Origin: Flavivirga sp. 57AJ16
Lineage (GTDB): Bacteria > Bacteroidota > Bacteroidia > Flavobacteriales > Flavobacteriaceae
DNA: 64,000 nucleotides
Direction: 5' to 3'
Assembly (NCBI RefSeq): GCF_028736925.1
Contig: NZ_JAQZAT010000007.1
Coordinates: 62,001 to 126,000 of the forward strand
Numbering within the stretch: the first letter of the stretch is position 1; the number at the start of each line of letters is the position of its first letter. The position numbers and the translations under genes are program-made. Positions 1-64,000 of this stretch are shown here, piece after piece. The notes below the pieces were generated by a model, which ran no database searches, was not told the DNA's origin, and was given only the letters and a program-made list of their open reading frames with translations.

Positions 1-438
1 ACTTCAAAACAACAGGTTAAATCCGTTTAGCTCACTATCATTTATTCTTATAATAGGAGTTCGTGAATCTTCGATTACTATTTCCTTTATATTTCAATAA
101 AAAACATAACCATAACTAGGCTATGCTTATGTTTTTTATCACATCTAAAGAAAATATAATTCAAATTTATTACCAATCATTTTAAAATTCATTTGGTATA
201 AGTAGTATTGCAAATGTATTTAGTAATCAAGATAGAAACTTTTCCAAACTTGCTGAATAGTAATGGTTCATCATGTTCACTAAAAATGAATTTAAGAATT
301 ATTGATATATTATGTAACTTATTTTGGTTGTTTTATGTCTTATGAGTTCTATATCAAGGTTGATCAATCAAAATGTTAACTTATGAAATCAAATTATTTA
401 CTGTTTAAAAAAACTATTATAATACTCTTTTAACTGAA
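1..438. other. non-coding left edge
   Basis: No convincing coding sequence is seen in this AT-rich stretch. It holds a long hairpin at 99-137, listed separately. The stretch around 40-80 resembles, in inverted orientation, sequence around 5350-5400, which suggests an old dispersed intergenic repeat. The left-hand neighbour gene is outside the window. Confidence 0.5.
99..137. terminator. bidirectional terminator-like hairpin
   Basis: AAAAAACATAA at 99-109 pairs with TTATGTTTTTT at 127-137, and there is further CATA/TATG pairing inside the loop. The A-run before and T-run after the stem would make it a terminator in either direction, probably for a gene beyond the left edge. Confidence 0.5.
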
Positions 439-597
439 TGTCCGTAATCATGCATAATGATATTTTTGTCATTCAGAATACTTCGACTACGCTCAGTACA
501 GGCTATAGTGAAGAATCTGTTAATAATCGATGAGATCCCTCGTCGCCTCGGGATGACAAAAACAATATATTTTTAGGTTTATGACAAATTACGGACA
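439..597. repeat. MITE-like palindromic intergenic element
   Basis: A 159-bp element is bounded by a 10-bp inverted repeat, TGTCCGTAAT at 439-448 and ATTACGGACA at 588-597. A nested inverted repeat lies inside it (TTTTTGTCAT near 464, ATGACAAAAA near 553). The inside is GC-richer than its surroundings and has two blocks: one starting CTTCGACTACGC at 481, and one containing GATCCCTCG/CTCGGGATGAC at 533-557. No transposase is encoded. It directly abuts the serine-hydrolase remnant at 598, so insertion or rearrangement probably broke that gene. A diverged copy of its left half occurs inside mnmE at 9640-9690. Confidence 0.65.
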
Positions 598-742
598 ATC
601 AAACTCTTTTATTATTGATAATGTATTTTACTTAAAAGTGGTCGATGCACAATTAGCTTTTAATAAGAATGACAAGGGAGAGGTAGCTGGTGTCACGCTT
701 TTGCAAGGCGGACGAGAAGTAACAGGCAAAAGAATAGAATAA
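598..742 (+). pseudogene. C-terminal remnant of a serine hydrolase (beta-lactamase/DUF3471 type)
   Basis: About 48 codons remain, ending at a TAA at 740-742. The frame reads FYLKVVDAQLAF, then NDKGEVAGVTLLQGGRE and a GKRIE end. From family knowledge this closely resembles the extreme C-terminus of Bacteroidota serine hydrolases of the beta-lactamase class C type with a DUF3471 tail (a KVVDAQ-F-KD-KGEV-LTLHQGGRE pattern). No catalytic domain is present upstream; the frame instead runs into the palindromic element ending at 597. It is a dead gene fragment. Confidence 0.6.
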
Positions 743-806
743 TAGAACAATTTTAGGAATTTATAATGCTGTTTTAGCATCATAAGATGCCCGCGCAAGT
801 TGGCAT

Positions 807-1442
807 TTAAACAAAACCATTAATCAATTTTACATTAACCTCATGAATACCATCAAAAGGAATTATATTTATATCGTTCCCAAATAATTCAATGGCCCTT
901 TCAGTTTCAACTTCTATACGTTCTTTGTTTAAATAGGCATCATTGGTTCCATAGACTAGCGATACTTTAGCCTTTAAAAATTTTAAATCATCTGCAACCA
1001 ACTCTTTTGGAATACCACCGGAGTGCAGCACCAATTGGCTGCATTGTAATTTTCTTTTAGCGATATAACGTGTAGCAATACTCACGCCTTGCGAATATCC
1101 TAAAACGATTAGTTTCTTATCCTTTGGAATATTTTCAGCTTTTAAAACGGCATCTAAGTAACGCAGCACATTTTCGGTTTCTGCTAAGGTGTTTTCTTTG
1201 GTCAACCAACTAGCACCAACATGTTTAAACTGCGGATGTAAATAGTATTTGCTGCTTGCTTGTGGCGCAATAATATAGTTTTCTTTAGCATTTAGCTCTT
1301 TAAAATATTTTAAAAAATAACGACTTAAATAGCCCATACCATGACATACCAACCAAACATGCTCTGTTTCATCAGTTAGTATATTTAAAGTAGAATAGGT
1401 ATTTGTAGTTTGATATGATATTTCTTTTTCGCTAGAATTCAT
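807..1442 (-). CDS. alpha/beta hydrolase, carboxylesterase/phospholipase type
   Basis: This is a 211-residue cytosolic esterase-like protein with no signal peptide. The nucleophile elbow GYSQG is at residues 115-119, the probable catalytic Asp is in GTNDAYL (Asp168), and the His is in GIHEVN (His200). An HGMGY motif near residue 34 would form the oxyanion hole. These features match the Abhydrolase_2 family, which cleaves small carboxylic or thioesters. It is divergent from the thioesterase-menF-menD group with 74 bp between start codons. Genomic association with menaquinone genes is suggestive, but a role in that pathway is not shown. The natural substrate is unknown. Confidence 0.75.
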   Translation of the reverse strand: MNSSEKEISYQTTNTYSTLNILTDETEHVWLVCHGMGYLSRYFLKYFKELNAKENYIIAPQASSKYYLHPQFKHVGASWLTKENTLAETENVLRYLDAVLKAENIPKDKKLIVLGYSQGVSIATRYIAKRKLQCSQLVLHSGGIPKELVADDLKFLKAKVSLVYGTNDAYLNKERIEVETERAIELFGNDINIIPFDGIHEVNVKLINGFV

Positions 1443-1459
1443 TTATTAAACTGGTTTTG

Positions 1460-1467
1460 TATTTTTG
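1460..1467 (+). promoter_or_regulatory. candidate -7 element of the thioesterase-menF promoter
   Basis: TATTTTTG matches the Bacteroidota -7 consensus TAnnTTTG and lies about 50 bp before the ATG at 1517, just outside the divergent esterase start. No clear -33 TTTG is seen, so confidence is modest. Confidence 0.35.
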
Positions 1468-1516
1468 TTTCAGATATTGGACTCGTTTGTACGAGTTCTT
1501 AAAAATAAATTATTCT

Positions 1517-1945
1517 ATGCAATTATCTAAGGAAAAAGTTTTGGCTCGAGCTAATGCTGCTTGTAAAAATACTTTAATGGAAACCTTGAATATTGAAGTT
1601 GTAGATTTTGGGGAAAACTATTTAGTAGCTAGAATGCCCGTGACTTCTAGAGTACATCAACCTGATGGCGTATTGCATGGTGGTGCGACAGCTGCTCTAG
1701 CTGAAAGTGTTGGTAGTTTTGCATCACATATTTTTATTGATACTGAAAAATTCTTTGTGAGGGGCATAGAGATCACAGCGAATCATTTAAAAAGCATAAA
1801 AGAAGGGTTTGTGTATGCCAAAGCGACCTTTTTGCATAAAGGTAGAACGACGCAATTATTGGATATACGGGTTACGGATGAAGCTGATAATTTAATTTCA
1901 ATTTGTAAATTATCCACTATTGCTTTACCAAAAAAAGATCGTTAA
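1517..1945 (+). CDS. hotdog-fold PaaI-type thioesterase, probable DHNA-CoA hydrolase
   Basis: This 142-residue hotdog protein carries HQPDGVLHGGATAALAES at about residues 47-64, the classic PaaI/4HBT signature with the HGG loop and acidic catalytic position. The ATG at 1517 is used because the longer frame only extends to a TTG upstream and lies in probable promoter DNA. It overlaps menF by one base (TAATG), so the two are translationally coupled. In the menaquinone pathway 1,4-dihydroxy-2-naphthoyl-CoA must be hydrolysed, and this family does that in several bacteria. Placement beside menF and menD makes this role likely, but it is inferred from context. Confidence 0.75.
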   Translation: MQLSKEKVLARANAACKNTLMETLNIEVVDFGENYLVARMPVTSRVHQPDGVLHGGATAALAESVGSFASHIFIDTEKFFVRGIEITANHLKSIKEGFVYAKATFLHKGRTTQLLDIRVTDEADNLISICKLSTIALPKKDR

Positions 1946-3063
1946 TGACGCTGGACTTTTTTAAACGTATTGAAACCCAATACAAGAGCAAATTGCCTTT
2001 TGTAGCTTACAGAAAGCCAAATGAGACTCGGGTAAACGGTTTATTGCAACAAACTAGTGATTTATATTTTACAAGCGATTTCACGGAAAAAGGTTTTGTG
2101 TTTTCTCCATTTGATGATACTGAAAAAACAGTTTTAATACCTTTTGGGAATTCAGAAAACATTCAAGTGGATTTTGTTTCAGAAGATCATGGAACGTCTG
2201 TAAAAGAAAAGAGATTCGAAATTATTGAAAACCTTAGTGAAAAGCAGCAGCACCTCAATCTAATTAAAAAGGGAATTGCAGCTATATCTGATAATGAATT
2301 TAAAAAAGTAGTGCTTTCCAGACAGGAATCAATTAGCATTTCAGAACCTGATCCTGTAGCTGTTTTTAAAAACCTATTAGCTTATAAGTCGGCATTTGTA
2401 TACTGTTGGTACCATCCAAAAGTAGGGATGTGGCTAGGAGCTACGCCAGAAACACTCATAAAAATTGAAGGTAGCAGGTTTTCAATTATGGCATTGGCAG
2501 GAACACAAGATTACAAAGGAACTCTAGATGTGCTTTGGCAAGATAAAGAAAAACAAGAGCAACAATTCGTTACCGATTTTATAATAGATAATTTAAGATC
2601 TTCAGTTGAGAGGTTTAAAGTGTCTGATGTAGAGACGGTAAAAGCAGGTAATTTGTTACATTTAAAAACGATGATTTCTGCGCAGTTGAAATCGGAATCA
2701 AATTTAAAAAAAGTTATTTCCTTATTACACCCAACACCTGCAGTTTGTGGTTTGCCCAAGCCAAGTGCCAAGCAGTTTATTTTAGATAATGAACATTATC
2801 ACAGAGCATTTTACACGGGTTTTTTAGGGGAGTTGAACATGGTAACCCAAAGGCAGTCCAGATCTGCAAAACGCAATATTGAAAACAGGGCTTACACCAC
2901 AAATAAAAAAAGTACACGATTGTATGTAAACTTAAGATGCATGCAGCTAAAGGAAGCAAAAGCGATTATTTATGTTGGTGGTGGTATTACAAAATATTCC
3001 GATCCAGAAAGAGAATGGGAGGAAACCGTATCTAAATCTTTAGTAATTAAAAACGTTTTGTAG
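1945..3063 (+). CDS. menF: isochorismate synthase
   Basis: At 372 residues this is a chorismate-binding-family enzyme that converts chorismate to isochorismate, the first committed step of menaquinone synthesis. Visible family motifs are GATPETL (about 172), FSIMALAGTQ (about 184), HPTPAVCGLP (about 265), FLGELN (about 297), LYVNLRCMQL (about 330) and YVGGGIT (about 347), followed by the metal-binding EREWEETV near the C-terminus. The stretch between GELN and LYVNL is rich in Arg and Asn, as in other flavobacterial copies. Start and stop overlap the upstream thioesterase by one base, and menD follows after 47 bp. Confidence 0.9.
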   Translation: MTLDFFKRIETQYKSKLPFVAYRKPNETRVNGLLQQTSDLYFTSDFTEKGFVFSPFDDTEKTVLIPFGNSENIQVDFVSEDHGTSVKEKRFEIIENLSEKQQHLNLIKKGIAAISDNEFKKVVLSRQESISISEPDPVAVFKNLLAYKSAFVYCWYHPKVGMWLGATPETLIKIEGSRFSIMALAGTQDYKGTLDVLWQDKEKQEQQFVTDFIIDNLRSSVERFKVSDVETVKAGNLLHLKTMISAQLKSESNLKKVISLLHPTPAVCGLPKPSAKQFILDNEHYHRAFYTGFLGELNMVTQRQSRSAKRNIENRAYTTNKKSTRLYVNLRCMQLKEAKAIIYVGGGITKYSDPEREWEETVSKSLVIKNVL

Positions 3064-3085
3064 TTAGGTATTTGTACCTATTTCT

Positions 3086-3093
3086 TATTTTTG
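3086..3093 (+). promoter_or_regulatory. candidate -7 element upstream of menD
   Basis: TATTTTTG fits TAnnTTTG and ends 17 bp before the menD ATG at 3111. A TTTG lies at 3071-3074 but is closer than the usual -33 spacing. menD may therefore have its own promoter besides read-through from menF. Confidence 0.35.
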
Positions 3094-3110
3094 TGCTAGA
3101 TTATTACCAC

Positions 3111-4877
3111 ATGATTTATCCAAAAATCCCACTAGCACAAACCGTTGTACAGTTATGTAAAGCGAAAGGTATCAAACATATTGTTATTTCTCCTGGTAGT
3201 AGAAATGCACCACTAACCATTGGTTTTTCTAATGACGATTATTTTAAATGTTATAGTATTGTAGATGAACGTTGTGCTGCTTTTTTTGCTTTAGGAATTG
3301 CACAACAGCTACAAGAGCCAACAGCCGTTGTTTGTACCTCAGGAAGCGCCCTGTTAAACTATTACCCGGCCGTTGCTGAAGCATTTTATAGTGATATTCC
3401 TTTAGTCGTGCTATCTGCAGACAGGCCAAAGCATTTAATTGGGATAGGAGATGGCCAAACCATTAATCAGAAAAATGTATTTGAAAATCATGTGCTGTAC
3501 TCATCAAACTTAAAACTTGATTTAAAAGAAGACGAAATTGATATAGAAGAAGCCTTGCCTGTTTTTAAAAGTATGGAGAATAAGGTTGAAACCTTATCGG
3601 GGCTAAAAAAAACCATTCAGGAATATAATGAAGAAGAGATCGATAAGGCTATAAATATAGCGCTTCTTAAAAATGGGCCTGTGCATATTAACGTTCCGTT
3701 TGATGAACCGTTGTATACTATGGTTAATGAATTATCTGTAAAGCCCAAGGCCATCGGTCCAGAAAACAAACCGTTGGAGATTGATGATTACATTTTGGGT
3801 GACTGTATAAAAAACTGGAACGCTGCTTCGAAAAAAATAGTTCTTGTTGGCGTGAATCAACCTAATCAAATAGAGCAACGGTGGTTAGATAATTTAGCTG
3901 CAGATGATAGTGTGATTGTATTTACCGAAACAACATCAAATTTGCATCATGATGCCTTTTTTCCGAGTATAGATAAGCTAATAGCACCTTTAAGGAGCGA
4001 GGATTTTAGAAAGTTACAGCCAGATATTTTGCTCACATTTGGAGGTTTGATCGTTTCAAAAAAAGTAAAAGCCTTTTTAAGAGCGTATAGTCCGAAGCAA
4101 CATTGGCACATAGATTTAAACAAGGCAAATAATACATTCTTTAGTTTAAGTCATTTTGTGAAGACCACACCAAATTATTTCTTTTCTAAATTTTTGCCTC
4201 AGACCAGGTTAGTTAAAAGTGATTATAATTCATATTGGAGCCATATAAAAGCATCAAGACTTGTTAAGCATAATGATTATTTGAATAACATAGGTTTTAG
4301 TGATTTAAAAGCTTTTGATATTATATTGAGTTCAATACCGGATAGTACTATTTTACAATTGGGTAACAGTTCTACAGTACGCTACGCACAATTATTCGAT
4401 CTAAATAAAACGTTAGACGTATTTTGTAATCGTGGCACCAGTGGTATTGATGGTTGTACAGCTACGGCCATTGGCTGTGCTGTTGCTAATAAAAAACAAA
4501 CGACTTTAATAACAGGTGATTTAAGTTTTATATACGATAGCAATGCGTTATGGAATAATTATATTCCAGATAATTTTAGAATCATTGTTATTAATAATCA
4601 AGGAGGTGGTATTTTTAGGATTCTTCCAGGTCATAAAAACACCGAAAATTTTGATACTTATTTTGAAACAAATCATCATTTAACAGCAGAACATCTGTGC
4701 CATATGTATGGTTTTAAATATAAATCTGTTTCAGATGAAAAGGCATTGAAATCATCATTACATTCATTTTATCGAGAAGGAAATCAGCCTAAATTATTAG
4801 AGATTTTTACACCAAAGAACCTTAATGATGAAGTGCTTTTAAACTATTTTAATTTTATTGGTGAGAATAATGTGTAA
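3111..4877 (+). CDS. menD: 2-succinyl-5-enolpyruvyl-6-hydroxy-3-cyclohexene-1-carboxylate synthase
   Basis: This 588-residue thiamine-diphosphate enzyme adds the succinyl-semialdehyde unit from 2-oxoglutarate to isochorismate. N-terminal motifs are HIVISPGSRNAPL (about 22-34), VDERCAAFFALG (about 53) and CTSGSALLNYYPAV (about 75-88). The ThDP/Mg motif begins GDLSFIYDSNALW near residue 470, and NNQGGGIF follows. The ATG at 3111 is preferred because the frame upstream reaches only a TTG and would include promoter sequence. Length is normal for the family. The rest of the pathway (menA, menB, menC, menE) is not in the window. Confidence 0.93.
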   Translation: MIYPKIPLAQTVVQLCKAKGIKHIVISPGSRNAPLTIGFSNDDYFKCYSIVDERCAAFFALGIAQQLQEPTAVVCTSGSALLNYYPAVAEAFYSDIPLVVLSADRPKHLIGIGDGQTINQKNVFENHVLYSSNLKLDLKEDEIDIEEALPVFKSMENKVETLSGLKKTIQEYNEEEIDKAINIALLKNGPVHINVPFDEPLYTMVNELSVKPKAIGPENKPLEIDDYILGDCIKNWNAASKKIVLVGVNQPNQIEQRWLDNLAADDSVIVFTETTSNLHHDAFFPSIDKLIAPLRSEDFRKLQPDILLTFGGLIVSKKVKAFLRAYSPKQHWHIDLNKANNTFFSLSHFVKTTPNYFFSKFLPQTRLVKSDYNSYWSHIKASRLVKHNDYLNNIGFSDLKAFDIILSSIPDSTILQLGNSSTVRYAQLFDLNKTLDVFCNRGTSGIDGCTATAIGCAVANKKQTTLITGDLSFIYDSNALWNNYIPDNFRIIVINNQGGGIFRILPGHKNTENFDTYFETNHHLTAEHLCHMYGFKYKSVSDEKALKSSLHSFYREGNQPKLLEIFTPKNLNDEVLLNYFNFIGENNV

Positions 4878-4962
4878 CATTCTCTCATGCTTTGAGTCTA
4901 AATAATAGGTATCTTTAACAGGTATCAATACAAGTATTTTAAAACACACAAAACACATTATT

Positions 4963-5301
4963 ATGAGTAAAAGAGATGAGCTTATTGCAAAGTATACCGC
5001 AGATTTAAAAGACAAATTCGGGGTTCATGTAGATATGGATTTATTGACCAAAGTGACCATAGGCTGTGGTCCATCAATTTACAATGCAGATTCTGCAACA
5101 GTTTCTGGTTCTGATGAGTCTGAACTTGCCACGGTAAAAAATAATTTTTTAATTAAAAAACTGGGCTTGAATGACAGTGCCGATTTAGATAAAGTCATTG
5201 CAGATGTGATGGATAAGTATGGTCAATCCAACCGTAATAAATATAGGGTAGTTGTGTATTATTTATTAACCAAGCATTTTAAAAAAGAATCTGTTTATTA
5301 G
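4963..5301 (+). CDS. DUF2853 family protein
   Basis: A 112-residue soluble, charged, helix-rich protein that I recognise as the DUF2853 family, whose function is unknown. It begins SKRDELIAKYTADLKDK and has IGCGPSIYNADS in the middle, a pattern common to the family. It has no signal peptide or membrane segment. It sits 85 bp behind menD in the same direction, a neighbourhood seen in other flavobacteria as far as I recall. It could be co-transcribed with menD, but no promoter or terminator separates them clearly. Confidence 0.75.
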   Translation: MSKRDELIAKYTADLKDKFGVHVDMDLLTKVTIGCGPSIYNADSATVSGSDESELATVKNNFLIKKLGLNDSADLDKVIADVMDKYGQSNRNKYRVVVYYLLTKHFKKESVY

Positions 5302-5497
5302 TAAGATCTTTTATAGAACTTATTTTGATTTTTTGTTTTTAACCGAAATCGAAGGTTCATGAACTCCGATTTATGATAATAAGAGTTAAGTGAACTAAAA
5401 TGAGCTAAAATTTGTTCAGATAGGACGCTTTTTGAAAGTCATAGTATCGATATGAATAAGAAAAGTAACGAAATATGAACGAATTTAAACCATTCCT

Positions 5498-5867
5498 ACC
5501 TGTCAGAGCTACGGTGTACCCATATCTTTTTTAAGTTATTTTTTCTTATCTGCTTTATGGAATTTAATTGATATAAACTACGATTGCAAACTAAACCCTG
5601 AGCCTCAAACGATAGTTAAGACACGAATTGCACAAATTTACACGAATAGAGTCTCTTGTGGTTGAGGTCTATATCCAACATAAACGCAAATCAGACTTTC
5701 AGTCTGATTTAAGCCATACAGGCTTGAAACCTATCAAACCTTTGGCTTGGTAGACTCGTCGATAAGGAAAATTCTTGAAATTAATAGGTGCCTTTTTATG
5801 TCGCATTATTTTTTAAATATGTCTATTCATTAATATTTGTGGGTACACGTAGTTGCCTGGGGCAGGT
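5498..5867. repeat. possible 370-bp element with imperfect terminal inverted repeats
   Basis: ACCTG...CTACGGTGTACCCA at 5498-5522 is matched in inverted orientation by TGGGTACACGTAG...CAGGT at 5840-5867 (about 13 of 14 core bases, one deleted). Between them are the 5688-5710 hairpin and repeat-like debris but no open frame, which is the structure of a non-autonomous (MITE-like) element. Confidence 0.4.
5688..5710. repeat. perfect 9-bp hairpin
   Basis: AAATCAGAC at 5688-5696 and GTCTGATTT at 5702-5710 form a perfect stem with a 5-base loop. There is no T-run after it, so it is more likely part of a palindromic intergenic repeat than a terminator. Confidence 0.5.
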
Positions 5868-5942
5868 TTTAGGAAACAGAAAAAGTCGAGATGAGTTCAT
5901 ATAAATATTAAAAAACATGACAATTGTTGTAGTGTTTTTTTG

Positions 5943-5974
5943 CCCTGGACCAAGTTCAGGGTTTTGTTTTTTTT
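5943..5974 (+). terminator. intrinsic terminator-like hairpin
   Basis: CCCTGGA at 5943-5949 pairs with TTCAGGG at 5955-5961 (one G-T pair), followed by a T-rich run to 5974. It could end transcripts from the DUF2853 side before the cvfB promoter. Confidence 0.55.
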
Positions 5975-6000
5975 AATACTTATCTTATTCATATAAATAG

Positions 6001-6030
6001 TTTGGACTCAGTCTAATATTATTACCTTTG
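6001..6030 (+). promoter_or_regulatory. cvfB promoter (-33 TTTG, -7 TACCTTTG)
   Basis: TTTG at 6001-6004 and TACCTTTG at 6023-6030 are 18 bp apart, close to the Bacteroidota consensus. The ATG at 6035 begins only 5 bp after the -7 box, so the transcript may be almost leaderless. Confidence 0.55.
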
Positions 6031-6034
6031 CTGC

Positions 6035-6865
6035 ATGATACATTTAGGACAGATAAATACATTAGAGATACTTCGTGAAACAGATCATGGGGTGTATTTA
6101 ATTGACGATGAAGATAATGAAGTGTTGTTACCAAATAGGTATGTGCCAGAGGCTTTTAAAATTTGGGACAAATTAGAGGTTTTTGTGTATTTGGATAATG
6201 AAGAGCGCCCGGTCGCTACTACAGACATGCCTTATATTAAACGTGATGATTTTGCCTTATTACGTTGTAATCAAGTAACAGATTATGGTGCATTTTTAGA
6301 TTGGGGGCTAGTTAAAGAACTATTTTGTCCGTTTAAAGAACAAGCTTTTAAGATGAAACCAGGAGGTTGGTACCTGGTTTATTGTTATCTGGACGAAAGA
6401 ACGAATAGGTTAGTAGCTTCAAGTAAAACGAATCGTTTTTTAGATAATAAAGATCTTACTGTAAAGGAATTTGATGAGGTTGATTTAATTGTATCGCATC
6501 CATCAGACATAGGAATGAATGTTATTGTAAATAAAACACATTCTGGGCTGATTTACAAGAATGCCATTTTTTCAGACCTTAGTATTGGTGATAAGTTAAA
6601 AGGTATCGTTAAGAAAATCCGTCCGGGAAATAAGCTGGATATTTCTTTGGGACAAATAGGATATAGGAATATTGAACCTAATGCAGAACGGATCATGAAT
6701 GAACTTCATGATAATAGTGGTTATTTAAATCTCACAGATAAATCGAGCCCAGAAGTTATAAAGGAAATGCTTCAAATGAGTAAGAAAAATTTCAAAAAGG
6801 CTGTTGGTACTTTATATAAACAACGCCAAATTGAAATTAAACCTGATGGTATTTATTTAGTTTAA
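6035..6865 (+). CDS. CvfB-like S1 RNA-binding protein
   Basis: This 276-residue protein has the CvfB/YitL architecture: S1-like beta-barrel segments at about residues 1-60, 70-130 (VTDYGAFLDWGL is a typical S1 start) and 145-205, then a C-terminal winged-helix segment of about 70 residues (EVIKEMLQMSKKNFKKAVGTLYKQR). Characterised family members bind RNA and influence expression of virulence or housekeeping genes, but the exact function here is unknown. It is a single-gene unit with its own promoter, and its 3' end overlaps the convergent gene that follows by 9 bp. Confidence 0.8.
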   Translation: MIHLGQINTLEILRETDHGVYLIDDEDNEVLLPNRYVPEAFKIWDKLEVFVYLDNEERPVATTDMPYIKRDDFALLRCNQVTDYGAFLDWGLVKELFCPFKEQAFKMKPGGWYLVYCYLDERTNRLVASSKTNRFLDNKDLTVKEFDEVDLIVSHPSDIGMNVIVNKTHSGLIYKNAIFSDLSIGDKLKGIVKKIRPGNKLDISLGQIGYRNIEPNAERIMNELHDNSGYLNLTDKSSPEVIKEMLQMSKKNFKKAVGTLYKQRQIEIKPDGIYLV

Positions 6866-7285
6866 TGTAGCTATAATTTGACTTTTAACTTTACTATAAA
6901 CACTATTAATAGCCTCATATAGCGTGTCATAATCAATCTTTTCGGAGATGCAGAAATTGTTTTCAATTTTAGCATTCATTTTGCTGGCAGGGTTGTGGCC
7001 CACAACACCATAAGCACATAAATTATTTGCTTGATTTCTAAATAGATCTGCATCCATAAGTTTTACGGAATATGAATATATTCTATTTGCAATGACTCCA
7101 AATGGTCTTGATTCTCCAAAATATGATTTGAATTCATCAAAAAAAGAGATAGCATTATTAATATCTATATGTACCCCTTCATTAAATTCAACAACGGCAA
7201 TGTGATTGAAAAAAAAGATAGTTCCTAGTTCTTTTTTTTTAACTTTTTGAATATGGTTAGAAATTTCAGACTCAATTATTTTCAT
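6857..7285 (-). CDS. conserved hypothetical protein, tandem paralogue A (STAS/SEC14-like?)
   Basis: This 142-residue soluble protein is clearly paralogous to the gene at 7891-8319: the blocks FNEGVHIDI, SRPFGVIANRI-SYSVKL-DADLF and VVGHN-ASKM are shared. A start at 7285 gives the same length and N-terminus (MKI-ES) as the paralogue; an ATG two codons upstream is possible. The middle PFGVIANR-SYSV and the FAVVG-like strand recall small STAS/SEC14-like proteins of flavobacteria, but I am not sure. The stop overlaps the convergent cvfB end by 9 bp. A 32-bp palindrome containing a probable -7 element lies about 113-144 bp upstream. Confidence 0.6.
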   Translation of the reverse strand: MKIIESEISNHIQKVKKKELGTIFFFNHIAVVEFNEGVHIDINNAISFFDEFKSYFGESRPFGVIANRIYSYSVKLMDADLFRNQANNLCAYGVVGHNPASKMNAKIENNFCISEKIDYDTLYEAINSVYSKVKSQIIATLN

Positions 7286-7397
7286 ACTCATTAATTTATG
7301 ATATGTTACTTTTTAAACTTTCATTGTTTTTGGTTGAAATTATAATAGTTTGATTGTTAATTGGTAAGCCTTTATTTGTTTTAAAATTTTTCAGCCT

Positions 7398-7429
7398 GCA
7401 AATATACTATGAATGCATAGTATATTTGC
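7398..7429 (-). promoter_or_regulatory. 14-bp-arm palindrome overlapping a -7 element
   Basis: GCAAATATACTATG at 7398-7411 and CATAGTATATTTGC at 7416-7429 are perfect inverted repeats around a 4-base centre. On the minus strand it contains TATATTTG (7406-7399), a TAnnTTTG match. It is therefore a candidate operator overlapping the promoter of paralogue A. Thirteen bases (7400-7412) recur upstream of paralogue B. Confidence 0.5.
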
Positions 7430-7890
7430 ATATACTTGATGTTTTTGTATAAATTTTAACCTTTTGTTAAATAGATTGATAACCTTCTTTGATTTTAATC
7501 TTAATATTGAGAAATATTTGTGTTTTACTTAAAAATGTTGAAGATGTTTTATAACACAATCATTATGGATTATGAAATATGTCCATGATTTAAAAGATTT
7601 CGAGAGCATTATATTCAAAAAACCTTTAAAACCTATGATATTTTTTAATAAATCTAGAAGATGTTTAATGATGCTTTAATCAAATAATTATTCTAATATT
7701 TTGCCATAAGCTCCTTAGTAATAGAGGTCAAAAAGGAACGAGCGAAACATGTAGTGAGCCTTTCGACTAGAGTTTATGCAGCGCAGCCGAAGTACTCAAG
7801 ATTTGAGCCTGTTTGCCAACTAGGTAGGAGTAGTTCGTTTCAAAAAATTCTTTTATTACCAAATAGAAATTAAGTCTTAATGGTATTTAT
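7430..7890. other. intergenic region between the tandem paralogues
   Basis: No gene was recognised. The stretch is AT-rich except for 7735-7830, which is GC-richer and contains CCTTTCGACTAGAG and GCAGCGCAGCCGAAGTACTC, a wording similar to the palindromic repeat family seen at 439-597. It may be a degraded repeat copy. Confidence 0.4.
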
Positions 7891-8319
7891 CTAGTGTAAA
7901 GAAAGTAAGATGTCATTTTTTACTTTACTGTAAATACTGTTCATGGCTTCGTGAATAGTATCATAATTAATTTTATTGGAACTACAGAATCTATTCTCAA
8001 TTTCAGCACTCATTTTGCTTGCTTTGTTGTGACCTACCACAGCATAATAGCATAGGTTTTTAATTTTCTTACTAAATAGGTCTGCATCCAATAACTTTAC
8101 AGAATAGGAGTTTATTCTGTTAGCGATGACACCAAATGGCCTAGAGTAACCAAAATAGCTTATTAGCTCATCAAAAAACTCAGATGAATTTTCTATATCA
8201 ATGTGAACACCTTCGTTAAATTCTATAACGGCTATGTGTTTAAAAAAGAATATGTTTCCTAATTCTTTTTCTACAGATTCTACAATATGGCTTGAGAAAT
8301 CAGATTCTGCAATTTTCAT
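7891..8319 (-). CDS. conserved hypothetical protein, tandem paralogue B (STAS/SEC14-like?)
   Basis: This 142-residue protein is the sister of the gene at 6857-7285 and lies 606 bp upstream of it on the same strand. Shared blocks include LGNIFFFKHIAVIEF, EGVHIDI, SRPFGVIANRI and VVGHNKASKM; they diverge mainly in the C-terminal third and in the loop after DADLF. No signal peptide, membrane helix or catalytic motif is visible. The conserved promoter-proximal motif at 8410-8422 suggests that both copies respond to the same signal. Function is unknown. Confidence 0.6.
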   Translation of the reverse strand: MKIAESDFSSHIVESVEKELGNIFFFKHIAVIEFNEGVHIDIENSSEFFDELISYFGYSRPFGVIANRINSYSVKLLDADLFSKKIKNLCYYAVVGHNKASKMSAEIENRFCSSNKINYDTIHEAMNSIYSKVKNDILLSLH

Positions 8320-8408
8320 ATACTATTATATACTTCTTTTAGGGTTGGGAGAATGAAGTTATAATTTCTGTTAATTTATATCACAACGATTATAAAAATG
8401 ACAGAACG

Positions 8409-8422
8409 TAAATATACTATGA
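8409..8422 (-). promoter_or_regulatory. motif shared with paralogue A promoter
   Basis: AAATATACTATGA at 8410-8422 is identical to 7400-7412. On the minus strand it reads TATATTTA at the place where paralogue A has TATATTTG, so it is probably the -7 region. The right arm of the palindrome is degenerate here. Confidence 0.4.
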
Positions 8423-8694
8423 GCGCGTATTATAGTCAAGGTTAAATATATTTCGATTTCATTATTGTGAATAATTCTTTATTTTGAGTTTTGTGTTATG
8501 TTATTGTTAACATTTTTTTTAAAATGTTATTAAATGTTTATTTTTAATAAGGGTTTGATACTTGGTTTTTTGAGTAATAAAAAGGCGCCACCCCCTTTGT
8601 TATGCGAAAAATCTTAATCGATAATGCTTTTTTTTCATTTTAAAAATACATCTTTTTATAGTTTAATTTCTAGGTGTTGGCATTTCAAATTTAG
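8423..8694. other. AT-rich spacer before mnmE
   Basis: No gene was recognised. The only unusual feature is a short GC-rich patch, GGCGCCACCCCC, near 8583. Confidence 0.4.
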
Positions 8695-8702
8695 TACTTT
8701 TG
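8695..8702 (+). promoter_or_regulatory. mnmE -7 element
   Basis: TACTTTTG matches TAnnTTTG and ends 4 bp before the ATG at 8707. GTTGG at 8676-8680 could supply a weak -33 contact. The leader would be very short. Confidence 0.45.
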
Positions 8703-8706
8703 TAAG

Positions 8707-10128
8707 ATGATTAATCAAGATACCATAGTGGCATTGGCAACACCGTCGGGAGCTGGAGCTATTGCTATTATAAGACTATCTGGGAAAGATGCTATAGGCT
8801 TCGTAGAAAGCCGATTTAAATCGGTTTCTGGAAAACAATTAAGGGAACAGGATACCCATACTATTCATTTGGGACATATTATAGACGATAGTCGCACTAT
8901 AGATGAAGTATTGGTATCGGTTTTTAAAAACCCTAATTCATACACTGGTGAAGATGTTGTTGAGATTTCTTGTCATGGTTCTAATTATATCCAACAGGAA
9001 ATCATTCAATTGTTTTTACGTCAAGGTTGTAGAATGGCAACTGCGGGCGAGTTTACTTTACGAGCTTTTTTAAATGGTAAGTTGGATTTAAGCCAGGCAG
9101 AAGCTGTAGCAGACTTGATTTCTAGCGATAATGAAGCGTCGCACCAAATTGCTATGCAACAAATGCGTGGTGGTTTTTCATCAGAGATAGCGAGGCTTCG
9201 TGAGGAACTTTTAAATTTTGCATCTTTAATAGAGTTAGAGCTTGATTTTGCAGAAGAGGACGTTGAATTTGCAGATAGAACGCAGTTTAAGGATTTAATA
9301 GAACGGATTACGTTTGTACTTAAGAGATTAATAGATTCGTTTGCTGTTGGCAATGTTATTAAAAAAGGCATTCCTGTAGCGATAGTAGGTGAACCTAATG
9401 TAGGAAAATCCACATTATTAAATGCGCTTTTAAACGAGGAGCGTGCTATAGTAAGTGAAATAGCAGGAACTACCAGAGATACTATTGAAGACGAAATATC
9501 AATTGGAGGGATAGGTTTTAGGTTTATAGATACAGCAGGTATAAGAGATACTAAAGATGTAGTAGAGAGCATAGGTATTAAAAAGACCTTTGAAAAAATT
9601 GAACAAGCGCAAGTTGTAGTTTACCTTTTTGAATCGAATGTCATTTCTAACCTTTCGACTTCGTCCAAAACAGGTTCTAGTGAGAAATTTCAAAGCGTTA
9701 AGATAGAAATAGAAAAAATTAAAAATAAATACCCGCAAAAACCCTTAATTGTTATTGCCAATAAAATTGACAAGCTAACCGAGCAAGAAATCTCAAACCT
9801 CAAATCCGAGATCTCAAATGTAGAGCTATTATCAGCAAAACAAGGAGTAGGTGTGGATTTATTAAAAGATAGACTTTTAAGCTTTGTTAATACGGGGGCC
9901 TTAAGAAATAATGATACAATTATTACTAATTCACGTCATTATGATTCCCTTTTAAAAGCTTTTGAGGAAATCGAAAAAGTTAAATACGGATTGGATTCTG
10001 GCCTGTCTGGGGACTTATTGGCTATAGATATTCGCCAAGCATTATTTCACTTTGGTGAGATTACCGGTGAGATCACAAATGATGATTTATTGGGGAATAT
10101 TTTTGCTAATTTTTGTATCGGGAAGTAG
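8707..10128 (+). CDS. mnmE: tRNA uridine-5-carboxymethylaminomethyl(34) synthesis GTPase
   Basis: This 473-residue GTPase works with MnmG on the wobble uridine of tRNAs, using a folate-derived one-carbon unit. It has the N-terminal tetrahydrofolate-binding domain (about 1-115), a helical domain, and an inserted G domain with GEPNVGKST (about 229-237), DTAG (about 275) and NKID (about 352), ending in the family CIGK with the conserved Cys. Residues about 312-331, between the DTAG and NKID motifs, are an extra low-complexity, Ser-rich insertion whose DNA resembles the palindromic repeat at 468-518. A second odd stretch follows NKID (EISNLKSEISN). All catalytic motifs are intact. Confidence 0.95.
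   Translation: MINQDTIVALATPSGAGAIAIIRLSGKDAIGFVESRFKSVSGKQLREQDTHTIHLGHIIDDSRTIDEVLVSVFKNPNSYTGEDVVEISCHGSNYIQQEIIQLFLRQGCRMATAGEFTLRAFLNGKLDLSQAEAVADLISSDNEASHQIAMQQMRGGFSSEIARLREELLNFASLIELELDFAEEDVEFADRTQFKDLIERITFVLKRLIDSFAVGNVIKKGIPVAIVGEPNVGKSTLLNALLNEERAIVSEIAGTTRDTIEDEISIGGIGFRFIDTAGIRDTKDVVESIGIKKTFEKIEQAQVVVYLFESNVISNLSTSSKTGSSEKFQSVKIEIEKIKNKYPQKPLIVIANKIDKLTEQEISNLKSEISNVELLSAKQGVGVDLLKDRLLSFVNTGALRNNDTIITNSRHYDSLLKAFEEIEKVKYGLDSGLSGDLLAIDIRQALFHFGEITGEITNDDLLGNIFANFCIGK
9640..9690 (+). repeat. palindromic-repeat fragment inside mnmE
   Basis: These 51 bp match 468-518 at 35 of 51 positions without gaps, including GTCATT, TTCGACT, ACAGG and TAGTGA. They encode about 17 residues, in frame, of the MnmE G-domain loop. 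Confidence 0.55.
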
Positions 10129-10692
10129 TTATCCAAATTTAATTATGAAAATTAAATATTTGTAAAATTTACAAGATTTACTGTTAACGAAAGAGGCTCT
10201 TAAATTTTTTAGATTTTATCTATTAGCTTTAGAGGTTTCCCCGATTTTAGGTAGCTCTTAAGTAAAACTTTTTTAATTATTAATTTGTTCTACTGTAAAA
10301 TATCACAAATTATTTAAAACTTGCAAATTAATTATTTTCCAAATGTTTTGAGTATTAATATTTTATTAGGGTCTGTGATTGAGTGAAAATTTTAAAGTAT
10401 ATAATTTCAAATCTTATTTATTTTTAATGAGCATTTAATAGTTATTTAGAAGCTAAATTTTATTAAGGTTGAAATTATTTTATTTTTTGTTATAATGTAT
10501 AAATATATTATTAAATCTATTTCAAATAAGCGAGCTAGTGTTCAGTTAAACGCTCCTTATAATTAAATTTAGATATACCTAGAAACTTGAATTATGCATT
10601 TTTATAAAGAGGAAAAAATTTTTGTATTTCATTTTGTTGTAATTTCAAATTCCCAAAATTTGACTTTTTATAAAACTAATGATTTCATTCAT
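10129..10692. other. AT-rich intergenic region after mnmE
   Basis: I see no gene, clear promoter or strong hairpin in this 564-bp stretch. A GC-richer patch, AAGCGAGCTAGTGTTCAG, near 10528 stands out but is unexplained. Confidence 0.4.
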
Positions 10693-11293
10693 TTATTCTA
10701 TATATCTAAACGTTAAATTAATCCTTGGAGAGTTTACTAATTTTGTTTTTGGTACACTATGAAGCCAATGAGCTTGTGTTTCCCCTTTCATTGCTAAAAG
10801 GCTACCATGTTCCAAAACCAGCTGAATTTTTTTATTTGTTTTTTTATGTTTGAACATGAGCCTCCTTTCAGCGCCAAGACTTAAAGAAGCAATTGCTCCG
10901 TTTTTTTCAAATTTTTTTCAGAGTCACTATGCCAAGTCATTCCTTCATTTCCATTGTGGTAGAGATTTAAAAGGCAGGAGTTATACTTTTCTCCTGAAAT
11001 ACTTTCAACAAGAGCTTTAATATTTAATAAGGTTTTGGTCCAAGGAAGAGCAGTTTTTGTAGTTTTGAGTAAGTGTAAGAGTAACTCTCATCTCCATACC
11101 AAGCTACTTTTCTTTTTGTTAATATTTTTTTTCCAAATATTATAGCTATGTCATTTGTCCACTTGATTTCTTTTAAAAGACGATTCAAATAAATATTGGC
11201 ATCTTCATTTATTATCTTTCCATAATAATTAACTACACCTTCAAATGGAAGAAGGTTTATTGATAAATCAAGTTCCCCTTTAAATAACTTCAT
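10693..11293 (-). pseudogene. alkB: AlkB-type 2OG-Fe(II) DNA/RNA dealkylase, two frameshifts
   Basis: Joined across three frames, the sequence reads as a full-length flavobacterial AlkB of about 200 residues: MKLFKGE, NYYGKII, IIFGKKI, KRKVAWYGDESY, ALPWT, CLLNLYHNGNEGMTWHSD (iron ligands His and Asp), IASLSLGAERR, LEHGSLLAMKGETQAHWLH (third iron His) and NLTFRYI. The frame is lost twice, each time by one base missing from an A run of the coding strand: in the A5 at 11054-11058 and the A7 at 10901-10907. Restoring one A in each gives an intact enzyme that would remove alkyl groups from bases oxidatively. It is the last gene of the alkylation-repair operon and overlaps the Ada zinc-domain gene. 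Either the gene is dead or the assembly has homopolymer errors. Confidence 0.8.
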
Positions 11294-11525
11294 TTTTCCA
11301 TTCATTATATTCTGTTTTCATACAGTGTCCACATGGTATAAAACCAAAAATTAAAGCTTCTTCTTTTGAAGAAAAAAATATACGATTTTCTTTTTTCATT
11401 CTTTTACCTGATTTACAGTTTAGCTTACCGTAAATTTTCAAATTGATGTTTCCCCCATATGAAACTTTTTTATTTTTTATTTTTGAGTATAGATGTTTTG
11501 CTGAAGTATATTTATGGTATATCAT
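11280..11525 (-). CDS. stand-alone Ada metal-binding domain protein
   Basis: An 81-residue protein resembling the N-terminal zinc domain of Ada (PF02805-like): KIYGKLNCKSGKRM, then ENRIFFSSKEEALIFGF and PCGHCM. In E. coli Ada four cysteines bind zinc and one accepts methyl from DNA phosphotriesters. Here the first Cys (in KLNC) and the CxxC pair are present, but the second Cys of the first pair is replaced (NCKSGK). The AraC-methyltransferase gene of this operon lacks this domain, so the Ada functions are split over two genes. It lies 1 bp after the oxygenase gene and overlaps alkB. Confidence 0.75.
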   Translation of the reverse strand: MIYHKYTSAKHLYSKIKNKKVSYGGNINLKIYGKLNCKSGKRMKKENRIFFSSKEEALIFGFIPCGHCMKTEYNEWKNEVI

Positions 11526-11526
11526 T

Positions 11527-12239
11527 TTAATTTATGGCATCATGAAAGATTATTCCTAGTGTATGTCTTTTTCCAGAATGTATTTCACTTACACCATGTT
11601 TCATCATAACTCTATAGTATCCTTTAACGCCCTTTATAGGTCTAAAGTTTGTTGAAAAAATGAGTAAGTCACCTTTTTTTGGTCTAATCACTATAGCTTT
11701 TGATTGTGCTCTAGGTGTTTGTTGTGTAAATACAAACTCCCCTCCAGTATAATCAATTTCAGGTTCATTTAAAAAGAGAACCAATTGAATTGGAAAATAA
11801 ACTTCACCATATAAGTCTTGATGCAGTGTGTTAAAGTCACCTTTTTTATATTTCAAGATTAGAGCTGTTGCTTTTTTTGTCCATTGTTATGGCACATTTG
11901 CTGTAAATCTTTAAAGGTTGCTGGAAATTTTTTGTCGACTTTCAAAACTTTCATCCACAGGTTAGCAATAGGAACAAGTTTTGGATGTATGTTTTCTCGA
12001 AGAAATTTTATAGTAGCAGGTAATGGATAATCAAAATATTTATATTCCCCTTTGCCGAAACGAAATCGTTCCATTTTTACCGTTTTTCTATAGCCATCAG
12101 GGTTATTATAAAGACTAATTAATTCTTCATTTATTTTTTTAGGTAAAAAATTTGGAATAATAACATATCCTTTTTCATGCATTTTTATTGAAATATTATT
12201 CCAATTTACTTGTTCAATTTTATTTTTCAAGCTATCCAT
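11527..12239 (-). pseudogene. 2OG-Fe(II) oxygenase of the Ada operon, one frameshift
   Basis: The two open pieces (11859-12239 and 11527-11856) together make one protein of about 237 residues of the 2OG-Fe(II) oxygenase family common in Bacteroidota alkylation-repair operons. Iron ligands are visible in the second piece (TLHQDLYGE, with His and Asp) and in MMKHGVSE with RHTLGIIFHDA. The break is one base missing from an A7 run of the coding strand (11872-11878): adding one A changes the frame to ATALILKYKKGDFN and joins the pieces. It lies between ada and the Ada zinc-domain gene with gaps of 6 bp and 1 bp. It is called frameshifted, and sequencing error is possible. Confidence 0.75.
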
Positions 12240-12245
12240 ATAATC

Positions 12246-13088
12246 TTATCTACTTAATCTAGCGGCTTCCCAACCAATTATTGCTGATTTTCTTGTAGTT
12301 CCCCACATGTATTCACCAATGTTTCCTGTAGCTTGAATAACCCGGTGACAAGGAATTATAAAGGCTATAGGGTTTTTGCCAATCGCTGTGCCTACAGCTC
12401 TTGATGCTTTAGGATTATTTATTTGATTTGCAATAGCTCCATAAGTGGTTAAATTGCCCGTTGGAATCTTTAATAATGTCTCCCATATTTTTATTTGAAA
12501 TGGTGTTCCATTCAGATGTAATTTAATTTCGTTTATTTGGTTCCAGTCATTTTCAAAAATAGATAAAGCCTTTTGCTGATTAAGGTCTGTTATTTCATGA
12601 TATTTTGCGTTAGGAAACTTTATTTTGATGCTATTAATGGCATCGGTTTTTTTGTTAAAAAAAGACATATGACAAATACCTTTTGATGTAGAGGCAATAA
12701 TAATTTTTCCAAAAGGAGATTCAGAAAAACTAAAATTTATAGACAGGTTTTCTCCTCCATTTTTAAATTCTCCTGGTGTCATCCCTTCTATATTAATAAA
12801 TAAATCATGTAAGCGACCGGTGCCTGACAAACCTGTTTCGTAAGCCGTTTCAAAAAGAGTAGCTTGTTGTTCTTTTAACAATTGTTTTGCATACTCAATA
12901 CTTAAGTATTGCATAAATTTTTTGGGACTTACTCCAGCCCAATTTGTAAATAAACGCTGAAAGTGATAGGGACTTAAATTAACTGTATTTGCAATTTCTG
13001 TTAAAGATGGTTGTTCTTTAAAATTTGATTTTAAATATTCAATAGCATTAGCAATGCGCATATAGTTAACATGTTGTGTATTGGACAT
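12246..13088 (-). CDS. ada: Ada-like AraC regulator fused to O6-methylguanine-DNA methyltransferase
   Basis: A 280-residue two-domain protein. An AraC-type DNA-binding domain occupies about residues 10-105 (IANTVNLSPYHFQRLFTNWAGVSPKKFMQ). A methyltransferase domain follows, with the active-site motif IPCHRVI near residue 252; that Cys takes methyl groups from O6-alkylguanine. The N-terminal zinc domain of classical Ada is missing and is supplied separately at 11280-11525. The start at 13088 is an ATG; the frame extends to a TTG at 13106, which falls at the likely transcription start. It leads the four-gene repair operon and probably regulates it. Confidence 0.88.
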   Translation of the reverse strand: MSNTQHVNYMRIANAIEYLKSNFKEQPSLTEIANTVNLSPYHFQRLFTNWAGVSPKKFMQYLSIEYAKQLLKEQQATLFETAYETGLSGTGRLHDLFINIEGMTPGEFKNGGENLSINFSFSESPFGKIIIASTSKGICHMSFFNKKTDAINSIKIKFPNAKYHEITDLNQQKALSIFENDWNQINEIKLHLNGTPFQIKIWETLLKIPTGNLTTYGAIANQINNPKASRAVGTAIGKNPIAFIIPCHRVIQATGNIGEYMWGTTRKSAIIGWEAARLSR

Positions 13089-13107
13089 AATAAATATATT
13101 ATTCAAA

Positions 13108-13115
13108 CAAAATTA
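13108..13115 (-). promoter_or_regulatory. -7 element of the ada operon
   Basis: On the minus strand the sequence is TAATTTTG, a TAnnTTTG match 19 bp before the ATG at 13088. Its position argues against the TTG start at 13106. Confidence 0.5.
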
Positions 13116-13210
13116 TGCTGTTTTAAAGCTTAAAGAAACCCATTTATTGCTTAATCATTAATATTTAGCTTTTTTATTAATTTTCTTTACGAAAGTATTA
13201 AAATGAATAA

Positions 13211-13235
13211 GGGTATTAAGAAAAATTTAATACCC
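13211..13235 (-). terminator. hairpin terminator for the SDR gene
   Basis: GGGTATTAA at 13211-13219 and TTAATACCC at 13227-13235 form a perfect 9-bp stem with a 7-base loop. On the minus strand it is followed by TTATTCATTTT. It lies 35 bp after the stop of the minus-strand SDR gene. Confidence 0.55.
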
Positions 13236-13269
13236 TATATAAGTTTTATAAATTAAATTATTTTATGAT

Positions 13270-14004
13270 TCATATTTGGTAATACATATCGTGAAAAATT
13301 TTGGCTAAATTTTCAGGGTCTTCCCTCCAGGCATTGTACATACCTAACCCCATGTCATCAGGTATTATATCCAAAACCCCCATTTCTACTTTATTTAGAA
13401 TGCTTTTTGCAACATCATTTGGCGATGTCATATCCCAGTCACTTCCTTTGTTCATATCTGTGTCTATAGCACCAGGATTAATAGCATGTACCGTAATCCC
13501 TTTTTTAGCAAGTTCTATTCTAACTGATTGAGTTGCTGAAAAAAGAGCGGCTTTTGAAGCGGCATATCCAGCAATAAACGGAAGGGAAGAATATGCCGCA
13601 ATTGAAACAATGTTTATAATTTTTGCTGGAGTATTTTTTTCTAATATCGGTGCAAAAGCTCGCATCATATTAATAGTTCCATAATAATTAATATTCATGT
13701 CATACTTCATGTTATCGATACTTCCTTCTAAAACATTACCTTGGCTTAATACACCAGCATTGTTAATCAATATTTGCGTGTCAAAAGCTTTTTCAGCGCA
13801 ATGTTCTATTTCAATATCATTAGTAATATCCAGTTTTAAAGGAATAACTCTGTCGTCATTAAAGTTAGGAAGCTTACTTAAGTCCCTTGAAGTCGCATAT
13901 ACTTTTATTGCGCCTTTATTTAATACTTCTTTAACTAATGATTTTCCAATTCCTCTGTTTGTTCCTGTAATAAAAACTACTTTGTCTTTAAAAATTTGCA
14001 TCAT
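13270..14004 (-). CDS. SDR family oxidoreductase
   Basis: A 244-residue classical short-chain dehydrogenase/reductase. The NAD(P)-binding TGTNRGIG motif is at about residues 14-21, NNAGVL is near 83, a Ser in NIVSIAAYSS is near 130, and the catalytic YAASK is near 157. An Arg/Ser-rich turn after the second strand (YATSRDLS) suggests NADP(H). The substrate cannot be told. It is divergent from the Crp/Fnr gene at 14115 with 110 bp between starts, an arrangement that often means control by the neighbouring regulator. A hairpin terminator follows at 13211-13235. Confidence 0.8.
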   Translation of the reverse strand: MMQIFKDKVVFITGTNRGIGKSLVKEVLNKGAIKVYATSRDLSKLPNFNDDRVIPLKLDITNDIEIEHCAEKAFDTQILINNAGVLSQGNVLEGSIDNMKYDMNINYYGTINMMRAFAPILEKNTPAKIINIVSIAAYSSLPFIAGYAASKAALFSATQSVRIELAKKGITVHAINPGAIDTDMNKGSDWDMTSPNDVAKSILNKVEMGVLDIIPDDMGLGMYNAWREDPENLAKIFHDMYYQI

Positions 14005-14093
14005 TTAATTTTTTTATTGTTAGAGTACAAATTAAGGTCTATAATGAGTTGTTTAAAACCCAATTCTTGCTGAATTTTAGTTTATAGTTTTAT

Positions 14094-14101
14094 TACTTTT
14101 G
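14094..14101 (+). promoter_or_regulatory. -7 element of the first Crp/Fnr gene
   Basis: TACTTTTG matches TAnnTTTG, 13 bp before the ATG at 14115. The Crp-type palindrome found at 14692 is not present at the corresponding distance here, so autoregulation through that motif is not supported. Confidence 0.45.
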
Positions 14102-14114
14102 ATAAATTAGTTTT

Positions 14115-14690
14115 ATGAATAATTTAAGGAAACATATTGATAGTATAATTGAAATAGACGAAAAAGATTTGTTGAGTTTTACCTCAAATTTTCAAAAGAA
14201 GTCTTATCTCAAAAATGAAAATATTCTATTACCTGGAGAAAAAAATGACTGTCTTATGTATATAAATACTGGTGTAGTTAGAGTGTTTTATACAGATTCA
14301 GAGGGTAAGGAAATTACAATTCATATTGGAAGTGAAGATATGTGGGTTAATAATCTATACTATTTCTTTACAAAGAGAGAGTCTATTTTAACTATTCAGG
14401 CAATAGAAGAGACTGTAATTTATCAAATTAGAAGGGGAGATCTAGAAAAGGCATATACCAATCAACCTGTAATTGAAACGTTTATAAGGTTGAAGTTGCA
14501 GCGAGCTTTTATTTCTCTTCAAGAAAGAACTTTAAATCAAATTACATCTACTGCAGAGGAAAGGTATTTAACTTTTAAACAAAATTACGGAGATATTGAA
14601 ACTAGAGTTCCTCAATATGTTATTGCTTCCTATCTTAATATAACACCAGAGCATTTAAGCAAAATTCGACACAGGTTATTGAAAAACTGA
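14115..14690 (+). CDS. Crp/Fnr family transcriptional regulator (copy 1)
   Basis: A 191-residue regulator with an N-terminal cyclic-nucleotide-binding-like beta barrel (LPGEKNDCLMYINTGVVRVFY at about 38-58 is the typical roll) and a short C-terminal helix-turn-helix (RVPQYVIASYLNITPEHLSKIRH). It lacks the Cys set of iron-sulfur Fnr proteins. Its recognition region is nearly the same as that of the copy at 31108 (VPQY-IASYL-TPE--S-IR). A 20-bp palindrome begins 2 bp after its stop, just ahead of the MFS gene. By analogy with the second copy, it probably activates the downstream operon. Confidence 0.85.
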   Translation: MNNLRKHIDSIIEIDEKDLLSFTSNFQKKSYLKNENILLPGEKNDCLMYINTGVVRVFYTDSEGKEITIHIGSEDMWVNNLYYFFTKRESILTIQAIEETVIYQIRRGDLEKAYTNQPVIETFIRLKLQRAFISLQERTLNQITSTAEERYLTFKQNYGDIETRVPQYVIASYLNITPEHLSKIRHRLLKN

Positions 14691-14691
14691 T

Positions 14692-14738
14692 TTCTTAATC
14701 TGGATTAAGATTTAAGATTTTACCCGGTACTATTTTTG
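14692..14738 (+). promoter_or_regulatory. Crp/Fnr-type operator plus -7 element (site a)
   Basis: TTCTTAATCTGGATTAAGAT at 14692-14711 is an almost perfect palindrome. TATTTTTG at 14731-14738 is a TAnnTTTG -7 element. The palindrome centre (14701.5) is 29.5 bp upstream of the -7 box start, the same as at 31680 and 36526. With a start point around 14743 the centre falls near -41.5, as for class II activators. Confidence 0.7.
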
Positions 14739-14742
14739 TGTA

Positions 14743-15945
14743 ATGCTTACAAGAGATAACAATATTGGGTTTGTTTTTATTATTGCTTCACTAATGGCTT
14801 TAGTGTCATTAACTATAAACATGCTTCTTCCAGCATATTCTAATATTAATGATACTTTTAAACCCTCTTCCCCAGATAAAGTTCATTCAGTTGTATCCTT
14901 ATTATATTTAGGATTAGCTATTGGGCAAATGTTATACGGTCCTTTGTCTGACACTACTGGTAGAAAAAAGGCTATGTATATTGGATTGTTTCTATTTATT
15001 ATAGGTTGCTTGCAATCTCTTTTTTCGTCTTCATTAAATGAACTTATAATAGGACAAATCATTCAAGGATTAGGTCTAGGAGCTCCTAGAGTTTTAGTAC
15101 TATCAATTGTACGGGATCAATATGAGGGTAATAAGATGGCTAAAATAATGTCCTATGTTATGATGATTTATATTTTGGTACCTGTTATTTCACCTACGTT
15201 AGGAAAATCACTTTTATTAATTATGAATTGGAAATGGCTTTATCTCTTTTTTATAGTATTAACGCTAATAGTACTAATTGTATTCGCCTTTAAAATGCCA
15301 GAAACATTACAGAAGCCTAATAGAGTTTTCTTTTCTATCACTAGAATTTTAAAAGCAGCTATAATAATAATTAAAAATAAAGAATCTTGTGGGTTTATAT
15401 TTATTTTGGGTCTTTATTCTAGCGTGTTTATTGGTATTCTAAATTTATCACAAAAGATTTTTGAATTTGATTATAACCTAGGAAATAAATATACCCTGTA
15501 TTTTGCATTATTAGCCTTGAGTATTGGATTGGCATCATTTTTTAATGGAAGATGGGTTGATAGGTATAGTATGAAATCATTGGTTCATAAAAGTATATAT
15601 ATAAGTATAATAGCGTCTGTTTTTCATTTAATTTACAGTTTAAAATATGCTCAAGGAGAACAAATTGGTCTAAACGTGTTTTTTGGAGTATTATTAATTC
15701 AATTTTTCTGTTATGGAATATTAATTGGAAATATTAGTGCATTAGCATTAAAACCATTAGGTCATGTTGCTGGACTAGCATCATCTTTAGTTGGTGCAAT
15801 TTCTACAATAATATCTGTTCCGGTTTCTCTTTTAATAGGCTACTATTATCTTAAGTATAATAATAACACACTTCCAGTAAGTTTTTTATTGGCTGGAAGT
15901 TTTTCATTGATAATAATTAAAACAATAAATAAGTATGAAAAGTAA
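14743..15945 (+). CDS. MFS efflux transporter, Bcr/CflA type
   Basis: A 400-residue inner-membrane protein with about 12 hydrophobic segments. MFS motif A follows TM2 (GPLSDTTGRKKAMYIGL, about 67-83), and RVLVLSIVRDQYEG (about 120) is the drug/proton-antiporter family motif found in Bcr/CflA proteins. It probably exports small toxic molecules using proton motive force. It overlaps the following GNAT gene by 11 bp, so the two are an operon. The putative promoter (-7 at 14731-14738) lies so close that the message is nearly leaderless. The Crp-type site a sits directly upstream. Confidence 0.82.
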   Translation: MLTRDNNIGFVFIIASLMALVSLTINMLLPAYSNINDTFKPSSPDKVHSVVSLLYLGLAIGQMLYGPLSDTTGRKKAMYIGLFLFIIGCLQSLFSSSLNELIIGQIIQGLGLGAPRVLVLSIVRDQYEGNKMAKIMSYVMMIYILVPVISPTLGKSLLLIMNWKWLYLFFIVLTLIVLIVFAFKMPETLQKPNRVFFSITRILKAAIIIIKNKESCGFIFILGLYSSVFIGILNLSQKIFEFDYNLGNKYTLYFALLALSIGLASFFNGRWVDRYSMKSLVHKSIYISIIASVFHLIYSLKYAQGEQIGLNVFFGVLLIQFFCYGILIGNISALALKPLGHVAGLASSLVGAISTIISVPVSLLIGYYYLKYNNNTLPVSFLLAGSFSLIIIKTINKYEK

Positions 15946-16657
15946 AGTATTTAATAACCTTTTTGAATTTTGGGGGTTTGTTGCTGATAAGAATCAGTTT
16001 TTATTTAAGAATAATCAGTATTATTATTCACTGCCTAAAAATGGATCTTGGCCAAAAACTATATTTAAAATTGATTCTAAATCGATTAATTTAAATAAGC
16101 TTAAAAGTAAAATTACGATAGATGAAATTCCAAACTCTATATGTGTTCCTGACGATTACTTTCTAGAATTAATACTCAAAGATTCTAATTTCTATTTAAA
16201 ATCTGAAGTAAAAGCAATGGTTCTTGATGCTCAATCAATTGCTAATAAAAATGAAAATTTTGAATCTGTTCAAAGAGTGAAAACAGATAAAGAAGTAAAA
16301 TTATTTTCTAAAATAGCTTCGAAATCCTTTAGATACAACATACCATTTGAGATTTTTAAGAATTTAATTAAATATAGCAATACAATAGAACTATATATAC
16401 AGAAATACAAAAATGAGTATGTGAGCTGTGGGCTTATATTTATCGATGAATTAGGAAATGTTGGTTTACATATGATTGGAACATTAGAAAATTACAGAGG
16501 TTTTGGCCTTGGTAAAATAATGACTAATAAACTTTTATTTGAGGCTAAAAAATATTCAAGTAATCATATAGTTTTAGTAGCTTCTGAATCAGGTGAGAAA
16601 ATATATAGTAAAATTGGTTTTCAAACATATGGTGTTTTAAAAACATTTGCCTTATAA
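15935..16657 (+). CDS. GNAT family N-acetyltransferase
   Basis: A 240-residue protein with an unfamiliar N-terminal part (about 1-120) and a C-terminal GNAT domain. In the latter, NVGLHMIGTLENYRGFGLGK (about 172-191) carries the V/R-x-x-G-x-G acetyl-CoA loop, and YSKIGFQTYG is the usual end strand. It begins inside the 3' end of the MFS efflux gene (11-bp overlap) and is surely co-transcribed with it. A modifier next to an exporter suggests detoxification of one substrate by two routes, but that is inference. The acceptor is unknown. Confidence 0.78.
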   Translation: MKSKVFNNLFEFWGFVADKNQFLFKNNQYYYSLPKNGSWPKTIFKIDSKSINLNKLKSKITIDEIPNSICVPDDYFLELILKDSNFYLKSEVKAMVLDAQSIANKNENFESVQRVKTDKEVKLFSKIASKSFRYNIPFEIFKNLIKYSNTIELYIQKYKNEYVSCGLIFIDELGNVGLHMIGTLENYRGFGLGKIMTNKLLFEAKKYSSNHIVLVASESGEKIYSKIGFQTYGVLKTFAL

Positions 16658-16667
16658 TAAAAATAAC

Positions 16668-16708
16668 AATAACCAAGGTTTGATTTTTAATATTTAACCT
16701 TGGTTATT
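16668..16708. terminator. bidirectional terminator between convergent genes
   Basis: AATAACCAAGGTT at 16668-16680 and AACCTTGGTTATT at 16696-16708 form a perfect 13-bp stem with a 15-base loop, followed on the plus strand by TGTTTTTTG. The minus-strand VOC gene ends inside the stem. Confidence 0.75.
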
Positions 16709-17152
16709 TGTTTTTTGAGCACTGATAATTAATCCATATCCATCTGGATCTAAAATGTGTACTCCATTTTTTTTCCAATATGGGTTTTTAGGTTTGATTA
16801 TTTTTATGTTATTAATCTTGATATTTTGCATTATTTTTTGAAAAACCTCTTCAGTACTTGGATAAAAAACTAAAAGATCATCATCATCAAATTCATGATT
16901 AACTGGTTCTTTTGTCGATGTAAATTCTAAATGCCAATCAGAGCTTGGTAATCCTAAAAACACACCATCATAACCATCATGATTCTTGAAAGAACCTAAA
17001 TTTTCAAACCCTATAACATTTATATAAAAGGCTTCTATTTCAGATAAGTTGTTTGTATGTCTAGCTACTCTAAAAGTCATGTTTTGATTGTTGTTATTAC
17101 AAGATAATATTATTTGGCTAAAAGCTATAATGATTAAAATCTGTAGTTTCAT
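16694..17152 (-). CDS. VOC (glyoxalase-fold) lipoprotein
   Basis: A 152-residue protein. The start at 17152 gives MKLQILIIIAFSQIILSC, a lipoprotein signal peptide with Cys18 as acylated residue. The upstream frame adds 17 residues that would bury the signal and overlap the cupin gene. The rest is a single vicinal-oxygen-chelate domain: FRVARHTNNLSEIEAFY at the start, HDGYDGVFLG, WHLEFT in the middle and a typical end, NPYWKKNGVHILDPDGYGLI. Most VOC proteins are cytosolic; a lipid-anchored one is unusual. An alternative start at the Met before TFRV would make it cytosolic. It follows the cupin gene by 13 bp. Confidence 0.7.
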   Translation of the reverse strand: MKLQILIIIAFSQIILSCNNNNQNMTFRVARHTNNLSEIEAFYINVIGFENLGSFKNHDGYDGVFLGLPSSDWHLEFTSTKEPVNHEFDDDDLLVFYPSTEEVFQKIMQNIKINNIKIIKPKNPYWKKNGVHILDPDGYGLIISAQKTNNQG

Positions 17153-17165
17153 TAAATTAAATAAT

Positions 17166-17483
17166 TTAAAGATAATCTTCTCTTGGTGGGTTAAAAAAAT
17201 CAATTACTTCCCCTTCTTCAAGAATTTCAAGTGTATGTTGTGTATTACCCGGAATCGAATAAGTATCTCCTTTTTCTAAAATTTCATCATAGGAACCAAA
17301 CTGAAGTCTATATTTACCAGAAATAACATAGCCGCTTTGCTCATGAGGATGCTCATGATAAGGGACATTATTATGTTTTTTATATAACATTTTTGTAACC
17401 ATAGATTTTTCGCCTATGGCTAATAATTCAAATTTTACGCCTAAAAACTCTCGTATTTGGGCATCTTTTTTTTTAACTATCAT
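17166..17483 (-). CDS. small cupin-domain protein
   Basis: A 105-residue single-domain cupin. Motif 1 appears as PYHEHPHEQSGYVISGKYRLQFG (metal-binding His, His and Glu-like positions at about 43-48), and motif 2 as GDTYSIPGNTQHTLEILEEGEVIDFF (about 71-97). It has no signal peptide. Such minimal cupins often act as isomerases, dioxygenases or metabolite-binding proteins, and the substrate cannot be assigned. It sits between a small membrane protein (12 bp upstream) and the VOC lipoprotein (13 bp downstream), forming a three-gene minus-strand unit. Confidence 0.75.
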   Translation of the reverse strand: MIVKKKDAQIREFLGVKFELLAIGEKSMVTKMLYKKHNNVPYHEHPHEQSGYVISGKYRLQFGSYDEILEKGDTYSIPGNTQHTLEILEEGEVIDFFNPPREDYL

Positions 17484-17494
17484 AAGTTTTGTGT

Positions 17495-17698
17495 TTATTT
17501 TTTTACTTTACTTAATTTTATACTCCAACTTAATAATAAATTAGTGGTAGCTCCAAATATTAAAATATTGAGAACATCATTGTGATAGTTTGTACCATCT
17601 AATTCTTTAGAAATCCAAATAATAATTATTGCCCAAATTAAAGTGTTAATTATTTGTACTATTATTTGTTTTGATATTGTTTGTTTGTCTTTGTTCAT
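17495..17698 (-). CDS. small two-helix membrane protein
   Basis: A 67-residue protein with two predicted membrane segments (about 11-29, IIVQIINTLIWAIIIIWI, and about 44-58), a lysine-rich N-terminus and a basic tail. No family is recognised. It is the first gene of a probable operon with the cupin and VOC genes. No TAnnTTTG or ECF-type promoter was recognised upstream. Confidence 0.55.
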   Translation of the reverse strand: MNKDKQTISKQIIVQIINTLIWAIIIIWISKELDGTNYHNDVLNILIFGATTNLLLSWSIKLSKVKK

Positions 17699-17781
17699 AA
17701 TTAAAGCATATTTGTTGTATTAATAATAGATGAGTTTCAGTTTGCTTCTTTTTTAATATTGTTTTCTGTAGAACACCATGT

Positions 17782-19161
17782 TTACAAACAGTTTACATTA
17801 TCATCTTTCTGTATAGATGTTCCTGTTAATTCTAAATCACAAACCTCTTGAGGGATCGTTGTTAAATTGTTGTTCATTAAATTCAAACTCTGAAGCGTAT
17901 TTAGACTCCCCATTTCTGAAGGAATTGATGAGATTTGATTGTCACTTAAATTTATAGATATAATGTTTTGTAATAAACCAATATTGGGATGGATACTGGT
18001 TATAAGATTACTATCTAACCGTAAAATAATCAAGCTATTTAAACTACCAACAGATGCTGGAATTGAATTAATTTGATTGTTATTGAAGTATGTCACTTCA
18101 AGATTACTTAAGTTCCCAATTGTTTCGGGTAAACTAGTTAGTTGGTTGTATTCTAAATGTAATTGCTCTAAACTTGTCATATTACCTATTTCTGTTGGCA
18201 ACTGAACTAAATTATTGTCACTTAAATCTAGTTTCCATACTTGATTTAAATTACCTATTTCGGGAGGTAAGTCAGATATATTATTAAATGCAAAATTAAT
18301 ATTGGCAAGATTTGTAAGGTTGCCAATTTCTGAAGGGATATTAGTTAGATTATTTTGAGATACATTAAACATTATCAATTCATCACTAAGGTTGCCAATA
18401 CTAGTAGGAAGGCTAGATATTTGGTTATTACCCAGGCTTAAAGCTTCTAAACTTGTTAGATTTTCAAGTATTTCCGGATAATTTCCAAGATTATTATCAT
18501 CTATATTTAATACCTTTAATTTCGTTAAATTTCCAAACGTATCTGGTAAATTATTTATTTGGTTAAAGTATATAAATAACTTTTCTAAAGCAGTCAATCC
18601 TCCAAATTCAGAAGGTATATTTTCAATATTCTTAAAATGTAAATCTAATTCCGTTACTCTATCATTAACGATTGTTACACCAGTCCAATTACTCATATTA
18701 TTAGAGCTTAAATCCCAATCTAATGTATTATTTGGATTAGCATTGTAAAAAATTTCGAGTATTTCTCTATCTGTCAATGGTTCTAAAACAGTTGTTTCTA
18801 ATGTGTAAATCCGTTTTGATGAATTTTCTGCCGTAACTGTATAAGTAATGTTTGAATTTAAATCTATACTTAATTCAGATTCTGGATCTACCGAAGCTAA
18901 ATTAGAAATAGTAATAGAGGGCTTTAGTGAGTTTATTGAAGTATTTGCTGGAAAAGTGGCACTTATCGTTTGGTTTTCTTGATCTATACTGGCAATAACG
19001 TCTTGTGAAAGTTCATCATTGAGAATTGCAGTAAAAACAAACTCGGTAATAAAATTATCACTACTTAATATTGTTGTACTATTATTATCATCTGAATCAC
19101 AACTTGAAAGAATAAGTAGGATGCATAAAATACAGTTTTTGGCTATTTTTTTTATTTTCAT
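17782..19161 (-). CDS. leucine-rich-repeat surface lipoprotein
   Basis: A 459-residue protein with a lipoprotein signal ending LILSSC (Cys21) followed by Asp/Ser-rich residues, which in Bacteroidota often favours surface export. A DUF5018-like beta domain spans about 35-125 (TISATFPANTSINSLKPSI). A short LRR cap (TDREILEIFYNANPNNTLDW) leads into about 12 tandem 23-residue LRRs of the LP-x-x-IGNL type (about 165-450). LRRs bind proteins or glycans; the partner is unknown. Its promoter region contains a GTCACA-N16-TGTC site at 19205-19180, tying it to the ECF41-type sigma factor. Confidence 0.82.
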   Translation of the reverse strand: MKIKKIAKNCILCILLILSSCDSDDNNSTTILSSDNFITEFVFTAILNDELSQDVIASIDQENQTISATFPANTSINSLKPSITISNLASVDPESELSIDLNSNITYTVTAENSSKRIYTLETTVLEPLTDREILEIFYNANPNNTLDWDLSSNNMSNWTGVTIVNDRVTELDLHFKNIENIPSEFGGLTALEKLFIYFNQINNLPDTFGNLTKLKVLNIDDNNLGNYPEILENLTSLEALSLGNNQISSLPTSIGNLSDELIMFNVSQNNLTNIPSEIGNLTNLANINFAFNNISDLPPEIGNLNQVWKLDLSDNNLVQLPTEIGNMTSLEQLHLEYNQLTSLPETIGNLSNLEVTYFNNNQINSIPASVGSLNSLIILRLDSNLITSIHPNIGLLQNIISINLSDNQISSIPSEMGSLNTLQSLNLMNNNLTTIPQEVCDLELTGTSIQKDDNVNCL

Positions 19162-19179
19162 AATTTAGTTTTCTTTTAA

Positions 19180-19205
19180 GACATCTGAATAGACATTTTT
19201 GTGAC
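19180..19205 (-). promoter_or_regulatory. ECF41-type promoter of the LRR lipoprotein
   Basis: On the minus strand GTCACA (19205-19200), 16 bp, then TGTC (19183-19180), ending 18 bp before the ATG at 19161. This is the same arrangement as five other promoters in the window. Confidence 0.6.
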
Positions 19206-19238
19206 ATCTTTTTTAAGAAAGTAAATGTTTGAAAATCT

Positions 19239-20021
19239 TTAACTAGTAGGCAGCATTTGCAATAAGTTTTTAGGTGTATAACCAGACCATCTTTTTACTT
19301 CCTTAATAAAGTGATTTTGGTCATAAAAGCCGTAATAAAAAAAATCTGGTATAAATCTGGTTCTTTGAATATGCTTAATAGCCAACCTGCAACGAATCAT
19401 TGATTGTACTTGTTTGGGCGATAATCCTGCATACTGCATAGATATGCGCTGAAGGTGTCTTTGACTTATTTGAAGGGCTTTGGCCATCTTAATAGACGAT
19501 GTTGAAAAGTTTTTACCTTGAATTATTAGATTTATAAATTGTGTCCACAATGCTTGTCCTTTACTATCTTGTTCATCAGAAAATTTTTCAATTTGTTTGT
19601 TAAAAGAATTGATAAATATAGCAGGCTGGACGTCTTCAAAAAAAGGTGTTAACCAATTATAATGAGGTAAAATGTCGTCCTGTAAAATAATTTTGTTGGT
19701 TAATATATTCGTTTCTTCTTTGAAAATAGGACGTGTACTTCCAAATTGAAAGGTCACTCCAAAAGCCAGATTTCCTTCGGGGTGTAAATATTCTGCAAAA
19801 TTGGTTCTTGGCCCTAGAATGCGTGTGTCTTTTATAACTAGTAATCCCGACTGATTGTCTTTAACAGTATATGGTGATCCAAGTGTAAACACCCAGTTCA
19901 CATAAGGATAGGCAAAAATATATTCCGTTACTCCATGTTGCCCTTTTGTGCTTAAATCAAGTAGCCAATAATAGCGTATCATATGGCGTAAATGTTCTGG
20001 TGGAGAAAATATTTGATACAT
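19239..20021 (-). CDS. AraC family transcriptional regulator
   Basis: A 260-residue regulator with an N-terminal sensory part typical of a common Bacteroidota AraC group (PPEHLRHMIRYYWLLD at the start, later GPRTNFAEYLHPEGNLAFGVTF) and a C-terminal double HTH (about 160-255: ALQISQRHLQRISMQYAGLSP and FYYGFYDQNHFIKEVKRWSGYTPK). Its ATG lies directly behind the stop of the upstream ketopantoate-reductase-like gene, with no spacer, so both are translated from one message. A 17-bp palindrome at 20977-20993 upstream of the pair is a candidate autoregulatory site. Confidence 0.8.
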   Translation of the reverse strand: MYQIFSPPEHLRHMIRYYWLLDLSTKGQHGVTEYIFAYPYVNWVFTLGSPYTVKDNQSGLLVIKDTRILGPRTNFAEYLHPEGNLAFGVTFQFGSTRPIFKEETNILTNKIILQDDILPHYNWLTPFFEDVQPAIFINSFNKQIEKFSDEQDSKGQALWTQFINLIIQGKNFSTSSIKMAKALQISQRHLQRISMQYAGLSPKQVQSMIRCRLAIKHIQRTRFIPDFFYYGFYDQNHFIKEVKRWSGYTPKNLLQMLPTS

Positions 20022-20936
20022 CTATCTATTTAATTCTGATTTTATTTTAACCAACTCCCCAAGTAACTTTGTTTCTTGGACTTGTGCTTCAAGGTTCATT
20101 TGTTTAGCAATTCTTATAACTTCCAAATTGAGAGTGTCTATTTCAGTTTCCCTTTTATTTTGAATGTCTTGCCATGTTGAAATGAATTGACCATCGGACA
20201 TTTTGCTGATGAAAATTATCTGATCCTCGATTTCTTTAGCTTCTAAAGTAATCCCTTTTTTCTTTGAGATGAGTACACATTCCTTAATGATTCTCTTGGC
20301 TAGAGAAAAGACTCCTGTATTTCTGTAAAAAACCCCATTATCAACTTCCAATAAGGGACATATGGAATTGAATACGCAATTAGCAATGGCCTTTTTCCAT
20401 ATAATTTTATCGATTTGTTTTTCAGCAATAAATCTGAATTCAGGTGTATCCATTTCCTTTACAATTGCTTCTAAAACTGTAATGTTCTGTCTGATTATAC
20501 CAATGGGAGATTCCGCTACAGGTTTATAACTAACTTCATTTTTTGAAATATTTTGGCAAGTTGTAAAAAGAACACATCTATAGATTTCATTAAAACCATG
20601 TTCAATAAATGGTATTTCTATACCTAAACCATTCTGCAAGATAACAATTGGAGTATTGAAAATTTTATCCTTCAGTTTTTTAACAAGTTTTCTATTGCCA
20701 AAGGATTTATTTGTAAGCACTACCAGACCATTAAATTTGGTAAAGTTACTTAAAGAATTAAACCTTACATTCGCTGTTAAATTTTGTCCTGATTTAAGTG
20801 TCAGCGTTAGCATTTCGCTATACAAACTACCATCGTCAACACTTCCTCGAATAAGCTGAACGTTTTTTCCGTGTCTTGTCAAGCAAACAGCCAATGTTTT
20901 ACCAATGGCCCCAGCACCAATTATGTATATATTCAT
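20022..20936 (-). CDS. ketopantoate reductase family protein (copy 1)
   Basis: A 304-residue protein with the N-terminal Rossmann motif IGAGAIGKTLAV (about 5-16), the ApbA/PanE central features (LTNKSFGNRKL, ILQNGLGIE) and a C-terminal helical domain containing WKKAIANCVFNSICPLLEVDNG (about 190-211), where the catalytic Lys and Asn of PanE lie. PanE reduces 2-dehydropantoate to pantoate for coenzyme A, but paralogues act on other 2-keto acids. A second family member is at 32735-33610, and this copy is paired with an AraC regulator, so a catabolic or accessory role is more likely than housekeeping. Confidence 0.7.
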   Translation of the reverse strand: MNIYIIGAGAIGKTLAVCLTRHGKNVQLIRGSVDDGSLYSEMLTLTLKSGQNLTANVRFNSLSNFTKFNGLVVLTNKSFGNRKLVKKLKDKIFNTPIVILQNGLGIEIPFIEHGFNEIYRCVLFTTCQNISKNEVSYKPVAESPIGIIRQNITVLEAIVKEMDTPEFRFIAEKQIDKIIWKKAIANCVFNSICPLLEVDNGVFYRNTGVFSLAKRIIKECVLISKKKGITLEAKEIEDQIIFISKMSDGQFISTWQDIQNKRETEIDTLNLEVIRIAKQMNLEAQVQETKLLGELVKIKSELNR

Positions 20937-20976
20937 TTATTTTAAATCTATCAAAACAACAAATTACGGTAAATCG

Positions 20977-20993
20977 TACTATTTTAAATAGTA
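20977..20993. promoter_or_regulatory. palindrome upstream of the panE-like/AraC operon
   Basis: TACTATTT-T-AAATAGTA is a perfect 8-bp inverted repeat with a single central base, 41 bp upstream of the ATG at 20936. It is a candidate operator for the AraC protein of the operon or another regulator. Confidence 0.35.
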
Positions 20994-21165
20994 TAAGTTA
21001 GACATATTCATTTTGTGTCCATCTTGTACTATCTTATTAAAAGCTATTGAATCACTTTTGTTCAAAAAACGAATGGACAAAAAAGAAACTATTTTCAGCC
21101 AATTAAAAATAGCAATATATGTTGAGTAGTAAATCTTTATTAGGTAATGCTTAACCAGATAAGTT

Positions 21166-21807
21166 ATGATAAAAAAAAGAATATCCAGAATTCATCATAT
21201 CACTCAAAATATGAACAATAAAACCCATCAGCAGTTGGCACTCGAAGCCTGTGAAGCTGGTGTTGATTTAGTACAGCTTCGACTTAAAGATATGGAAAGG
21301 GCGGAAATGCTTGATATCGCATTGAAAACGCAAAAAATTTGTAAACATTTTGATGCTACTTTAATCATTAACGATTATCTAGATATTGCAATTGAAATTG
21401 ATGCGGATGGTGTTCATCTAGGTAATAAGGATGTGGACCATAAGATTGCTAGAAAAGAGTTTGGGATTAACAAAATTATTGGAGCAACTGCCTATAATGA
21501 GGAAGAAGTCCAGTTTCATCAATCAAATGGAATTGCAGATTATATTGGATTGGGAACTTTTCGTAAAACAAATACAAAACCTGAAATTGAGAATTTTTTA
21601 TCCTTACAGCAGATTAAGGATTTGATAGATACACAGAGGCAAACTTTTGAAAAGCCAATCCCGCTCTTGGTTATTGGTGGTATTAAATTAGAAGATATAA
21701 ATCCATTGATTTCTGCAGGTGTCTATGGTATTGCTATAGCCTCTCTAATCAATGAAAGTAAAAATAAACCAAAAACAGTAAATACTATTCGAGCTAATTT
21801 TTGTTAA
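21166..21807 (+). CDS. ThiE/TenI-like thiamine phosphate synthase family protein
   Basis: A 213-residue TIM-barrel protein with the ThiE pattern: GVDLVQLRLKD (about 37-47), LIINDYLDIAIEIDADGVHLGNKD (about 66-89; Asn, Asp), IGATAYN, YIGLGTFRKTNTKPE (about 125-139) and VIGGIKLEDI near the end. ThiE joins the pyrimidine and thiazole halves of thiamine. No other thiamine gene or TPP riboswitch is nearby. The thiazole-phosphate loop reads TFRKTNTK, as in bacteroidotal ThiE. It is followed after 35 bp by an ECF-type sigma gene, an odd partner. It may be a solitary or repurposed copy. Confidence 0.72.
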   Translation: MIKKRISRIHHITQNMNNKTHQQLALEACEAGVDLVQLRLKDMERAEMLDIALKTQKICKHFDATLIINDYLDIAIEIDADGVHLGNKDVDHKIARKEFGINKIIGATAYNEEEVQFHQSNGIADYIGLGTFRKTNTKPEIENFLSLQQIKDLIDTQRQTFEKPIPLLVIGGIKLEDINPLISAGVYGIAIASLINESKNKPKTVNTIRANFC

Positions 21808-21842
21808 AAATTTACGGTATAGAAAAAATCTAATGTTACTAA

Positions 21843-22421
21843 ATGAAAGTATTTCTAAAAAGCTATCCAGATTTACTACTTCCTTATTCCATTTCAATTT
21901 TAGGTTCTTATGATGACGCAATGGATGTTATTCAAGATGTTATTTTAGCTTTTATACAAAAGGACAGAAGCCTTATAATAAATTATAAAAACTATTTAAT
22001 AAAAAGTACAATTAATAAGTCAATCTCTTTTAAACAAAAGTTCAATAGAAATCGATTTCAAAATATAGAGGAAATTAATACATTAGTTGAAAATGGTGAT
22101 TCGTCAGATTTTAATTTAATCAAAAAAGACAATTTTATACACTCTCCACTAATTGCTCAATTAGAAAGGATAAATAAAGTTGATAGAGCTATTTTTATTT
22201 TAAAATATGGGTTTGATTATAGCCATAAAGAAATTGCAAATCTTATAAAAATTGATGAGCAAAATTCACGCAAAATTTTAAGTAGAACAACACAAAAATT
22301 TGTAAAAATTAATACCATTAGCAATTCAAATATTACATTTAATAAAGATCTGCTTAATAAAATTAGCAAGAACGAAATGTTAGAAATAGAATTTTCATTA
22401 TTGGAAGGTGCTGCTTTGTAA
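21843..22421 (+). CDS. ECF sigma factor, ECF41-like but lacking the SnoaL-type tail
   Basis: A 192-residue sigma factor. Region 2 is in the N-terminal half (LPYSISILGSYDDAMDVIQDVI) and region 4 at about 100-155 (ILKYGFDYSHKEIANLIKIDEQNSRKILSRTTQKF). It is clearly paralogous to the 283-residue protein at 27658-28509 (ILGS--DA-D-IQDVIL, YLIKS-IN-SI, F-YSH--IA). The paralogue continues into a SnoaL-like C-terminal domain, whereas this one stops where that domain would begin, followed by a strong terminator. In characterised ECF41 factors that domain modulates activity, so this short form may be differently controlled. No anti-sigma gene is adjacent. Confidence 0.75.
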   Translation: MKVFLKSYPDLLLPYSISILGSYDDAMDVIQDVILAFIQKDRSLIINYKNYLIKSTINKSISFKQKFNRNRFQNIEEINTLVENGDSSDFNLIKKDNFIHSPLIAQLERINKVDRAIFILKYGFDYSHKEIANLIKIDEQNSRKILSRTTQKFVKINTISNSNITFNKDLLNKISKNEMLEIEFSLLEGAAL

Positions 22422-22436
22422 AATATTAAAGAAGTA

Positions 22437-22471
22437 GAGCCATAGAGAGTAATAAAAACTAACTATGGCTC
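22437..22471. terminator. bidirectional terminator, sigma gene / arsM
   Basis: GAGCCATAG at 22437-22445 and CTATGGCTC at 22463-22471 form a perfect 9-bp stem between two convergent genes. Confidence 0.65.
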
Positions 22472-22480
22472 ATTTAATAG

Positions 22481-23404
22481 TTAACAACACCCAGTTTCTG
22501 TACTAGATTCCGTTCCGCAACAACTTATTTTTTCAGATGTGGTATTTTCTTCGCTTCCACAACATCCACTATCTGTTGTTTCACAACAGCTGCCTTCTTC
22601 CAATTTGTCTGCATAGATTGTTATACTATAAATCCCAGAACCCGATTGTTTAAAATTGCCCAATTCTTGTTGATTTAGGTATTTTAATAACAAATCGTCG
22701 GGCAAGTCTATTTTTCGTTCTTTTTTAATTTGAATGTTTTTGAAACCTGCCGATTTGATAATTCCCAAATACTTACCTTTTTCACTGGCACCTGATACGC
22801 ATCCGGCATGCATTTCCGCTGCTTCTAAAATCCCTTTGGGAAGAGACCCAACATAAACAATATCTGAAATACTAAAATGTCCACCAGTTTTTAAAGTCCT
22901 GAAAACTTCGTTAAATGCTTTAGCTTTGTTTTGAACAAGGTTCATAACACAGTTGCTTATAACTACGTCTGCTGTGGAACTTGAAATATTTTGCATATCC
23001 TCGATTTCGCCTAATACAAATTCTACATTTTTATAACCTAGTTTTTGATTGTTTTTCAAAGCCTTTATAACCATTTCCGGGGTCATATCAATACCAATTA
23101 CCTTTCCAGTTTCACCAACTATTCTTCGAGCAATAAAGGCATCATTTCCTGCACCAGAACCAAGGTCGATAACTGTGTCGCCTTTATTAATGTTTGCAAT
23201 TTCTGTTGGAAGTCCACAACCCAAGGATAAGTCCGAATCTTTATCATAGCCTTCTATGTTTTCGTAGTTTACAGCCATTGAAGAGCTAAATTCGTCTGTA
23301 GTACAACATGCAACATCTGTTGAACAGCAACCTACTTGAATGTTGCCTTTTGCAATGTTTCCATAGGTTTTTTTGATTTCTTCTTTAATTGTTTCTGTTT
23401 TCAT
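22481..23404 (-). CDS. arsM: arsenite S-adenosylmethionine methyltransferase
   Basis: A 307-residue ArsM-type enzyme that methylates As(III) using SAM. SAM motif I is VIDLGSGAGNDAF (about 78-90), followed by VIGIDMTPEMVIKA, the family signature VISNCVMNLV (about 148-157) with its arsenic-binding Cys, and HAGCVSGA with the second conserved Cys (about 197). An N-terminal Cys cluster (VGCCSTDVACC) is also typical. The C-terminus is a tail with four CC pairs, probably metalloid-binding. It is transcribed behind the SigZ-like sigma gene, and both carry the same TTTGCGTC-N16-CGTS promoter motif, so this sigma factor probably controls it. Confidence 0.88.
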   Translation of the reverse strand: MKTETIKEEIKKTYGNIAKGNIQVGCCSTDVACCTTDEFSSSMAVNYENIEGYDKDSDLSLGCGLPTEIANINKGDTVIDLGSGAGNDAFIARRIVGETGKVIGIDMTPEMVIKALKNNQKLGYKNVEFVLGEIEDMQNISSSTADVVISNCVMNLVQNKAKAFNEVFRTLKTGGHFSISDIVYVGSLPKGILEAAEMHAGCVSGASEKGKYLGIIKSAGFKNIQIKKERKIDLPDDLLLKYLNQQELGNFKQSGSGIYSITIYADKLEEGSCCETTDSGCCGSEENTTSEKISCCGTESSTETGCC

Positions 23405-23432
23405 TTTTTTGAAATTTAATTGTTTACCTAAA

Positions 23433-23460
23433 CACGTAGAACAATTAAAAAAGACGCAAA
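23433..23460 (-). promoter_or_regulatory. SigZ-type promoter of arsM
   Basis: On the minus strand TTTGCGTC (23460-23453), 16 bp, then CGTG (23436-23433), 28 bp before the ATG at 23404. It matches the promoter of the adjacent sigma gene in sequence and spacing. Confidence 0.6.
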
Positions 23461-23463
23461 AAA

Positions 23464-24012
23464 TTAATCACAACTACAATTATTATCTTCTATGTCTATC
23501 AAGTTTCCATAACTGTCGCTTGGAAAATTGCAGCAGGCTAGTATGAGTTCTTTCAGTTTTTCTTTACCTCTCTGAACTCTTGATTTTGCACCTGAATAGG
23601 AAATATTAAGCTGTTCCGCCAAATCTTTTTGACTTATATTATCAAATTCCGATTTGGTCAAAGCCACTTGATATTTTTCAGGAAGCTGTTTAATAAAAGG
23701 TTTAATACAACAATCTGCAATAGTAGTGTTTAAAGATTTAATTTCGTTTTCAGAAATAAAAGAAGAATCGTTTTTAAATACAGCTTTTTGGGCAGATTTT
23801 CTAAAATGGTCTATTGTGGTGTTTCGGGCAATACCATAAATATATTGTTGTACACTTTTAGCTTGTTTTATTTTGTCTGCATTATCTATTATTTTAATAA
23901 ATACGTCCTGTAAAATATCATTGGTTATGTCTTCATCTTTAACTTTCTTTAGGATGAAAATTTTAAGTTCATCATTAAAGTCTTTCCATATTTCTTTTAC
24001 TATTTTGTTCAT
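23464..24012 (-). CDS. sigZ: SigZ-like ECF sigma factor with cysteine motifs
   Basis: A 182-residue sigma factor with region 2 at about 10-75 (DITNDILQDVFIKI) and region 4 at about 115-165 (LPEKYQVALTKSEFDNISQKDLAEQLNISYSGAKSRVQRGKEKL). Cysteines occur between the domains (ADCCIKPF, about 103) and at the C-terminus (ILACCNFPSD and CSCD), a set common to SigZ-like factors. These could sense thiol-reactive metalloids directly, which would fit the arsM gene next door and the lack of an anti-sigma gene. Direct sensing is inference. Its own promoter carries the TTTGCGTC-N16-CGTC motif, indicating autoregulation. Confidence 0.82.
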   Translation of the reverse strand: MNKIVKEIWKDFNDELKIFILKKVKDEDITNDILQDVFIKIIDNADKIKQAKSVQQYIYGIARNTTIDHFRKSAQKAVFKNDSSFISENEIKSLNTTIADCCIKPFIKQLPEKYQVALTKSEFDNISQKDLAEQLNISYSGAKSRVQRGKEKLKELILACCNFPSDSYGNLIDIEDNNCSCD

Positions 24013-24043
24013 TTTAAATTAAAAAATTATGTTTCAATAGTAA

Positions 24044-24071
24044 GACGAAATAATTTAAAGAAGGACGCAAA
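24044..24071 (-). promoter_or_regulatory. autoregulatory promoter of the SigZ-like gene
   Basis: On the minus strand TTTGCGTC (24071-24064), 16 bp, then CGTC (24047-24044), 31 bp before the ATG at 24012. The symmetrical GCGTC/CGTC form with 16-17 bp spacing is typical of ECF promoters. Confidence 0.6.
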
Positions 24072-24100
24072 CTACTTTTTATAACCTTCTATTATAAAAT

Positions 24101-24571
24101 TTAGTCCCAAATTAAGGGCCTTTCAACTTGTAATATTCTTAAATAAGATAACATTTGCCCACAATGAACAGCCTCATGATAAGCTATTCTATTTAAATAG
24201 TCACCCAGTATTTTCTTTTGTCCAACTTCAGTTCGTTTAATAATGATAGACTCAAAATCTTCAGTATTAAAATTTTTAATCATATTCATAAATGATTCTC
24301 TGTATGGTTTTGCAAACTCTAGTTCTTTTTCAATACTCTTATAGGGTAAGTCTTTCCATGGCGTTTCATAATCTCCAAGATTTCCTCTTTTTTCTATTAT
24401 TTTGTGAAATAAATGTTCACCTTCAAGAACATGTCTTACCATTTCAATAATACTCATTGCTGTATCGTCTGGTTTCCAATGGTAATTATTTGGGGAAATA
24501 TTTTCCCAAATTTTTTCGCTTCGTCTCCTAGTTTCTTTAAAATTCCATATTAAAATTTCGTTTGTGGTCAT
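24101..24571 (-). CDS. DinB-family protein
   Basis: A 156-residue four-helix-bundle DinB/YfiT-like protein. The metal-binding histidines are likely in MVRHVLEGEHLFH (about 48-60) and AYHEAVHCGQMLSYLR (about 131-146), the latter being the classic family C-terminal motif. These proteins include bacillithiol and other thiol transferases, many of unknown function. The start at 24571 is an ATG; the longer frame begins at a TTG. It is a single gene between two sigma-factor genes, and no shared promoter motif is visible. Confidence 0.78.
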   Translation of the reverse strand: MTTNEILIWNFKETRRRSEKIWENISPNNYHWKPDDTAMSIIEMVRHVLEGEHLFHKIIEKRGNLGDYETPWKDLPYKSIEKELEFAKPYRESFMNMIKNFNTEDFESIIIKRTEVGQKKILGDYLNRIAYHEAVHCGQMLSYLRILQVERPLIWD

Positions 24572-24680
24572 ATTTAATATGTTTATTAATCTATGGTAAA
24601 GGAAATTCAAATAATTTATAATGTTTTTAATATACTTTCTTCTGATAAATTAAAAAGTTTAGCATTATTTTTTATGCTTA

Positions 24681-25559
24681 TTAGCTAAAATTAAAAGTTT
24701 CTTTTACAATATTTGATGAAAGCATTTTTTTTATTGATTCTAAATTTTCGGGACTTTTTAGAAATGGGTGCTCTTGGTAAATTTTTTGATATTCTGATAT
24801 TAATTCACCTTGGTAAGTTTCTACTTTTTTAACTATTACTTTATTGATATTACTAATGACATTTTTTTGAAAATAAAGATTGACAGGATCCACAAACCCC
24901 ATTTTTATAAATCCGGCCGTTTTTCTAGCACAACGGCAAGGATTTTTTTTGTTTATCAGCCCACATTTATCATCCATAAAGTTGTAAAGTTGTTTTTTAG
25001 CTCTATGTAGTTTTACTCGGAAATTTTCTTTAGAAATTTCCATTATTTGACTTCCAATATTATCATTAAATTCAAATAATTCACCAATAATAAAAATCAT
25101 TCTTTGTTCTCTATCAAGACACAAAAGCATTCCTTTCATGCAACTTATTTTAGCTTCTTTAACTAAAATCTTGTTTTCTGCCTCCCAAGAATTACCTGAA
25201 AAAGATTCATTAGGAATTTTGTCAAGACCTTCTCCAAATTCATTAAAAGAGATAGCTTTAGCTTCATACTTCCCTCTTTTCATATTTAAGAAATGATTTT
25301 TGACAATGCGATATAACCAAGTTCTAAAATCACTTTCTTTTTTAAATAAACTTAATTTTGTTATAAGTTTAATTAAAACCTCTTGGGTAATATCGGCTGC
25401 TTCGTTATGGTCACTTACCATAGCAATAGCTATATTATAAATCCAATTTTGATGTTTTTTTATTAAATTTTCTAGAGCAATTTTATTACCATTTAAAACT
25501 TGGTCAATAAGTATATTGTCTTCTGTTTTTAAATTATTATTTTCAAATGTCCTATTCAT
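24681..25559 (-). CDS. ECF-type sigma factor with Cys-containing C-terminal extension
   Basis: A 292-residue sigma factor, longer than usual. Region 2 is at about 35-105 (AADITQEVLIKLITKLSLF, FRTWLYRIVKNHFLNMKRG) and region 4 at about 145-200 (CLDREQRMIFIIGELFEFNDNIGSQIMEISKENFRVKLHRAKK). A C-terminal extension of about 85 residues carries NPCRCARKTAGFIKMG, a conserved element of a Bacteroidota/Firmicutes sigma subgroup that may regulate the protein in place of an anti-sigma factor. The ATG at 25559 is preferred over an upstream TTG. It lies 34 bp behind the SRPBCC gene on the same strand, so both share one promoter (26053-26078). Confidence 0.78.
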   Translation of the reverse strand: MNRTFENNNLKTEDNILIDQVLNGNKIALENLIKKHQNWIYNIAIAMVSDHNEAADITQEVLIKLITKLSLFKKESDFRTWLYRIVKNHFLNMKRGKYEAKAISFNEFGEGLDKIPNESFSGNSWEAENKILVKEAKISCMKGMLLCLDREQRMIFIIGELFEFNDNIGSQIMEISKENFRVKLHRAKKQLYNFMDDKCGLINKKNPCRCARKTAGFIKMGFVDPVNLYFQKNVISNINKVIVKKVETYQGELISEYQKIYQEHPFLKSPENLESIKKMLSSNIVKETFNFS

Positions 25560-25593
25560 TATTAATATTATAATGACCAAATACTTGATCAAT

Positions 25594-26013
25594 TTAATTT
25601 ACTTCAAGAATGCTCTTCAATTTCATTAATTCTTGTGCTAACAATAATTTTTGAATTTTTAAAGTTCCTTCTAATTCTTCTAAAGGTACAGGTGGCGCTA
25701 GTAAAGTAAAAGTGTAAATGCTAGTTTTGCCGTTTTCAGAAATTCTAGAAAAAGCTTTTCCTATACTGCCGTCAGGCATTGTCATAACCCAATCAATAAT
25801 TCCTAAATCTTTAGATATTATAGTTTCTAATTTAATGTTTATCTCTCCATTTTCTGTGACCATTGTTGCAGATTCTTTTTCTACTTTTGTAAAAGCTTTT
25901 GTCCATAACGGTAAGTTTTTAGGTTCAGCTATAAAATCAAAAGCTTTTTTGTAATTAGCATAAATTTCGATGCTTTGTACGTCAAATGTTTTTTCTGGCA
26001 ATTGTTTCTTCAT
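25594..26013 (-). CDS. SRPBCC (START/AHSA1-like) domain protein
   Basis: A 139-residue single-domain protein of the SRPBCC fold: IEIYANYKKAFDFIAEPKNLPLWTKAFTKVE at the N-terminus is the typical ligand-cavity entry, followed by beta strands (IKLETIISKDLGIIDWVMTMPDGS) and a long C-terminal helix (EELEGTLKIQKLLLAQELMKLKSIL). Such proteins bind hydrophobic ligands. It is the first gene of a pair with the sigma factor at 24681-25559. A ligand-binding protein co-made with a sigma factor might act as its sensor or be a target; that is inference. Confidence 0.75.
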   Translation of the reverse strand: MKKQLPEKTFDVQSIEIYANYKKAFDFIAEPKNLPLWTKAFTKVEKESATMVTENGEINIKLETIISKDLGIIDWVMTMPDGSIGKAFSRISENGKTSIYTFTLLAPPVPLEELEGTLKIQKLLLAQELMKLKSILEVN

Positions 26014-26052
26014 TTTAATTATTTTAATTGTTTTAATTGTTTCTGTTATTTA

Positions 26053-26078
26053 GACACATTAAAATGAAGCCTGTTACA
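26053..26078 (-). promoter_or_regulatory. candidate ECF promoter of the SRPBCC-sigma pair
   Basis: On the minus strand TGTAACA (26078-26072), 15 bp, then TGTC (26056-26053), 39 bp before the ATG at 26013. It is similar to but distinct from the GTCACA sites of the ECF41-type regulon (CA to AA in the -35, one base shorter). Confidence 0.4.
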
Positions 26079-26197
26079 GTAAAATAAAAAATGAAGAGAA
26101 TATTAACTCGAAAATGTAATTAGCTACTATTTCACAACCCCTATAGTCTATATTAATGACGAAATAAATATATATCACTCTTGTTTTTATTGTAATA

Positions 26198-26701
26198 TTA
26201 TTCTTTATACACAGGAAGCATATTTGATTTGTCCACAGGAAAACTATCATATTTATTGTACAACTTTAAATACTTTTCCGGATTAATTGGTGTTTCATTT
26301 AAAGTTTCATATAAACCTTTAAAAAAACCTTCTCTTTTTTGGGCAGGGTTAAATATAAGTGTTATCGATGCGGGTTTATTAGTGTCGTTTCTAAAAGCAT
26401 GAGGTGTAAGCCTAGGAACATACACAATAGTTCCTACATCTCCTTTATATTCTTCCGTTCCGGCTTCTATGGTTACTATCCCTTCAGTAACCATAAAAGT
26501 TTCATCCATGAACCTATGATAGTGCAACTTGGCACCTATACTTTTTGGGGGAAGTGTTATTTTATAGATTCCTAATTGATCATTGGTTTCATTACTGGTG
26601 ATTTTGAAGTTTAAAATCATTTCATTGATATTAAGCTCATTACCTTCATGAGGTAAAACTACTGTTGCATTGTCTTCTAAAGTGTCTTCGAAATAATTCA
26701 T
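26198..26701 (-). CDS. cupin-domain protein
   Basis: A 167-residue cupin. Motif 1 is KLHYHRFMDETFMVTEGIVTIEAG (about 61-83; two His, one Glu) and motif 2 GDVGTIVYVPRLTPHAFRNDTNKPA (about 89-112; metal His). A C-terminal tail of about 45 residues (REGFFKGLYETLNETPINPEKYLKLYNKYDSFPV) is seen in a group of Bacteroidota cupins. Function is probably metal-dependent catalysis or ligand binding. It starts 10 bp after the azoreductase gene and is expressed with it from the GTCACA promoter at 27346-27371. Confidence 0.75.
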   Translation of the reverse strand: MNYFEDTLEDNATVVLPHEGNELNINEMILNFKITSNETNDQLGIYKITLPPKSIGAKLHYHRFMDETFMVTEGIVTIEAGTEEYKGDVGTIVYVPRLTPHAFRNDTNKPASITLIFNPAQKREGFFKGLYETLNETPINPEKYLKLYNKYDSFPVDKSNMLPVYKE

Positions 26702-26711
26702 TGAAATTGTT

Positions 26712-27320
26712 TTAAAATAGTTTATCTATGTTACTTAAAGCTTTTGCTTTGTTTGTTTTTAATTGCTCAAGGTTGCTTGTGCCTTCTATTGATAACGTAT
26801 GATAATCCGTTATACCTAAAAACCCAAGTATTGCTTTTAAATAATTCTCTTGATAGTCATATGCTTCACTTGGGGTGCCTTTATAAACACCACCTTTTAC
26901 ATTAAGTAAATATGCTGTTTTGTTATTTAGTAAACCTTCATAATTACCTTCGGTATCAATACTGAAAGTTTTGTTGATACGAACGGTTTGATCAATAAAT
27001 GCTTTTAAACTCGATGGTATGCTGAAGTTATACATGGGGTTACTTATTAATATATCATCCGCATCTAAAAGTTCAGCTATTAATTGGTTTGAAAAAATAG
27101 TTTCTTTTTTCATATCAGCAGTCATACTTTCTTCAGAAGAATAGAACCCACTTATGGTATTATTTGTTAAATGGGGTATTTGAGTTTCAACAAGGTCTCT
27201 TTTAATAACTTTGCCACCAAGATTTTTTTGTCTCCATTTATATTCGAAATATTCAGCTAGTTCTCTGGAGTGTGAGCCCTCCATTCTAGGGCTTGTGTCA
27301 ATTCTTAATAATGTTCTCAT
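26712..27320 (-). CDS. FMN-dependent NADH-azoreductase / NAD(P)H:quinone reductase
   Basis: A 202-residue flavodoxin-like-fold protein of the AzoR type: LLRIDTSPRMEGSHSRELAEYF at the N-terminus (FMN phosphate-binding), SNPMYNFSIPSSLKAFIDQTVRINKTFS (about 87-114) typical of AzoR, and GGVYKGTPSEAYDYQENYLKAILGFLGI. These enzymes reduce quinones and azo dyes by two electrons, limiting electrophile stress. The start at 27320 (ATG) is chosen because the TTG at 27350 lies within the promoter -10. It is followed by the cupin gene and preceded by an ECF41-type promoter. Confidence 0.83.
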   Translation of the reverse strand: MRTLLRIDTSPRMEGSHSRELAEYFEYKWRQKNLGGKVIKRDLVETQIPHLTNNTISGFYSSEESMTADMKKETIFSNQLIAELLDADDILISNPMYNFSIPSSLKAFIDQTVRINKTFSIDTEGNYEGLLNNKTAYLLNVKGGVYKGTPSEAYDYQENYLKAILGFLGITDYHTLSIEGTSNLEQLKTNKAKALSNIDKLF

Positions 27321-27345
27321 AATTATTTGTATTATTTTTAGATAT

Positions 27346-27371
27346 GACAAACACTTAAAAAAAAATGTGAC
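27346..27371 (-). promoter_or_regulatory. ECF41-type promoter of the azoreductase-cupin operon
   Basis: On the minus strand GTCACA (27371-27366), 16 bp, then TGTC (27349-27346), 25 bp before the ATG at 27320. Confidence 0.62.
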
Positions 27372-27657
27372 TTATTATCTTGAAAAGAAAACTGTAAATC
27401 AAGAATAATTTTTTATTTATCTGGATTTTGAATGTATTAAGGGTATTTGTGTCAAGGTAAATTATATTCTCTGAAAGAACAATTTGTTTAATTCTATCAA
27501 AATTCTTTTAGTTAAAATCCCATTCATAAATTTCCGTAGGAATGATTCTTTATTTATGGTTTTATATGCTGATTTTTACACACACATATATATAAAGTGA
27601 TTATTTTGTAAGTATTATATTATAATTTCAAAATGTTTTAGATGTAAAAAGAAATTT
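27372..27657. other. AT-rich intergenic region
   Basis: Nothing recognised between the azoreductase promoter and the end of the sigma gene. A CA/TA-rich patch lies near 27580-27596. No clear terminator is seen for the sigma gene. Confidence 0.4.
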
Positions 27658-28509
27658 TTAGTTAAATAAAGATTTTTCAAGAGTCACTAATTTTTTAGGA
27701 TCTAATAAACTACTAATAGATTTTATTTTATGTTCTTTATTTGAAATTTCTATTACTTGACAAACTTTCAACTTCCCCTTTTTTGTAAAGTAAAACAAAC
27801 AAGGGTTGTGGTTTACGCTACCTAACTTTACAATGCATTTACTGTTAAATTTATGGTAAACGTAAATCAACAATTCAGAAACCTTTTTTAAACCAAAACA
27901 TTTTCCAGCTACAATTGGTATTTTTTCTCCACCATCTGCATAAAAGGCAACATCATCCGTTAAAATCTGTTCCATTTTAACTAAATCCTTATTTCGTACT
28001 GCATCAATAAAGTCTTCTAAATATTTAGTATCATTTTCGCCCATATTTTGAAGAATGGATTTGTCTTCATTCAATTTAATTTTTGCCCTACTGTATATTT
28101 TTCGTGAATTACTGCTTGTGATGTTTAAAACTTTTGCTATATCCTCATGAGAGTAATTAAACGCACTTTTTAGTATATATACTGCTCGTTCTTTAGGATT
28201 CAAATTTTCAAGAAGAATAAGTAGGGAATACGATAACAAATCGGTTAAAATTAGATTTTTATCAGATTCTTCTGTGGTAATTGGTTCAGGAAGCCAAACT
28301 TCAACTTTTTGAAACTTTTTCTTTCTTTCTTTAATATTTATCGAGTGATTAATGACGCTTTTTATTAAATAGGCTTTTTCATTTTCAATATGCGCTTTAT
28401 CTAAATTCGTATACTTTAGTATTACATCTTGAATGGCATCTTTCGCATCTTCAAGAGAGCCAAGAATATTGTAAGCGTATGGTATAAGAATTTGTTGGTA
28501 GTTTTTCAT
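27658..28509 (-). CDS. ECF41-type (SigJ-like) sigma factor with SnoaL-like domain
   Basis: A 283-residue sigma factor with region 2 at about 8-70 (IPYAYNILGSLEDAKDAIQDVILKY), region 4 at about 110-160 (LNPKERAVYILKSAFNYSHEDIAKVLNITSSNSRKIYSRAKIKL) and a C-terminal SnoaL-like domain from about 170 (VRNKDLVKMEQILTDDVAFYADGGEK). The DGG-K loop matches the DGGGK motif described for ECF41 factors, with one Gly replaced by Glu. ECF41 factors have no classical anti-sigma; the fused domain controls them. Its own promoter and five others in the window carry the ECF41-like motif, and the neighbours are oxidoreductase, hydrolase and transferase genes, as expected for this group. Confidence 0.88.
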   Translation of the reverse strand: MKNYQQILIPYAYNILGSLEDAKDAIQDVILKYTNLDKAHIENEKAYLIKSVINHSINIKERKKKFQKVEVWLPEPITTEESDKNLILTDLLSYSLLILLENLNPKERAVYILKSAFNYSHEDIAKVLNITSSNSRKIYSRAKIKLNEDKSILQNMGENDTKYLEDFIDAVRNKDLVKMEQILTDDVAFYADGGEKIPIVAGKCFGLKKVSELLIYVYHKFNSKCIVKLGSVNHNPCLFYFTKKGKLKVCQVIEISNKEHKIKSISSLLDPKKLVTLEKSLFN

Positions 28510-28533
28510 AATGAAATCAAAATATTATAATAA

Positions 28534-28560
28534 GACAATATCTCCTATGTTAAATGTGAC
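28534..28560 (-). promoter_or_regulatory. autoregulatory ECF41-type promoter
   Basis: On the minus strand GTCACA (28560-28555), 17 bp, then TGTC (28537-28534), 24 bp before the ATG at 28509. The spacer is one base longer than at the other sites. Confidence 0.58.
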
Positions 28561-28564
28561 ATAA

Positions 28565-29212
28565 TTATATTATATTTTTGATGTTAATTTTTTTAAAATC
28601 TGAAATATGATAGTCTATGAGTTCTTTTTTATAGTTTATATTAAATAAAAAGTTGTTAAAATAAATGGTTGACATATTTGCTCTTTTTGCAGCTTTTAGG
28701 CCAGTAATAGAGTCCTCTATAGCAATACAGTCTTCAACAGGTATCTTCAGTAATTTTGAAGACAACAAATAAACATCTGGGAAGGGTTTTGCATTTTCTA
28801 CTAAATCAGCCGAACAAATACAATCAAAATAATTCTCTATTTTAAAATTTGTTACTACAAATTTTATTAAGCTTAATGGTGCATTACTGGAAATACCAAC
28901 TTTATAACCTTCTGTTTTTATTTTCTTTAAAAGTTCTTTAATTCCAGGTATTAGTACTCCTTTGTCCTTAATTTGAGATTTAACTTCATTTAAAACTTCT
29001 TGTTCAATAATATCAAAATTTTTATTTCCCCATGGCTGTTTTTCATACCAAAAATTACAGACGCTCCTCATATCCATATTTTTTGTAATATGTGAATATT
29101 CTTTTAACACCTTGACACCTAATTTACTAAAAACATTATACTCTGCACTTTCCCAAAAGGATTCGGTATCAATTATAACGCCATCCATGTCAAAAATAAA
29201 AGCTTTATTCAT
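28565..29212 (-). CDS. HAD superfamily hydrolase, beta-phosphoglucomutase-like
   Basis: A 215-residue haloacid-dehalogenase-type phosphatase. Motif I is FIFDMDGVIIDTE (about 4-16, nucleophile Asp8), motif II KVGISSNAP (about 112-120), motif III a Lys in VENAKPFPDVYL (about 150), and motif IV IEDSITGLKAA (about 173-183). A helical cap lies between about 16 and 85, as in phosphoglucomutases and sugar phosphatases (subfamily IA). It overlaps the end of the upstream dienelactone hydrolase gene by 8 bp and so is part of the same ECF41-controlled unit. The substrate is probably a sugar or small-molecule phosphate. Confidence 0.8.
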   Translation of the reverse strand: MNKAFIFDMDGVIIDTESFWESAEYNVFSKLGVKVLKEYSHITKNMDMRSVCNFWYEKQPWGNKNFDIIEQEVLNEVKSQIKDKGVLIPGIKELLKKIKTEGYKVGISSNAPLSLIKFVVTNFKIENYFDCICSADLVENAKPFPDVYLLSSKLLKIPVEDCIAIEDSITGLKAAKRANMSTIYFNNFLFNINYKKELIDYHISDFKKINIKNII

Positions 29213-29921
29213 CTTGTTTTTTTATAAAGTCTAACATAGATGTCCATGCCCTTTCTGTAGCTAATGGATTATATAACATGCCCTTTTCAGGAAACTGGGC
29301 TTTAGGATTGGTAAAAGCATGTCCTGTATTACCAAAAAGTTGTAGTTCCCAATTTACATTGTACATGTTTAAGAGTTCTAAAAAACTATTTAATTTATTG
29401 TCTTGTGTTAATGGATCATTATATCCATGAGCAACTAATACATTTGTCGAAACTCTATCTAAAGATATATTTTCAGGAAATTCCCCATGAAAACTTATAG
29501 CATTTTTTAGAGTGTTTTTTGATAAAGCATACTCCAAAACACACCGTCCACCAAAACAAAAACCAAGTGCGTTTATTTGATTTAAATTTACTTGCCTGTA
29601 TTCTTTTAATACCTCAATAGACTGATTGATTTTGTTTAATAAAACGTTTTTGTTGTTTAATAGGTTATTCATCAACTTGTAGGCTTCTTCTTCAGATTTT
29701 GCATTTTTACCATTTTCATAGAGGTCAAGCGCAAACGAAAAAAAGCCTTCTTTTGCTAACTCAATAACTTTATCTCTTTCAAAATTTGAAATTCCTCCAA
29801 ATGCATGAATTACAATTATGGCAGGTAAAGGCTTGGTAATATGAGTTGGATAGGCAATAAATCCAATATGGTTCTTTTTTTCAATTTCATAGGAAATAGA
29901 AAAAGTTTTTATTTGTCTCAT
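29205..29921 (-). CDS. dienelactone hydrolase family protein
   Basis: A 238-residue alpha/beta hydrolase. The nucleophile elbow GFCFGGR (about 119-125) has the Cys nucleophile typical of dienelactone hydrolases. Asp in VAHGYNDPLT (about 173) and His in GNTGHAFTNP (about 205) complete the triad, and PLPAIIVIHAFGGISNFERD near the N-terminus forms the oxyanion region. The family hydrolyses lactones and related esters from aromatic breakdown or detoxification. It is the first gene of a two-gene operon with the HAD phosphatase. Confidence 0.83.
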   Translation of the reverse strand: MRQIKTFSISYEIEKKNHIGFIAYPTHITKPLPAIIVIHAFGGISNFERDKVIELAKEGFFSFALDLYENGKNAKSEEEAYKLMNNLLNNKNVLLNKINQSIEVLKEYRQVNLNQINALGFCFGGRCVLEYALSKNTLKNAISFHGEFPENISLDRVSTNVLVAHGYNDPLTQDNKLNSFLELLNMYNVNWELQLFGNTGHAFTNPKAQFPEKGMLYNPLATERAWTSMLDFIKKQDE

Positions 29922-29945
29922 TTTTTATTAAATCTCTATTTATTA

Positions 29946-29971
29946 GACTAAAGACATAGTATTTGTGTGAC
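29946..29971 (-). promoter_or_regulatory. ECF41-type promoter of the dienelactone hydrolase operon
   Basis: On the minus strand GTCACA (29971-29966), 16 bp, then AGTC (29949-29946), 24 bp before the ATG at 29921. It faces a second such promoter at 29998. Confidence 0.55.
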
Positions 29972-29997
29972 TAAAAAATAAAATTTTTCAATTAATT

Positions 29998-30023
29998 GTC
30001 ACATTTTTTACTTTTATATTGTC
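29998..30023 (+). promoter_or_regulatory. ECF41-type promoter of the GNAT pair
   Basis: GTCACA (29998-30003), 16 bp, then TGTC (30020-30023), 24 bp before the ATG at 30048. It is divergent from the promoter at 29946-29971. Confidence 0.62.
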
Positions 30024-30047
30024 AATACAATTGATGTTAAAAGTCTC

Positions 30048-30608
30048 ATGATAAAAGATGATAAGTTTTTAATAAGGGAAATAAAATCGGATGATTTGAA
30101 CAATTTTTATCAATTAATTGATGAAAATAGAGATGATATTAAAGAATATTTATCTGGATTAACATCAAAAACAAAAACATTAATTGAAACAAAAATGTTC
30201 ATTGATGATGTTTTAATTAGTAGCTATAAAAAGAATTACTATATATTTTTAATTATTGACTCTTTAACTAATAATATTGTCATGTTTTTCGATCTTAAAA
30301 ATATTGATTGGTCAATACCAAAGGCAGAATTAGGATGTTTCATCGATAGAAATTATAAAGGAAAAGGACTAACAGAAACCTTATTACATAACTTTTTGGA
30401 ATACTGTTTTTACAAGTTTAAATTCACAAAAGTATTCTTAAGAACGCATGAAACTAATTTACCTATGAAAACTATAGCAGAGAAATGTGGATTTGTTAAA
30501 GAAGGTAAATTAAGATGCGATTATAAAACATCATCAGGAAAGATTGTTGATTTAATTTATTACGGATTGTTAAGTAACGAGTTTAAGAAATTACAAAAAG
30601 TTAAATGA
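30048..30608 (+). CDS. GNAT N-acetyltransferase, RimJ/RimL type
   Basis: A 186-residue GNAT protein of the ribosomal-protein-alanine acetyltransferase style: LIREIKSDDLNNFYQLIDENR at the N-terminus, AELGCFIDRNYKGKGLTETLLHNF (about 94-117) with the acetyl-CoA loop, and LRTHETNLPMKTIAEKCGFVKEGKLR (about 130-155). The target may be a protein N-terminus or a small amine. Its stop overlaps the next GNAT gene start (ATGA), so the pair is translationally coupled under the ECF41-type promoter. Confidence 0.8.
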   Translation: MIKDDKFLIREIKSDDLNNFYQLIDENRDDIKEYLSGLTSKTKTLIETKMFIDDVLISSYKKNYYIFLIIDSLTNNIVMFFDLKNIDWSIPKAELGCFIDRNYKGKGLTETLLHNFLEYCFYKFKFTKVFLRTHETNLPMKTIAEKCGFVKEGKLRCDYKTSSGKIVDLIYYGLLSNEFKKLQKVK

Positions 30609-31069
30609 TTACAGTAAAAGAAGCAAAGAAGGGTGATGAATACATTATTATAGATTTAATTAAGCAACTGGCGGCTAATCAAAATCCGGATAAATATGTT
30701 GAAACAAATGTAGGTTTATTGCGGAAAGCAATATTTAAAGAAAATCCTGATTGTTCATTCTTATTGGCCTACAATAAAGAAAAAGCCGTTGGCTATTTAT
30801 CGTTTACTTGGAATTATAGTATATGGATAGGAAGAAGGCATATGCTTTTGGATGATTTGTACGTAAATGAAAATTATAGAAACAATAGAGTAGGTGAAAA
30901 ACTAATGATTGAAGCGAAGAAAATTTGTGTTGAAAATCGAATAGCTATTATTAAATGGGAAGTCGAAGAAAAGAATGAATCTGCTTTGAGGTTTTATAAT
31001 AGATTAGGTGCTAAAAGCAAGGTAAAGGTAATCTGTAAATGGGATTTTAATGATTCATTTAAAAATTAA
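30605..31069 (+). CDS. GNAT N-acetyltransferase
   Basis: A 154-residue single-domain GNAT: VKEAKKGDEYIIIDLIKQLA at the start, MLLDDLYVNENYRNNRVGEKLM (about 79-100) with the R/Q-x-x-G-x-G-like acetyl-CoA loop (RNNRVG), and EVEEKNESALRFYNRLGAK (about 119-137) as the family C-terminal signature. It resembles diamine and small-molecule acetyltransferases. It is coupled to the upstream GNAT gene by a 4-bp overlap and is followed after 38 bp by the second Crp/Fnr gene. Confidence 0.8.
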   Translation: MITVKEAKKGDEYIIIDLIKQLAANQNPDKYVETNVGLLRKAIFKENPDCSFLLAYNKEKAVGYLSFTWNYSIWIGRRHMLLDDLYVNENYRNNRVGEKLMIEAKKICVENRIAIIKWEVEEKNESALRFYNRLGAKSKVKVICKWDFNDSFKN

Positions 31070-31107
31070 CTTTTATAAAACAAACTAAAAAATAATTATT
31101 GACTTAA

Positions 31108-31686
31108 ATGAAAAATAAGGAACTGTATAATCATTTCAATCAATACACAGATATAGATAGAACTACCTTTTTAGAAATAAATAGTTTTTTCGAAGAAATA
31201 AACGTTGGTAAAAAAAAGATAATCTATGAGCCTTGTGAGAAATGCAATCATATTTTTTTTACGGCTAAAGGTTGCTTGAATTTATACTTTATAGATGATA
31301 GAGGGATGGAACGAACAATCCAATTCTCTATAGAAAATTGGTGGATAGGTGACTTTTTGGCTTTCTATAATCAAAGTCCCACAAGTTTTTATGTAAAATC
31401 AATTGAAGCTTCAAAACTATTGAGTATTACATATGATAATTATGAAAAGTTGTTACAGAAATTTCCAAAGTTAGAATCTTATTTTAGGCAAACTTATCAA
31501 ATTGCTTATGGCGCTTTCCAGTTTAGAATGATGCACATGTTTAAATTTTCAAAGGAAGAATTGTACTTCTGCTTTACAGATCATTTTCCACAGTTTTCAG
31601 AAAGAGTTCCGCAATATTTAATTGCTTCATATCTTGGGTTAACACCAGAGTATGTTAGTGAAATAAGAGCAAAAGTACGTTCTTAA
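31108..31686 (+). CDS. Crp/Fnr family transcriptional regulator (copy 2)
   Basis: A 192-residue regulator with the cNMP-binding-like barrel (YEPCEKCNHIFFTAKGCLNLYFID at about 39-62) and a C-terminal HTH (ERVPQYLIASYLGLTPEYVSEIRAKVRS). The recognition helix is almost the same as in the copy at 14115. The 20-bp palindrome of site b begins inside the last codons of this gene, its stop TAA being part of the left arm, and sits ahead of the AhpD-like gene. This direct coupling of regulator and site is the best evidence for what this protein binds. Confidence 0.85.
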   Translation: MKNKELYNHFNQYTDIDRTTFLEINSFFEEINVGKKKIIYEPCEKCNHIFFTAKGCLNLYFIDDRGMERTIQFSIENWWIGDFLAFYNQSPTSFYVKSIEASKLLSITYDNYEKLLQKFPKLESYFRQTYQIAYGAFQFRMMHMFKFSKEELYFCFTDHFPQFSERVPQYLIASYLGLTPEYVSEIRAKVRS

Positions 31687-31726
31687 ACCAGCTTAAGAAG
31701 ATTGATAATCTTTACACTTAATTTTG
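31680..31726 (+). promoter_or_regulatory. Crp/Fnr-type operator plus -7 element (site b)
   Basis: TTCTTAAACCAGCTTAAGAA at 31680-31699 has perfect 7-bp arms. TAATTTTG at 31719-31726 is a TAnnTTTG -7 box. Centre-to-box spacing is 29.5 bp, as at the two other sites. The left arm overlaps the stop codon of the Crp gene. Confidence 0.75.
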
Positions 31727-31749
31727 TTTAAAATTAAAACTCATTCAAT

Positions 31750-32187
31750 ATGAAAAGTAGAGTAAATATTTATCAATCTCAACCTAAAGCGTACGAAGGA
31801 ATGTTTGCTTTAGAAAGTTTTCTTAACAATTCCCCTTTAAACAAAAAACAGATTTCATTGATTAAGATGCGTGCTTCACAAATCAATGGTTGTGCTTATT
31901 GCATTAATATGCATACTGAAGAAGCTCTAAAGGCGGGCGAAACTCATCAACGCTTACATCTTCTTAATGCCTGGAAAGAATCAAGTTTATTTTCAGAAGA
32001 AGAAAAGGTCATTTTAAAAATGACAGAAGAGATCACTTTAATTCAACAAAAAGAATTAACAGATGAAACTTATAACCAAGCTACACGTTTATTCGATGAA
32101 GAAACAATTATTGCGATCATTATGGCTGCAACAATAATCAATGCTTGGAATAGAATTGCAATAAGTACAAGGCTAGGTGTTGGTTAA
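31750..32187 (+). CDS. AhpD-like carboxymuconolactone decarboxylase family protein
   Basis: A 145-residue all-helical protein with the AhpD-type motif INGCAYCINMHTEEA (about 51-65), i.e. CxxC plus a downstream His, the peroxidase/disulfide active site of the alkylhydroperoxidase-D-like group. It is about half the size of a two-repeat family member and probably oligomeric. It likely removes peroxides or reduces thiol targets. It starts the plus-strand array behind Crp/Fnr site b. ECF41-linked loci often contain such genes, but here the nearest recognised promoter is the Crp-type one. Confidence 0.83.
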   Translation: MKSRVNIYQSQPKAYEGMFALESFLNNSPLNKKQISLIKMRASQINGCAYCINMHTEEALKAGETHQRLHLLNAWKESSLFSEEEKVILKMTEEITLIQQKELTDETYNQATRLFDEETIIAIIMAATIINAWNRIAISTRLGVG

Positions 32188-32201
32188 TTGAGCATTTTGT
32201 A

Positions 32202-32687
32202 ATGAAGCATCTATTTGAATACAATTGGCAAATAAGAAGTGAATGGTTCGAACTTTTAAAAACTATTCCAAAAGATGAGTTTTTAAAAGTGCGGACTGGA
32301 GGACATGGCAGTATTGCAAAGACATTATTTCATGTTATACAAGTGGAGCATAACTGGATTCAAGATTTAAAAGGTTTTCCAATTTCAAATGAAAAGTTTA
32401 ATGATTATAAAACTTTAGATAAAATTAAAAGGTTGTCAAACAATAATCATGAAGCTGTAAAATATGTTGTACGTCGAATTACGACTGATTATGAATATCA
32501 AATCCTAGAGATAAAAACCCTAAACGGTGATAAAATAATATGTACATATGGTGAAGCTTTAAGGCATATTATTGCTCACGAAATACATCATATGGGGCAA
32601 ATATCAGTTTGGACTAGAGAAATTGGTATTAAACCAATAAATGTAAACTTAATACATCGAGGGCTTTTTATTGATAATAAAGTTTAG
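32202..32687 (+). CDS. DinB-family protein
   Basis: A 161-residue DinB-like four-helix bundle. HVIQVEHNWIQDLKG (about 45-59) and LRHIIAHEIHHMGQISVWTREIG (about 124-146) contain the three metal-ligand histidines of the family. It belongs to a different subgroup from the copy at 24101-24571. It lies 14 bp after the AhpD-like gene and is surely co-transcribed. It is possibly a thiol-dependent transferase; this is uncertain. Confidence 0.8.
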   Translation: MKHLFEYNWQIRSEWFELLKTIPKDEFLKVRTGGHGSIAKTLFHVIQVEHNWIQDLKGFPISNEKFNDYKTLDKIKRLSNNNHEAVKYVVRRITTDYEYQILEIKTLNGDKIICTYGEALRHIIAHEIHHMGQISVWTREIGIKPINVNLIHRGLFIDNKV

Positions 32688-32734
32688 TGCAAATATTTAG
32701 TTTATCCTCATTTTAACAATTTAAAACAAGCAAA

Positions 32735-33610
32735 ATGAAAATTGGAATTTTCGGACTTGGTGCCATAGGTTCTGCACTAGCCGTAAAAATCAATGGCGAG
32801 CATAAGGTGTATTATTATAATAGATCGAACAGAGATAAGATCAAAATTTTGTGTAATGGAGTTCAATATGAAAAAGAAATTGAATTATCCAATGTAGATA
32901 CAAGCTATAACCTAGACTGGTTAATTATCTGTTTGAAAGAGTATCATTATAAAAGTGCTTTAAGTGATTTAAAGAAATTAATCAGTTCAAATACTAAAGT
33001 CGCTTTAGTAAGAAATGGTATCAATTTAAAAGAGTCTATTCAAGGACTTGTAGATGAAAATAAAGTAATCGAGTGTATGATAGACTGTCCTGTAGAAGAA
33101 ATGGGTAATCAAACTTATAAACAATTAAACAGAGCATTAATTACATCAAAAAATAGTCATGTATTTAGAGATTTTATAACTCTATTTAATCATAAAAGTG
33201 TGTCGTTTAATGAGGCCGATAATTATGTAACCGAAAATTGGAAAAAGATAATTATAAGTAGTGCAACAGGTGGTATTCTGGCGCTTATTGGTGAAAAGAG
33301 CTGGGTGTTAAAAGATCCTGAAATCCTGAAGTTATGTGCTAAAATTATCAGCGAAGGCATTGATGTTGCAAATCTATCTGGGGCTAAAATTGAAGATGAC
33401 TTTTTAAGGGAATTAGTAGAAGACATAAAAAGCTCATCAGGATCAAAAGGAAGTTCTATGCTAACTGACAGGCTTAACGGCAAACCTATTGAAGTTAATG
33501 CTAAAAATGGGGTTATTTCTTCATATGGCAAGAGATATGGGGTGAAAACAGAAATAAATGATTTAATAACAGTACTGCTAAAACATACAAATAATGAAAA
33601 AGATATTTAA
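32735..33610 (+). CDS. ketopantoate reductase family protein (copy 2)
   Basis: A 291-residue PanE/ApbA-type protein. GIFGLGAIGSALAVKI (about 3-18) is the NADP-binding loop. Central LICLKEYHYKSAL and VRNGINLKE replace the usual K-x-x and QNG motifs. NWKKIIISSATGGILALIGE (about 167-186) holds the catalytic Lys, and SSGSKGSSMLTDRLNGKPIEV (about 229-249) matches the family C-terminal substrate motif. It differs considerably from the copy at 20022-20936. Its 3' end overlaps the next gene by 17 bp. It is part of the Crp-linked array; the physiological substrate is unknown. Confidence 0.72.
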   Translation: MKIGIFGLGAIGSALAVKINGEHKVYYYNRSNRDKIKILCNGVQYEKEIELSNVDTSYNLDWLIICLKEYHYKSALSDLKKLISSNTKVALVRNGINLKESIQGLVDENKVIECMIDCPVEEMGNQTYKQLNRALITSKNSHVFRDFITLFNHKSVSFNEADNYVTENWKKIIISSATGGILALIGEKSWVLKDPEILKLCAKIISEGIDVANLSGAKIEDDFLRELVEDIKSSSGSKGSSMLTDRLNGKPIEVNAKNGVISSYGKRYGVKTEINDLITVLLKHTNNEKDI

Positions 33611-34160
33611 AAAACACAATGCATTCTCTTTTTATGTTCATTTATTAGTTTGTTTATTTCTCTCATTATTAAATTTTTCATGTAGTACAGAAGAAAATAT
33701 AGTAAGTCCTGATGACTTGGTTTCAAAGGAATTAATTGGTAAATGGGTACTTATTGATTATGAAAGCGAATATACTTTACATAGAGATTCAAATGAGTAT
33801 TTAATTTCTGAGTTATATACAGAATCTACCAATAAAATTGAATTTTTAGAATCCCCAAAAGTTATCCAGTCTGAAGGTTATGTAAAGTTTGAATCAAAGC
33901 AATACAAGGTAACAGCATCTGGTAATGTATTGGTTCATCAAACATACTTTTCGTTGGCCGATATATTATACTATTCAAATGCGAAATGGTATGTAGAAGA
34001 AGGGCAGGTTATAATAAAGCCAACAAATGTAGATAGTGAAGAAAGTATGATTAGTATAAATGTTAACATGCTAAACAATACTTTGACAATTATGGTAACA
34101 GAATCAATATTGGATGAAGGTTTTCAAGGTACAACAATTTTTAAATACCAGCGAGAATAA
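33594..34160 (+). CDS. lipocalin-like lipoprotein
   Basis: A 188-residue protein with a long signal peptide ending LLNFSC (Cys30), indicating a lipoprotein. The mature part begins TEENIVSPDDLVSKELIGKWVLIDYE; the ELIGKWVL motif is the usual start of Bacteroidota lipocalin-like domains, followed by beta strands. It probably sits in the outer membrane or faces the periplasm and may bind a small hydrophobic ligand. It starts within the end of the ketopantoate-reductase-like gene (17-bp overlap). No close function can be assigned. Confidence 0.65.
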   Translation: MKKIFKKHNAFSFYVHLLVCLFLSLLNFSCSTEENIVSPDDLVSKELIGKWVLIDYESEYTLHRDSNEYLISELYTESTNKIEFLESPKVIQSEGYVKFESKQYKVTASGNVLVHQTYFSLADILYYSNAKWYVEEGQVIIKPTNVDSEESMISINVNMLNNTLTIMVTESILDEGFQGTTIFKYQRE

Positions 34161-34186
34161 TTTAGTAAACATCATATTTAGGAATA

Positions 34187-34738
34187 ATGAAAAATAGAAT
34201 AAAACCTTTAGAAAAGCCTCTTAGTGCGAGTACACAAGAGCTTATGGATAAGATATTTCCAAGTGTTCTTCCAAGCCCAAATTTGTATCGGTTAGTTGCT
34301 AAAAATGAAGCGCTTTTTGGTGAGTTAGTAGAAAGTAAGTTTATAGGAAAGACAGGACTATATGATAGAAAAAGAATAGCCCCAGATTTAAGAGAGAAAA
34401 TAGTTTTAAGGGTCTGTGTAATCTCAAAAAATGATTATGAGTTTTCTTTGCATGAAGATACTATATCTGCTCAAATGGGGGTTACCAATGAACAGTTGAA
34501 GGATATAAAAAACCTAAAATACAATTCAGAATTATGGAATGAAAAAGAGGCTGCTGTATTTGATGTTATTACGCCCTTATTGCAATCTGAAAAAGTGGAA
34601 GATCATATAGTAGAAAACCTCAAGCTTTATTTTTCAGAAAGTGAAATAATTGATATTATTTTTTTAGTAGGTCTTTATCATACTGTTTCAATGATGGTAA
34701 ATATAGCTCAATTGGAAAAAGACAATTATAAACAGTAA
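34187..34738 (+). CDS. carboxymuconolactone decarboxylase family protein
   Basis: A 183-residue helical protein of the CMD family without the AhpD Cys pair: the active-site region reads LRVCVISKNDYEFSLHEDTISAQMG (about 71-95), keeping the Glu and His but with only one Cys. This pattern is common in Bacteroidota relatives of 4-carboxymuconolactone decarboxylase whose substrates are unknown. The remainder (WNEKEAAVFDVITPLL, IIDIIFLVGLYHTVSMMVN) fits the family fold. It lies 26 bp after the lipoprotein gene and 4 bp before the MaoC-like gene. Confidence 0.78.
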   Translation: MKNRIKPLEKPLSASTQELMDKIFPSVLPSPNLYRLVAKNEALFGELVESKFIGKTGLYDRKRIAPDLREKIVLRVCVISKNDYEFSLHEDTISAQMGVTNEQLKDIKNLKYNSELWNEKEAAVFDVITPLLQSEKVEDHIVENLKLYFSESEIIDIIFLVGLYHTVSMMVNIAQLEKDNYKQ

Positions 34739-34742
34739 TATT

Positions 34743-35600
34743 ATGAGTAAGGGGTTATCTAAAATGGAATCTTTAATTATACCTGCTTTTAAAACGCTAT
34801 TAAAAGGGAAAAAAATATCAAAAGAGGGTATTCATTTAAAACATTTCTACAACAAAGTAGAGATCGATAAAATTAAGTTAGATAGGTTCATTAATTATTT
34901 CAATTTTACAACCAAGACACCTATTTCTTATTTATATGTTTTTGCACAAAGAGCTCAAACAAGTTTAATGCTTGACAAGAAATTTACTTTGGCAATACCA
35001 GGAATGATTCATATTGAGAATAATCTTGTTATGTATTTAGATTATAGCACAAATCATCCAATAGACATAAAAGTAACTGTTAATGTTGATTATAAAGCGG
35101 AAGGATCATTAAAACCGGTCTTCTTCGTTGAAATCTACCAAAATGGGAAGCATATTTGTAGCTGTAAGAGTATTTATATAGTTAAGCGAAAATCAAGAAA
35201 GAACTCAAAAAGAAGCAATAAGGAAAAAGAGAGTATTGAAACATATAGTTCAAGCCTAAAATGGAAATTAGATTCGAGTATTGCAAAAGAATACGCAAAA
35301 ATTTCAGGAGATAAGAATCCTATACACACATCTAGTTTGTTCTCTAAAATGCTAGGATTTAAAAGCTCAATAATTCATGGTTGGTACTCAATATGTGAAA
35401 TTGAACATATTTATAATAAGGTGCATAAAAAAAGCGCATCTGAAATTCATGTGAATTTTCATAATGCAATCACATTACCAAATGAGCCTATCTTGGAGTT
35501 TGAGCTTTCTGATGATGATTTGCTAGTATTTCAAGTAAAAAATGCAGAGGAATCAAAACTTTTTTTAAAAGGCAATATTAAGCCATTAACCTTTACTTAA
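34743..35600 (+). CDS. MaoC-like hydratase/dehydratase domain protein
   Basis: A 285-residue double-hotdog protein. The N-terminal half is diverged. The C-terminal half carries the hydratase-2 signature: YAKISGDKNPIHTSSLFSKMLGFKSSIIHGWY (about 184-215), with Asp and His of the catalytic dyad in GDKNPIH and the IHG motif. Members hydrate enoyl-CoA in fatty-acid or polyketide metabolism. A Lys/Arg-rich linker (KRKSRKNSKRSNKEKES, about 147-163) separates the halves. It is 4 bp from the CMD gene and in the same array. Confidence 0.78.
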   Translation: MSKGLSKMESLIIPAFKTLLKGKKISKEGIHLKHFYNKVEIDKIKLDRFINYFNFTTKTPISYLYVFAQRAQTSLMLDKKFTLAIPGMIHIENNLVMYLDYSTNHPIDIKVTVNVDYKAEGSLKPVFFVEIYQNGKHICSCKSIYIVKRKSRKNSKRSNKEKESIETYSSSLKWKLDSSIAKEYAKISGDKNPIHTSSLFSKMLGFKSSIIHGWYSICEIEHIYNKVHKKSASEIHVNFHNAITLPNEPILEFELSDDDLLVFQVKNAEESKLFLKGNIKPLTFT

Positions 35601-35647
35601 ACATCATTCTAATAAAAATTTAAGTGCTAATAATTAATTGAATCGAA

Positions 35648-36499
35648 ATGAAAAAAATAATATATCTTTTAAGTTTTCTAATTGTAGGCTGTGCATCAGT
35701 TAAAGAAATAATTCAAAATGATGTTAAAGTGCAACTTGTTAGAAACGCAACAGTAAAACTTACTGTAAACAATAAAACCATCTTAATCGATCCTATTTTA
35801 GGAGCTAAAGGAGAAAACGACCCAATTCCTTTTTCAAATAAAATAAGAAATCCAACAGCTAATTTACCTACTAGCGTAGAAGATATCATTAAAAATATAG
35901 ATGCTGTTTTATTAACTCATAATCATCCAGACCATTTAGACAGTACTGCAATTAATGCGTTGCCAAAACACATAACATTTTTTTGTCAGCCTTCAGATTT
36001 GGAATCATTGCAAAATCAAGGATTTGAAAATCTCATCCCAATTAATTCAGAATTTAATTGGGAAGGAGTTATTATAAGCAGATATGGAGCTAGCCATCAT
36101 ATTGGAGCTACTGGCGAACCCCCTTTTGGCGAGTCTTCTTCCTTTAGTGTGAAATTTAATGACAATTCAATCTTTATTACAGGTGATGCTATTCTAGATG
36201 AAAAGCTTACTGCTAGTTTAAAAAAGTCTAGCCCAAGTTGGATAATAGCAAATACCGGAGAATGTCAATTCACCAAAGAAAATCCTGTTCTTCAGCCAGG
36301 TCAGTTAATGACCTTGTCTAAAGAAGAGTTAAAGCAAATAAGCCTATTAATGCCAGAAGCAAAAATTATAGCTGTACATCTTGAGTCTATAAATCACTGT
36401 AGTTTAACTAGAGAAGAAATTAAATTGTTTCTTAAATCTAATGATCTAATAAATAAGATATTGGTTCCGAATGACAATGATATAATTAGATTGAATTAA
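35648..36499 (+). CDS. MBL-fold metallohydrolase with lipoprotein signal
   Basis: A 283-residue protein starting MKKIIYLLSFLIVGC, a short lipoprotein signal with Cys15. The body is an UlaG/RomA-like metallo-beta-lactamase fold: RNATVKLTVNNKTILIDPILG (about 32-52), the metal motif LTHNHPDHLD (about 95-104), YGASHHIGATGEPPFG (about 149), FITGDAILDE (about 177-186) and VHLESINHCSLTREE near the end. It probably hydrolyses a small ester, lactone or phosphodiester. It lies 47 bp after the MaoC gene and ends the first part of the array before Crp site c. Confidence 0.78.
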   Translation: MKKIIYLLSFLIVGCASVKEIIQNDVKVQLVRNATVKLTVNNKTILIDPILGAKGENDPIPFSNKIRNPTANLPTSVEDIIKNIDAVLLTHNHPDHLDSTAINALPKHITFFCQPSDLESLQNQGFENLIPINSEFNWEGVIISRYGASHHIGATGEPPFGESSSFSVKFNDNSIFITGDAILDEKLTASLKKSSPSWIIANTGECQFTKENPVLQPGQLMTLSKEELKQISLLMPEAKIIAVHLESINHCSLTREEIKLFLKSNDLINKILVPNDNDIIRLN

Positions 36500-36525
36500 T
36501 TTATACAAACCAGGAAAAATAAACT

Positions 36526-36572
36526 TTCTTAAACCAGCTTAATTTTTTTCGAGTTAAAGAATAATACTTTTA
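36526..36572 (+). promoter_or_regulatory. Crp/Fnr-type operator plus -7-like element (site c)
   Basis: TTCTTAAACCAGCTTAATTT at 36526-36545 is identical to site b over the first 17 bases; the right arm is degenerate. TACTTTTA at 36565-36572 is one base off TAnnTTTG. Centre-to-box spacing is again exactly 29.5 bp. It precedes the DUF6624-hydrolase operon. Confidence 0.6.
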
Positions 36573-36642
36573 TACCAAGTAAAAAGACAACTTTAGCTTT
36601 TATTAATTTTTGACTTGAATCAATGCACTTTTTACCAATTAT

Positions 36643-37242
36643 ATGGATACCAAAATAATAGCACAAAAAATTATTGGTTTAAAAAATCAAGATGAAAAAT
36701 TAAGAAATGAACTGATAAAAAGCGGTAATCTTTCTAAAGGGTACAACAAAGAAATGGAGGCATTGCACAATAGTAATGCAAAAGAATTAAATCAATTAAT
36801 TGATGAAATTGGTTATCCAACCAAAGATAAAGTGGGTAAAGAAGCAAGTGAAGCGGCTTGGTTAATAATACAACATACCATAAGTCAACCCAACTTTATG
36901 AGAAAATGTGCAAAGTTATTATCGGAAGCAGTTAAACAAAAAAAGGCTAACCCTATAAGTTTGGCTTACTTAACAGATCGTATAGCCGTTTTTGAAGGAA
37001 AACCTCAACGCTATGGAACGCAATTTGACTGGAACAAAAATGGAGACTTAAGACCAAACCAATATGATGATTTAATCAAAGTAAACAAAAGAAGAAAATC
37101 TATCGGTCTTAACGCTCTTGAAGAACAAATTCAAGTAATGCAAAAGCGAGTTGAGAAAGAGAATCAATCACCACCAATAGATTTTCAAGAAAGAAAAATA
37201 GAATATGATAATTGGAGAAAATCAGTCGGTTGGATAAAATAA
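36643..37242 (+). CDS. DUF6624 family protein
   Basis: A 199-residue soluble protein matching the DUF6624 pattern: GYPTKDKVGKEASEAAWLIIQH (about 58-79), AYLTDRIAVFEGKPQRYGTQF (about 107-127) and a tail with EYDNWRKSVGWI. The block of conserved Trp, His, Asp and Tyr residues suggests an enzyme, but no function is known to me. It is the first gene behind Crp-type site c and is followed after 40 bp by a dehalogenase-like hydrolase. Confidence 0.75.
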   Translation: MDTKIIAQKIIGLKNQDEKLRNELIKSGNLSKGYNKEMEALHNSNAKELNQLIDEIGYPTKDKVGKEASEAAWLIIQHTISQPNFMRKCAKLLSEAVKQKKANPISLAYLTDRIAVFEGKPQRYGTQFDWNKNGDLRPNQYDDLIKVNKRRKSIGLNALEEQIQVMQKRVEKENQSPPIDFQERKIEYDNWRKSVGWIK

Positions 37243-37282
37243 AAATAGAGAACTAGTTAAACGAGTAAAACAAAAAGTTTTA

Positions 37283-38158
37283 ATGGCCTCAAAAATTAAT
37301 CAATACAATTGGGTAGATAAAAATGTATTTCCTTTTAAATCAAATTACTTTCAAACAAAGAGTGGTAAAATTCATTATGTAGACGAAGGTGAGGGAGAAA
37401 TAATACTATTTGTTCATGGTACACCTACCTGGTCTTTTCTATACCGGAATTTTATTTCTGCATTATCAAAAGAATACAGGTGTATTGCTGTAGATAATTT
37501 AGGGTTTGGTCTTTCCGATAAACCAGAAGGTTTTGATGGAACACCTGAAGCTCATGCCAATAATTTATCTCAATTCATACAAGAATTGAATTTATCAAAC
37601 ATCACATTGGTTGTTCACGATTTTGGTGGGCCTATAGGTTTGGGGGCTGCGATTAAAAATCATAATAGAATTAAACAAGTGATAATGTTTAATACTTGGC
37701 TATGGGAAACAAAGAGTAATAAAGGCGCTCGAAAGGTAGATAAAATATTGAATAGTACAATTGGTAAGTTTCTCTATTTGCGAATGAATTTCTCGCCAAA
37801 AGTATTGCTTAAAAAAGGCTTTTATGGCAAGAAGAGATTAACTAAAAAAGTACATAAGCAATACATTTTGCCATTCCCAAATAAATCTTCAAGATGGTCT
37901 TTATTAAACATTGGGAAATCTCTAGTAGGGTCTTCCAGTTGGTATGAGCAACAGTGGGAGCAATTACATGATTTGGAATCTAAACCATGGCTGATTTTAT
38001 GGGGAATCAAAGATGAGTTTGTCACATTAGAATACCTCGAAAAATGGAGACAAAGATTGACAAACTCAAAAGTTGTGAAATTTGATTGTGGGCATTTTGT
38101 TCAGGAAGAAAAACCAACAGAAGCTATTAAGGAAATTCAAAAATTTTTAAAAAGATGA
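37283..38158 (+). CDS. alpha/beta hydrolase of the haloalkane-dehalogenase type
   Basis: A 291-residue hydrolase. The nucleophile is the Asp in VVHDFGGPIG (about 111-120), the oxyanion region is FVHGTPTWSFLYRN (about 43-56), the acid probably lies in LWGIKDEFV (about 240), and the His is in CGHFVQEEKP (about 272-281), the latter very typical of haloalkane dehalogenases. However, two residues that hold the halide in known dehalogenases are changed: Trp after the nucleophile is Phe, and the Asn of HGNP is Thr. So it may act on another substrate. It overlaps the next gene by 4 bp (ATGA). Confidence 0.75.
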   Translation: MASKINQYNWVDKNVFPFKSNYFQTKSGKIHYVDEGEGEIILFVHGTPTWSFLYRNFISALSKEYRCIAVDNLGFGLSDKPEGFDGTPEAHANNLSQFIQELNLSNITLVVHDFGGPIGLGAAIKNHNRIKQVIMFNTWLWETKSNKGARKVDKILNSTIGKFLYLRMNFSPKVLLKKGFYGKKRLTKKVHKQYILPFPNKSSRWSLLNIGKSLVGSSSWYEQQWEQLHDLESKPWLILWGIKDEFVTLEYLEKWRQRLTNSKVVKFDCGHFVQEEKPTEAIKEIQKFLKR

Positions 38159-38541
38159 CAGTAAAGATTGCTAAAATTTTGTCAGCATATTTAATAATAA
38201 CAGGTATCGGTTTTTTGATATCAGGTGAGTTTTATGAAACTCTAATTTCTCATAAAGCAACAAACCCTATTTTGATTAATCTATCTGGAATGGTTCATTT
38301 TTTTATTGGGATGATCATTTTAGTAATCCATTGCAAGTGGAAAAATATATTGCAGATATTAGTTTCCTCTTTAGGCTTTATGTTCTTTATTAAGGGAGTT
38401 TTATTGATAGTAATACCCGAGTTAATCCTTCAAACAGGAGATAATGCAATGCAAAAACCTTGGTTAATGTCACTTGGTTTTATCTCTGTAGGGATAATAA
38501 TGGAATACTTAATTTTTAAAGAAAAAAAACAATTCAACTAG
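38155..38541 (+). CDS. small integral membrane protein
   Basis: A 128-residue protein with four likely membrane helices (about 8-24, 42-60, 68-90 and 104-122) and short polar loops. The layout recalls small DUF-type four-helix proteins that accompany hydrolases or oxidoreductases. No motif allows a function to be assigned. It is translationally coupled to the upstream hydrolase through ATGA and lies 2 bp before the beta-propeller gene. Confidence 0.6.
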   Translation: MTVKIAKILSAYLIITGIGFLISGEFYETLISHKATNPILINLSGMVHFFIGMIILVIHCKWKNILQILVSSLGFMFFIKGVLLIVIPELILQTGDNAMQKPWLMSLGFISVGIIMEYLIFKEKKQFN

Positions 38542-38543
38542 TT

Positions 38544-39464
38544 ATGAGATTTTCATCTGTTTTTAAAATATCTTTTTTATGGTTTGTACTTATAGTCAGT
38601 TGTAGAAATAGTCAAGTACAACCTAATTTTGAACTTCCAGCTAATAAACCTCAACTCATAGCCCCAAACTTTATAAATACAGATAGTGTTGAAATAAACG
38701 TAGTCTTTAATAATGCTATGGATGAGTGCTTTTTTATGCGAATAGTTAATAAGCATTTTTTAATATTTCATACAGAATTAAAACAAAAAAAGTGGTCTAA
38801 ACCAGAGCCCATTTATATGTTCAATAAAGATTCCATTTCACACGCTATAGACATGACTTTAACCCAAGATGGCAATACCATGTATTTCTTGGGAGTCAGT
38901 CCACAAGATATTACGGGCAAAAACCCATCAGATATTTATAAAAGTGAAAAAGTAAAAGGTAAATGGCAAAAAGCATCAAAAGTTGCATATCCAGTCTCAA
39001 CAGATGAGTATGTAGAATCATACCCAATTGTTGTAGCCGATGGAAGTTTATATTTCACTTCTAATCGACCAGATAGTTTTGGTGGGAGAGATATATACCG
39101 AGCACAATATAATGAAAATGGAACTTTCGAAAAGCCAGAAAATTTGGGCCCGCCAATTAGCACTGTTGAGAATGACGGTACGACATATGTATCACCAGAT
39201 GAACAATTTTTGGTTACTACACCAAAGAATTCTAAAGGGTTCTACATTTCGTACAAAAGGGATAATAAATGGCAGCCATTAAAGTTTCTTGATGTGGGAA
39301 TTAATTTTGAAGAAGGCTGGGTGTATATGTGTCCCTATGTATTACCAGATGGAAAGCACCTTATTTATTCAAGAAGATACAACAATCCAAATGACAAAAG
39401 TTGGAACGGGGTGGAAAAAGGTGAGGTATATTGGGTGGATATAAGCAGATATACAACCAATTAA
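38544..39464 (+). CDS. WD40-like (PD40) beta-propeller lipoprotein
   Basis: A 306-residue protein with a lipoprotein-like signal ending LIVSC (Cys20). The body has repeated PD40/TolB-like blades: MTLTQDGNTMYFLG, SPQDITGKNPSDIYKSEKVKGKW, YPIVVADGSLYFTSNRPDSFGGRDIYRA (about 165-192) and YVSPDEQFLVTTP. The SNRPDSFGGRDIYRA segment is typical of Bacteroidota periplasmic propeller proteins. The role may be sensing or binding on the cell envelope. It is the last gene of the operon behind site c; the next promoter (39495) belongs to PhzF. Confidence 0.72.
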   Translation: MRFSSVFKISFLWFVLIVSCRNSQVQPNFELPANKPQLIAPNFINTDSVEINVVFNNAMDECFFMRIVNKHFLIFHTELKQKKWSKPEPIYMFNKDSISHAIDMTLTQDGNTMYFLGVSPQDITGKNPSDIYKSEKVKGKWQKASKVAYPVSTDEYVESYPIVVADGSLYFTSNRPDSFGGRDIYRAQYNENGTFEKPENLGPPISTVENDGTTYVSPDEQFLVTTPKNSKGFYISYKRDNKWQPLKFLDVGINFEEGWVYMCPYVLPDGKHLIYSRRYNNPNDKSWNGVEKGEVYWVDISRYTTN

Positions 39465-39494
39465 AATAATTATATAATCTCTTTATAAGAAATT

Positions 39495-39520
39495 GTCACA
39501 AAATTGAGGTTTTTTTGGTC
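39495..39520 (+). promoter_or_regulatory. ECF41-type promoter of the PhzF operon
   Basis: GTCACA (39495-39500), 16 bp, then GGTC (39517-39520), only 8 bp before the ATG at 39529. It fits the shared spacing but has G in place of T in the -10. Confidence 0.52.
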
Positions 39521-39528
39521 ATAAGAGT

Positions 39529-40416
39529 ATGAGAAAAATTTTAAATGTCTATCAAGTAGATGTTTTTACAAACGAAAAGTTTCAAGGTAACCCAGCTACT
39601 GTGGTATGGGATTCTGGTAAATTACCAGAAGATTTGATGCTTAAAATTGCGCGGGAATTTAATAATTCAGAGACTGTGTTTGTGTGTTTTAATAAAGACA
39701 ACTTACCACCAACTTTAAAATATTACACACCTACTCAAGAGATTGATTTTTGTGGTCATGCAACAATTGCAGCTGCTTTTGTTTTTGCTAAACAAGTTGG
39801 AAATTATGGACCAATTGAGTTCATAACAAATAAAAATGTTGTTAAGGTTCAAGTTTCTAATGAGGTTTTTTATTATGGTTCTTATTCAGCCCAAATGGGG
39901 GAAGAATTAAATAACAGTATTCAAAATAGATTATTAAAAATTCTAAACTTGGATAACAACTCTCTAGATTCAAAATATCCCATTCAAATTGTAAAAAGTA
40001 TAAGTGATAAACTACTAATTTTACTTAAGCAGGAGGAAAGTCTTTTTGATTTCATCCCTGATTTTAACAAATTAAAGGCATTTCAGCAATGTAATAATCT
40101 ACCACCAATATTCTTGTTCAATATAAATTCTATAAATAATGTAGAAAGTTTAATATGTAATGGAAGGATGTTTGCTCCAACAATCGGTATTGATGAAGAT
40201 CCTGTAAATGGAAACTCTTGTATTCCATTGGCAAAATATTTACATCACCACAAAGTTGTAGATAACAAGTTTTTTAATTCACCAATTCTGTGTAAACAAG
40301 GAGAGTCATTCCATAGAAAAGGAACTGTTTATGTAGATGTAAATACCAATAAAAAAGTTGAAGTTAATGTTGGGGGCACATGTACAATGGCTTTTAAAGC
40401 AATAATTAAAGTTTAG
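39529..40416 (+). CDS. PhzF family isomerase-like protein
   Basis: A 295-residue protein of the PhzF/diaminopimelate-epimerase fold: YQVDVFTNEKFQGNPATVVW at the N-terminus (about 8-27), FNNSETVFVCF (about 45, with the catalytic Glu), TPTQEIDFCGHATIAAAFVF (about 66-85) and FAPTIGIDEDPVNGNSCIPLAKYL (about 216-239). These motifs are well conserved, so it is probably active; natural substrates vary. It is followed after 4 bp by a TauE-type permease and lies behind an ECF41-type promoter. Confidence 0.83.
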   Translation: MRKILNVYQVDVFTNEKFQGNPATVVWDSGKLPEDLMLKIAREFNNSETVFVCFNKDNLPPTLKYYTPTQEIDFCGHATIAAAFVFAKQVGNYGPIEFITNKNVVKVQVSNEVFYYGSYSAQMGEELNNSIQNRLLKILNLDNNSLDSKYPIQIVKSISDKLLILLKQEESLFDFIPDFNKLKAFQQCNNLPPIFLFNINSINNVESLICNGRMFAPTIGIDEDPVNGNSCIPLAKYLHHHKVVDNKFFNSPILCKQGESFHRKGTVYVDVNTNKKVEVNVGGTCTMAFKAIIKV

Positions 40417-40420
40417 TAGA

Positions 40421-41197
40421 ATGATTGAGTTATTTGGGTATGAATTTGATACAATAGAGGTGTTAGCTTATTTTGCTATTGGGTTATTGTCAAGTTTTTA
40501 TGGTAGTATTACGGGAGGGGCAGGAATGTTATCAATACCAGCACTTCTTTTTATGGGTGTGCCAGTAGAAATAGCCATAGCCACTATAAAGCTAGGCGAT
40601 TTAGGACGGTTTTCTTTGTCTACCTATAAGTTTGTTAGGTCTAAAAAAGTAGTATGGAAATACGCAATACCATTGATTCCCATTGCACTAATAGGCGGTT
40701 TACTGGGGGCAAAACTACTAACGCTTATTAATAGAGAACAATTAAGCTTAATAATTGGAATTGTTATACTTATGATGGTGCCATTAATTTTTTTAAATAG
40801 ACAAATTGGTATTAAACAATCCTTTCCTAAAAAGAAAAAATTAATAGCAGGTTATATAGTGTATTTCATTTTGGCAATTTATGGGGCTTCAATTCAAATT
40901 GGCTCTGGTCCAATGGTCCTGTATGCTATCATGTGGTTTTTTGGTTTAACAATAATTCAGGCCAATGCTACAAGTTCTGTAGCTTGGCTTTTTATTACTA
41001 TTAGCTCTTTAGTATCACTAATATTTTATGGTTATGTAGATTTTTATATTGGAATTCCTCTACTTATCGGCTCATCATTGGGAGGCTATTTAGGAGCAAG
41101 TACAGCAGTTAAAAAAGGAGATAAATGGACAAAAAAGGTTTTTGTCATAGTTATCTTAATAATGGGTTTTAAAATTTTATATGAATCAATTTTTTAA
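40421..41197 (+). CDS. TauE/SafE family sulfite exporter-like permease
   Basis: A 258-residue inner-membrane protein with about eight membrane helices. Each half shows the family pattern: FYGSITGGAGMLSIPALLFMGVPVEIAIATIKLGDLGRF (about 27-65) and IYGASIQIGSGPMVLYAIMWFFGLTIIQANATSSV (about 153-187). TauE/SafE proteins export sulfite or organosulfonates and related anions. The exact substrate here is unknown. It forms an operon with PhzF (4-bp gap) and probably with the following GNAT gene. Confidence 0.8.
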   Translation: MIELFGYEFDTIEVLAYFAIGLLSSFYGSITGGAGMLSIPALLFMGVPVEIAIATIKLGDLGRFSLSTYKFVRSKKVVWKYAIPLIPIALIGGLLGAKLLTLINREQLSLIIGIVILMMVPLIFLNRQIGIKQSFPKKKKLIAGYIVYFILAIYGASIQIGSGPMVLYAIMWFFGLTIIQANATSSVAWLFITISSLVSLIFYGYVDFYIGIPLLIGSSLGGYLGASTAVKKGDKWTKKVFVIVILIMGFKILYESIF

Positions 41198-41229
41198 TTA
41201 ATCCGTTTGATTAAAGTTATATACAGAAA

Positions 41230-41745
41230 ATGAATTTTAAAATTAGAGAGATTAAAGTTGAAGAGCATAAGCGTTTAGGTGAAATGATGGTTAGGAGCTA
41301 TGAAAACCTTGACGGTTTTCCTAGTCAAAAAAGTGCACCACAATATTACCAAACACTAGAGAATATTGGAGACCTAACAAGTCATACTGATATAAAAATA
41401 TTTGTATGTATCAGTGATACGGATGTGCTTACAGGTGGTGTCGTTTATATAAATGATGTTAATTCATATGGTCAAACAAAATTTCCAGATTCATGCAGTA
41501 ATGCTGGAGCTTTTAGATTATTAGTTGTTGATGATAAATTTAGAAGAAAAGGGATAGGCAAACTACTCACAAACTATTGTATTCAGTATGCAATAAAACA
41601 AGGAAGAAATCAAGTAGTCATTCATACAACAAAATCAATGAATAATGCCTGGAGAATGTATGAGAAAATGGGGTTTAAGAGGTTTCCTAAAATAGATTTT
41701 TATATGAATACTTTGTTAGTATATGGTTTAAAGCTCAAACTCTAA
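41230..41745 (+). CDS. GNAT N-acetyltransferase
   Basis: A 171-residue single-domain GNAT. AGAFRLLVVDDKFRRKGIGKLLTNYCI (about 95-121) contains the RRKGIGK acetyl-CoA loop, and TKSMNNAWRMYEKMGFKRFPKIDF (about 139-162) is the C-terminal signature. It resembles acetyltransferases acting on small amines. It lies 32 bp after the TauE gene and 4 bp before the truncated methyltransferase and is likely in the same transcript. Confidence 0.8.
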   Translation: MNFKIREIKVEEHKRLGEMMVRSYENLDGFPSQKSAPQYYQTLENIGDLTSHTDIKIFVCISDTDVLTGGVVYINDVNSYGQTKFPDSCSNAGAFRLLVVDDKFRRKGIGKLLTNYCIQYAIKQGRNQVVIHTTKSMNNAWRMYEKMGFKRFPKIDFYMNTLLVYGLKLKL

Positions 41746-41749
41746 TAAT

Positions 41750-42133
41750 ATGGCAATAAAGGAAATTAAATACAATAAAATAGGGAGTAATTACAACGAA
41801 ACAAGAAAAGCAGACCCTTTTATAACTCAAAGAATATTAGAGCATCTTGAGCCAAAAAAAGGAGGGATATACCTAGATATAGGTTGTGGTACTGGAAATT
41901 ATACCAAAGAGTTTCGAAAATCTGGAGTTCATTTTATAGGGATGGATCCATCACAAAAAATGCTTGAAAAGGCACAAAGTGGTGTTAATGACATTGATTG
42001 GCGATTGGGAACAGTTGAAAATTTAGATTTAGAACAAAACAGTATCGACGGTGTTGTGGCAATGTTGACCATTCACCACTGGGCAGATTTAAATAAAGCA
42101 TTTTCAGAAATATTATCACTCATAGCCGCTTAA
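41750..42133 (+). pseudogene. class I SAM methyltransferase, C-terminally truncated
   Basis: 127 residues with an intact N-terminal half: YLDIGCGTGNYT (about 40-51, motif I), FIGMDPSQKMLEKA (about 62-75) and VVAMLTIHHWADLNKAFSEI (about 103-122, motif IV region). Typical relatives of this UbiE-like group are about 240-250 residues and continue after FSEI with the post-core strands; here the frame ends LSLIAA and stop. None of the other frames downstream resumes the family. The substrate-binding half is therefore missing, probably by deletion near 42115. It is unlikely to be active. Confidence 0.65.
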
Positions 42134-42424
42134 TTCTACTGCCTTTTGCTTGAATGATGGTCTATAAGTCCTGTTTCTTTTTTTTATGGTTCAAAGTTAA
42201 TGCTTCTAACTCTAAATCTCATATCCTAATGTCCAGTCTAATATAGGAAGCCCAATAGAAGTCAAATCAATTTTATTGGTTGGGGTAATAATGAAAAATG
42301 AATTATTACCCGTGAAGAAAATAATGTATTAACCCCAGTTATTGTCTATTAGGAACGACTAATACGTCGCCATTTAAAGGCAGACAACGAAGATGTATTT
42401 TTACTATAAAGCAATTAAAGGATT
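42134..42424. other. intergenic debris after the truncated methyltransferase
   Basis: No intact gene. One short frame near 42352-42405 reads ERLIRRHLKADNEDVFLL before a stop and may be the end of a lost gene, but I cannot identify it. The region may mark a deletion junction at the edge of the accessory region. Confidence 0.35.
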
Positions 42425-43273
42425 ATGGGTACATTAAATATAAATACACCAAGAAGGGTGCTTAATACACCAAAATCACCTATAGCTGTTTATAATCTAA
42501 AACGAGATAACAATGAATTGGATATAGAGTTAACGGTATTGGAGCATTATTATTTGAGACTTTATATGCATAATTTAACAAATAAGGAAATATCTGATTT
42601 TTTAGAAATAAATATTGATGAATTGTATTTGTTTAAGTGTGATTTAAAAGCAAAATTTAAATCCCAAAATTTAACAGAGCTATTAGTTAAAGCTTTTAGA
42701 GGTAAGTTTTTGATAAAGGACGATTATTTGAACGATGTTGTAAAAAAAGAAGCATTGAAACTAGCACAAGAAATTATTTCTGATTTTTTTGATATACCAA
42801 ATAATAGTACGCTATATTTTAAACTACGAGAGAGCGTTTTAGATTTTCACAGTTCTTACAAAGTAAAGTTTTATGAATCTAATAATAAGTTAAAAAGCGC
42901 GCGCGCATTAACTAAATCTGAACTAAATTATATAAGAGTTAAAGCTTTTAATTTTAAAAATAATAAAGAAATCAAAGACGAATTAGGATTGGTTGTAGAT
43001 AAAAGTGTAGAGGCTATTCAACGGAGTATTTATACAAAATTAGGTGTTAATAATTGGTTTAATGTATTTTTAATATGTTATCAGCTAGGGTTTTTTAAGT
43101 CTTCTTGTTATTTCAAAACTATAGAAAATGAGTCGCATACTTGTGTTAAAAAAATAATACACATAAAAGAAAATTTGAAAGAGATAAGTTTAAAACAGAA
43201 ACAACTTTATGTTTATACAGAGTTATTGGCTTTTTTTGGGGAAGTAAGCTTTTCCTGTTTGTTGAATGATTGA
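42425..43273 (+). CDS. hypothetical protein with two LuxR-like HTH segments
   Basis: A 282-residue basic protein I do not recognise as a whole. Two segments look like diverged GerE/LuxR helix-turn-helix units: LTVLEHYYLRLYMHNLTNKEISDFLEINIDELYLFKCDLKAKF (about 38-80) and LTKSELNYIRVKAFNFKNNKEIKDELGLVVDKSVEAIQRSIYTKLGV (about 168-214). The spacing between them (about 130 residues) and their similar layout suggest an internal duplication. There is no receiver, sensor or membrane segment. It stands alone between the accessory region and the two-component genes and may be a DNA-binding regulator of the signalling cluster that follows. Confidence 0.5.
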   Translation: MGTLNINTPRRVLNTPKSPIAVYNLKRDNNELDIELTVLEHYYLRLYMHNLTNKEISDFLEINIDELYLFKCDLKAKFKSQNLTELLVKAFRGKFLIKDDYLNDVVKKEALKLAQEIISDFFDIPNNSTLYFKLRESVLDFHSSYKVKFYESNNKLKSARALTKSELNYIRVKAFNFKNNKEIKDELGLVVDKSVEAIQRSIYTKLGVNNWFNVFLICYQLGFFKSSCYFKTIENESHTCVKKIIHIKENLKEISLKQKQLYVYTELLAFFGEVSFSCLLND

Positions 43274-43470
43274 TTTACAGCAAACACGCTTAAATTCTTT
43301 TGTTTAAAAACAAGTAAAAACGAAATAATATACCATAGCGACACTATCCCGTAAAGAGCGTAAGTTAAAAATCGAGGGTTTAACTTTGCACACTTAGTGA
43401 GATACTACCAACATAACATTATTTTTACTAATTATTACCACATTTTATAACAGATTTTCTTCCTACTATA

Positions 43471-44223
43471 TTATTTTAGATTTAAGAATTTATTTAATTC
43501 ATTTTGCCTTCGTTTTGCAATTGGTAATGTTTTATGATTAACCAAATGGCAATAATTGCCATCGGTTTTATTGATATGATGAATCATAAGAATGTTAACT
43601 ATACATGAATAATGAATTCTAATAAATATGTTGGGGTCTAGTAATTTTTCGTATTCACCCAAGTTGCGACTGGCTATTTTTATATCCCCGTTTGTTAGAT
43701 GAAATTTTGTATATCTACCATCAGCCTCACAATATAATATGTTTTCAGTTTTAACTAGTTCAATTTTATCAACGTAAGGAATAGCAATTATTTTCGGGTA
43801 TTTTATATTTCTTTTACTTTCTTCTTCATATAATTCCAATTTATACGAATCATTTATATTGTTTAATGCTCTATCTACAGCCTTAATAAGATGTTTTTTT
43901 GAAACAGGTTTTAGAATGTAATCAGTAGCATTATGCTCTATAGCTTTGATGGCATACTCTTTATGAGAAGTTGTAAATATGATTTGAGTATTAAATTCAC
44001 TTTTTTCAATGATATCAAGAATAGAGAAAGAATTCTCGTTACCTAGGTTGATATCTAAAAACAAAATTTTCGGTTTTATTTTTTTATATAAATTAAGAGT
44101 GTCTTTTATATTTTTTGCAACTCCAGAAATATTGATGTTTTTAAAATGTACTCTTAATTGATTTTTTAGTATGTTAAGAGATAAAATATCATCTTCAACT
44201 ATTAGGGCTTCAATCTTGCTCAT
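43471..44223 (-). CDS. LytTR-family response regulator
   Basis: A 250-residue response regulator. The receiver (about 4-120) has acidic VEDD at the N-terminus, the phospho-acceptor Asp in ILFLDINLG (about 57), the Thr/Ser in IIFTTSHKE (about 85) and Lys in YILKPVSK (about 108). A LytTR DNA-binding domain follows (about 145-248: IAIPYVDKIELVKTENILYCEADGRYTKFHL, and RIHYSCIVNI). No cognate histidine kinase of the LytS/YpdA type is adjacent. The 5' region contains clustered ATAAGT repeats and one copy of the 45-bp element, possible binding sites. Confidence 0.85.
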   Translation of the reverse strand: MSKIEALIVEDDILSLNILKNQLRVHFKNINISGVAKNIKDTLNLYKKIKPKILFLDINLGNENSFSILDIIEKSEFNTQIIFTTSHKEYAIKAIEHNATDYILKPVSKKHLIKAVDRALNNINDSYKLELYEEESKRNIKYPKIIAIPYVDKIELVKTENILYCEADGRYTKFHLTNGDIKIASRNLGEYEKLLDPNIFIRIHYSCIVNILMIHHINKTDGNYCHLVNHKTLPIAKRRQNELNKFLNLK

Positions 44224-44444
44224 TTAAATAGATAAATTTGGTTTTATTATGATGTTAATTTCTATAGAATAACTAGGTAATACCAATAAAATAAATACTA
44301 GGCTTATATAAGGTATAAGTGATAAGTTTTTGGTGATAAATGATAAGTAATAATTATTGATGTTTTTCATATTTAGATATCAAGGTATTGGGTACTTTGG
44401 ATAATTTTACTTCGATAACAATAATACTGAGAGCGCCCCTTAAA

Positions 44445-44489
44445 TCAAATAAGTGTGATTGCTTAAATAATAAGTAGTAACACTTATTA
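44445..44489. repeat. 45-bp palindromic repeat, copy 1
   Basis: It starts TCAAATAAGTGT and ends with ACACTTATT, so AATAAGTGT at 44448-44456 and ACACTTATT at 44480-44488 are inverted; TAAGTAGTA lies between. It matches copy 2 at 34 of 45 positions without gaps. Confidence 0.6.
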
Positions 44490-44728
44490 GGTTTTAAAAT
44501 CAAAAAAGTATGGGTGTCAAATTATCAACAATATGTTCTTGACAGTTTCAATACTTATGAATGAGTTTTGTTTTTCACTACCTTTTTTTGATATCTCCAA
44601 GTTCAAATTAAAAAGCTTTTTAAAGAACTATCTATAAAGGAATTGCATGTATCATTTTTAATGAGCAAAAAAGTACACATTATTTTAAGTATTTATAATG
44701 CTATTTTGGTGGATTTTATAAAAAAAAA

Positions 44729-44751
44729 GAGCCACCCTTTTTGGGTGGCTC
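44729..44751 (-). terminator. strong terminator hairpin
   Basis: GAGCCACCC and GGGTGGCTC form a perfect 9-bp stem with a 5-base loop. On the minus strand it is followed by nine T. It is the second terminator on that strand after the response-regulator gene. Confidence 0.7.
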
Positions 44752-44888
44752 ATGATTGATCACTCACTCTCCTCTTAAAAGCTACTATCAATCAAAGAAT
44801 AGGTAATGATTTATTAAAATCAACTATAGGTTACATAAGAACAAAATTGTACTTATTGTTTCAGGTAATAGCTACTCAGAACCTAAAA

Positions 44889-44910
44889 AAACCACCCCTT
44901 AGGGTGGTTT
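44889..44910 (-). terminator. terminator of the kinase-regulator operon
   Basis: AAACCACCC at 44889-44897 and GGGTGGTTT at 44902-44910 form a 9-bp stem. On the minus strand it is followed by a T run. It lies about 225 bp after the stop of the NarL-type regulator gene. Confidence 0.65.
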
Positions 44911-45066
44911 ACAAAGGTTAGAGCACCCTTTAATATTCCTTAGCAAAATATACTCTAACAGTGAATTATTGTAAACAAATAGAGGGGTACTTGTGCTATT
45001 CATTTTTTCCTTAATCCTAAGGAAGGCTATTTTGATGTAGCTAATTTATAATCGCTATATTTTTTA

Positions 45067-45111
45067 TCAAATAAGTGTTGGTACCCAATTATTAAGTAGT
45101 AGTACTTATTT
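45067..45111. repeat. 45-bp palindromic repeat, copy 2
   Basis: It starts TCAAATAAGTGT, has TAAGTAGTA in the middle and ends ACTTATTT, so its ends are inverted repeats as in copy 1 and it lies in the same orientation. It ends 23 bp from the response-regulator stop. Confidence 0.6.
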
Positions 45112-45133
45112 TGCTCAAGAGAATTTATAGTGA

Positions 45134-45790
45134 TTAAGTCAATGTAAGAATATTCTTATGTATAAGAGCCCAATTGGTCAAGGAGTTAGTTGTCTTTTTT
45201 AATTCTAATTTATTTATAATATTGCTTCGATGTTTATCAATTGTTCTAAGTGATACATTCAAATGGTTTGCAATATCATTGGACGAAAAGTTATCTGAAA
45301 TTAGTTTCAAAATTTTTTTCTCAGAACCTGTTAAGCGTGATAATAACCTTAAATCATTGTCTGCGTTCAAAAGTGAATTTTCGTCTAACGAAGGACTAAA
45401 AAAGCTTCCTCCATTGACAACGGAAAGAATACATTTTTCAATAGTCATAAAAGAATCTTCTTTTAAAAGATATCCATTTATATTTAATGCTTTAGCTTGT
45501 GTTACATAATCTTTTTCTTTATGAAAAGACAATAAAATAAACTTAGTATCAATTTGTTTCTCTTTAACAATGCCAATAATTTCAAAGGCGTTTAACATGG
45601 GCATATCTATATCTAGTAGTGCTAGATCTGGACATTGTTTCACAATTAATTCTAAAACTTGTACGCCATTATTGGCTTGACCAACAATATTATAATTGTT
45701 TTCAGATAGCTCTTCAAATAATCCTTTTAAAAGTAGCGGATGGTCATCAGCAATAACTATAGATATGTTTTGTTTAAGCCTTTTATCCAT
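45134..45790 (-). CDS. NarL/FixJ-type response regulator
   Basis: A 218-residue regulator. The receiver (about 8-125) has IADDHPLL, the phospho-acceptor Asp in LALLDIDMP (about 58), Ser in ILLSFHKE and Lys in YLLKEDSF (about 108). A LuxR-type HTH occupies about 150-210 (LTGSEKKILKLISDNFSSNDIANHLNVSLRTIDKHRSNIINKL). The ATG at 45790 overlaps the stop of the upstream kinase gene by one base (TGATG), so they are translationally coupled; a GTG one codon earlier is possible. It is the output protein of the TPR-kinase. Confidence 0.9.
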   Translation of the reverse strand: MDKRLKQNISIVIADDHPLLLKGLFEELSENNYNIVGQANNGVQVLELIVKQCPDLALLDIDMPMLNAFEIIGIVKEKQIDTKFILLSFHKEKDYVTQAKALNINGYLLKEDSFMTIEKCILSVVNGGSFFSPSLDENSLLNADNDLRLLSRLTGSEKKILKLISDNFSSNDIANHLNVSLRTIDKHRSNIINKLELKKTTNSLTNWALIHKNILTLT

Positions 45791-47805
45791 CACTTTATGG
45801 GGGTTAGAATATTAATTGTTGTACCATTGTTGATAGTACTATCTATATTGATTTTTGATGTCAAAATTTTGGCACGTTCTAAAAGTGTTTTCATCCCTAA
45901 ACTTGTGGGGTTTCTAATAACGCTTATTGTGTCGAACCCCACACCATTATCTTCAATAATGGTATGGACGTTATTTTTACTTTTCTTTATTATTATGGAA
46001 GCTGCTTTAGCTTTGGAATGCTTAACTATATTATTAAGAATTTCCTGAATAATCCTATAAAAATGTAAATCTTCTTCTTTACTTAATATACTATCGATAT
46101 TTTCTATGCTACTTGTAAAAAAAATATCAGTGTTATTGTCTACCTCATTTATTAAAGATTCAATAGCTTTACTAACTCCCAGACTTTCAAGTAAAGCAGG
46201 GTGTAATCCTCTAGCTATGTCCCTTAATTCACCTAGTGTATTTGTTGCCAAAGCTTCAATACTATCATTTCCCAGGGATTTAATTTTTTTGGTCAATAAG
46301 ATCAATTTTTGACCTATACCGTCATGTAGCTCCCTTGATACATGAGTGCATTGATCTTCCTTGTTTCTTATGAGGTTACGAGAGAATTCTGCTTGAAGCT
46401 TTTGTTTCTTTTTTGAAAACTGTTTTGTTTTATATAAATATACTATTGAAAATAATCCAGCTAAACCTATGCCCCCAAATAATATCCATTGAGTTTGTAA
46501 TTTATTTTCGGAGTTTAGTAATTTTATTTCTGATTCCTTTATTATTATTTCGGCATCTTTTTTTTCGGTTTCATGTAAAGCTTGGTAATAGGAAAATCCA
46601 TTTGCCTTTTGAACCGTTTCAATAGAATCTTTTATTTTGGAATAAGCCTCTAAGTGTTCATATGCTTTTTTATGGTTTCCTAGACTATCGTACACTTTGG
46701 ACAAGAACTTATTGGCCATGTAAATGCCTTCATAAAACAGTGTATTTATTACTTTATTATATTCTTTTTCACCTAAGACAGCAGCATTGTTGTAATTGCC
46801 CATTGCGAATTCATAATGAGCCATAGACAAGTTATATTCATCTATTTCAAAGTATTCACTATTCTTTCTATGGTTTTCAAGTTCTTCTTTAACGGCTTTT
46901 GCTTTCTCCAACAACCCATTTTCAGCATAAGCGCTTAACTGACCAACCAAAACCTCTTGAAAATCGTAATCATTATTAGGGAATTTTAAAGCATATATCC
47001 TTGCAGAATCAATGTTTCGAAGTCTTTCCTTTTGGCTACCGTGTAGCATTTCGTCAAAAGCCTGATTGTAATAACTATTGTACACGGCCCTATAATTTTT
47101 TTGTGCTTTTCCATTAGCGATTATCTCCAAACGTATTTTTTTTGCCTGTTCTTGAAGACCATTCTGAGAATACAAAATAGATAATGTTCTCTTTGATCTC
47201 CAAACCAATTCGGGATTGCTTATTGCAAAAATTTCACTGGCCTCTTGCAAAAATTTTGCGGCTCTTAAAAAATCCCCTTTTAAGCACAGTACACTGCCTA
47301 TTTTGGATTTGAGCTTTCCTATAAGGGTTGAATCATTTGTCATAAGGGCAAACTTATGTGCTTCTTCATAGATGGATAATGCCTCTTTTAGGTGATTTAA
47401 ACTTTGATAACTATCACCACCTTCAGAATAAAAGGAAGCCAAACGTCGATAACATCCATTTTTGGGAACTTTATCTTTTATGTCATTGAAAACTTCAATA
47501 GCTAATTCTGGTTTTCCAATTTTAACGGAAAGATAGAGAATCAATGATTTTGCATGACGCAAGGCCAATTGTGCAGCATTTAACTCAAGGGCATAAGCAA
47601 TTGTTTTTTGTGCTATGGAATCATATTTATGCTCTGTTTTGTACTTCGTAATTTTACAGAGACTGTCCATCCACTTAAGTTTTTCGCCTCCGTGTGATAC
47701 AGCAATTTGTTGTTTAAGACTTTCCACTTTGTGCTTAAGTGTGGCTTCTTGAGAATAGCTTACTAGAAAAATGCTAAAGATGGTATAGGACAGTAATTTT
47801 TTCAA
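45790..47805 (-). CDS. TPR-containing sensor histidine kinase (NarX/DesK-like)
   Basis: A 671-residue kinase. A signal peptide begins KKLLSYTIFSIFLVSYSQ, and the start appears to be TTG because the next in-frame ATG would remove it. A periplasmic part of about 400 residues consists of TPR-like helical repeats (LNHLKEALSIYEEAHKFALM, GNYNNAAVLGEKEYNKV, GNHKKAYEHLEAYSKIKDS), followed by a coiled coil. One membrane helix lies at about 438-456, then a HisKA_3 dimerisation domain with the phosphorylated His in RELHDGIGQKLILL (about 494), and a HATPase domain (IIQEILNNIVKHSKA, VEDNGVGF). It is coupled to the NarL-type regulator. The stimulus is unknown. Confidence 0.87.
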   Translation of the reverse strand: MKKLLSYTIFSIFLVSYSQEATLKHKVESLKQQIAVSHGGEKLKWMDSLCKITKYKTEHKYDSIAQKTIAYALELNAAQLALRHAKSLILYLSVKIGKPELAIEVFNDIKDKVPKNGCYRRLASFYSEGGDSYQSLNHLKEALSIYEEAHKFALMTNDSTLIGKLKSKIGSVLCLKGDFLRAAKFLQEASEIFAISNPELVWRSKRTLSILYSQNGLQEQAKKIRLEIIANGKAQKNYRAVYNSYYNQAFDEMLHGSQKERLRNIDSARIYALKFPNNDYDFQEVLVGQLSAYAENGLLEKAKAVKEELENHRKNSEYFEIDEYNLSMAHYEFAMGNYNNAAVLGEKEYNKVINTLFYEGIYMANKFLSKVYDSLGNHKKAYEHLEAYSKIKDSIETVQKANGFSYYQALHETEKKDAEIIIKESEIKLLNSENKLQTQWILFGGIGLAGLFSIVYLYKTKQFSKKKQKLQAEFSRNLIRNKEDQCTHVSRELHDGIGQKLILLTKKIKSLGNDSIEALATNTLGELRDIARGLHPALLESLGVSKAIESLINEVDNNTDIFFTSSIENIDSILSKEEDLHFYRIIQEILNNIVKHSKAKAASIIIKKSKNNVHTIIEDNGVGFDTISVIRNPTSLGMKTLLERAKILTSKINIDSTINNGTTINILTPIK

Positions 47806-48012
47806 TGAAGAGGATAAGTATTATGTGATAAATTTAGTGAATAATAGATAAATACAATAAAATTTAACTATTTCTACTTTATGTTTCTAAGAAGTGATTA
47901 TAACAATAACAAAACATGAAAGTTATTTAGATTATGGTAAGGCAGAATAACCGCATTTATCATTTTTTGAACACTTCTTTTCAGTAAAGACTTAATACTG
48001 TGAGTAATTACA
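47806..48012. other. AT-rich upstream region of the kinase gene
   Basis: No coding sequence was recognised. It must contain the kinase promoter on the minus strand, but no clear TAnnTTTG was found. Confidence 0.35.
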
Positions 48013-48134
48013 TTAATTGATAAAAGGATCACTCCATTTGTCATTTAGATAAACATCAGCCCTCCTAAAGTTCTTATAAACGCAATAATTGCATTTTTTT
48101 CTGTTTGTGTTAAATTTAATTGCTGGTCATTACC
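48013..48134 (-). pseudogene. C-terminal remnant of a cytochrome-c peroxidase-like gene
   Basis: On the minus strand one frame reads NDQQLNLTQTEKNAIIAFIRTL, and after a one-base shift the next reads ADVYLNDKWSDPF and a stop at 48013. This is the characteristic end of Bacteroidota di-haem cytochrome-c peroxidase/MauG-type proteins (LTxTEKxALVAFLKTLTG...YT-KWSDPF). The shift lies near 48059-48066, and a stop occurs in the same frame upstream of 48140. No haem-binding motif remains. It is a decayed gene end. Confidence 0.6.
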
Positions 48135-48383
48135 CGGTTGTAGTTAATATTGTATTTCTCATAATATGATTCATTTGCAAGTATGACTTAATAATTGACT
48201 AATGGTTTAAGCATGATATCAATTATCTCTGTTTTTAAAATTAGTCCAATATTGATTTAATTTCAATCACCATGCGCTTTTGCAATTTTATACTCGTTTA
48301 TTACAGATAATGTCCGTTTGTATCTTTCTTTATTTTGAATCATTAATAATGTCTTACTATTAAAAAATTAAACTAAAAATAAT

Positions 48384-48497
48384 ATGAAGATAGTAAGAAA
48401 CCAGGATGAACACTGTTGGAAAGTTTCACTCCTAATTAAGGAATTTATAATATTCATAATATCTATGATTGCGATACTATTATTCCTAATTATATAG
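48384..48497 (+). CDS. possible 37-residue single-helix membrane peptide
   Basis: ATG to TAG gives 37 residues: a charged N-terminus (MKIVRNQDEHCWK) and one hydrophobic segment (IKEFIIFIISMIAILLFLII). An A-rich stretch lies upstream, as is usual for flavobacterial starts. It lies alone in a 900-bp gap, so it may be a genuine small membrane protein or chance. Confidence is low. Confidence 0.3.
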   Translation: MKIVRNQDEHCWKVSLLIKEFIIFIISMIAILLFLII

Positions 48498-48699
48498 GTA
48501 CACTACACTATACTTTACTAATAATAATTTGTGTGAAGTAAATGTTCCTTTTTGATTTTAGAATACCATAAGCCGTATAAAGGGAGGGGCAAAACCGGTA
48601 CTATTTTAAATAACCCATATATCACTTATAGAGACCGCTTATTACTTTAATATTTATGTTAAAATGAAGCTCGCTTTATTTGTGTTAAAATAATTTATT
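48498..48699. other. upstream region of the OmpA gene
   Basis: No gene was recognised. A short direct repeat, TGTTAAAAT-A, occurs twice just before the OmpA start (48657 and 48682). Confidence 0.3.
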
Positions 48700-49887
48700 A
48701 TGAAAAAAGGTTTACTATTTTTTTTTAGTTTATTCTTTTGTTGTTATACGTTTTCCCAAAACCATGCTAGTATGGATTTTAACGGTGCTTCAAAAGAAGT
48801 GTTATTGAAGCTTGGGGTAAATGCTGTAGATAATTCTGGAGAGTCAAATATATTCAACTCTTTAAGCAGCTTTAAAAACTCAGCTTTTCACTCGCCTTTC
48901 AAAATAGGGGCTGAGTATAGGTTTAGTAAATTTCTTTCGTTAGGACTTGATGGGAGTGTAAATACTTGGAAAGTGCCCAATGCCAAGATTGATGGTAATA
49001 TCTTAGAGGAAAATCAGGATTATTTTTCCTTGGATATTAATACTAATTTTTATTTAAATGAAGCTTTTGACTGGTTTTTAAATGAAGAGTGGCTTGAATT
49101 GTACATAAGTGGAGGAGCGGGATATTTTAAGATAACTCAAGGAGGGTTTAGTGGGAATATTGGTGCGGGGACTAATATATGGATGACACCAAAATTTGGA
49201 TTTAATCTTGATGGGAAGGCTAAACTTGTGTTAGACTCAGAGCCATCAATATATGAAACAAACCATTTTCAGATTTCAATAGGTATTGTTTTTAAATTGT
49301 CAAACACAAAAAGGCGAAGTCGCATCATTGTAGATGAGAAAAAAGGTGATGGGGCTATTGACGGCACTTCTGTTTTAGCTCAGGTTAATCACCCAAAAGG
49401 GGCAATGAACAAAAGCACAATTAGTAATAATCAGTTGGAAGAGGTGACGTTGAAAAAAGAAAATAGCTCTAAAAATATTATTTCTAATGACTCACTTATT
49501 CCAGATAAAGATGAATATGATAAAAATTCTGCTAACTATTTATTGAATCTTTCACGGAAAATTCATTTTAATACCGGGAATTATAATTTCACACAACAAT
49601 CCTATCCAGTATTGAAAAGAATACTTTCCATAATGCTAAAATATCCAGAAGTTAAATTTAAAATAGAAGGGCATGCAGATAGTGTTGGTTCCTATAGTAA
49701 TAATCAACAATTATCAAAAAAGAGAGCGAGTGCCGTAAGGAATTATTTAATTTCAGGAGGTGTCAATCCAAATAACATAGTATCTATAGGACGGGGTGAA
49801 TTGATGCCAATAGCTTCAAACCGCACCAAACTAGGACAATCAAGAAATAGAAGGGTGGAAATATTAAAGGATGATAAACAGTTGTAA
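48700..49887 (+). CDS. OmpA-family outer-membrane protein
   Basis: A 395-residue protein with a signal peptide (about 1-19, ending YTFSQ). An N-terminal beta-barrel-like domain spans about 25-205 (SPFKIGAEYRFSKFLSLGLDGSVN, YISGGAGYFKITQGGFSGNIGAG), followed by a linker and a C-terminal OmpA peptidoglycan-binding domain (about 285-392: KIHFNTGNYNFTQQSYPVL, FKIEGHADSVGSYSNNQQLSKKRASAVRNYL, RNRRVEI). It probably links outer membrane and peptidoglycan. It stands before the polysaccharide cluster and may or may not belong to it. Confidence 0.85.
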   Translation: MKKGLLFFFSLFFCCYTFSQNHASMDFNGASKEVLLKLGVNAVDNSGESNIFNSLSSFKNSAFHSPFKIGAEYRFSKFLSLGLDGSVNTWKVPNAKIDGNILEENQDYFSLDINTNFYLNEAFDWFLNEEWLELYISGGAGYFKITQGGFSGNIGAGTNIWMTPKFGFNLDGKAKLVLDSEPSIYETNHFQISIGIVFKLSNTKRRSRIIVDEKKGDGAIDGTSVLAQVNHPKGAMNKSTISNNQLEEVTLKKENSSKNIISNDSLIPDKDEYDKNSANYLLNLSRKIHFNTGNYNFTQQSYPVLKRILSIMLKYPEVKFKIEGHADSVGSYSNNQQLSKKRASAVRNYLISGGVNPNNIVSIGRGELMPIASNRTKLGQSRNRRVEILKDDKQL

Positions 49888-50051
49888 AACCCCCTACTTG
49901 TTTTTTAATTGAGATACTCAAAAAATCTTATCCCCTCAAAAAGTGCTAAAGGTTTATTGAAGCGATTTTAATAACTAATCTGTAAAACAATATGCCTCAT
50001 GCCTTTTAATGAAGTAATTCAATCCCTAAAAAATAAAACATTTAATTGAAA

Positions 50052-51143
50052 ATGAAAGATGAAATTATGTTTGTGTGTTTTTTTGTGTCTATGATTGTTA
50101 CTTATTTTCAAATGCCATATATTATTAATTATGCAAAGAAATTCAAATTATTGGATAAGCCAACATTTAGGAAGTCCCATGATTTTGGAATACCGTATTT
50201 AGGAGGGGTTTGTATTTTTTTTACCGTCGTCTTTATTATGTTGTTGCTTAGCATAATGAATGTTTTTAGTATTCCCGCTTTTGATTTTAAGCTCGCCTTT
50301 GGGCTGTTTTTAACTTTATTGGTTCTTATTGTATTGGGGTTAGTAGATGATTTTTATGGGGTGAACCCTTTAAAAAAGCTAACCATACAAATACTCTTGT
50401 CTACTTATTTAATTGTCATTTTTGATATTAGAATATTTAATATGAATGGTCTTTTGGGTATTTATTACTTAAATTATTATGTAAGTTTTATCTTATCATT
50501 GTTTTTAATGATTTTGTTAATAAACTCATTTAATTTAATAGATGGTATTGATGGTCTTTCTGCATCAATAAGTTCCCTAAGCAATTTCTTGATTGGTTAT
50601 TACTTTTTTAAAAATGGCTTGCTTTTTAACGCAACCATAATGCTGAGTTTTTCTGGAGCATCCATTGCTTTTCTTTTTTATAATATGAACAGTAAATTAA
50701 CCAAAAAAATTTTTTTAGGGGATAATGGCTCTATGTCTTTAGGATTAATTAGTGCTTATGGCATTATACAGGCAACAAATCAACCACATTTAATTAGTGA
50801 TTTAGTTGATGAAAACCTTTTTAAAAATATACAGGTAATCATCATAACGATTGTCAGTTATCCTTTGCTGGATACCTTAAGGGTTTTTGTTGTTAGGGTA
50901 ATGAAAGGGGGGAGTCCATTTAGAGCGGACAAAAACCATATCCATCATCATTTACTTAAATTACATTTAACCCATAAAAAAAGTACACTCATTATTATTA
51001 CATATACCATTTTACTTTTCCTATTGGCTTTTAAATTGAGGTTCTTAGATATAAACACCCATTTTTTTGTTGTCTTCTCAATTTCTTTGATGATTTATAT
51101 TATACCCTTTATATCTAAATTTTATAAAAAAAATGAATACTGA
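50052..51143 (+). CDS. WecA/MraY-type undecaprenyl-phosphate sugar-1-phosphate transferase
   Basis: A 363-residue multi-pass membrane enzyme that puts the first sugar phosphate on undecaprenyl phosphate. Motifs: VDDFYGVNPLKKL (about 101-113, Mg-binding Asp pair), NLIDGIDGLSA (about 160-170), LGDNGSMSLG (about 225-234) and HIHHHLLKLHLTHKKS (about 296-311). About eleven hydrophobic segments are visible. The ATG at 50052 is chosen over a TTG at 50046. It most likely uses UDP-GlcNAc or another UDP-HexNAc and starts the surface polysaccharide repeat unit. It overlaps the decayed dehydrogenase fragment by 11 bp. Confidence 0.85.
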   Translation: MKDEIMFVCFFVSMIVTYFQMPYIINYAKKFKLLDKPTFRKSHDFGIPYLGGVCIFFTVVFIMLLLSIMNVFSIPAFDFKLAFGLFLTLLVLIVLGLVDDFYGVNPLKKLTIQILLSTYLIVIFDIRIFNMNGLLGIYYLNYYVSFILSLFLMILLINSFNLIDGIDGLSASISSLSNFLIGYYFFKNGLLFNATIMLSFSGASIAFLFYNMNSKLTKKIFLGDNGSMSLGLISAYGIIQATNQPHLISDLVDENLFKNIQVIIITIVSYPLLDTLRVFVVRVMKGGSPFRADKNHIHHHLLKLHLTHKKSTLIIITYTILLFLLAFKLRFLDINTHFFVVFSISLMIYIIPFISKFYKKNEY

Positions 51144-51390
51144 TTTTTTTCCTAAAATAACAATAATTGGTTTAGAATATGTTGGCTTGCCATTAGCTGG
51201 ATTATTTGCAACTAAATATTTTGATATAGATAAAACAAGCATAGCAGAGCTAAGCAATGGTGTTGATACCACCTTAGGAATGAGTGCCCCGCTTTTAAAA
51301 ACGGTATGGGTTTCAGAACCTTCAAATAACAAAGGTCTGTTTTGGACTGATGATGTAGACGTAATAAAAACTTGTAACTATTTATCTTGA
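51133..51390 (+). pseudogene. N-terminal remnant of a UDP-sugar 6-dehydrogenase
   Basis: An 85-residue frame matching the first part of WecC/TviB-type nucleotide-sugar dehydrogenases (normally about 420-430 residues): ITIIGLEYVGLPLAGLFATKY, IAELSNGVDTTLG, GLFWTDDVDVIKTCNY. The glycine loop G-L-G-Y-V-G is damaged (GLEYVG), about four residues are missing before FDI, and the gene ends just ahead of the epimerase start. Nothing of the catalytic half remains. It is a dead gene in a position where an active dehydrogenase would supply UDP-uronic acid to the adjacent epimerase. Confidence 0.75.
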
Positions 51391-51395
51391 TAAGA

Positions 51396-52421
51396 ATGGA
51401 CATTCAAAAAACTATTTTAGTTACTGGTGCAGCTGGATTTATTGGGTATCATTTATGCGAAAAATTATTAAAACTGGGCCATAGGGTAATAGGCTTGGAT
51501 AATATTAATGATTATTATGATGTTAATCTAAAATATGCCCGGTTAAATGAATTGGGGATTCAAAAAGAAGACATTAAGGCATATGGTTTTTTTAGTGTTA
51601 GTAGAACTTATAAAAAGCATATGCAATTTGTTAAGATGGATATTGAAGACGAGCAAAAGCTTGTTGATTTGTTCACAAATAACAAGTTTGATGTTGTATG
51701 TAATCTTGCAGCACAAGCTGGCGTTCGATACTCCATTAAAAACCCACAAGCTTATATAAATTCAAATATCGTGGGTTTTTTTAACATCTTAGAGTGTTGC
51801 AGAAACTTTAATGTAAAAAAGCTAGTATATGCTAGTAGTTCCAGTGTTTATGGCAATTCTAGCAAAGAGATACTGTCTGAAGAGAGTCATGTGGATTTGC
51901 CTATAAGTTTATATGCGGCGACCAAAAAATCGAATGAATTGATGGCACATGCGTATAGTTATTTATATGGCCTTGAAACAATAGGATTGCGTTTTTTTAC
52001 TGTTTATGGACCTTGGGGAAGACCAGATATGGCACTTTTTCTTTTCACTGAAGCTATTTTAAATAAAAAGCCAATTAAGGTTTTTAACAACGGAAACTTG
52101 TTAAGGGATTTTACATATATAGATAATATCGTAAATGGAATAATAAGCACATTGGTTAAACCAGCAAATTCTAAATACTCCATATATAATGTAGGAAACG
52201 GATCTCCTGTTAAGTTGGAGGATTTTATTAAAGCCATTGAGACCGAGGTCGGTATAAAAGCAATAAAGAGTATGCTGCCTATGCAGCCAGGGGATGTTTC
52301 TAAAACTTGGTCTAACACCACTAAGTTTAGAAGTAATTATAATAATTGCTCCTCAACACCTATAGAACAAGGAATTAAAAAATTTGTTGATTGGTATAAA
52401 AAATTTTATGATGTTGAATAA
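51396..52421 (+). CDS. NAD-dependent epimerase, UDP-glucuronate 4-epimerase-like
   Basis: A 341-residue extended-SDR enzyme. ILVTGAAGFIGYHLCEKLL (about 6-24) binds NAD; GLDNINDYYDVNLKYARL (about 31-48) is the signature of UDP-glucuronate/galacturonate epimerases; the catalytic set is ASSSSVYG (about 145), YAATKKSNE (about 174-182) and FFTVYGPWGRPDMAL (about 199-213). It would interconvert UDP-uronic acids at C4. The ATG at 51396 is preferred over a TTG at 51387. It follows the decayed dehydrogenase and overlaps the flippase gene by 11 bp. Confidence 0.85.
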   Translation: MDIQKTILVTGAAGFIGYHLCEKLLKLGHRVIGLDNINDYYDVNLKYARLNELGIQKEDIKAYGFFSVSRTYKKHMQFVKMDIEDEQKLVDLFTNNKFDVVCNLAAQAGVRYSIKNPQAYINSNIVGFFNILECCRNFNVKKLVYASSSSVYGNSSKEILSEESHVDLPISLYAATKKSNELMAHAYSYLYGLETIGLRFFTVYGPWGRPDMALFLFTEAILNKKPIKVFNNGNLLRDFTYIDNIVNGIISTLVKPANSKYSIYNVGNGSPVKLEDFIKAIETEVGIKAIKSMLPMQPGDVSKTWSNTTKFRSNYNNCSSTPIEQGIKKFVDWYKKFYDVE

Positions 52422-53850
52422 CAAGTCCTTAAGGTTACAGGTCTTATCAGGAATTGCTTGGAGAGGAGGGGCAGATATTGTGCAGCATGTCCTACAAATT
52501 GTTTTTACTGTTATTTTGGCTAGATTGCTTTCCAAAGGAGATTTTGGCTTAGCTGCCATGGCGTTACTTGTCAATAGGTTTGTAACTACTATAACAAATA
52601 TAGGGTTTGGGAATGCTATCATTCAAAGTCAAACAATCACAAAAGGGCAAATTTCGGCCATTTTTTTCGTCCAACTTTCACTTAATATCTTCTTGACAAT
52701 TCTAGTGTTTATTAATGCCGATTTGGCTGCGTCATTTTTTGATGAACCACAATTAACCCTACTAATTAAGACATTCTCTTTTGTGATTATTTTACAATCG
52801 TTGCAATTTCCTAATATTTTATTAAGAAAAGAGTTAATGTTTAAATCTTTTTCATTATTGGAAATAATGTCAATGGTTATCTCCAATAGTATTGCAATCA
52901 TTTTAGCGATTAGAGGGTTTGGGGTTTGGGCATTGGTATGGAGGCTAATTGTTCAGAGATTAATTTTTGGAATTTTTTCATTTTATTATAGCGAGTGGGT
53001 ACCTACAAAACCTGAGTTTAAAGGGATAAAACCTTTATTCAGATTTGGAATTAATATGCTTGGTTCTAATTTCACATATTATTTTGCTGAAAATTTAGTG
53101 GCTTTAATAACAGGCAAATACTTGGGGAAAGATGTTTTAGGATTATTTAATATTGCCTATAATTTAGCTATAGTACCTGCAACTAAAATACAAAGCATTA
53201 TAACTTCTGTTTTAACCCCTGGATTTTCTAAAATTCAAAATAGTATAGGAAGGTTCAGAAATAATTATACCAAAGCATTAGATTTAACATCATTGCTTTT
53301 TATACCTATTATGGTTATGCTCATGGCCACTAGTACAAATCTGATACCTATAATCTATGGTGCAAAATGGCAAGGTGCCGGCAACATGCTAATGTTTTTG
53401 TCTTTAGTCGGTATTATAAGAGGACTTTCACATATTCTAAGAAGTGCCATTCTGGCAAAAGGAAAGTCAAATATTATATTTATTTCTACGCTAACAGAAT
53501 TAATACCTTCTCTACCTCTCATGTATTTACTAATGCCATATTACGGTATTTATGGGCTTATACTGGGGTATGCTTTTGGAGCTATTTTGGGATGGATTTA
53601 TACAAGTAATCGTTATAACAAAATAATTGAGCTAAGATGCGGGGTTTGGTCGACGATAAAGGTAAGTGTCACTATTTCATTAATTCTTTTTTTAATGGTT
53701 TATGGTGTTAATGCATTTGGATTGCAAATTCTAACAACATTAGTCATTCAGTTGATAATGGGTTTGGTTATCTATATCATGCTGGTTTGGTCTTTCAAAC
53801 AAGACATATTATATAATATAATAATTAAAATGAAGAAGGCAAAATCATGA
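52411..53850 (+). CDS. Wzx-type polysaccharide flippase
   Basis: A 479-residue inner-membrane protein with about 12-14 hydrophobic segments, of the polysaccharide-synthesis MOP family (WzxC-like). Family features are the N-terminal SGIAWRGGADIVQHVLQIVFTVILARLLSKGDFGLAAMALL (about 9-49) and central PLFRFGINMLGSNFTYYFAENLVALITGKYLG (about 204-236). It would move lipid-linked repeat units across the inner membrane. Two adjacent ATGs (52408, 52411) are possible starts; the longer TTG frame from 52384 is unlikely. Stop and start with the next gene overlap as ATGA. Confidence 0.85.
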   Translation: MLNNKSLRLQVLSGIAWRGGADIVQHVLQIVFTVILARLLSKGDFGLAAMALLVNRFVTTITNIGFGNAIIQSQTITKGQISAIFFVQLSLNIFLTILVFINADLAASFFDEPQLTLLIKTFSFVIILQSLQFPNILLRKELMFKSFSLLEIMSMVISNSIAIILAIRGFGVWALVWRLIVQRLIFGIFSFYYSEWVPTKPEFKGIKPLFRFGINMLGSNFTYYFAENLVALITGKYLGKDVLGLFNIAYNLAIVPATKIQSIITSVLTPGFSKIQNSIGRFRNNYTKALDLTSLLFIPIMVMLMATSTNLIPIIYGAKWQGAGNMLMFLSLVGIIRGLSHILRSAILAKGKSNIIFISTLTELIPSLPLMYLLMPYYGIYGLILGYAFGAILGWIYTSNRYNKIIELRCGVWSTIKVSVTISLILFLMVYGVNAFGLQILTTLVIQLIMGLVIYIMLVWSFKQDILYNIIIKMKKAKS

Positions 53851-54929
53851 CTAATTTAAAAGTAGAAGTAGAATATGTATTAAAAGATAGTTTATTAAAC
53901 CAGATTGAAAAACTTATTGTCTATTCTAACGTTCCAAAAATTAATACCTCCTCTTTTTTTATAAAATGTTTTAATGATTTTTTATTGGATGGATGGAAAC
54001 CACTATTTATTAAATGCATTAATACGAGCTCGAATATAGTTGTTGGGATTATTCCTTTAATGTTTAAAACTTTTAAGCGGAAAGAAATAATTCCTTACAA
54101 AAAGTTGAGATTTTTTGGTTCAACATTTTCAGATTTTCATGATGTTTATGCCAAACCAGAACATAAGGAAGTTACTATTAAGACATCAATGAATTGGCTC
54201 TATAACGGACCATTTAAGTGGCAAGAAATGATTATTGATGATATTTTGTCTGATACTAATATTATAAAACCTCTTGAGAGGTATTTGGCAATCAAAAAAG
54301 CTAATTACAGGCTTACAATAGGGAGCTATTTCTACATTAATTTACAACGCAGCTGGGAAGCTATTATAAATGATACCAGTAAAAGTTTTGTCTGGAAAAA
54401 TGTCAAATTGGCCAAAAATAGAATAACTAAAGCTGGAAATTGGGAGATAGAATATAATCCAAACATTGATGAGGACGAAATTATCAAACGATTTAGACCA
54501 ATACATATAGAAAGACAAAAGGCTTTAGGTAGAAAAAGTCGTTTTTCGGATGAAGGTGGCGATTTGCAAGCTTTTAAAAAAATCTTAACGTACCATTTAG
54601 AAAATAATCAATTTAATACCTATTGGTTAAAATTTAATAATGTCTATATAGGATATATGTTAGGTTTTTATATAGACAATATTTTTTATTGGTGGAGCAC
54701 AGCGTTTAAAGAAGATTATAAAAATTTCTACCCAAGTAGGTTGCTTCAATACTATGTCCTAGAGTTTATGCACAAAAATAATTATAGAGAATTCAACTTT
54801 ATGAGGGGAGAATCGGGGTATAAAAATAAATGGACCAAAACCTGCCGCTCTAATTATAGATTCAGAATATATAATAACAAAGACTTATATGGCAAGTTGT
54901 TAGGTGTTTTTGACAAAAACTTTAGATAG
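53847..54929 (+). CDS. FemAB/GNAT-like (Acetyltransf_6) protein
   Basis: A 360-residue protein of the CelD/BcsL-type GNAT group found in polysaccharide loci. The N-terminal half has the IIPLMFKTFKRKEIIPYKKLRFFGSTFSDFHDVYA motif (about 69-103), and the C-terminal GNAT-like half has FRPIHIERQKALG, YWWSTAFKEDYKNFYPSRLLQYYVLEFMHKNNYREFNFMRGESGYKNKW (about 289-337). It probably adds an acyl or aminoacyl group to a sugar intermediate; the donor is uncertain. It is coupled by ATGA to the flippase gene. Confidence 0.72.
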   Translation: MTNLKVEVEYVLKDSLLNQIEKLIVYSNVPKINTSSFFIKCFNDFLLDGWKPLFIKCINTSSNIVVGIIPLMFKTFKRKEIIPYKKLRFFGSTFSDFHDVYAKPEHKEVTIKTSMNWLYNGPFKWQEMIIDDILSDTNIIKPLERYLAIKKANYRLTIGSYFYINLQRSWEAIINDTSKSFVWKNVKLAKNRITKAGNWEIEYNPNIDEDEIIKRFRPIHIERQKALGRKSRFSDEGGDLQAFKKILTYHLENNQFNTYWLKFNNVYIGYMLGFYIDNIFYWWSTAFKEDYKNFYPSRLLQYYVLEFMHKNNYREFNFMRGESGYKNKWTKTCRSNYRFRIYNNKDLYGKLLGVFDKNFR

Positions 54930-54932
54930 ATT

Positions 54933-55919
54933 ATGGCCAAGATATATTTTGCAATAACAATTGATACAGAATGTGATAAAGGAGCAAACTGGAAAGTAAA
55001 ACAGCCTTTAAGGTTTTTAAATATTTATAATGGACTTGTAAATAACCTACAACCTATTTTTGATAAGTATAAGGTCAAGGCAACTTATCTGTTAAGTCCA
55101 GAAGTTATGATGGACAAGGAATCGGTAACGGTATTCAAAGGGTTAGGAAATAAAGTAGAGTTGGGAACCCATTTGCATTCGGAATTTATAGAGCCCCAAG
55201 CTAATTTTAATTCAGAAAGCACCAATTACTACCAAAAAGATTTTAAACCAGATATAGAGGAAAAGAAGTTAGAAAATTTAACCCACTTATTTGAAAAGAA
55301 GTTTGGGTATAATCCATTATCATTTAGGGCAGGGCGATTTGGAATAAGCAATTATTCTTTACAGTTTTTACAAAAACTAGGGTATAAGGTAGATAGTTCT
55401 GTAACTCCAGATATGTATTGGAAAAGTAAAAATGGTAATTCGGTTAATTTTATGGGAAGTCTTTACCAGCCATATTATCCAGAGAGTACCGACTTTAGAA
55501 AAGCGGGCTATATGGATATTCTTGAAGTGCCAGTAACTTTAATTAATAGAAGATTAAGAAAGTTGCCACCAATCTTTAAAAGATATATTTCGTTTACAAA
55601 ATCGTACCACCATATTATATTTAATTATATAACTGGTTTTTCAAAACCTGTATGGCTGAGACCTACTTATTCAAATATTAAAACTATGAAAATGATAACT
55701 AACGATTTTGTTTCTATGGCAAAAGAGAAAGATGTTTTTTTATGTATGATGTTTCATAGTAATGAATTTGAGGTAAATACAAGCCCCTATAGTTTAACAA
55801 AAAAGTCTATGAACAGGATTATTAAACGCTTAGATGGTTATTTGGAATGGGTTACAAGTAATAAGGAAGTGTGTTTCGTAGGGTTGTCTGAAATCCCTCG
55901 TGTAATTCTAAAGTTATGA
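54933..55919 (+). CDS. polysaccharide-deacetylase-like protein
   Basis: A 328-residue NodB-fold protein. Family motifs are AITIDTECDKG (about 6-16, metal and base Asp), ELGTHLHSEFIEPQ (about 70-83, two metal His), LSFRAGRFGISNYSLQFLQKLGYKVDSSVTPDMYW (about 129-163) and LCMMFHSNEF (about 270-279, distal His). It could deacetylate a sugar in the lipid-linked or polymer form. No signal peptide is visible, so it probably acts in the cytoplasm. It follows the FemAB-like gene by 3 bp. Confidence 0.78.
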   Translation: MAKIYFAITIDTECDKGANWKVKQPLRFLNIYNGLVNNLQPIFDKYKVKATYLLSPEVMMDKESVTVFKGLGNKVELGTHLHSEFIEPQANFNSESTNYYQKDFKPDIEEKKLENLTHLFEKKFGYNPLSFRAGRFGISNYSLQFLQKLGYKVDSSVTPDMYWKSKNGNSVNFMGSLYQPYYPESTDFRKAGYMDILEVPVTLINRRLRKLPPIFKRYISFTKSYHHIIFNYITGFSKPVWLRPTYSNIKTMKMITNDFVSMAKEKDVFLCMMFHSNEFEVNTSPYSLTKKSMNRIIKRLDGYLEWVTSNKEVCFVGLSEIPRVILKL

Positions 55920-55998
55920 TGAATGTATTTTTTTGGATATTATAAATTTTGAAATATTTATTACTGATTTTAAGGCAATAATTATAGAATAAACCAAC

Positions 55999-57150
55999 AT
56001 GGTTCATTTAGGGATTTTAACGGCACATCATTATCCAAGGCTTGGAGGCATGGAGTATGCTACTCACTTTATAGCAAACGAATTACAAAAAAGCAGTAGT
56101 ATACAAGTTAGCTTGTCTTGTAATTCATTAAAAGGAATATCCAAAGAAGTTGCTTATAAATATAACTGTTATAGGGCCAAAAGTTTATCTTATTTAACAC
56201 CTTGGCTGTTTAAATATAACCAGGACAAAATGATTAGAGAGCAAAAAGTCAATTTACTGTATGGTCCCATGTTACATGGTGGGGGCTACTATTGTTACAA
56301 TCAAAGTCTTAGACATAATATACCTTTTATAGCCCATTCCCATGGTTCTGATGTACAGACGGTTGCTCCTATAAGCTATGGAGCTTTACTTGATGATAAT
56401 TTGAAAAAAAGAGTAGAAACTGTTATTAAAAATGCCGACCACTTAATTGCAGTTAGCCAAATTAACAAGACCAATATGATCGATTTAGGTGCCGAGGAAA
56501 GTAAAATCTCTATTATACATAACGGTATACATATGGATATGATTAATGCTATTCCCTTTGAATGTAAAAGAGCTTTTCTGGGAGTCGAACAGGATGATTT
56601 TTTAGTTATAAGTGTAGGGCGAAATAAGCCTGTTAAACGTATTGAATTACTTTTTGAGGCTTTTAAAAAGTTGAAAGATTATGAGAAAATAAAGTGTATA
56701 AGTGTGGGACCTTTTGAAGAGCTTGTTGATCTAGCAAAAAAACATGATGTGCTTGATAAAGTAATTTTTACGGGTCAAATTCCAAAACAGAAAGAGGCAA
56801 TAGCTCACCCGCCGTTTCCCGATTTAATAAACTTGTACCGTTCGGCAAATCTTTACGTATCAACATCTTATGTCGAAGCATTCTCTTTAGCGGCTACAGA
56901 AGCTTTGGCTTGTGGTATTCCAGTTATTATTGGTGAAAAACATGGTGTTAAAGACGTTATTTATGAAGGAAAAACAGGCTGGATAATGGACAAAGAAACA
57001 CCCTCTTATTTAGCTGATATGATATTGGATTTATACAATAAGAAAGCGTATATAAAAAAAAATGATAAACTAATTAAAGATTCGGTAGCACACCTCACTT
57101 GGAAAAACGTAGCCAATCAAATGAAGCAAACATATAAGAAGGTATTATGA
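55999..57150 (+). CDS. glycosyltransferase, GT4 family
   Basis: A 383-residue GT-B enzyme. The acceptor-side loop is HYPRLGGMEYATHFIANEL (about 12-30). The donor half has VISVGRNKPVKRIELLFEAFKKL (about 202-224) and the nucleotide-sugar motif YVEAFSLAATEALACGIPVIIGEKHGV (about 293-319; E-x7-E pattern). It retains the anomeric configuration of the donor, as GT4 enzymes do. The linkage and sugar cannot be told. It starts 79 bp after the deacetylase-like gene, the largest gap in the run, and is coupled by ATGA to the next gene. Confidence 0.85.
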   Translation: MVHLGILTAHHYPRLGGMEYATHFIANELQKSSSIQVSLSCNSLKGISKEVAYKYNCYRAKSLSYLTPWLFKYNQDKMIREQKVNLLYGPMLHGGGYYCYNQSLRHNIPFIAHSHGSDVQTVAPISYGALLDDNLKKRVETVIKNADHLIAVSQINKTNMIDLGAEESKISIIHNGIHMDMINAIPFECKRAFLGVEQDDFLVISVGRNKPVKRIELLFEAFKKLKDYEKIKCISVGPFEELVDLAKKHDVLDKVIFTGQIPKQKEAIAHPPFPDLINLYRSANLYVSTSYVEAFSLAATEALACGIPVIIGEKHGVKDVIYEGKTGWIMDKETPSYLADMILDLYNKKAYIKKNDKLIKDSVAHLTWKNVANQMKQTYKKVL

Positions 57151-58298
57151 GGTTGGCTATATTGGCACAGGCATATTTGTATGATAATACAGTATCGATT
57201 AATGGTACTTTGGTGCAATTACACCACCTCGCTTTTGGATTTAAACATGCAGGCATTGAAGTACATTATATTGCTCTAACCGAAGATAAAACCAAACCAG
57301 AGAAATCGATTATTGATGGTATTCATTTTTATTGGGTACAGATACAATCAAGACTTTTATTATGGAAAAAAATAATGCCTTTGTACTACAATATTCTTAT
57401 TGAAATCCAACCAAGTGTTATATATGTAAGAGGTAGAAACGTGTTGCAATATGTAGCGGGGGTCTATGCTAAAAAAAATAATATCCAATATGTTTGGGGT
57501 ACTAATGGTGATGATAGTGCCGAATTTTGGAAAAATACGAAGCGTTTAAAACTATCCAAAAAAATAGGGATCAAAAAATTAGGATTATACCCGTTTAAGA
57601 TTGTAGAAGATTTTTTTATTAACAAAGGAATGAAAATGGCCAATGTTATAATTAATCAATCTCTTCACCAACAACAAGAGACCAAACGAATCTTAAATAA
57701 AAATGGAATTGTATTGCCAAGTTACTTCTTTTATCGAAAGACTAACATGGTAAAAAAAAATCACATTCTATGGTTGGCAAGTTTGTCACCAAATAAGCAG
57801 CCTGAATTGTTTTTAAGGCTTATAGATACTTGTGACTTGAATGATTGGAAAGCCATTTTAGGAGGAGGTACAAAAAATAAAATGTATGAAAGCAAAATTA
57901 AAAGTTTAATAACTAACAAAAATTCTGTTAGAGTGCTAGGGGAAGTAGCATTTAAAGATTCTTTCAAATACTATGAAACATCTAAAATATATATAAATAC
58001 AAGTAAACCTGATGCAGATGGATTGCCTAACGCTTATATCCAGAGTTGGTTAAGTGGTACCGTTGTTTTGTCGTTACATCATGACCCAAACAATTGGATG
58101 GGCACTCATAATATAGGTTTTTCCGCAAAAGGTGATTTTAATGCTTTAAAGGAAAAGCTAAAACGATTAATAAACGAACCAGAAATGCTAGAAACTATGA
58201 GTGACAATGCTGTAAAGTTTGCTACAAAAACATTTACAGATAGTACTATAATACAGAATTACATAAAACTGTTTAATGTACCCGTAAATGAACGCTAA
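57147..58298 (+). CDS. glycosyltransferase, GT4 family (similar to the next gene)
   Basis: A 383-residue GT-B protein. N-terminal AILAQAYLYDNTVSINGTLVQLHHLAFGFKHAG (about 3-35); C-terminal ILWLASLSPNKQPELFLRLID (about 206-226) and DADGLPNAYIQSWLSGTVVLSLHHDPNN (about 288-315). The DGLPN-YIQSW-G motif replaces the usual E-x7-E and is shared with the neighbouring 58288-59436 gene (EGFSNTYIQSW), so the two arose by duplication. It overlaps that gene by 11 bp and the preceding one by 4 bp. Confidence 0.82.
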   Translation: MRLAILAQAYLYDNTVSINGTLVQLHHLAFGFKHAGIEVHYIALTEDKTKPEKSIIDGIHFYWVQIQSRLLLWKKIMPLYYNILIEIQPSVIYVRGRNVLQYVAGVYAKKNNIQYVWGTNGDDSAEFWKNTKRLKLSKKIGIKKLGLYPFKIVEDFFINKGMKMANVIINQSLHQQQETKRILNKNGIVLPSYFFYRKTNMVKKNHILWLASLSPNKQPELFLRLIDTCDLNDWKAILGGGTKNKMYESKIKSLITNKNSVRVLGEVAFKDSFKYYETSKIYINTSKPDADGLPNAYIQSWLSGTVVLSLHHDPNNWMGTHNIGFSAKGDFNALKEKLKRLINEPEMLETMSDNAVKFATKTFTDSTIIQNYIKLFNVPVNER

Positions 58299-59436
58299 TA
58301 AGAAAATAGCTTTTGTAATGCCTTGGCATATTTCCGAGCGAGGGGGAGGTGCCGAGGTACAAGCAAATTATCTAGCTGTTGAGCTGTCAAATAGAGGTTT
58401 TAAGGTCTATTATATTTGTCAGACCCATCATGAAAGAAAGGTTAATTGCTTTGAAAGTATTAACGGACTAAGCATATTTTGGTTGAAACCTTCTGGACGT
58501 TTCCAATGGCTGGATCAAAATAAGTATTATAAACCTTTAAATGGCATAAAACCTGATATCGTCATTCAGCGATTATCCTCAAATGTTAATTATATAATAG
58601 GAAACTATTGTAAAAAGAATAACGCTATTTATAATTGGATTTGTACCGATAACCTAAGCCCTTATAAAGACTTTCATGTAAAAAAATTTAAACAGAAGAT
58701 AGCTTCAAAGAACATATCTCTATTAAAGTTTGTGGTTTATGTGTTAAATGCCAAAATAATGGATTGTTATCGTAATGCGGGAATGAAATATATTGATTAT
58801 GGTTTTTCACAAAATGAATTTCAAAGAAAAATTATAAAATCAAGTTTTGGTATAAATACCCGCCAAATAATTACTGGACATCATATACCCTTAAATCAGT
58901 ATAGTACAAAACAAAAGTTTCTACGTCAAACGGTATTGTGGTGTGCTAACTTTGGAGCTCATAAGCGTCCTGAACAATTCATAGCATTGGCAAGACAGAT
59001 GCTAGATACCCCGTTTAAGTTTGTAATGGTAGGTGGTCATAGAAATAAAGCCTACATGGATAGTGTTCTAAAAGATAAACCTTCAAACCTATATTGTACT
59101 GGACAATTACCATTTGAAAAAGCACTGAGTTATTTTGATAAAGCTACTGTACTGATTAATACTTCTGTAAGTGAAGGATTTTCCAACACCTATATTCAAT
59201 CATGGGTGAGAGGATTGCCAGTTGTAGTATTGGGAGCCGACCCTGATGCTGTTATTCAAAAAAAACAATTAGGTTTCAATGTAGCATCTTTAGATGAAGC
59301 CATTGAAAAAGTAACTTTATTGCTGACTGACTATCAGGTTTATAAAGTTTTGTCTAATAATGCTAGTGATTATGGACGTAAAAGACATAGTGTTAAAACA
59401 ATGACGGACAATTTTCTAAAAGTAATAAGTACATGA
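58288..59436 (+). CDS. glycosyltransferase, GT4 family
   Basis: A 382-residue GT-B enzyme. AFVMPWHISERGGGAEVQANYLAVELSNRG (about 8-37) is the N-terminal glycine-rich loop, VLWCANFGAHKRPEQFIALARQM (about 217-239) the domain-2 start, and TSVSEGFSNTYIQSWVRGLPVVVLGADPDAVI (about 292-323) the donor site. It is paralogous to the preceding gene. It probably adds one sugar of the same repeat unit. It is coupled by ATGA to the following gene. Confidence 0.84.
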   Translation: MNANKKIAFVMPWHISERGGGAEVQANYLAVELSNRGFKVYYICQTHHERKVNCFESINGLSIFWLKPSGRFQWLDQNKYYKPLNGIKPDIVIQRLSSNVNYIIGNYCKKNNAIYNWICTDNLSPYKDFHVKKFKQKIASKNISLLKFVVYVLNAKIMDCYRNAGMKYIDYGFSQNEFQRKIIKSSFGINTRQIITGHHIPLNQYSTKQKFLRQTVLWCANFGAHKRPEQFIALARQMLDTPFKFVMVGGHRNKAYMDSVLKDKPSNLYCTGQLPFEKALSYFDKATVLINTSVSEGFSNTYIQSWVRGLPVVVLGADPDAVIQKKQLGFNVASLDEAIEKVTLLLTDYQVYKVLSNNASDYGRKRHSVKTMTDNFLKVIST

Positions 59437-60509
59437 AAGTGTTGCATTGTATTAATAGTCCACAAATAGGAGGAATAGAACGATTGGTTATTGATCTTGC
59501 CATTGAACAAAAAAAACAGGGTATTGAAGTGGCAATTATCTTAGATACCCGAGAAGGCCAATATTATGAATACCTTTTAAACCAAAATATCCCAATTTTG
59601 GATTCAGGTATTAAAAATGGGTTTTGCCTCAACTACAAAACATTTAAACAGTTAAAAAGGAGCTTTAAAGCATTCCAAATAATTCATTTGCATAATTTTT
59701 CGTTTATGCGCTCTATTGCAGCAAAATATTCTAAAGTAAAAACCATATATACTGTTCATGGACTTTCTAAGGAGGTAAGAAAAGAAAGTGTATTAAAATA
59801 TTTTATTAGGGAATTGGTAAAAAAAAGATTGCTTAATACAGTATCTATTGTAATAGCAAATTCACACTTTACCTTAGGTTTAGCAAAAAAGCACTATGGT
59901 TTGGAAAAAGTGAAAAACCAAGTGATATTGAATGGTATTAGGCTGGCGGATTATAGTTTGAATACAGTTTCTGGTACGAGCGAATTTACAATTGGCTTAG
60001 TATCCCGTTTTACGGAAAGAAAGCGTATCGATAGACTTATTTTGGCTTTTAAAGCATATAAAAAAAAGGGAGGTTTAGGCAAATTAATTTTAGTTGGAGG
60101 CGGTTTCGAATTTAACAGGATTCAAAATATGGTAAACAACTTTAATATTGAAGATTCTGTGAAATTATTAGGATATAAAAAAGATGTCGCAGCGTATTAT
60201 AACGATTTTGATGTTGTTGTGTATCCATCAGAAAATGAACCATTTGGTTTAGCAGCAGTAGAAGCCTATTTGCACGGTAAACCCGTAATTGTTTTTAAGG
60301 ATTCAGGCGGTCTAAAAGAAGTAGTAGCGCCATTAGAACCTGAAAATATTGTTTTAAACAAAGAAGAATTGGTCAATAGATTGTTGTTTTATGTCCAACA
60401 TAGAGATCAAATCACTGCCACAGCTTCAAAAAGAATAAATTATGCTAAAGAAAATTTTGGCATAGAACGAATGGAACGGGATTATTATAGTTTATATAAA
60501 AATATTTAA
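59433..60509 (+). CDS. glycosyltransferase, GT4 family
   Basis: A 358-residue GT-B enzyme. INSPQIGGIERLVIDLAIEQKKQG (about 7-30) is a typical GT4 start, followed by IIHLHNFSFMRSI (about 85), FTIGLVSRFTERKRIDRLILAF (about 185-206) and SENEPFGLAAVEAYLHGKPVIVFKDSGGLKEVV (about 267-299), the E-x7-E donor motif being intact. The WabH/RfaG-like layout suggests transfer onto a lipid-linked glycan. It is followed by the next GT after 2 bp. Confidence 0.86.
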   Translation: MKVLHCINSPQIGGIERLVIDLAIEQKKQGIEVAIILDTREGQYYEYLLNQNIPILDSGIKNGFCLNYKTFKQLKRSFKAFQIIHLHNFSFMRSIAAKYSKVKTIYTVHGLSKEVRKESVLKYFIRELVKKRLLNTVSIVIANSHFTLGLAKKHYGLEKVKNQVILNGIRLADYSLNTVSGTSEFTIGLVSRFTERKRIDRLILAFKAYKKKGGLGKLILVGGGFEFNRIQNMVNNFNIEDSVKLLGYKKDVAAYYNDFDVVVYPSENEPFGLAAVEAYLHGKPVIVFKDSGGLKEVVAPLEPENIVLNKEELVNRLLFYVQHRDQITATASKRINYAKENFGIERMERDYYSLYKNI

Positions 60510-60511
60510 AA

Positions 60512-61603
60512 ATGAAAATACTCTGGCTTGCACCAGTTTTTAATCATTATAAAGCACGATTTTTAAACCATTTGGCTCAAGAACCGGATATCGCTTTGAC
60601 TATTTTATCAGGCACTGGGCGTGAGGGCATGGGTGATCGGGAACTTAAAGAAAGATGGTCCTTTAAACTGTATAAGGTACATGTACCTAAAAATAAATTT
60701 GGTGTATCTAAACAAGTTAGACAGCAGTTAAAAGACATCTTTAAGGAATTTGATTGGGTACTGATTCCTGCAGAAAAAAAGAATTTATTACTGTTTGTTT
60801 TTGCTCTAAAATTGAGAAATAAGAATAAAAACGTTCAGCTTTTCTCATATAATCATCCAGTTCTGAAATCTAACGGGAATAAGGTAACAGTATTCGATAA
60901 GTTATTAACAAAATGGCTCTACAAAAAGTTAGACCGTGTTGTTTTTTATACAGAATATAGCTGTAAATGGGCTATTCAGAAGAAATTGATTAATCCCAAA
61001 AAGGCATTTTGGGCAAATAACACTATTGATACAAATGCAGTTAATAAGTGTTACTCTTTTGAGCTACCACCTTTAAAGAGCCCCACGGTTTTATTTATAG
61101 GACGCCTTATTCAATCAAAAAAAATAAATGTTTTAATAACATATTATAACTATTTGAAAAAACACCTGCCTAATTTAAAATTAGAGATTATTGGTGATGG
61201 TCCAGAACGTTCGAAGGTTTTGCCTGCAATAAAAAATGATAAAGATATAATACACCACGGGATATTGATTGACGAAAATGAAATATCAAAAATCATAAAA
61301 AGAAGTTCTTTGGTATTTATCCCAGGCCATACAGGCTTATCAATTAATCATGCGTTTGCTTATGGTCGGCCATACGTCACTTTAAAAGGCGCCCATGCCC
61401 CAGAAATAAGTTATTTAGAAAATGGTATAAATGGTTATGAACTTAATGGAAACTTTAAAGAAAACATAAATGTTTTATTGAATTTGCTTACAGATAGAGA
61501 ATTATTAAATACGTTTTGCCTAAATGCCAAAACAAAAGGAGAAATATTATCCACAAAAAATTGGGTACAACAAATGAGATTTAACCTGTTAAATGAATAC
61601 TAA
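60512..61603 (+). CDS. glycosyltransferase, GT4-like family
   Basis: A 363-residue GT-B protein more diverged than its neighbours. N-terminal ILWLAPVFNHYKARFLNHLAQEPDIALTILSG (about 3-34); C-terminal VLFIGRLIQSKKINVLITYYNYL (about 193-215), LKLEIIGDGPERSKV (about 221) and GHTGLSINHAFAYGRPYVTLKGAHAPEISYLENGINGYEL (about 271-310), where GLSINHAFAYG stands in for the E-x7-E motif. This form occurs in GTs acting late in flavobacterial polysaccharide loci. It overlaps the next gene by 11 bp. Confidence 0.8.
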   Translation: MKILWLAPVFNHYKARFLNHLAQEPDIALTILSGTGREGMGDRELKERWSFKLYKVHVPKNKFGVSKQVRQQLKDIFKEFDWVLIPAEKKNLLLFVFALKLRNKNKNVQLFSYNHPVLKSNGNKVTVFDKLLTKWLYKKLDRVVFYTEYSCKWAIQKKLINPKKAFWANNTIDTNAVNKCYSFELPPLKSPTVLFIGRLIQSKKINVLITYYNYLKKHLPNLKLEIIGDGPERSKVLPAIKNDKDIIHHGILIDENEISKIIKRSSLVFIPGHTGLSINHAFAYGRPYVTLKGAHAPEISYLENGINGYELNGNFKENINVLLNLLTDRELLNTFCLNAKTKGEILSTKNWVQQMRFNLLNEY

Positions 61604-62759
61604 AAAGCCTAAAATATTATTTATAGGGCCCGCACCACCACCGTTTTCAGGTCCAGAATTGAGTATGAAACAATTTTTAGAGTCTGATGTGTTAAATAGC
61701 TCATTATCAATTAGTTTTTTAAAAACTAATTTTAGGATTGACAATAAAAGAAAAGGCAAACTGGATTTTTTAATGGTTGCGAACTTTTTTATTTTCTTTT
61801 TTAGACTAGTAAAATTATTAATTGTTAAACATCCAAAATGTGTATACTACCCTATTACACCAACACAAATAGGTTGGATTGGTAGAGATGTGTGGACTAT
61901 TTTGATAAGTAAATTATTTGGCGCCAAAGTTATTATTCATTTAAGGGGGAGTCATTTTAAACTCAATTTCACACATTTCAATCCGATAATAAGATATACG
62001 GTTGCTTATAGTTTAAAGCAAGTAGATAAGGCTATAGTACAGGCCAAATATTTAAGAAGCCAGTTTTATCCTTTTATTAAAAAAGATAATGTCTGTGTTT
62101 TATATCAAGCGATGGATGTCGATACATATTTTTATGATGATACTTATAAAATAGAAAAAGGCAAAATATTGGTTCTTGGGCATATGACACAGGCTAAGGG
62201 CTACACAGATATACTAAAGGTGATTCCAAATATTTGTAAACAGTTTCCGTATGTGCATTTTTATTTCGCCGGTAATATGAGAAAAGGAGAGCGAGGGGTT
62301 TTTTATAATCAACTCACGGGGGAAAAATTGAAATATGAAGATCCTTTTCTGGCTGAAAGGAGTATTCAAAATTCAACCTATAGAAACCATTATAGAAATC
62401 TGGGAGTTGTTACTGGTGTGGATAAGATGATGCACTTAAAAACCACACAGATCTATTTAACAGCTTCATATTCCGAAGGGTTCTCAAGAGCTTTATTAGA
62501 AGCTATGTCTGTAGGGAAACCGGTTGCTTATACCCCAGTAGGCGCACATAAAGAAGTACTAATGGACAAAGTACATGGTTTTAGTTTTGAACCAGGGAAT
62601 CTAAATCAATTAGAAGCGACTTTAACCCATATGCTTACTGTTCCAGATGAACTTTTGGAAATAGGTAAGGCAAATTCAGCGTATGCAAAAAACAATTTTT
62701 CATTAGATAAAATAGCGAATGATTTTAAATCTATAATTTTTAAAACACTAGAAAAATGA
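61593..62759 (+). CDS. glycosyltransferase, GT4 family
   Basis: A 388-residue GT-B enzyme. ILFIGPAPPPFSGPELSMKQFLESD (about 8-32) is the N-terminal loop; a hydrophobic stretch at about 60-77 (LMVANFFIFFFRLVKLLIV) may help membrane attachment. ILVLGHMTQAKGYTDILKVIPNIC (about 196-219) and SEGFSRALLEAMSVGKPVAYTPVGAHKEVL (about 297-326) mark the donor domain with intact E-x7-E. It overlaps the acyltransferase gene by 4 bp. Confidence 0.85.
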   Translation: MNTKKPKILFIGPAPPPFSGPELSMKQFLESDVLNSSLSISFLKTNFRIDNKRKGKLDFLMVANFFIFFFRLVKLLIVKHPKCVYYPITPTQIGWIGRDVWTILISKLFGAKVIIHLRGSHFKLNFTHFNPIIRYTVAYSLKQVDKAIVQAKYLRSQFYPFIKKDNVCVLYQAMDVDTYFYDDTYKIEKGKILVLGHMTQAKGYTDILKVIPNICKQFPYVHFYFAGNMRKGERGVFYNQLTGEKLKYEDPFLAERSIQNSTYRNHYRNLGVVTGVDKMMHLKTTQIYLTASYSEGFSRALLEAMSVGKPVAYTPVGAHKEVLMDKVHGFSFEPGNLNQLEATLTHMLTVPDELLEIGKANSAYAKNNFSLDKIANDFKSIIFKTLEK

Positions 62760-63214
62760 AAAGTTTTATTAAAATGATGATTCACTATTTGGGTAATATA
62801 CTGAGGGTTTTTTATTTATCATTTCTTAGAATATCTGGTGCAAAGATTGGCAAGAATACCATGATAAGCTTAGGAGCTAAAATAGATGTAAGGAGAGGAA
62901 AAGTTATTATTGGTAATCATTGTTTAATTACCCATGGTTGTTATATTTTATCTCATGATGGTGCTGCACATACTATAAATCCTAATGATAATGGTTCTGG
63001 TTACGTAACTATTGGTAATCATGTATTTATAGGTGTTAATACTGTTGTCATGCGAAATGTTACCATAGGTAATCATGCCATTATTGGAGCTGGTTCTGTA
63101 GTCAATAAAGATATACCAGAAGGTGTAGTGGCAGTTGGCAACCCTATTAGGATTATAAAAGAGTTACCAAAGCCTTATAGAAAACTGCCCAAAAAGCATA
63201 CACCGGCAAGATGA
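62756..63214 (+). CDS. hexapeptide-repeat acyltransferase
   Basis: A 152-residue left-handed beta-helix protein. Hexapeptide repeats run from about residue 30 (AKIGKNTMISLGAKI) through VTIGNHVFIGVNTVVMRNVTIGNHAIIGAGSVVNKDIPEGVVAVGNPIRIIKEL (about 82-135). The catalytic His is probably in ILSHDGA (about 74-80). It resembles WbbJ/maltose-O-acetyltransferase-like enzymes that O-acetylate (or otherwise acylate) a sugar of the repeat unit. An N-terminal amphipathic or hydrophobic stretch may bind the membrane. It is coupled by ATGA to the polymerase gene. Confidence 0.84.
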   Translation: MKSFIKMMIHYLGNILRVFYLSFLRISGAKIGKNTMISLGAKIDVRRGKVIIGNHCLITHGCYILSHDGAAHTINPNDNGSGYVTIGNHVFIGVNTVVMRNVTIGNHAIIGAGSVVNKDIPEGVVAVGNPIRIIKELPKPYRKLPKKHTPAR

Positions 63215-64000
63215 TTATATTTCCAATTTTCATATTAATAACCATTGTAATTGTTCGGGTGTTCAAAGGCATGTTTGCTGCCTTTTTGGTATTGGTTGCA
63301 ACAAAATCAATAATGGATGCATTTTGGGATGTAAGGATTGGTCCTTTGTCTTTTAGTTCTGTAGGGGGGATTTTAATGCCCGTACTATTTTATCCTGTAT
63401 TACTAAAAATAAAATACTTGCCTAGTAAGTGGATTTCGAATGCCAAATTATTATTTATAGCTTATTCTTTTGGGTTGTTGTTTGCCTTTACGGTAAAACC
63501 TTTGGAAAGCCTCGAAATTCTTTTGATAAACATTAATATTTTTATGGGGTTTTTATTGATTCCATTGCTGGTTGACCATAGTTATAAATTCCAAAAGCTA
63601 CTAATAGCCATTATAATTTCTGGTATATTTCCAATTGGTGTCAGTATTTTTCAGTTTCAAACAGGTATTGTGTTTCGCGTTCGAGAAACAGTAGGCTTAC
63701 TACGCTACGTCGGATTTTATCATGATGCCTTTCCTGTTAGATTTTATGGGTTATTTACTGTGTTTTCATGTATTCTATACCTTTTTGTTTTTAAACCAAA
63801 AAATAAATTTTATACGTTTATTCTAATAGGTCTATGTACTGCTGCCTTGTTTTCAGTCTATTTGGTGTTCAGTAAAGCTGCAATAGTTATTATGTGTTTA
63901 TGGTTATTGTTAATACTTCTTTTTTTACAAGTAAAACTTAAGTATATATTCTTTTTGGTCGTATTTGCTCTTTATATATATATTAATCTTGGAGATGTTA
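63211..64000 (+). CDS. O-antigen polymerase/ligase-like membrane protein (Wzy type), cut by window end
   Basis: The frame opens at the ATG at 63211, overlapping the acyltransferase stop (ATGA), and stays open to the end of the window (263 codons). It encodes about seven hydrophobic segments. After a short polar loop containing FRVRETVGLLRYVGFYHDAFPVRFYG (about 155-180), further membrane helices follow. The hydrophobic layout and the loop with Arg, His and Asp fit Wzy/WaaL-type proteins that polymerise lipid-linked repeat units at the periplasmic face. The C-terminal part lies outside the window. Confidence 0.72.
   Translation, partial: MIIFPIFILITIVIVRVFKGMFAAFLVLVATKSIMDAFWDVRIGPLSFSSVGGILMPVLFYPVLLKIKYLPSKWISNAKLLFIAYSFGLLFAFTVKPLESLEILLININIFMGFLLIPLLVDHSYKFQKLLIAIIISGIFPIGVSIFQFQTGIVFRVRETVGLLRYVGFYHDAFPVRFYGLFTVFSCILYLFVFKPKNKFYTFILIGLCTAALFSVYLVFSKAAIVIMCLWLLLILLFLQVKLKYIFFLVVFALYIYINLGDV

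Follow-up and report, generated by a model that had tools for sequence, protein, structure and literature searches.

A probable multi-target ECF41-type sigma factor regulon in Flavivirga sp. 57AJ16

We analyzed a 64,000-nucleotide stretch of a Flavivirga sp. 57AJ16 contig (hereafter, the window; positions are those of this stretch). It likely encodes an extension-gated ECF41-type sigma factor, P0001, together with a regulon of about six TGTCAC(A/G)-N16/17-nGTC promoters in 20 kb, which would serve its own gene and several detoxification-like genes nearby; judged from sequence, this is probably a multi-target ECF41 regulon. Measured against the published cases and the loci compared here, six promoters per ECF41 regulon is unusual. 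Targets had been measured for three ECF41 factors in the sources used (parts of PMC3426412 and further published cases), and each had one.

In the parts of Wecke et al. 2012 (PMC3426412) used here, Ecf41Bli of B. licheniformis and Ecf41Rsp of R. sphaeroides each control one target gene or operon, which is argued to be general, and no inducing condition was known for ECF41 factors, so that the signal is left open there. Both resemble the present case in a fused C-terminal extension, a WLPEP motif, the lack of an adjoining anti-sigma gene, COE-type partner genes and a TGTCACA-type promoter before sigma gene and partner. They differ from the window, which has six promoters, TGTC, AGTC or GGTC rather than CGTC, and DGGEK and DPKKL in the extension. 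RpoE9 of Sinorhizobium meliloti, in the portion of PMC6180224 used, is likewise an ECF41 sigma factor with a carboxymuconolactone decarboxylase (CMD) partner and a matching -35/-10 motif, but a single target is reported. RpoE10 of Azospirillum (PMC12826043 and PMC8999054, in part) is an ECF41 sigma factor with a role beyond a COE gene, in lateral flagella; this effect on flagella sets it apart from our case.

The sigma factor is the following gene product.

27658..28509, minus strand: P0001, ECF41-type sigma factor of 283 aa, with sigma2, a WLPEP linker, sigma4 and a SnoaL-like C-terminal extension carrying DGGEK and DPKKL

By its sequence, this protein is ECF41-type. TIGR02957 matches residues 3-277 (E 2.9e-63) with 213.7 bits, below its cut-off of 323.25; the SigX4 profile is covered over 5-280 of 281, and SigX4 and SigJ match over their full length with bits below the NCBIfam cut-off. 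The sigma2/sigma4 region matches PF08281 (E 5.3e-11) and, under the gathering score, PF04542 (E 4.1e-4), and the alignment places an exact WLPEP in the linker. Pfam SnoaL_2 gave no significant match to P0001 (E 0.19). In ECF41 extensions, DGGGK/R is a conserved motif. Another is NPDKL, according to the part of PMC7730460 used here. P0001 carries DPKKL and DGGEK at these classical motif positions, where other flavobacterial members vary too. The preliminary description had named an ECF41/SigJ-type sigma factor with DGGGK: the type stands, on the full-length SigX4/SigJ match and WLPEP, and the motif reads DGGEK.

In a phylogenetic tree, P0001 falls among above-cut-off members of TIGR02957 and is separated from two other sigma factors of the window (fork 87/80). 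Of the placement among ECF41 factors that the preliminary description had called for, this tree gives the position relative to those members, in a set from which Ecf41Bli, Ecf41Rsp and SigJ are absent. Duplicates L176, L178 and L186 were dropped from alignment and tree, and the broken copy L185 from the tree only. A structure predicted from four sequences was poor (pLDDT 60.9, pTM 0.31) and is counted as weak support only; Foldseek with this low-confidence model gave SigJ 5xe7 as best match (TM-score 0.28) and SigG1 as second, both SnoaL-type sigma factors. SigG1, an ECF56 factor, shares a SnoaL_2 extension but is paired with the anti-sigma factor RsfG and is devoid of NPDKL, in the part of PMC7730460 used. 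No anti-sigma gene lies beside P0001, whose direct neighbours encode a HAD phosphatase and an azoreductase.

Six promoter-like sites accompany this gene; for each, the spacing between GTC and the start codon is given.

19180..19205, minus strand: probable promoter of the leucine-rich repeat (LRR) lipoprotein-like gene, 18 bp before ATG; motif and placement
27346..27371, minus strand: predicted promoter of azoreductase-cupin, 25 bp before the ATG at 27320 (taken as the start instead of the ORF list's TTG); relatives' loci have a site at the corresponding position
28534..28560, minus strand: predicted sigma-gene promoter, GTCACA-N18-GTC, 24 bp before ATG
29946..29971, minus strand: probable promoter of dienelactone hydrolase (DLH)-HAD, divergent to 29998, 24 bp before ATG; motif and placement
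29998..30023, plus strand: predicted promoter of a run that opens with a pair of GNAT genes, 24 bp before ATG
39495..39520, plus strand: possible promoter of PhzF-TauE, 8 bp before ATG, the weakest of the six; motif and placement

The window holds six GTCACA-N15..18-GTC matches against 0.32 expected, a number reached in none of 100 shuffles; shuffling intergenic DNA only gave a mean of 0.016 sites and a maximum of 1 in 3000. GTCACA itself occurs ten times: six occurrences are intergenic, all inside GTCACA-N17/18-GTC, and four (8028, 25855, 38021, 57831) lie within ORFs without the full motif. The preliminary description had placed six sites here and held that every intergenic GTCACA belongs to the motif, 8-25 bp before a start; all six are found at those places, and both statements hold for the window. 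All six have GTCACA and the ECF41 spacing (16 +/- 1 bp), four reading TGTCACA with the first T and two AGTCACA. The base preceding GTC is T, T, T, A, T and G, so the published C of CGTC occurs in 0/6; the TGTCACA/CGTC promoter assumed earlier gives way to a TGTC-like -10 element (TGTC/AGTC/GGTC). A sigma-70 scan found no more promoter-like matches than shuffles did, and terminator scans gave 3 terminator-like matches against 4.5 expected and 7 against 4.3; both kinds of scan were uninformative.

The same placement stands out in the whole genome (4.92 Mb), which has 20 GTCACA-N17/18-GTC matches and 14 of the pattern read backward. The only intergenic ones are the six window sites, within 20 kb, so a genome-wide motif search, as earlier suggested, returns GTCACA sites outside ORFs at these places only; the other 14 all fall in ORFs that reach 100 aa or more (by the length criterion alone). 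Fisher's test gives p 2.6e-5 for intergenic placement, and clustering has p 2e-10. With A or G at the sixth place, the genome and the backward control have 31 matches each (among the matches listed), so that the signal lies in placement and clustering and not in the total. A chance origin of the sites was rejected on the window shuffles, the genome-wide placement and the intergenic-only shuffles. The GTCACG form has 11 matches in the genome, of which those on contigs C12 and C15 alone were inspected; these carry GTCACG, against GTCACA at all six window sites.

We then compared 397 Flavobacteriaceae genomes. Of those with an ECF41 gene, 16/18 contain the tight pattern (31 sites), versus 19/379 of those without (one site each; p 4e-17); the two ECF41 genomes that lack it are G040 and G431. 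The backward control is unlinked to the gene (3/18 with it and 49/379 without, by our own count of the listing). These comparisons bear on a different reading of the GTCACA words, as half-sites of a Crp/Fnr-type regulator instead of sigma -35 elements. One half of the Crp palindrome reads TCACA, and two Crp/Fnr-type genes lie in the window, at 31108-31686 (with a cNMP-binding domain) and 14115-14690 (similar by sequence only). Such a regulator would explain neither the fixed spacing of GTC nor the cross-genome link to ECF41, and we consider it very improbable. The half-site reading was rejected, with TGTGA-N6-TCACA in 0/6 sites +/- 30 bp.

A search of contig sequences (genome_contigs) with P0001 gave two relatives. 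In the ECF41 loci compared (48 loci, 47 of them different, since L076 and L105 are the same contig), an azoreductase relative is found in 24, and in 22 the sigma gene has a cupin relative of 50% identity or more nearby. Relatives repeat the layout with one promoter before the sigma gene and one before the azoreductase, and the flavobacterial sigma-azoreductase-cupin loci (most of L103-L131) have gene order and promoter places as here. As a module, sigma-azoreductase-cupin is common in flavobacteria and usually has two promoters; the azoreductase is an ordinary partner and no novelty. These loci mostly carry GTCACG, versus GTCACA here, and extra sites occur only in L115. Strict sites total six in the window, at most two in 43/46 other ECF41 loci, three in L200 and four in L115 and L189, the four of L189 including none that is intergenic with a start. 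Totals are compared because the intergenic-with-start counts took ATG only and undercount sigma-gene sites with TTG starts; relatives' flanks reached no further than about 10 kb in either direction, some ended by contig ends, and five of the six window sites lie within about 10 kb of P0001. A strict GTCACA versus GTCACG orthogonality was dropped: L107 combines a GTCACA with a GTCACG site, so that sigma factors may not be told apart by A/G, and L109 (A) and L113 (G) of one genus differ.

We also scanned the window with a promoter matrix trained on 52 hand-picked sites beside sigma or partner genes of other genomes, which are not independent cases because many come from one genus (L115 8135, L115 19364 and L119 9113 were left out of training). 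The azoreductase-cupin (27371; 23.1), GNAT-run (29998; 21.7) and sigma-gene (28560; 19.1) sites rank first to third, and the next score is 10.0. The training sites give a flavobacterial ECF41 promoter form of TGTCAC(G/A)TTTT, 11 bp, TTGTC, with the T-tract in nearly all 52. These three predicted promoters are thereby strongly backed by a matrix from other genomes.

At the LRR, DLH and PhzF sites the T-tract is missing. All three fall outside the matrix top 25 in the window, and the PhzF site leaves 8 bp to its ATG. They might be chance or decayed sites, which would leave three real promoters and reduce the regulon to an ordinary ECF41 module plus a single added operon. We regard this as unlikely: the weak sites occupy intergenic positions shortly before a start, whereas elsewhere 14/14 lie in ORFs, and three such intergenic window sites would arise by chance at about 7e-7. 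Moreover, the T-tract is not universal, as the ydfG promoter of B. licheniformis has TGTCACAAACT in the part of PMC3426412 used; that promoter departs from CGTC as well.

The genes behind the sites, on either reading, are these.

17782..19161, minus strand: LRR lipoprotein-like gene (PF23598, PF13855), putatively a lipoprotein from its N-terminus
26198..26701, minus strand: cupin (PF07883), third gene of the module
26712..27320, minus strand: FMN-dependent NADH-azoreductase-like flavodoxin-fold enzyme (PF02525, E 2.5e-40), a common ECF41 partner
28565-29212, minus strand: HAD phosphatase (PF13419)
29205-29921, minus strand: DLH family (PF01738)
30048..31069, plus strand: two GNAT acetyltransferase genes (Pfam)
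31750..32187, plus strand: CMD, AhpD-like (PF02627, E 1.3e-18; TIGR00778), fourth gene of the run behind 29998
39529..41197, plus strand: PhzF-family isomerase and TauE/SafE permease genes (PF02567, PF01925)

P0001 is flanked by azoreductase-cupin and by HAD-DLH, with CMD in the neighbouring run, whose first four genes are separated by -4, 38 and 63 bp. The CMD gene, a classical ECF41 partner type, had been overlooked in the preliminary description. LRR and PhzF are likely new ECF41 target types, and likely at most, because their sites lack the usual T-tract.

Two further sigma genes of this kind in the genome had been missed earlier: a full-length ECF41 copy on contig C15 and a truncated gene in the window.

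21843-22421, plus strand: P0002, truncated ECF41-like sigma factor of 192 aa; sigma2, sigma4 and the first extension helices kept, WLPEP and everything from DGGGK onward lacking

P0002 is 39% identical to P0001 residues 1-186 (among the matches listed), matches TIGR02957 at E 6.5e-21 and sits on a long branch in the tree. Its gene lies 35 bp behind a thiE-like gene and has no GTCACA site of its own. ECF41-like genes of 203-207 aa stand beside a TGTCACA site in three genomes. With both relatives in the genome, the six sites could be read wholly or partly by one of them, the C15 copy or P0002 without the inhibitory part. The azoreductase match at C15 stops after about 59 residues, as for a shortened partner; at C12 a promoter and 16 residues are all that remains; and the alignment shows that P0002 keeps the sigma4 helix NSRK(I/L)xSR. 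The C15 and C12 sites are GTCACG, however, against six GTCACA in the window (though L107 carries both), and C15 and P0001 belong to different clades. Reading by another sigma factor is unlikely.

Among 11 congeners, relatives of P0001 reach at most 49%, DLH is without a match in all 11 (at E 1e-20), and PhzF relatives occur in two at only 34-36% identity. As sigma factor, DLH and PhzF lack close counterparts there, the sigma factor and its targets probably form an accessory unit. No tRNA that could serve as insertion point was found in the window, and a plasmid search (408 records, homologues below 60% identity) was uninformative on mobility of the block.

In the reading we favour, P0001 as reader of about six promoters, the sigma factor would be held in check by its own SnoaL-like extension, by analogy with published homologues, in which the extension gates activity and engineered truncations are hyperactive or dead by length (PMC3426412, in the part used). 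A small molecule, at a guess a quinone or other aromatic electrophile, would relieve the extension, and P0001 would then direct RNA polymerase to TGTCAC(A/G)-N16/17-nGTC promoters, including that of its own gene, which would give positive autoregulation. In most flavobacterial loci, the targets would be the sigma gene and the azoreductase-cupin pair. Here, the set would have grown to the sigma gene, azoreductase-cupin and the long plus-strand GNAT/CMD run (strong candidates, with read-through presumed to reach CMD), plus DLH-HAD, the LRR lipoprotein and PhzF-TauE as probable ones.

We can also imagine, though we find it quite doubtful, that the block is a self-contained, horizontally carried electrophile or quinone response, in which a ligand-gated sigma factor travels with its six-promoter regulon and the truncated sister at 21843-22421 acts as an ungated or competing reader at the same promoters. 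If so, natural truncation would be a recurrent way to unhook ECF41 sigma factors from their sensor, to which the 203-207 aa genes of three genomes also point.

In the favoured reading, up to six promoters before azoreductase, DLH, GNAT-CMD and PhzF genes would narrow the likely signal to something aromatic or electrophilic and provide several reporters. The analysis also yields a flavobacterial version of the ECF41 promoter, and truncated variants of such a sigma factor that occur in nature.

The pattern GTCACA-N15..18-GTC matches the window six times, and all six sites of the preliminary description were recovered at its coordinates: 19205 (before the LRR gene), 27371 (azoreductase-cupin), 28560 (sigma gene), 29971 (dienelactone hydrolase, DLH, and HAD), 29998 (GNAT-led run) and 39495 (PhzF-TauE), lying 18, 25, 24, 24, 24 and 8 bp from the start codon. 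The window holds ten GTCACA words; the six intergenic ones all belong to the motif, and none of the four coding ones does. Shuffling the intergenic bases of the window (9298 bases, 3000 rounds) gave a mean of 0.016 sites and a maximum of 1, against 6 observed.

We scanned the whole genome (4.92 Mb, 52 contigs; the window is C50:62001-126000), in which GTCACA-N17/18-GTC has 20 matches and the pattern read backwards 14. Six of the 20 are the intergenic sites of the window, and 14/14 elsewhere lie within ORFs of at least 100 aa (p 2.6e-5). The 6/20 matches fall in 20.3 kb (p 2e-10); for TGTCACA in the same layout, 4/11 genome matches are in the cluster (p 9e-8). When the sixth base may be A or G, the pattern and its backward control both have 31 matches, so the total number is uninformative; the signal is carried by the placement and clustering of the sites. 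The preliminary description had named as refuting evidence a motif equally common in coding or random intergenic DNA, which is not what we find: the six clustered sites are intergenic and the other 14 are inside ORFs.

Four ECF-type sigma genes lie in the window inside a stretch of 7 kb (21843-28509), here given with one neighbor:
21843-22421, + strand: P0002, truncated ECF41-like sigma, 192 aa, 39% identity to P0001 residues 1-186
22481-23404: ArsM, arsenite methyltransferase, adjoining the next gene
23464-24012: SigZ-type sigma
24681-25592: sigma with a C-terminal extension
27658-28509, - strand: P0001, ECF41-type sigma factor

Two NCBIfam profiles match P0001, TIGR02957 (SigX4) across residues 3-277 (E 2.9e-63) and SigJ (E 1.8e-52), in both cases under the curated cut-off. 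Pfam finds sigma region 4, with region 2 below its cut-off and SnoaL_2 at E 0.19 only. The linker has an exact WLPEP. In the extension, P0001 reads DGGEK and DPKKL; of the six TIGR02957 members that pass the cut-off, 5/6 have DGGGK and 6/6 NP(D/E)KL at these places. Among solved structures, phmmer matched P0001 to SigJ (5xe7, E 1.4e-13); the predicted model is of low confidence (pLDDT 60.9, pTM 0.31), and its best Foldseek matches, SigJ and then SigG1, are both SnoaL-bearing sigmas at TM-scores below 0.3. In the tree, P0001 grouped with L177, L119, L077 (Paraflavitalea) and P0002 (support 98/90), and the genus orthologues and the genome's own copy on contig C15 form a clade apart.

ECF41 genes are sparse, occurring in 18/397 Flavobacteriaceae genomes (E 1e-30), with TIGR02957 matches in 19/296 genomes across the phylum; in the genus they occur in 11/12 genomes, this one counted. 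This genome shares its family with G112, whose contig C27 matches NZ_FNBA01000006.1 of Ulvibacter litoralis (Flavobacteriaceae) base for base across 12,000 bases. Most relatives' loci have GTCAC(G/A)TTTT-N11-TTGTC, or something near it, twice, once before the sigma gene and once before the gene that follows, in most cases an azoreductase. Across the 397 genomes, the tight pattern GTCACRTTTN12/13TTGTC is present in 16/18 with an ECF41 gene versus 19/379 without (p 4e-17), and its backward control in 3/18 and 49/379 (the latter counted from a listing). This genome, with five tight sites, is the only one of the 18 to exceed two; the window holds three of them, the C15 sigma gene has one behind it, and the fifth is on contig C12. 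The 19 genomes without the gene have one tight site each; in one of them, G012, a fossil promoter stands beside what is left of an ECF41 gene, 22 residues, and no ECF41 remnant was found beside the site in two others (G289, G029). On C12 (L133, about 9640-9741), a lost copy has left a promoter and, after it, 16 residues. There, in G007 (L132) and in G012 (L204), ECF41 genes are fossil or broken and the promoter motif is intact. The gene seems to have been lost repeatedly, leaving the promoter behind. C15 (L121, 9648-9824) has a full-length second ECF41 gene with the motif behind it, where the partner azoreductase match stops after about 59 residues.

Scored with a weight matrix that was built on 52 sites (28 relatives' loci, this genome left out), 27371 (23.1), 29998 (21.7) and 28560 (19.1) ranked highest in the window, the next score being 10.0. 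In 544 kb of relatives' loci, a few non-training places also exceeded 16; the broken gene of G007 and an additional site of locus L115 are two of these. Sites 19205, 29971 and 39495 are outside the window's top 25, and all three lack the T-tract. Because the ranking splits them so, we regard the predicted promoters at 27371, 29998 and 28560 as well supported and those at 19205, 29971 and 39495 as only probable, the PhzF site (39495) least.

When 39 genes of the block were compared with 48 ECF41 loci (tblastn), 24 loci had the azoreductase and 22 had a cupin of at least 50% identity. This marks sigma-azoreductase-cupin as the common module; the window has it at 28509-26198. Beyond it, the window adds DLH-HAD, LRR, PhzF-TauE and a GNAT-led + strand run (30048-42133) with inter-gene gaps of at most 143 bp and a single terminator-like match on its strand, at 40967 inside the TauE gene. 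The fourth gene of this run is a classical ECF41 partner type with relatives in 12/48 loci:
31750-32187, + strand: carboxymuconolactone decarboxylase

Two Crp/Fnr-type regulator genes (14115-14690 and 31108-31686) each have relatives in 14/48 loci. GC content at 16-43 kb is 0.293, versus 0.307-0.346 in six other stretches of the genome. The congener comparison of predicted target genes covered DLH, with a match at E 1e-20 in 0/11 congeners, and PhzF, with matches of only 34-36% in 2/11. The sigma gene and its predicted targets are thus probably accessory.

By alignment, P0002 terminates just past the first helices of the extension. In PMC3426412, a 204-aa variant of the B. licheniformis ECF41 is about 20-fold as active as the full-length protein, a 192-aa variant is clearly less active than the 204-aa one, and a 167-aa variant is inactive; P0002 is likened to these by overall length. 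L201, L202 and L203 (G617, G489 and G578, of one other family) carry natural short versions of an ECF41-like sigma gene, of 203-207 aa, each with TGTCACA-N16-GTC before a neighboring gene that reads as desaturase-like. The P0002 branch is long (2.42) and its tree position unsure; a reading frame that is open despite the long branch speaks for P0002 being under constraint.

By homology with Ecf41Bli and Ecf41Rsp (PMC3426412, PMC8999054), the extension would hold P0001 activity low until a small molecule shifts its conformation, and P0001, once released, would transcribe the targets along with its own gene. Judged only from the enzymes, the signal may be quinones or related electrophiles. No paper on regulons of flavobacterial ECF41 factors came up in our literature search. 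A single target was found per ECF41 sigma in PMC3426412, and likewise for RpoE9 of Sinorhizobium meliloti (PMC6180224). In Azospirillum, lateral flagella are under the control of an ECF41 sigma (PMC12826043), a precedent for wider roles. Strict sites per locus number at most two in 43/46 other ECF41 loci, three in L200, four in L115 and L189, and six in the window. The extra sites of L115 (G169), at 8135 and 19364, precede genes that read as secreted-protein-like and NAD(P)/FAD oxidoreductase-like; because L115 carries them, regulon growth may not be unique to this genome.
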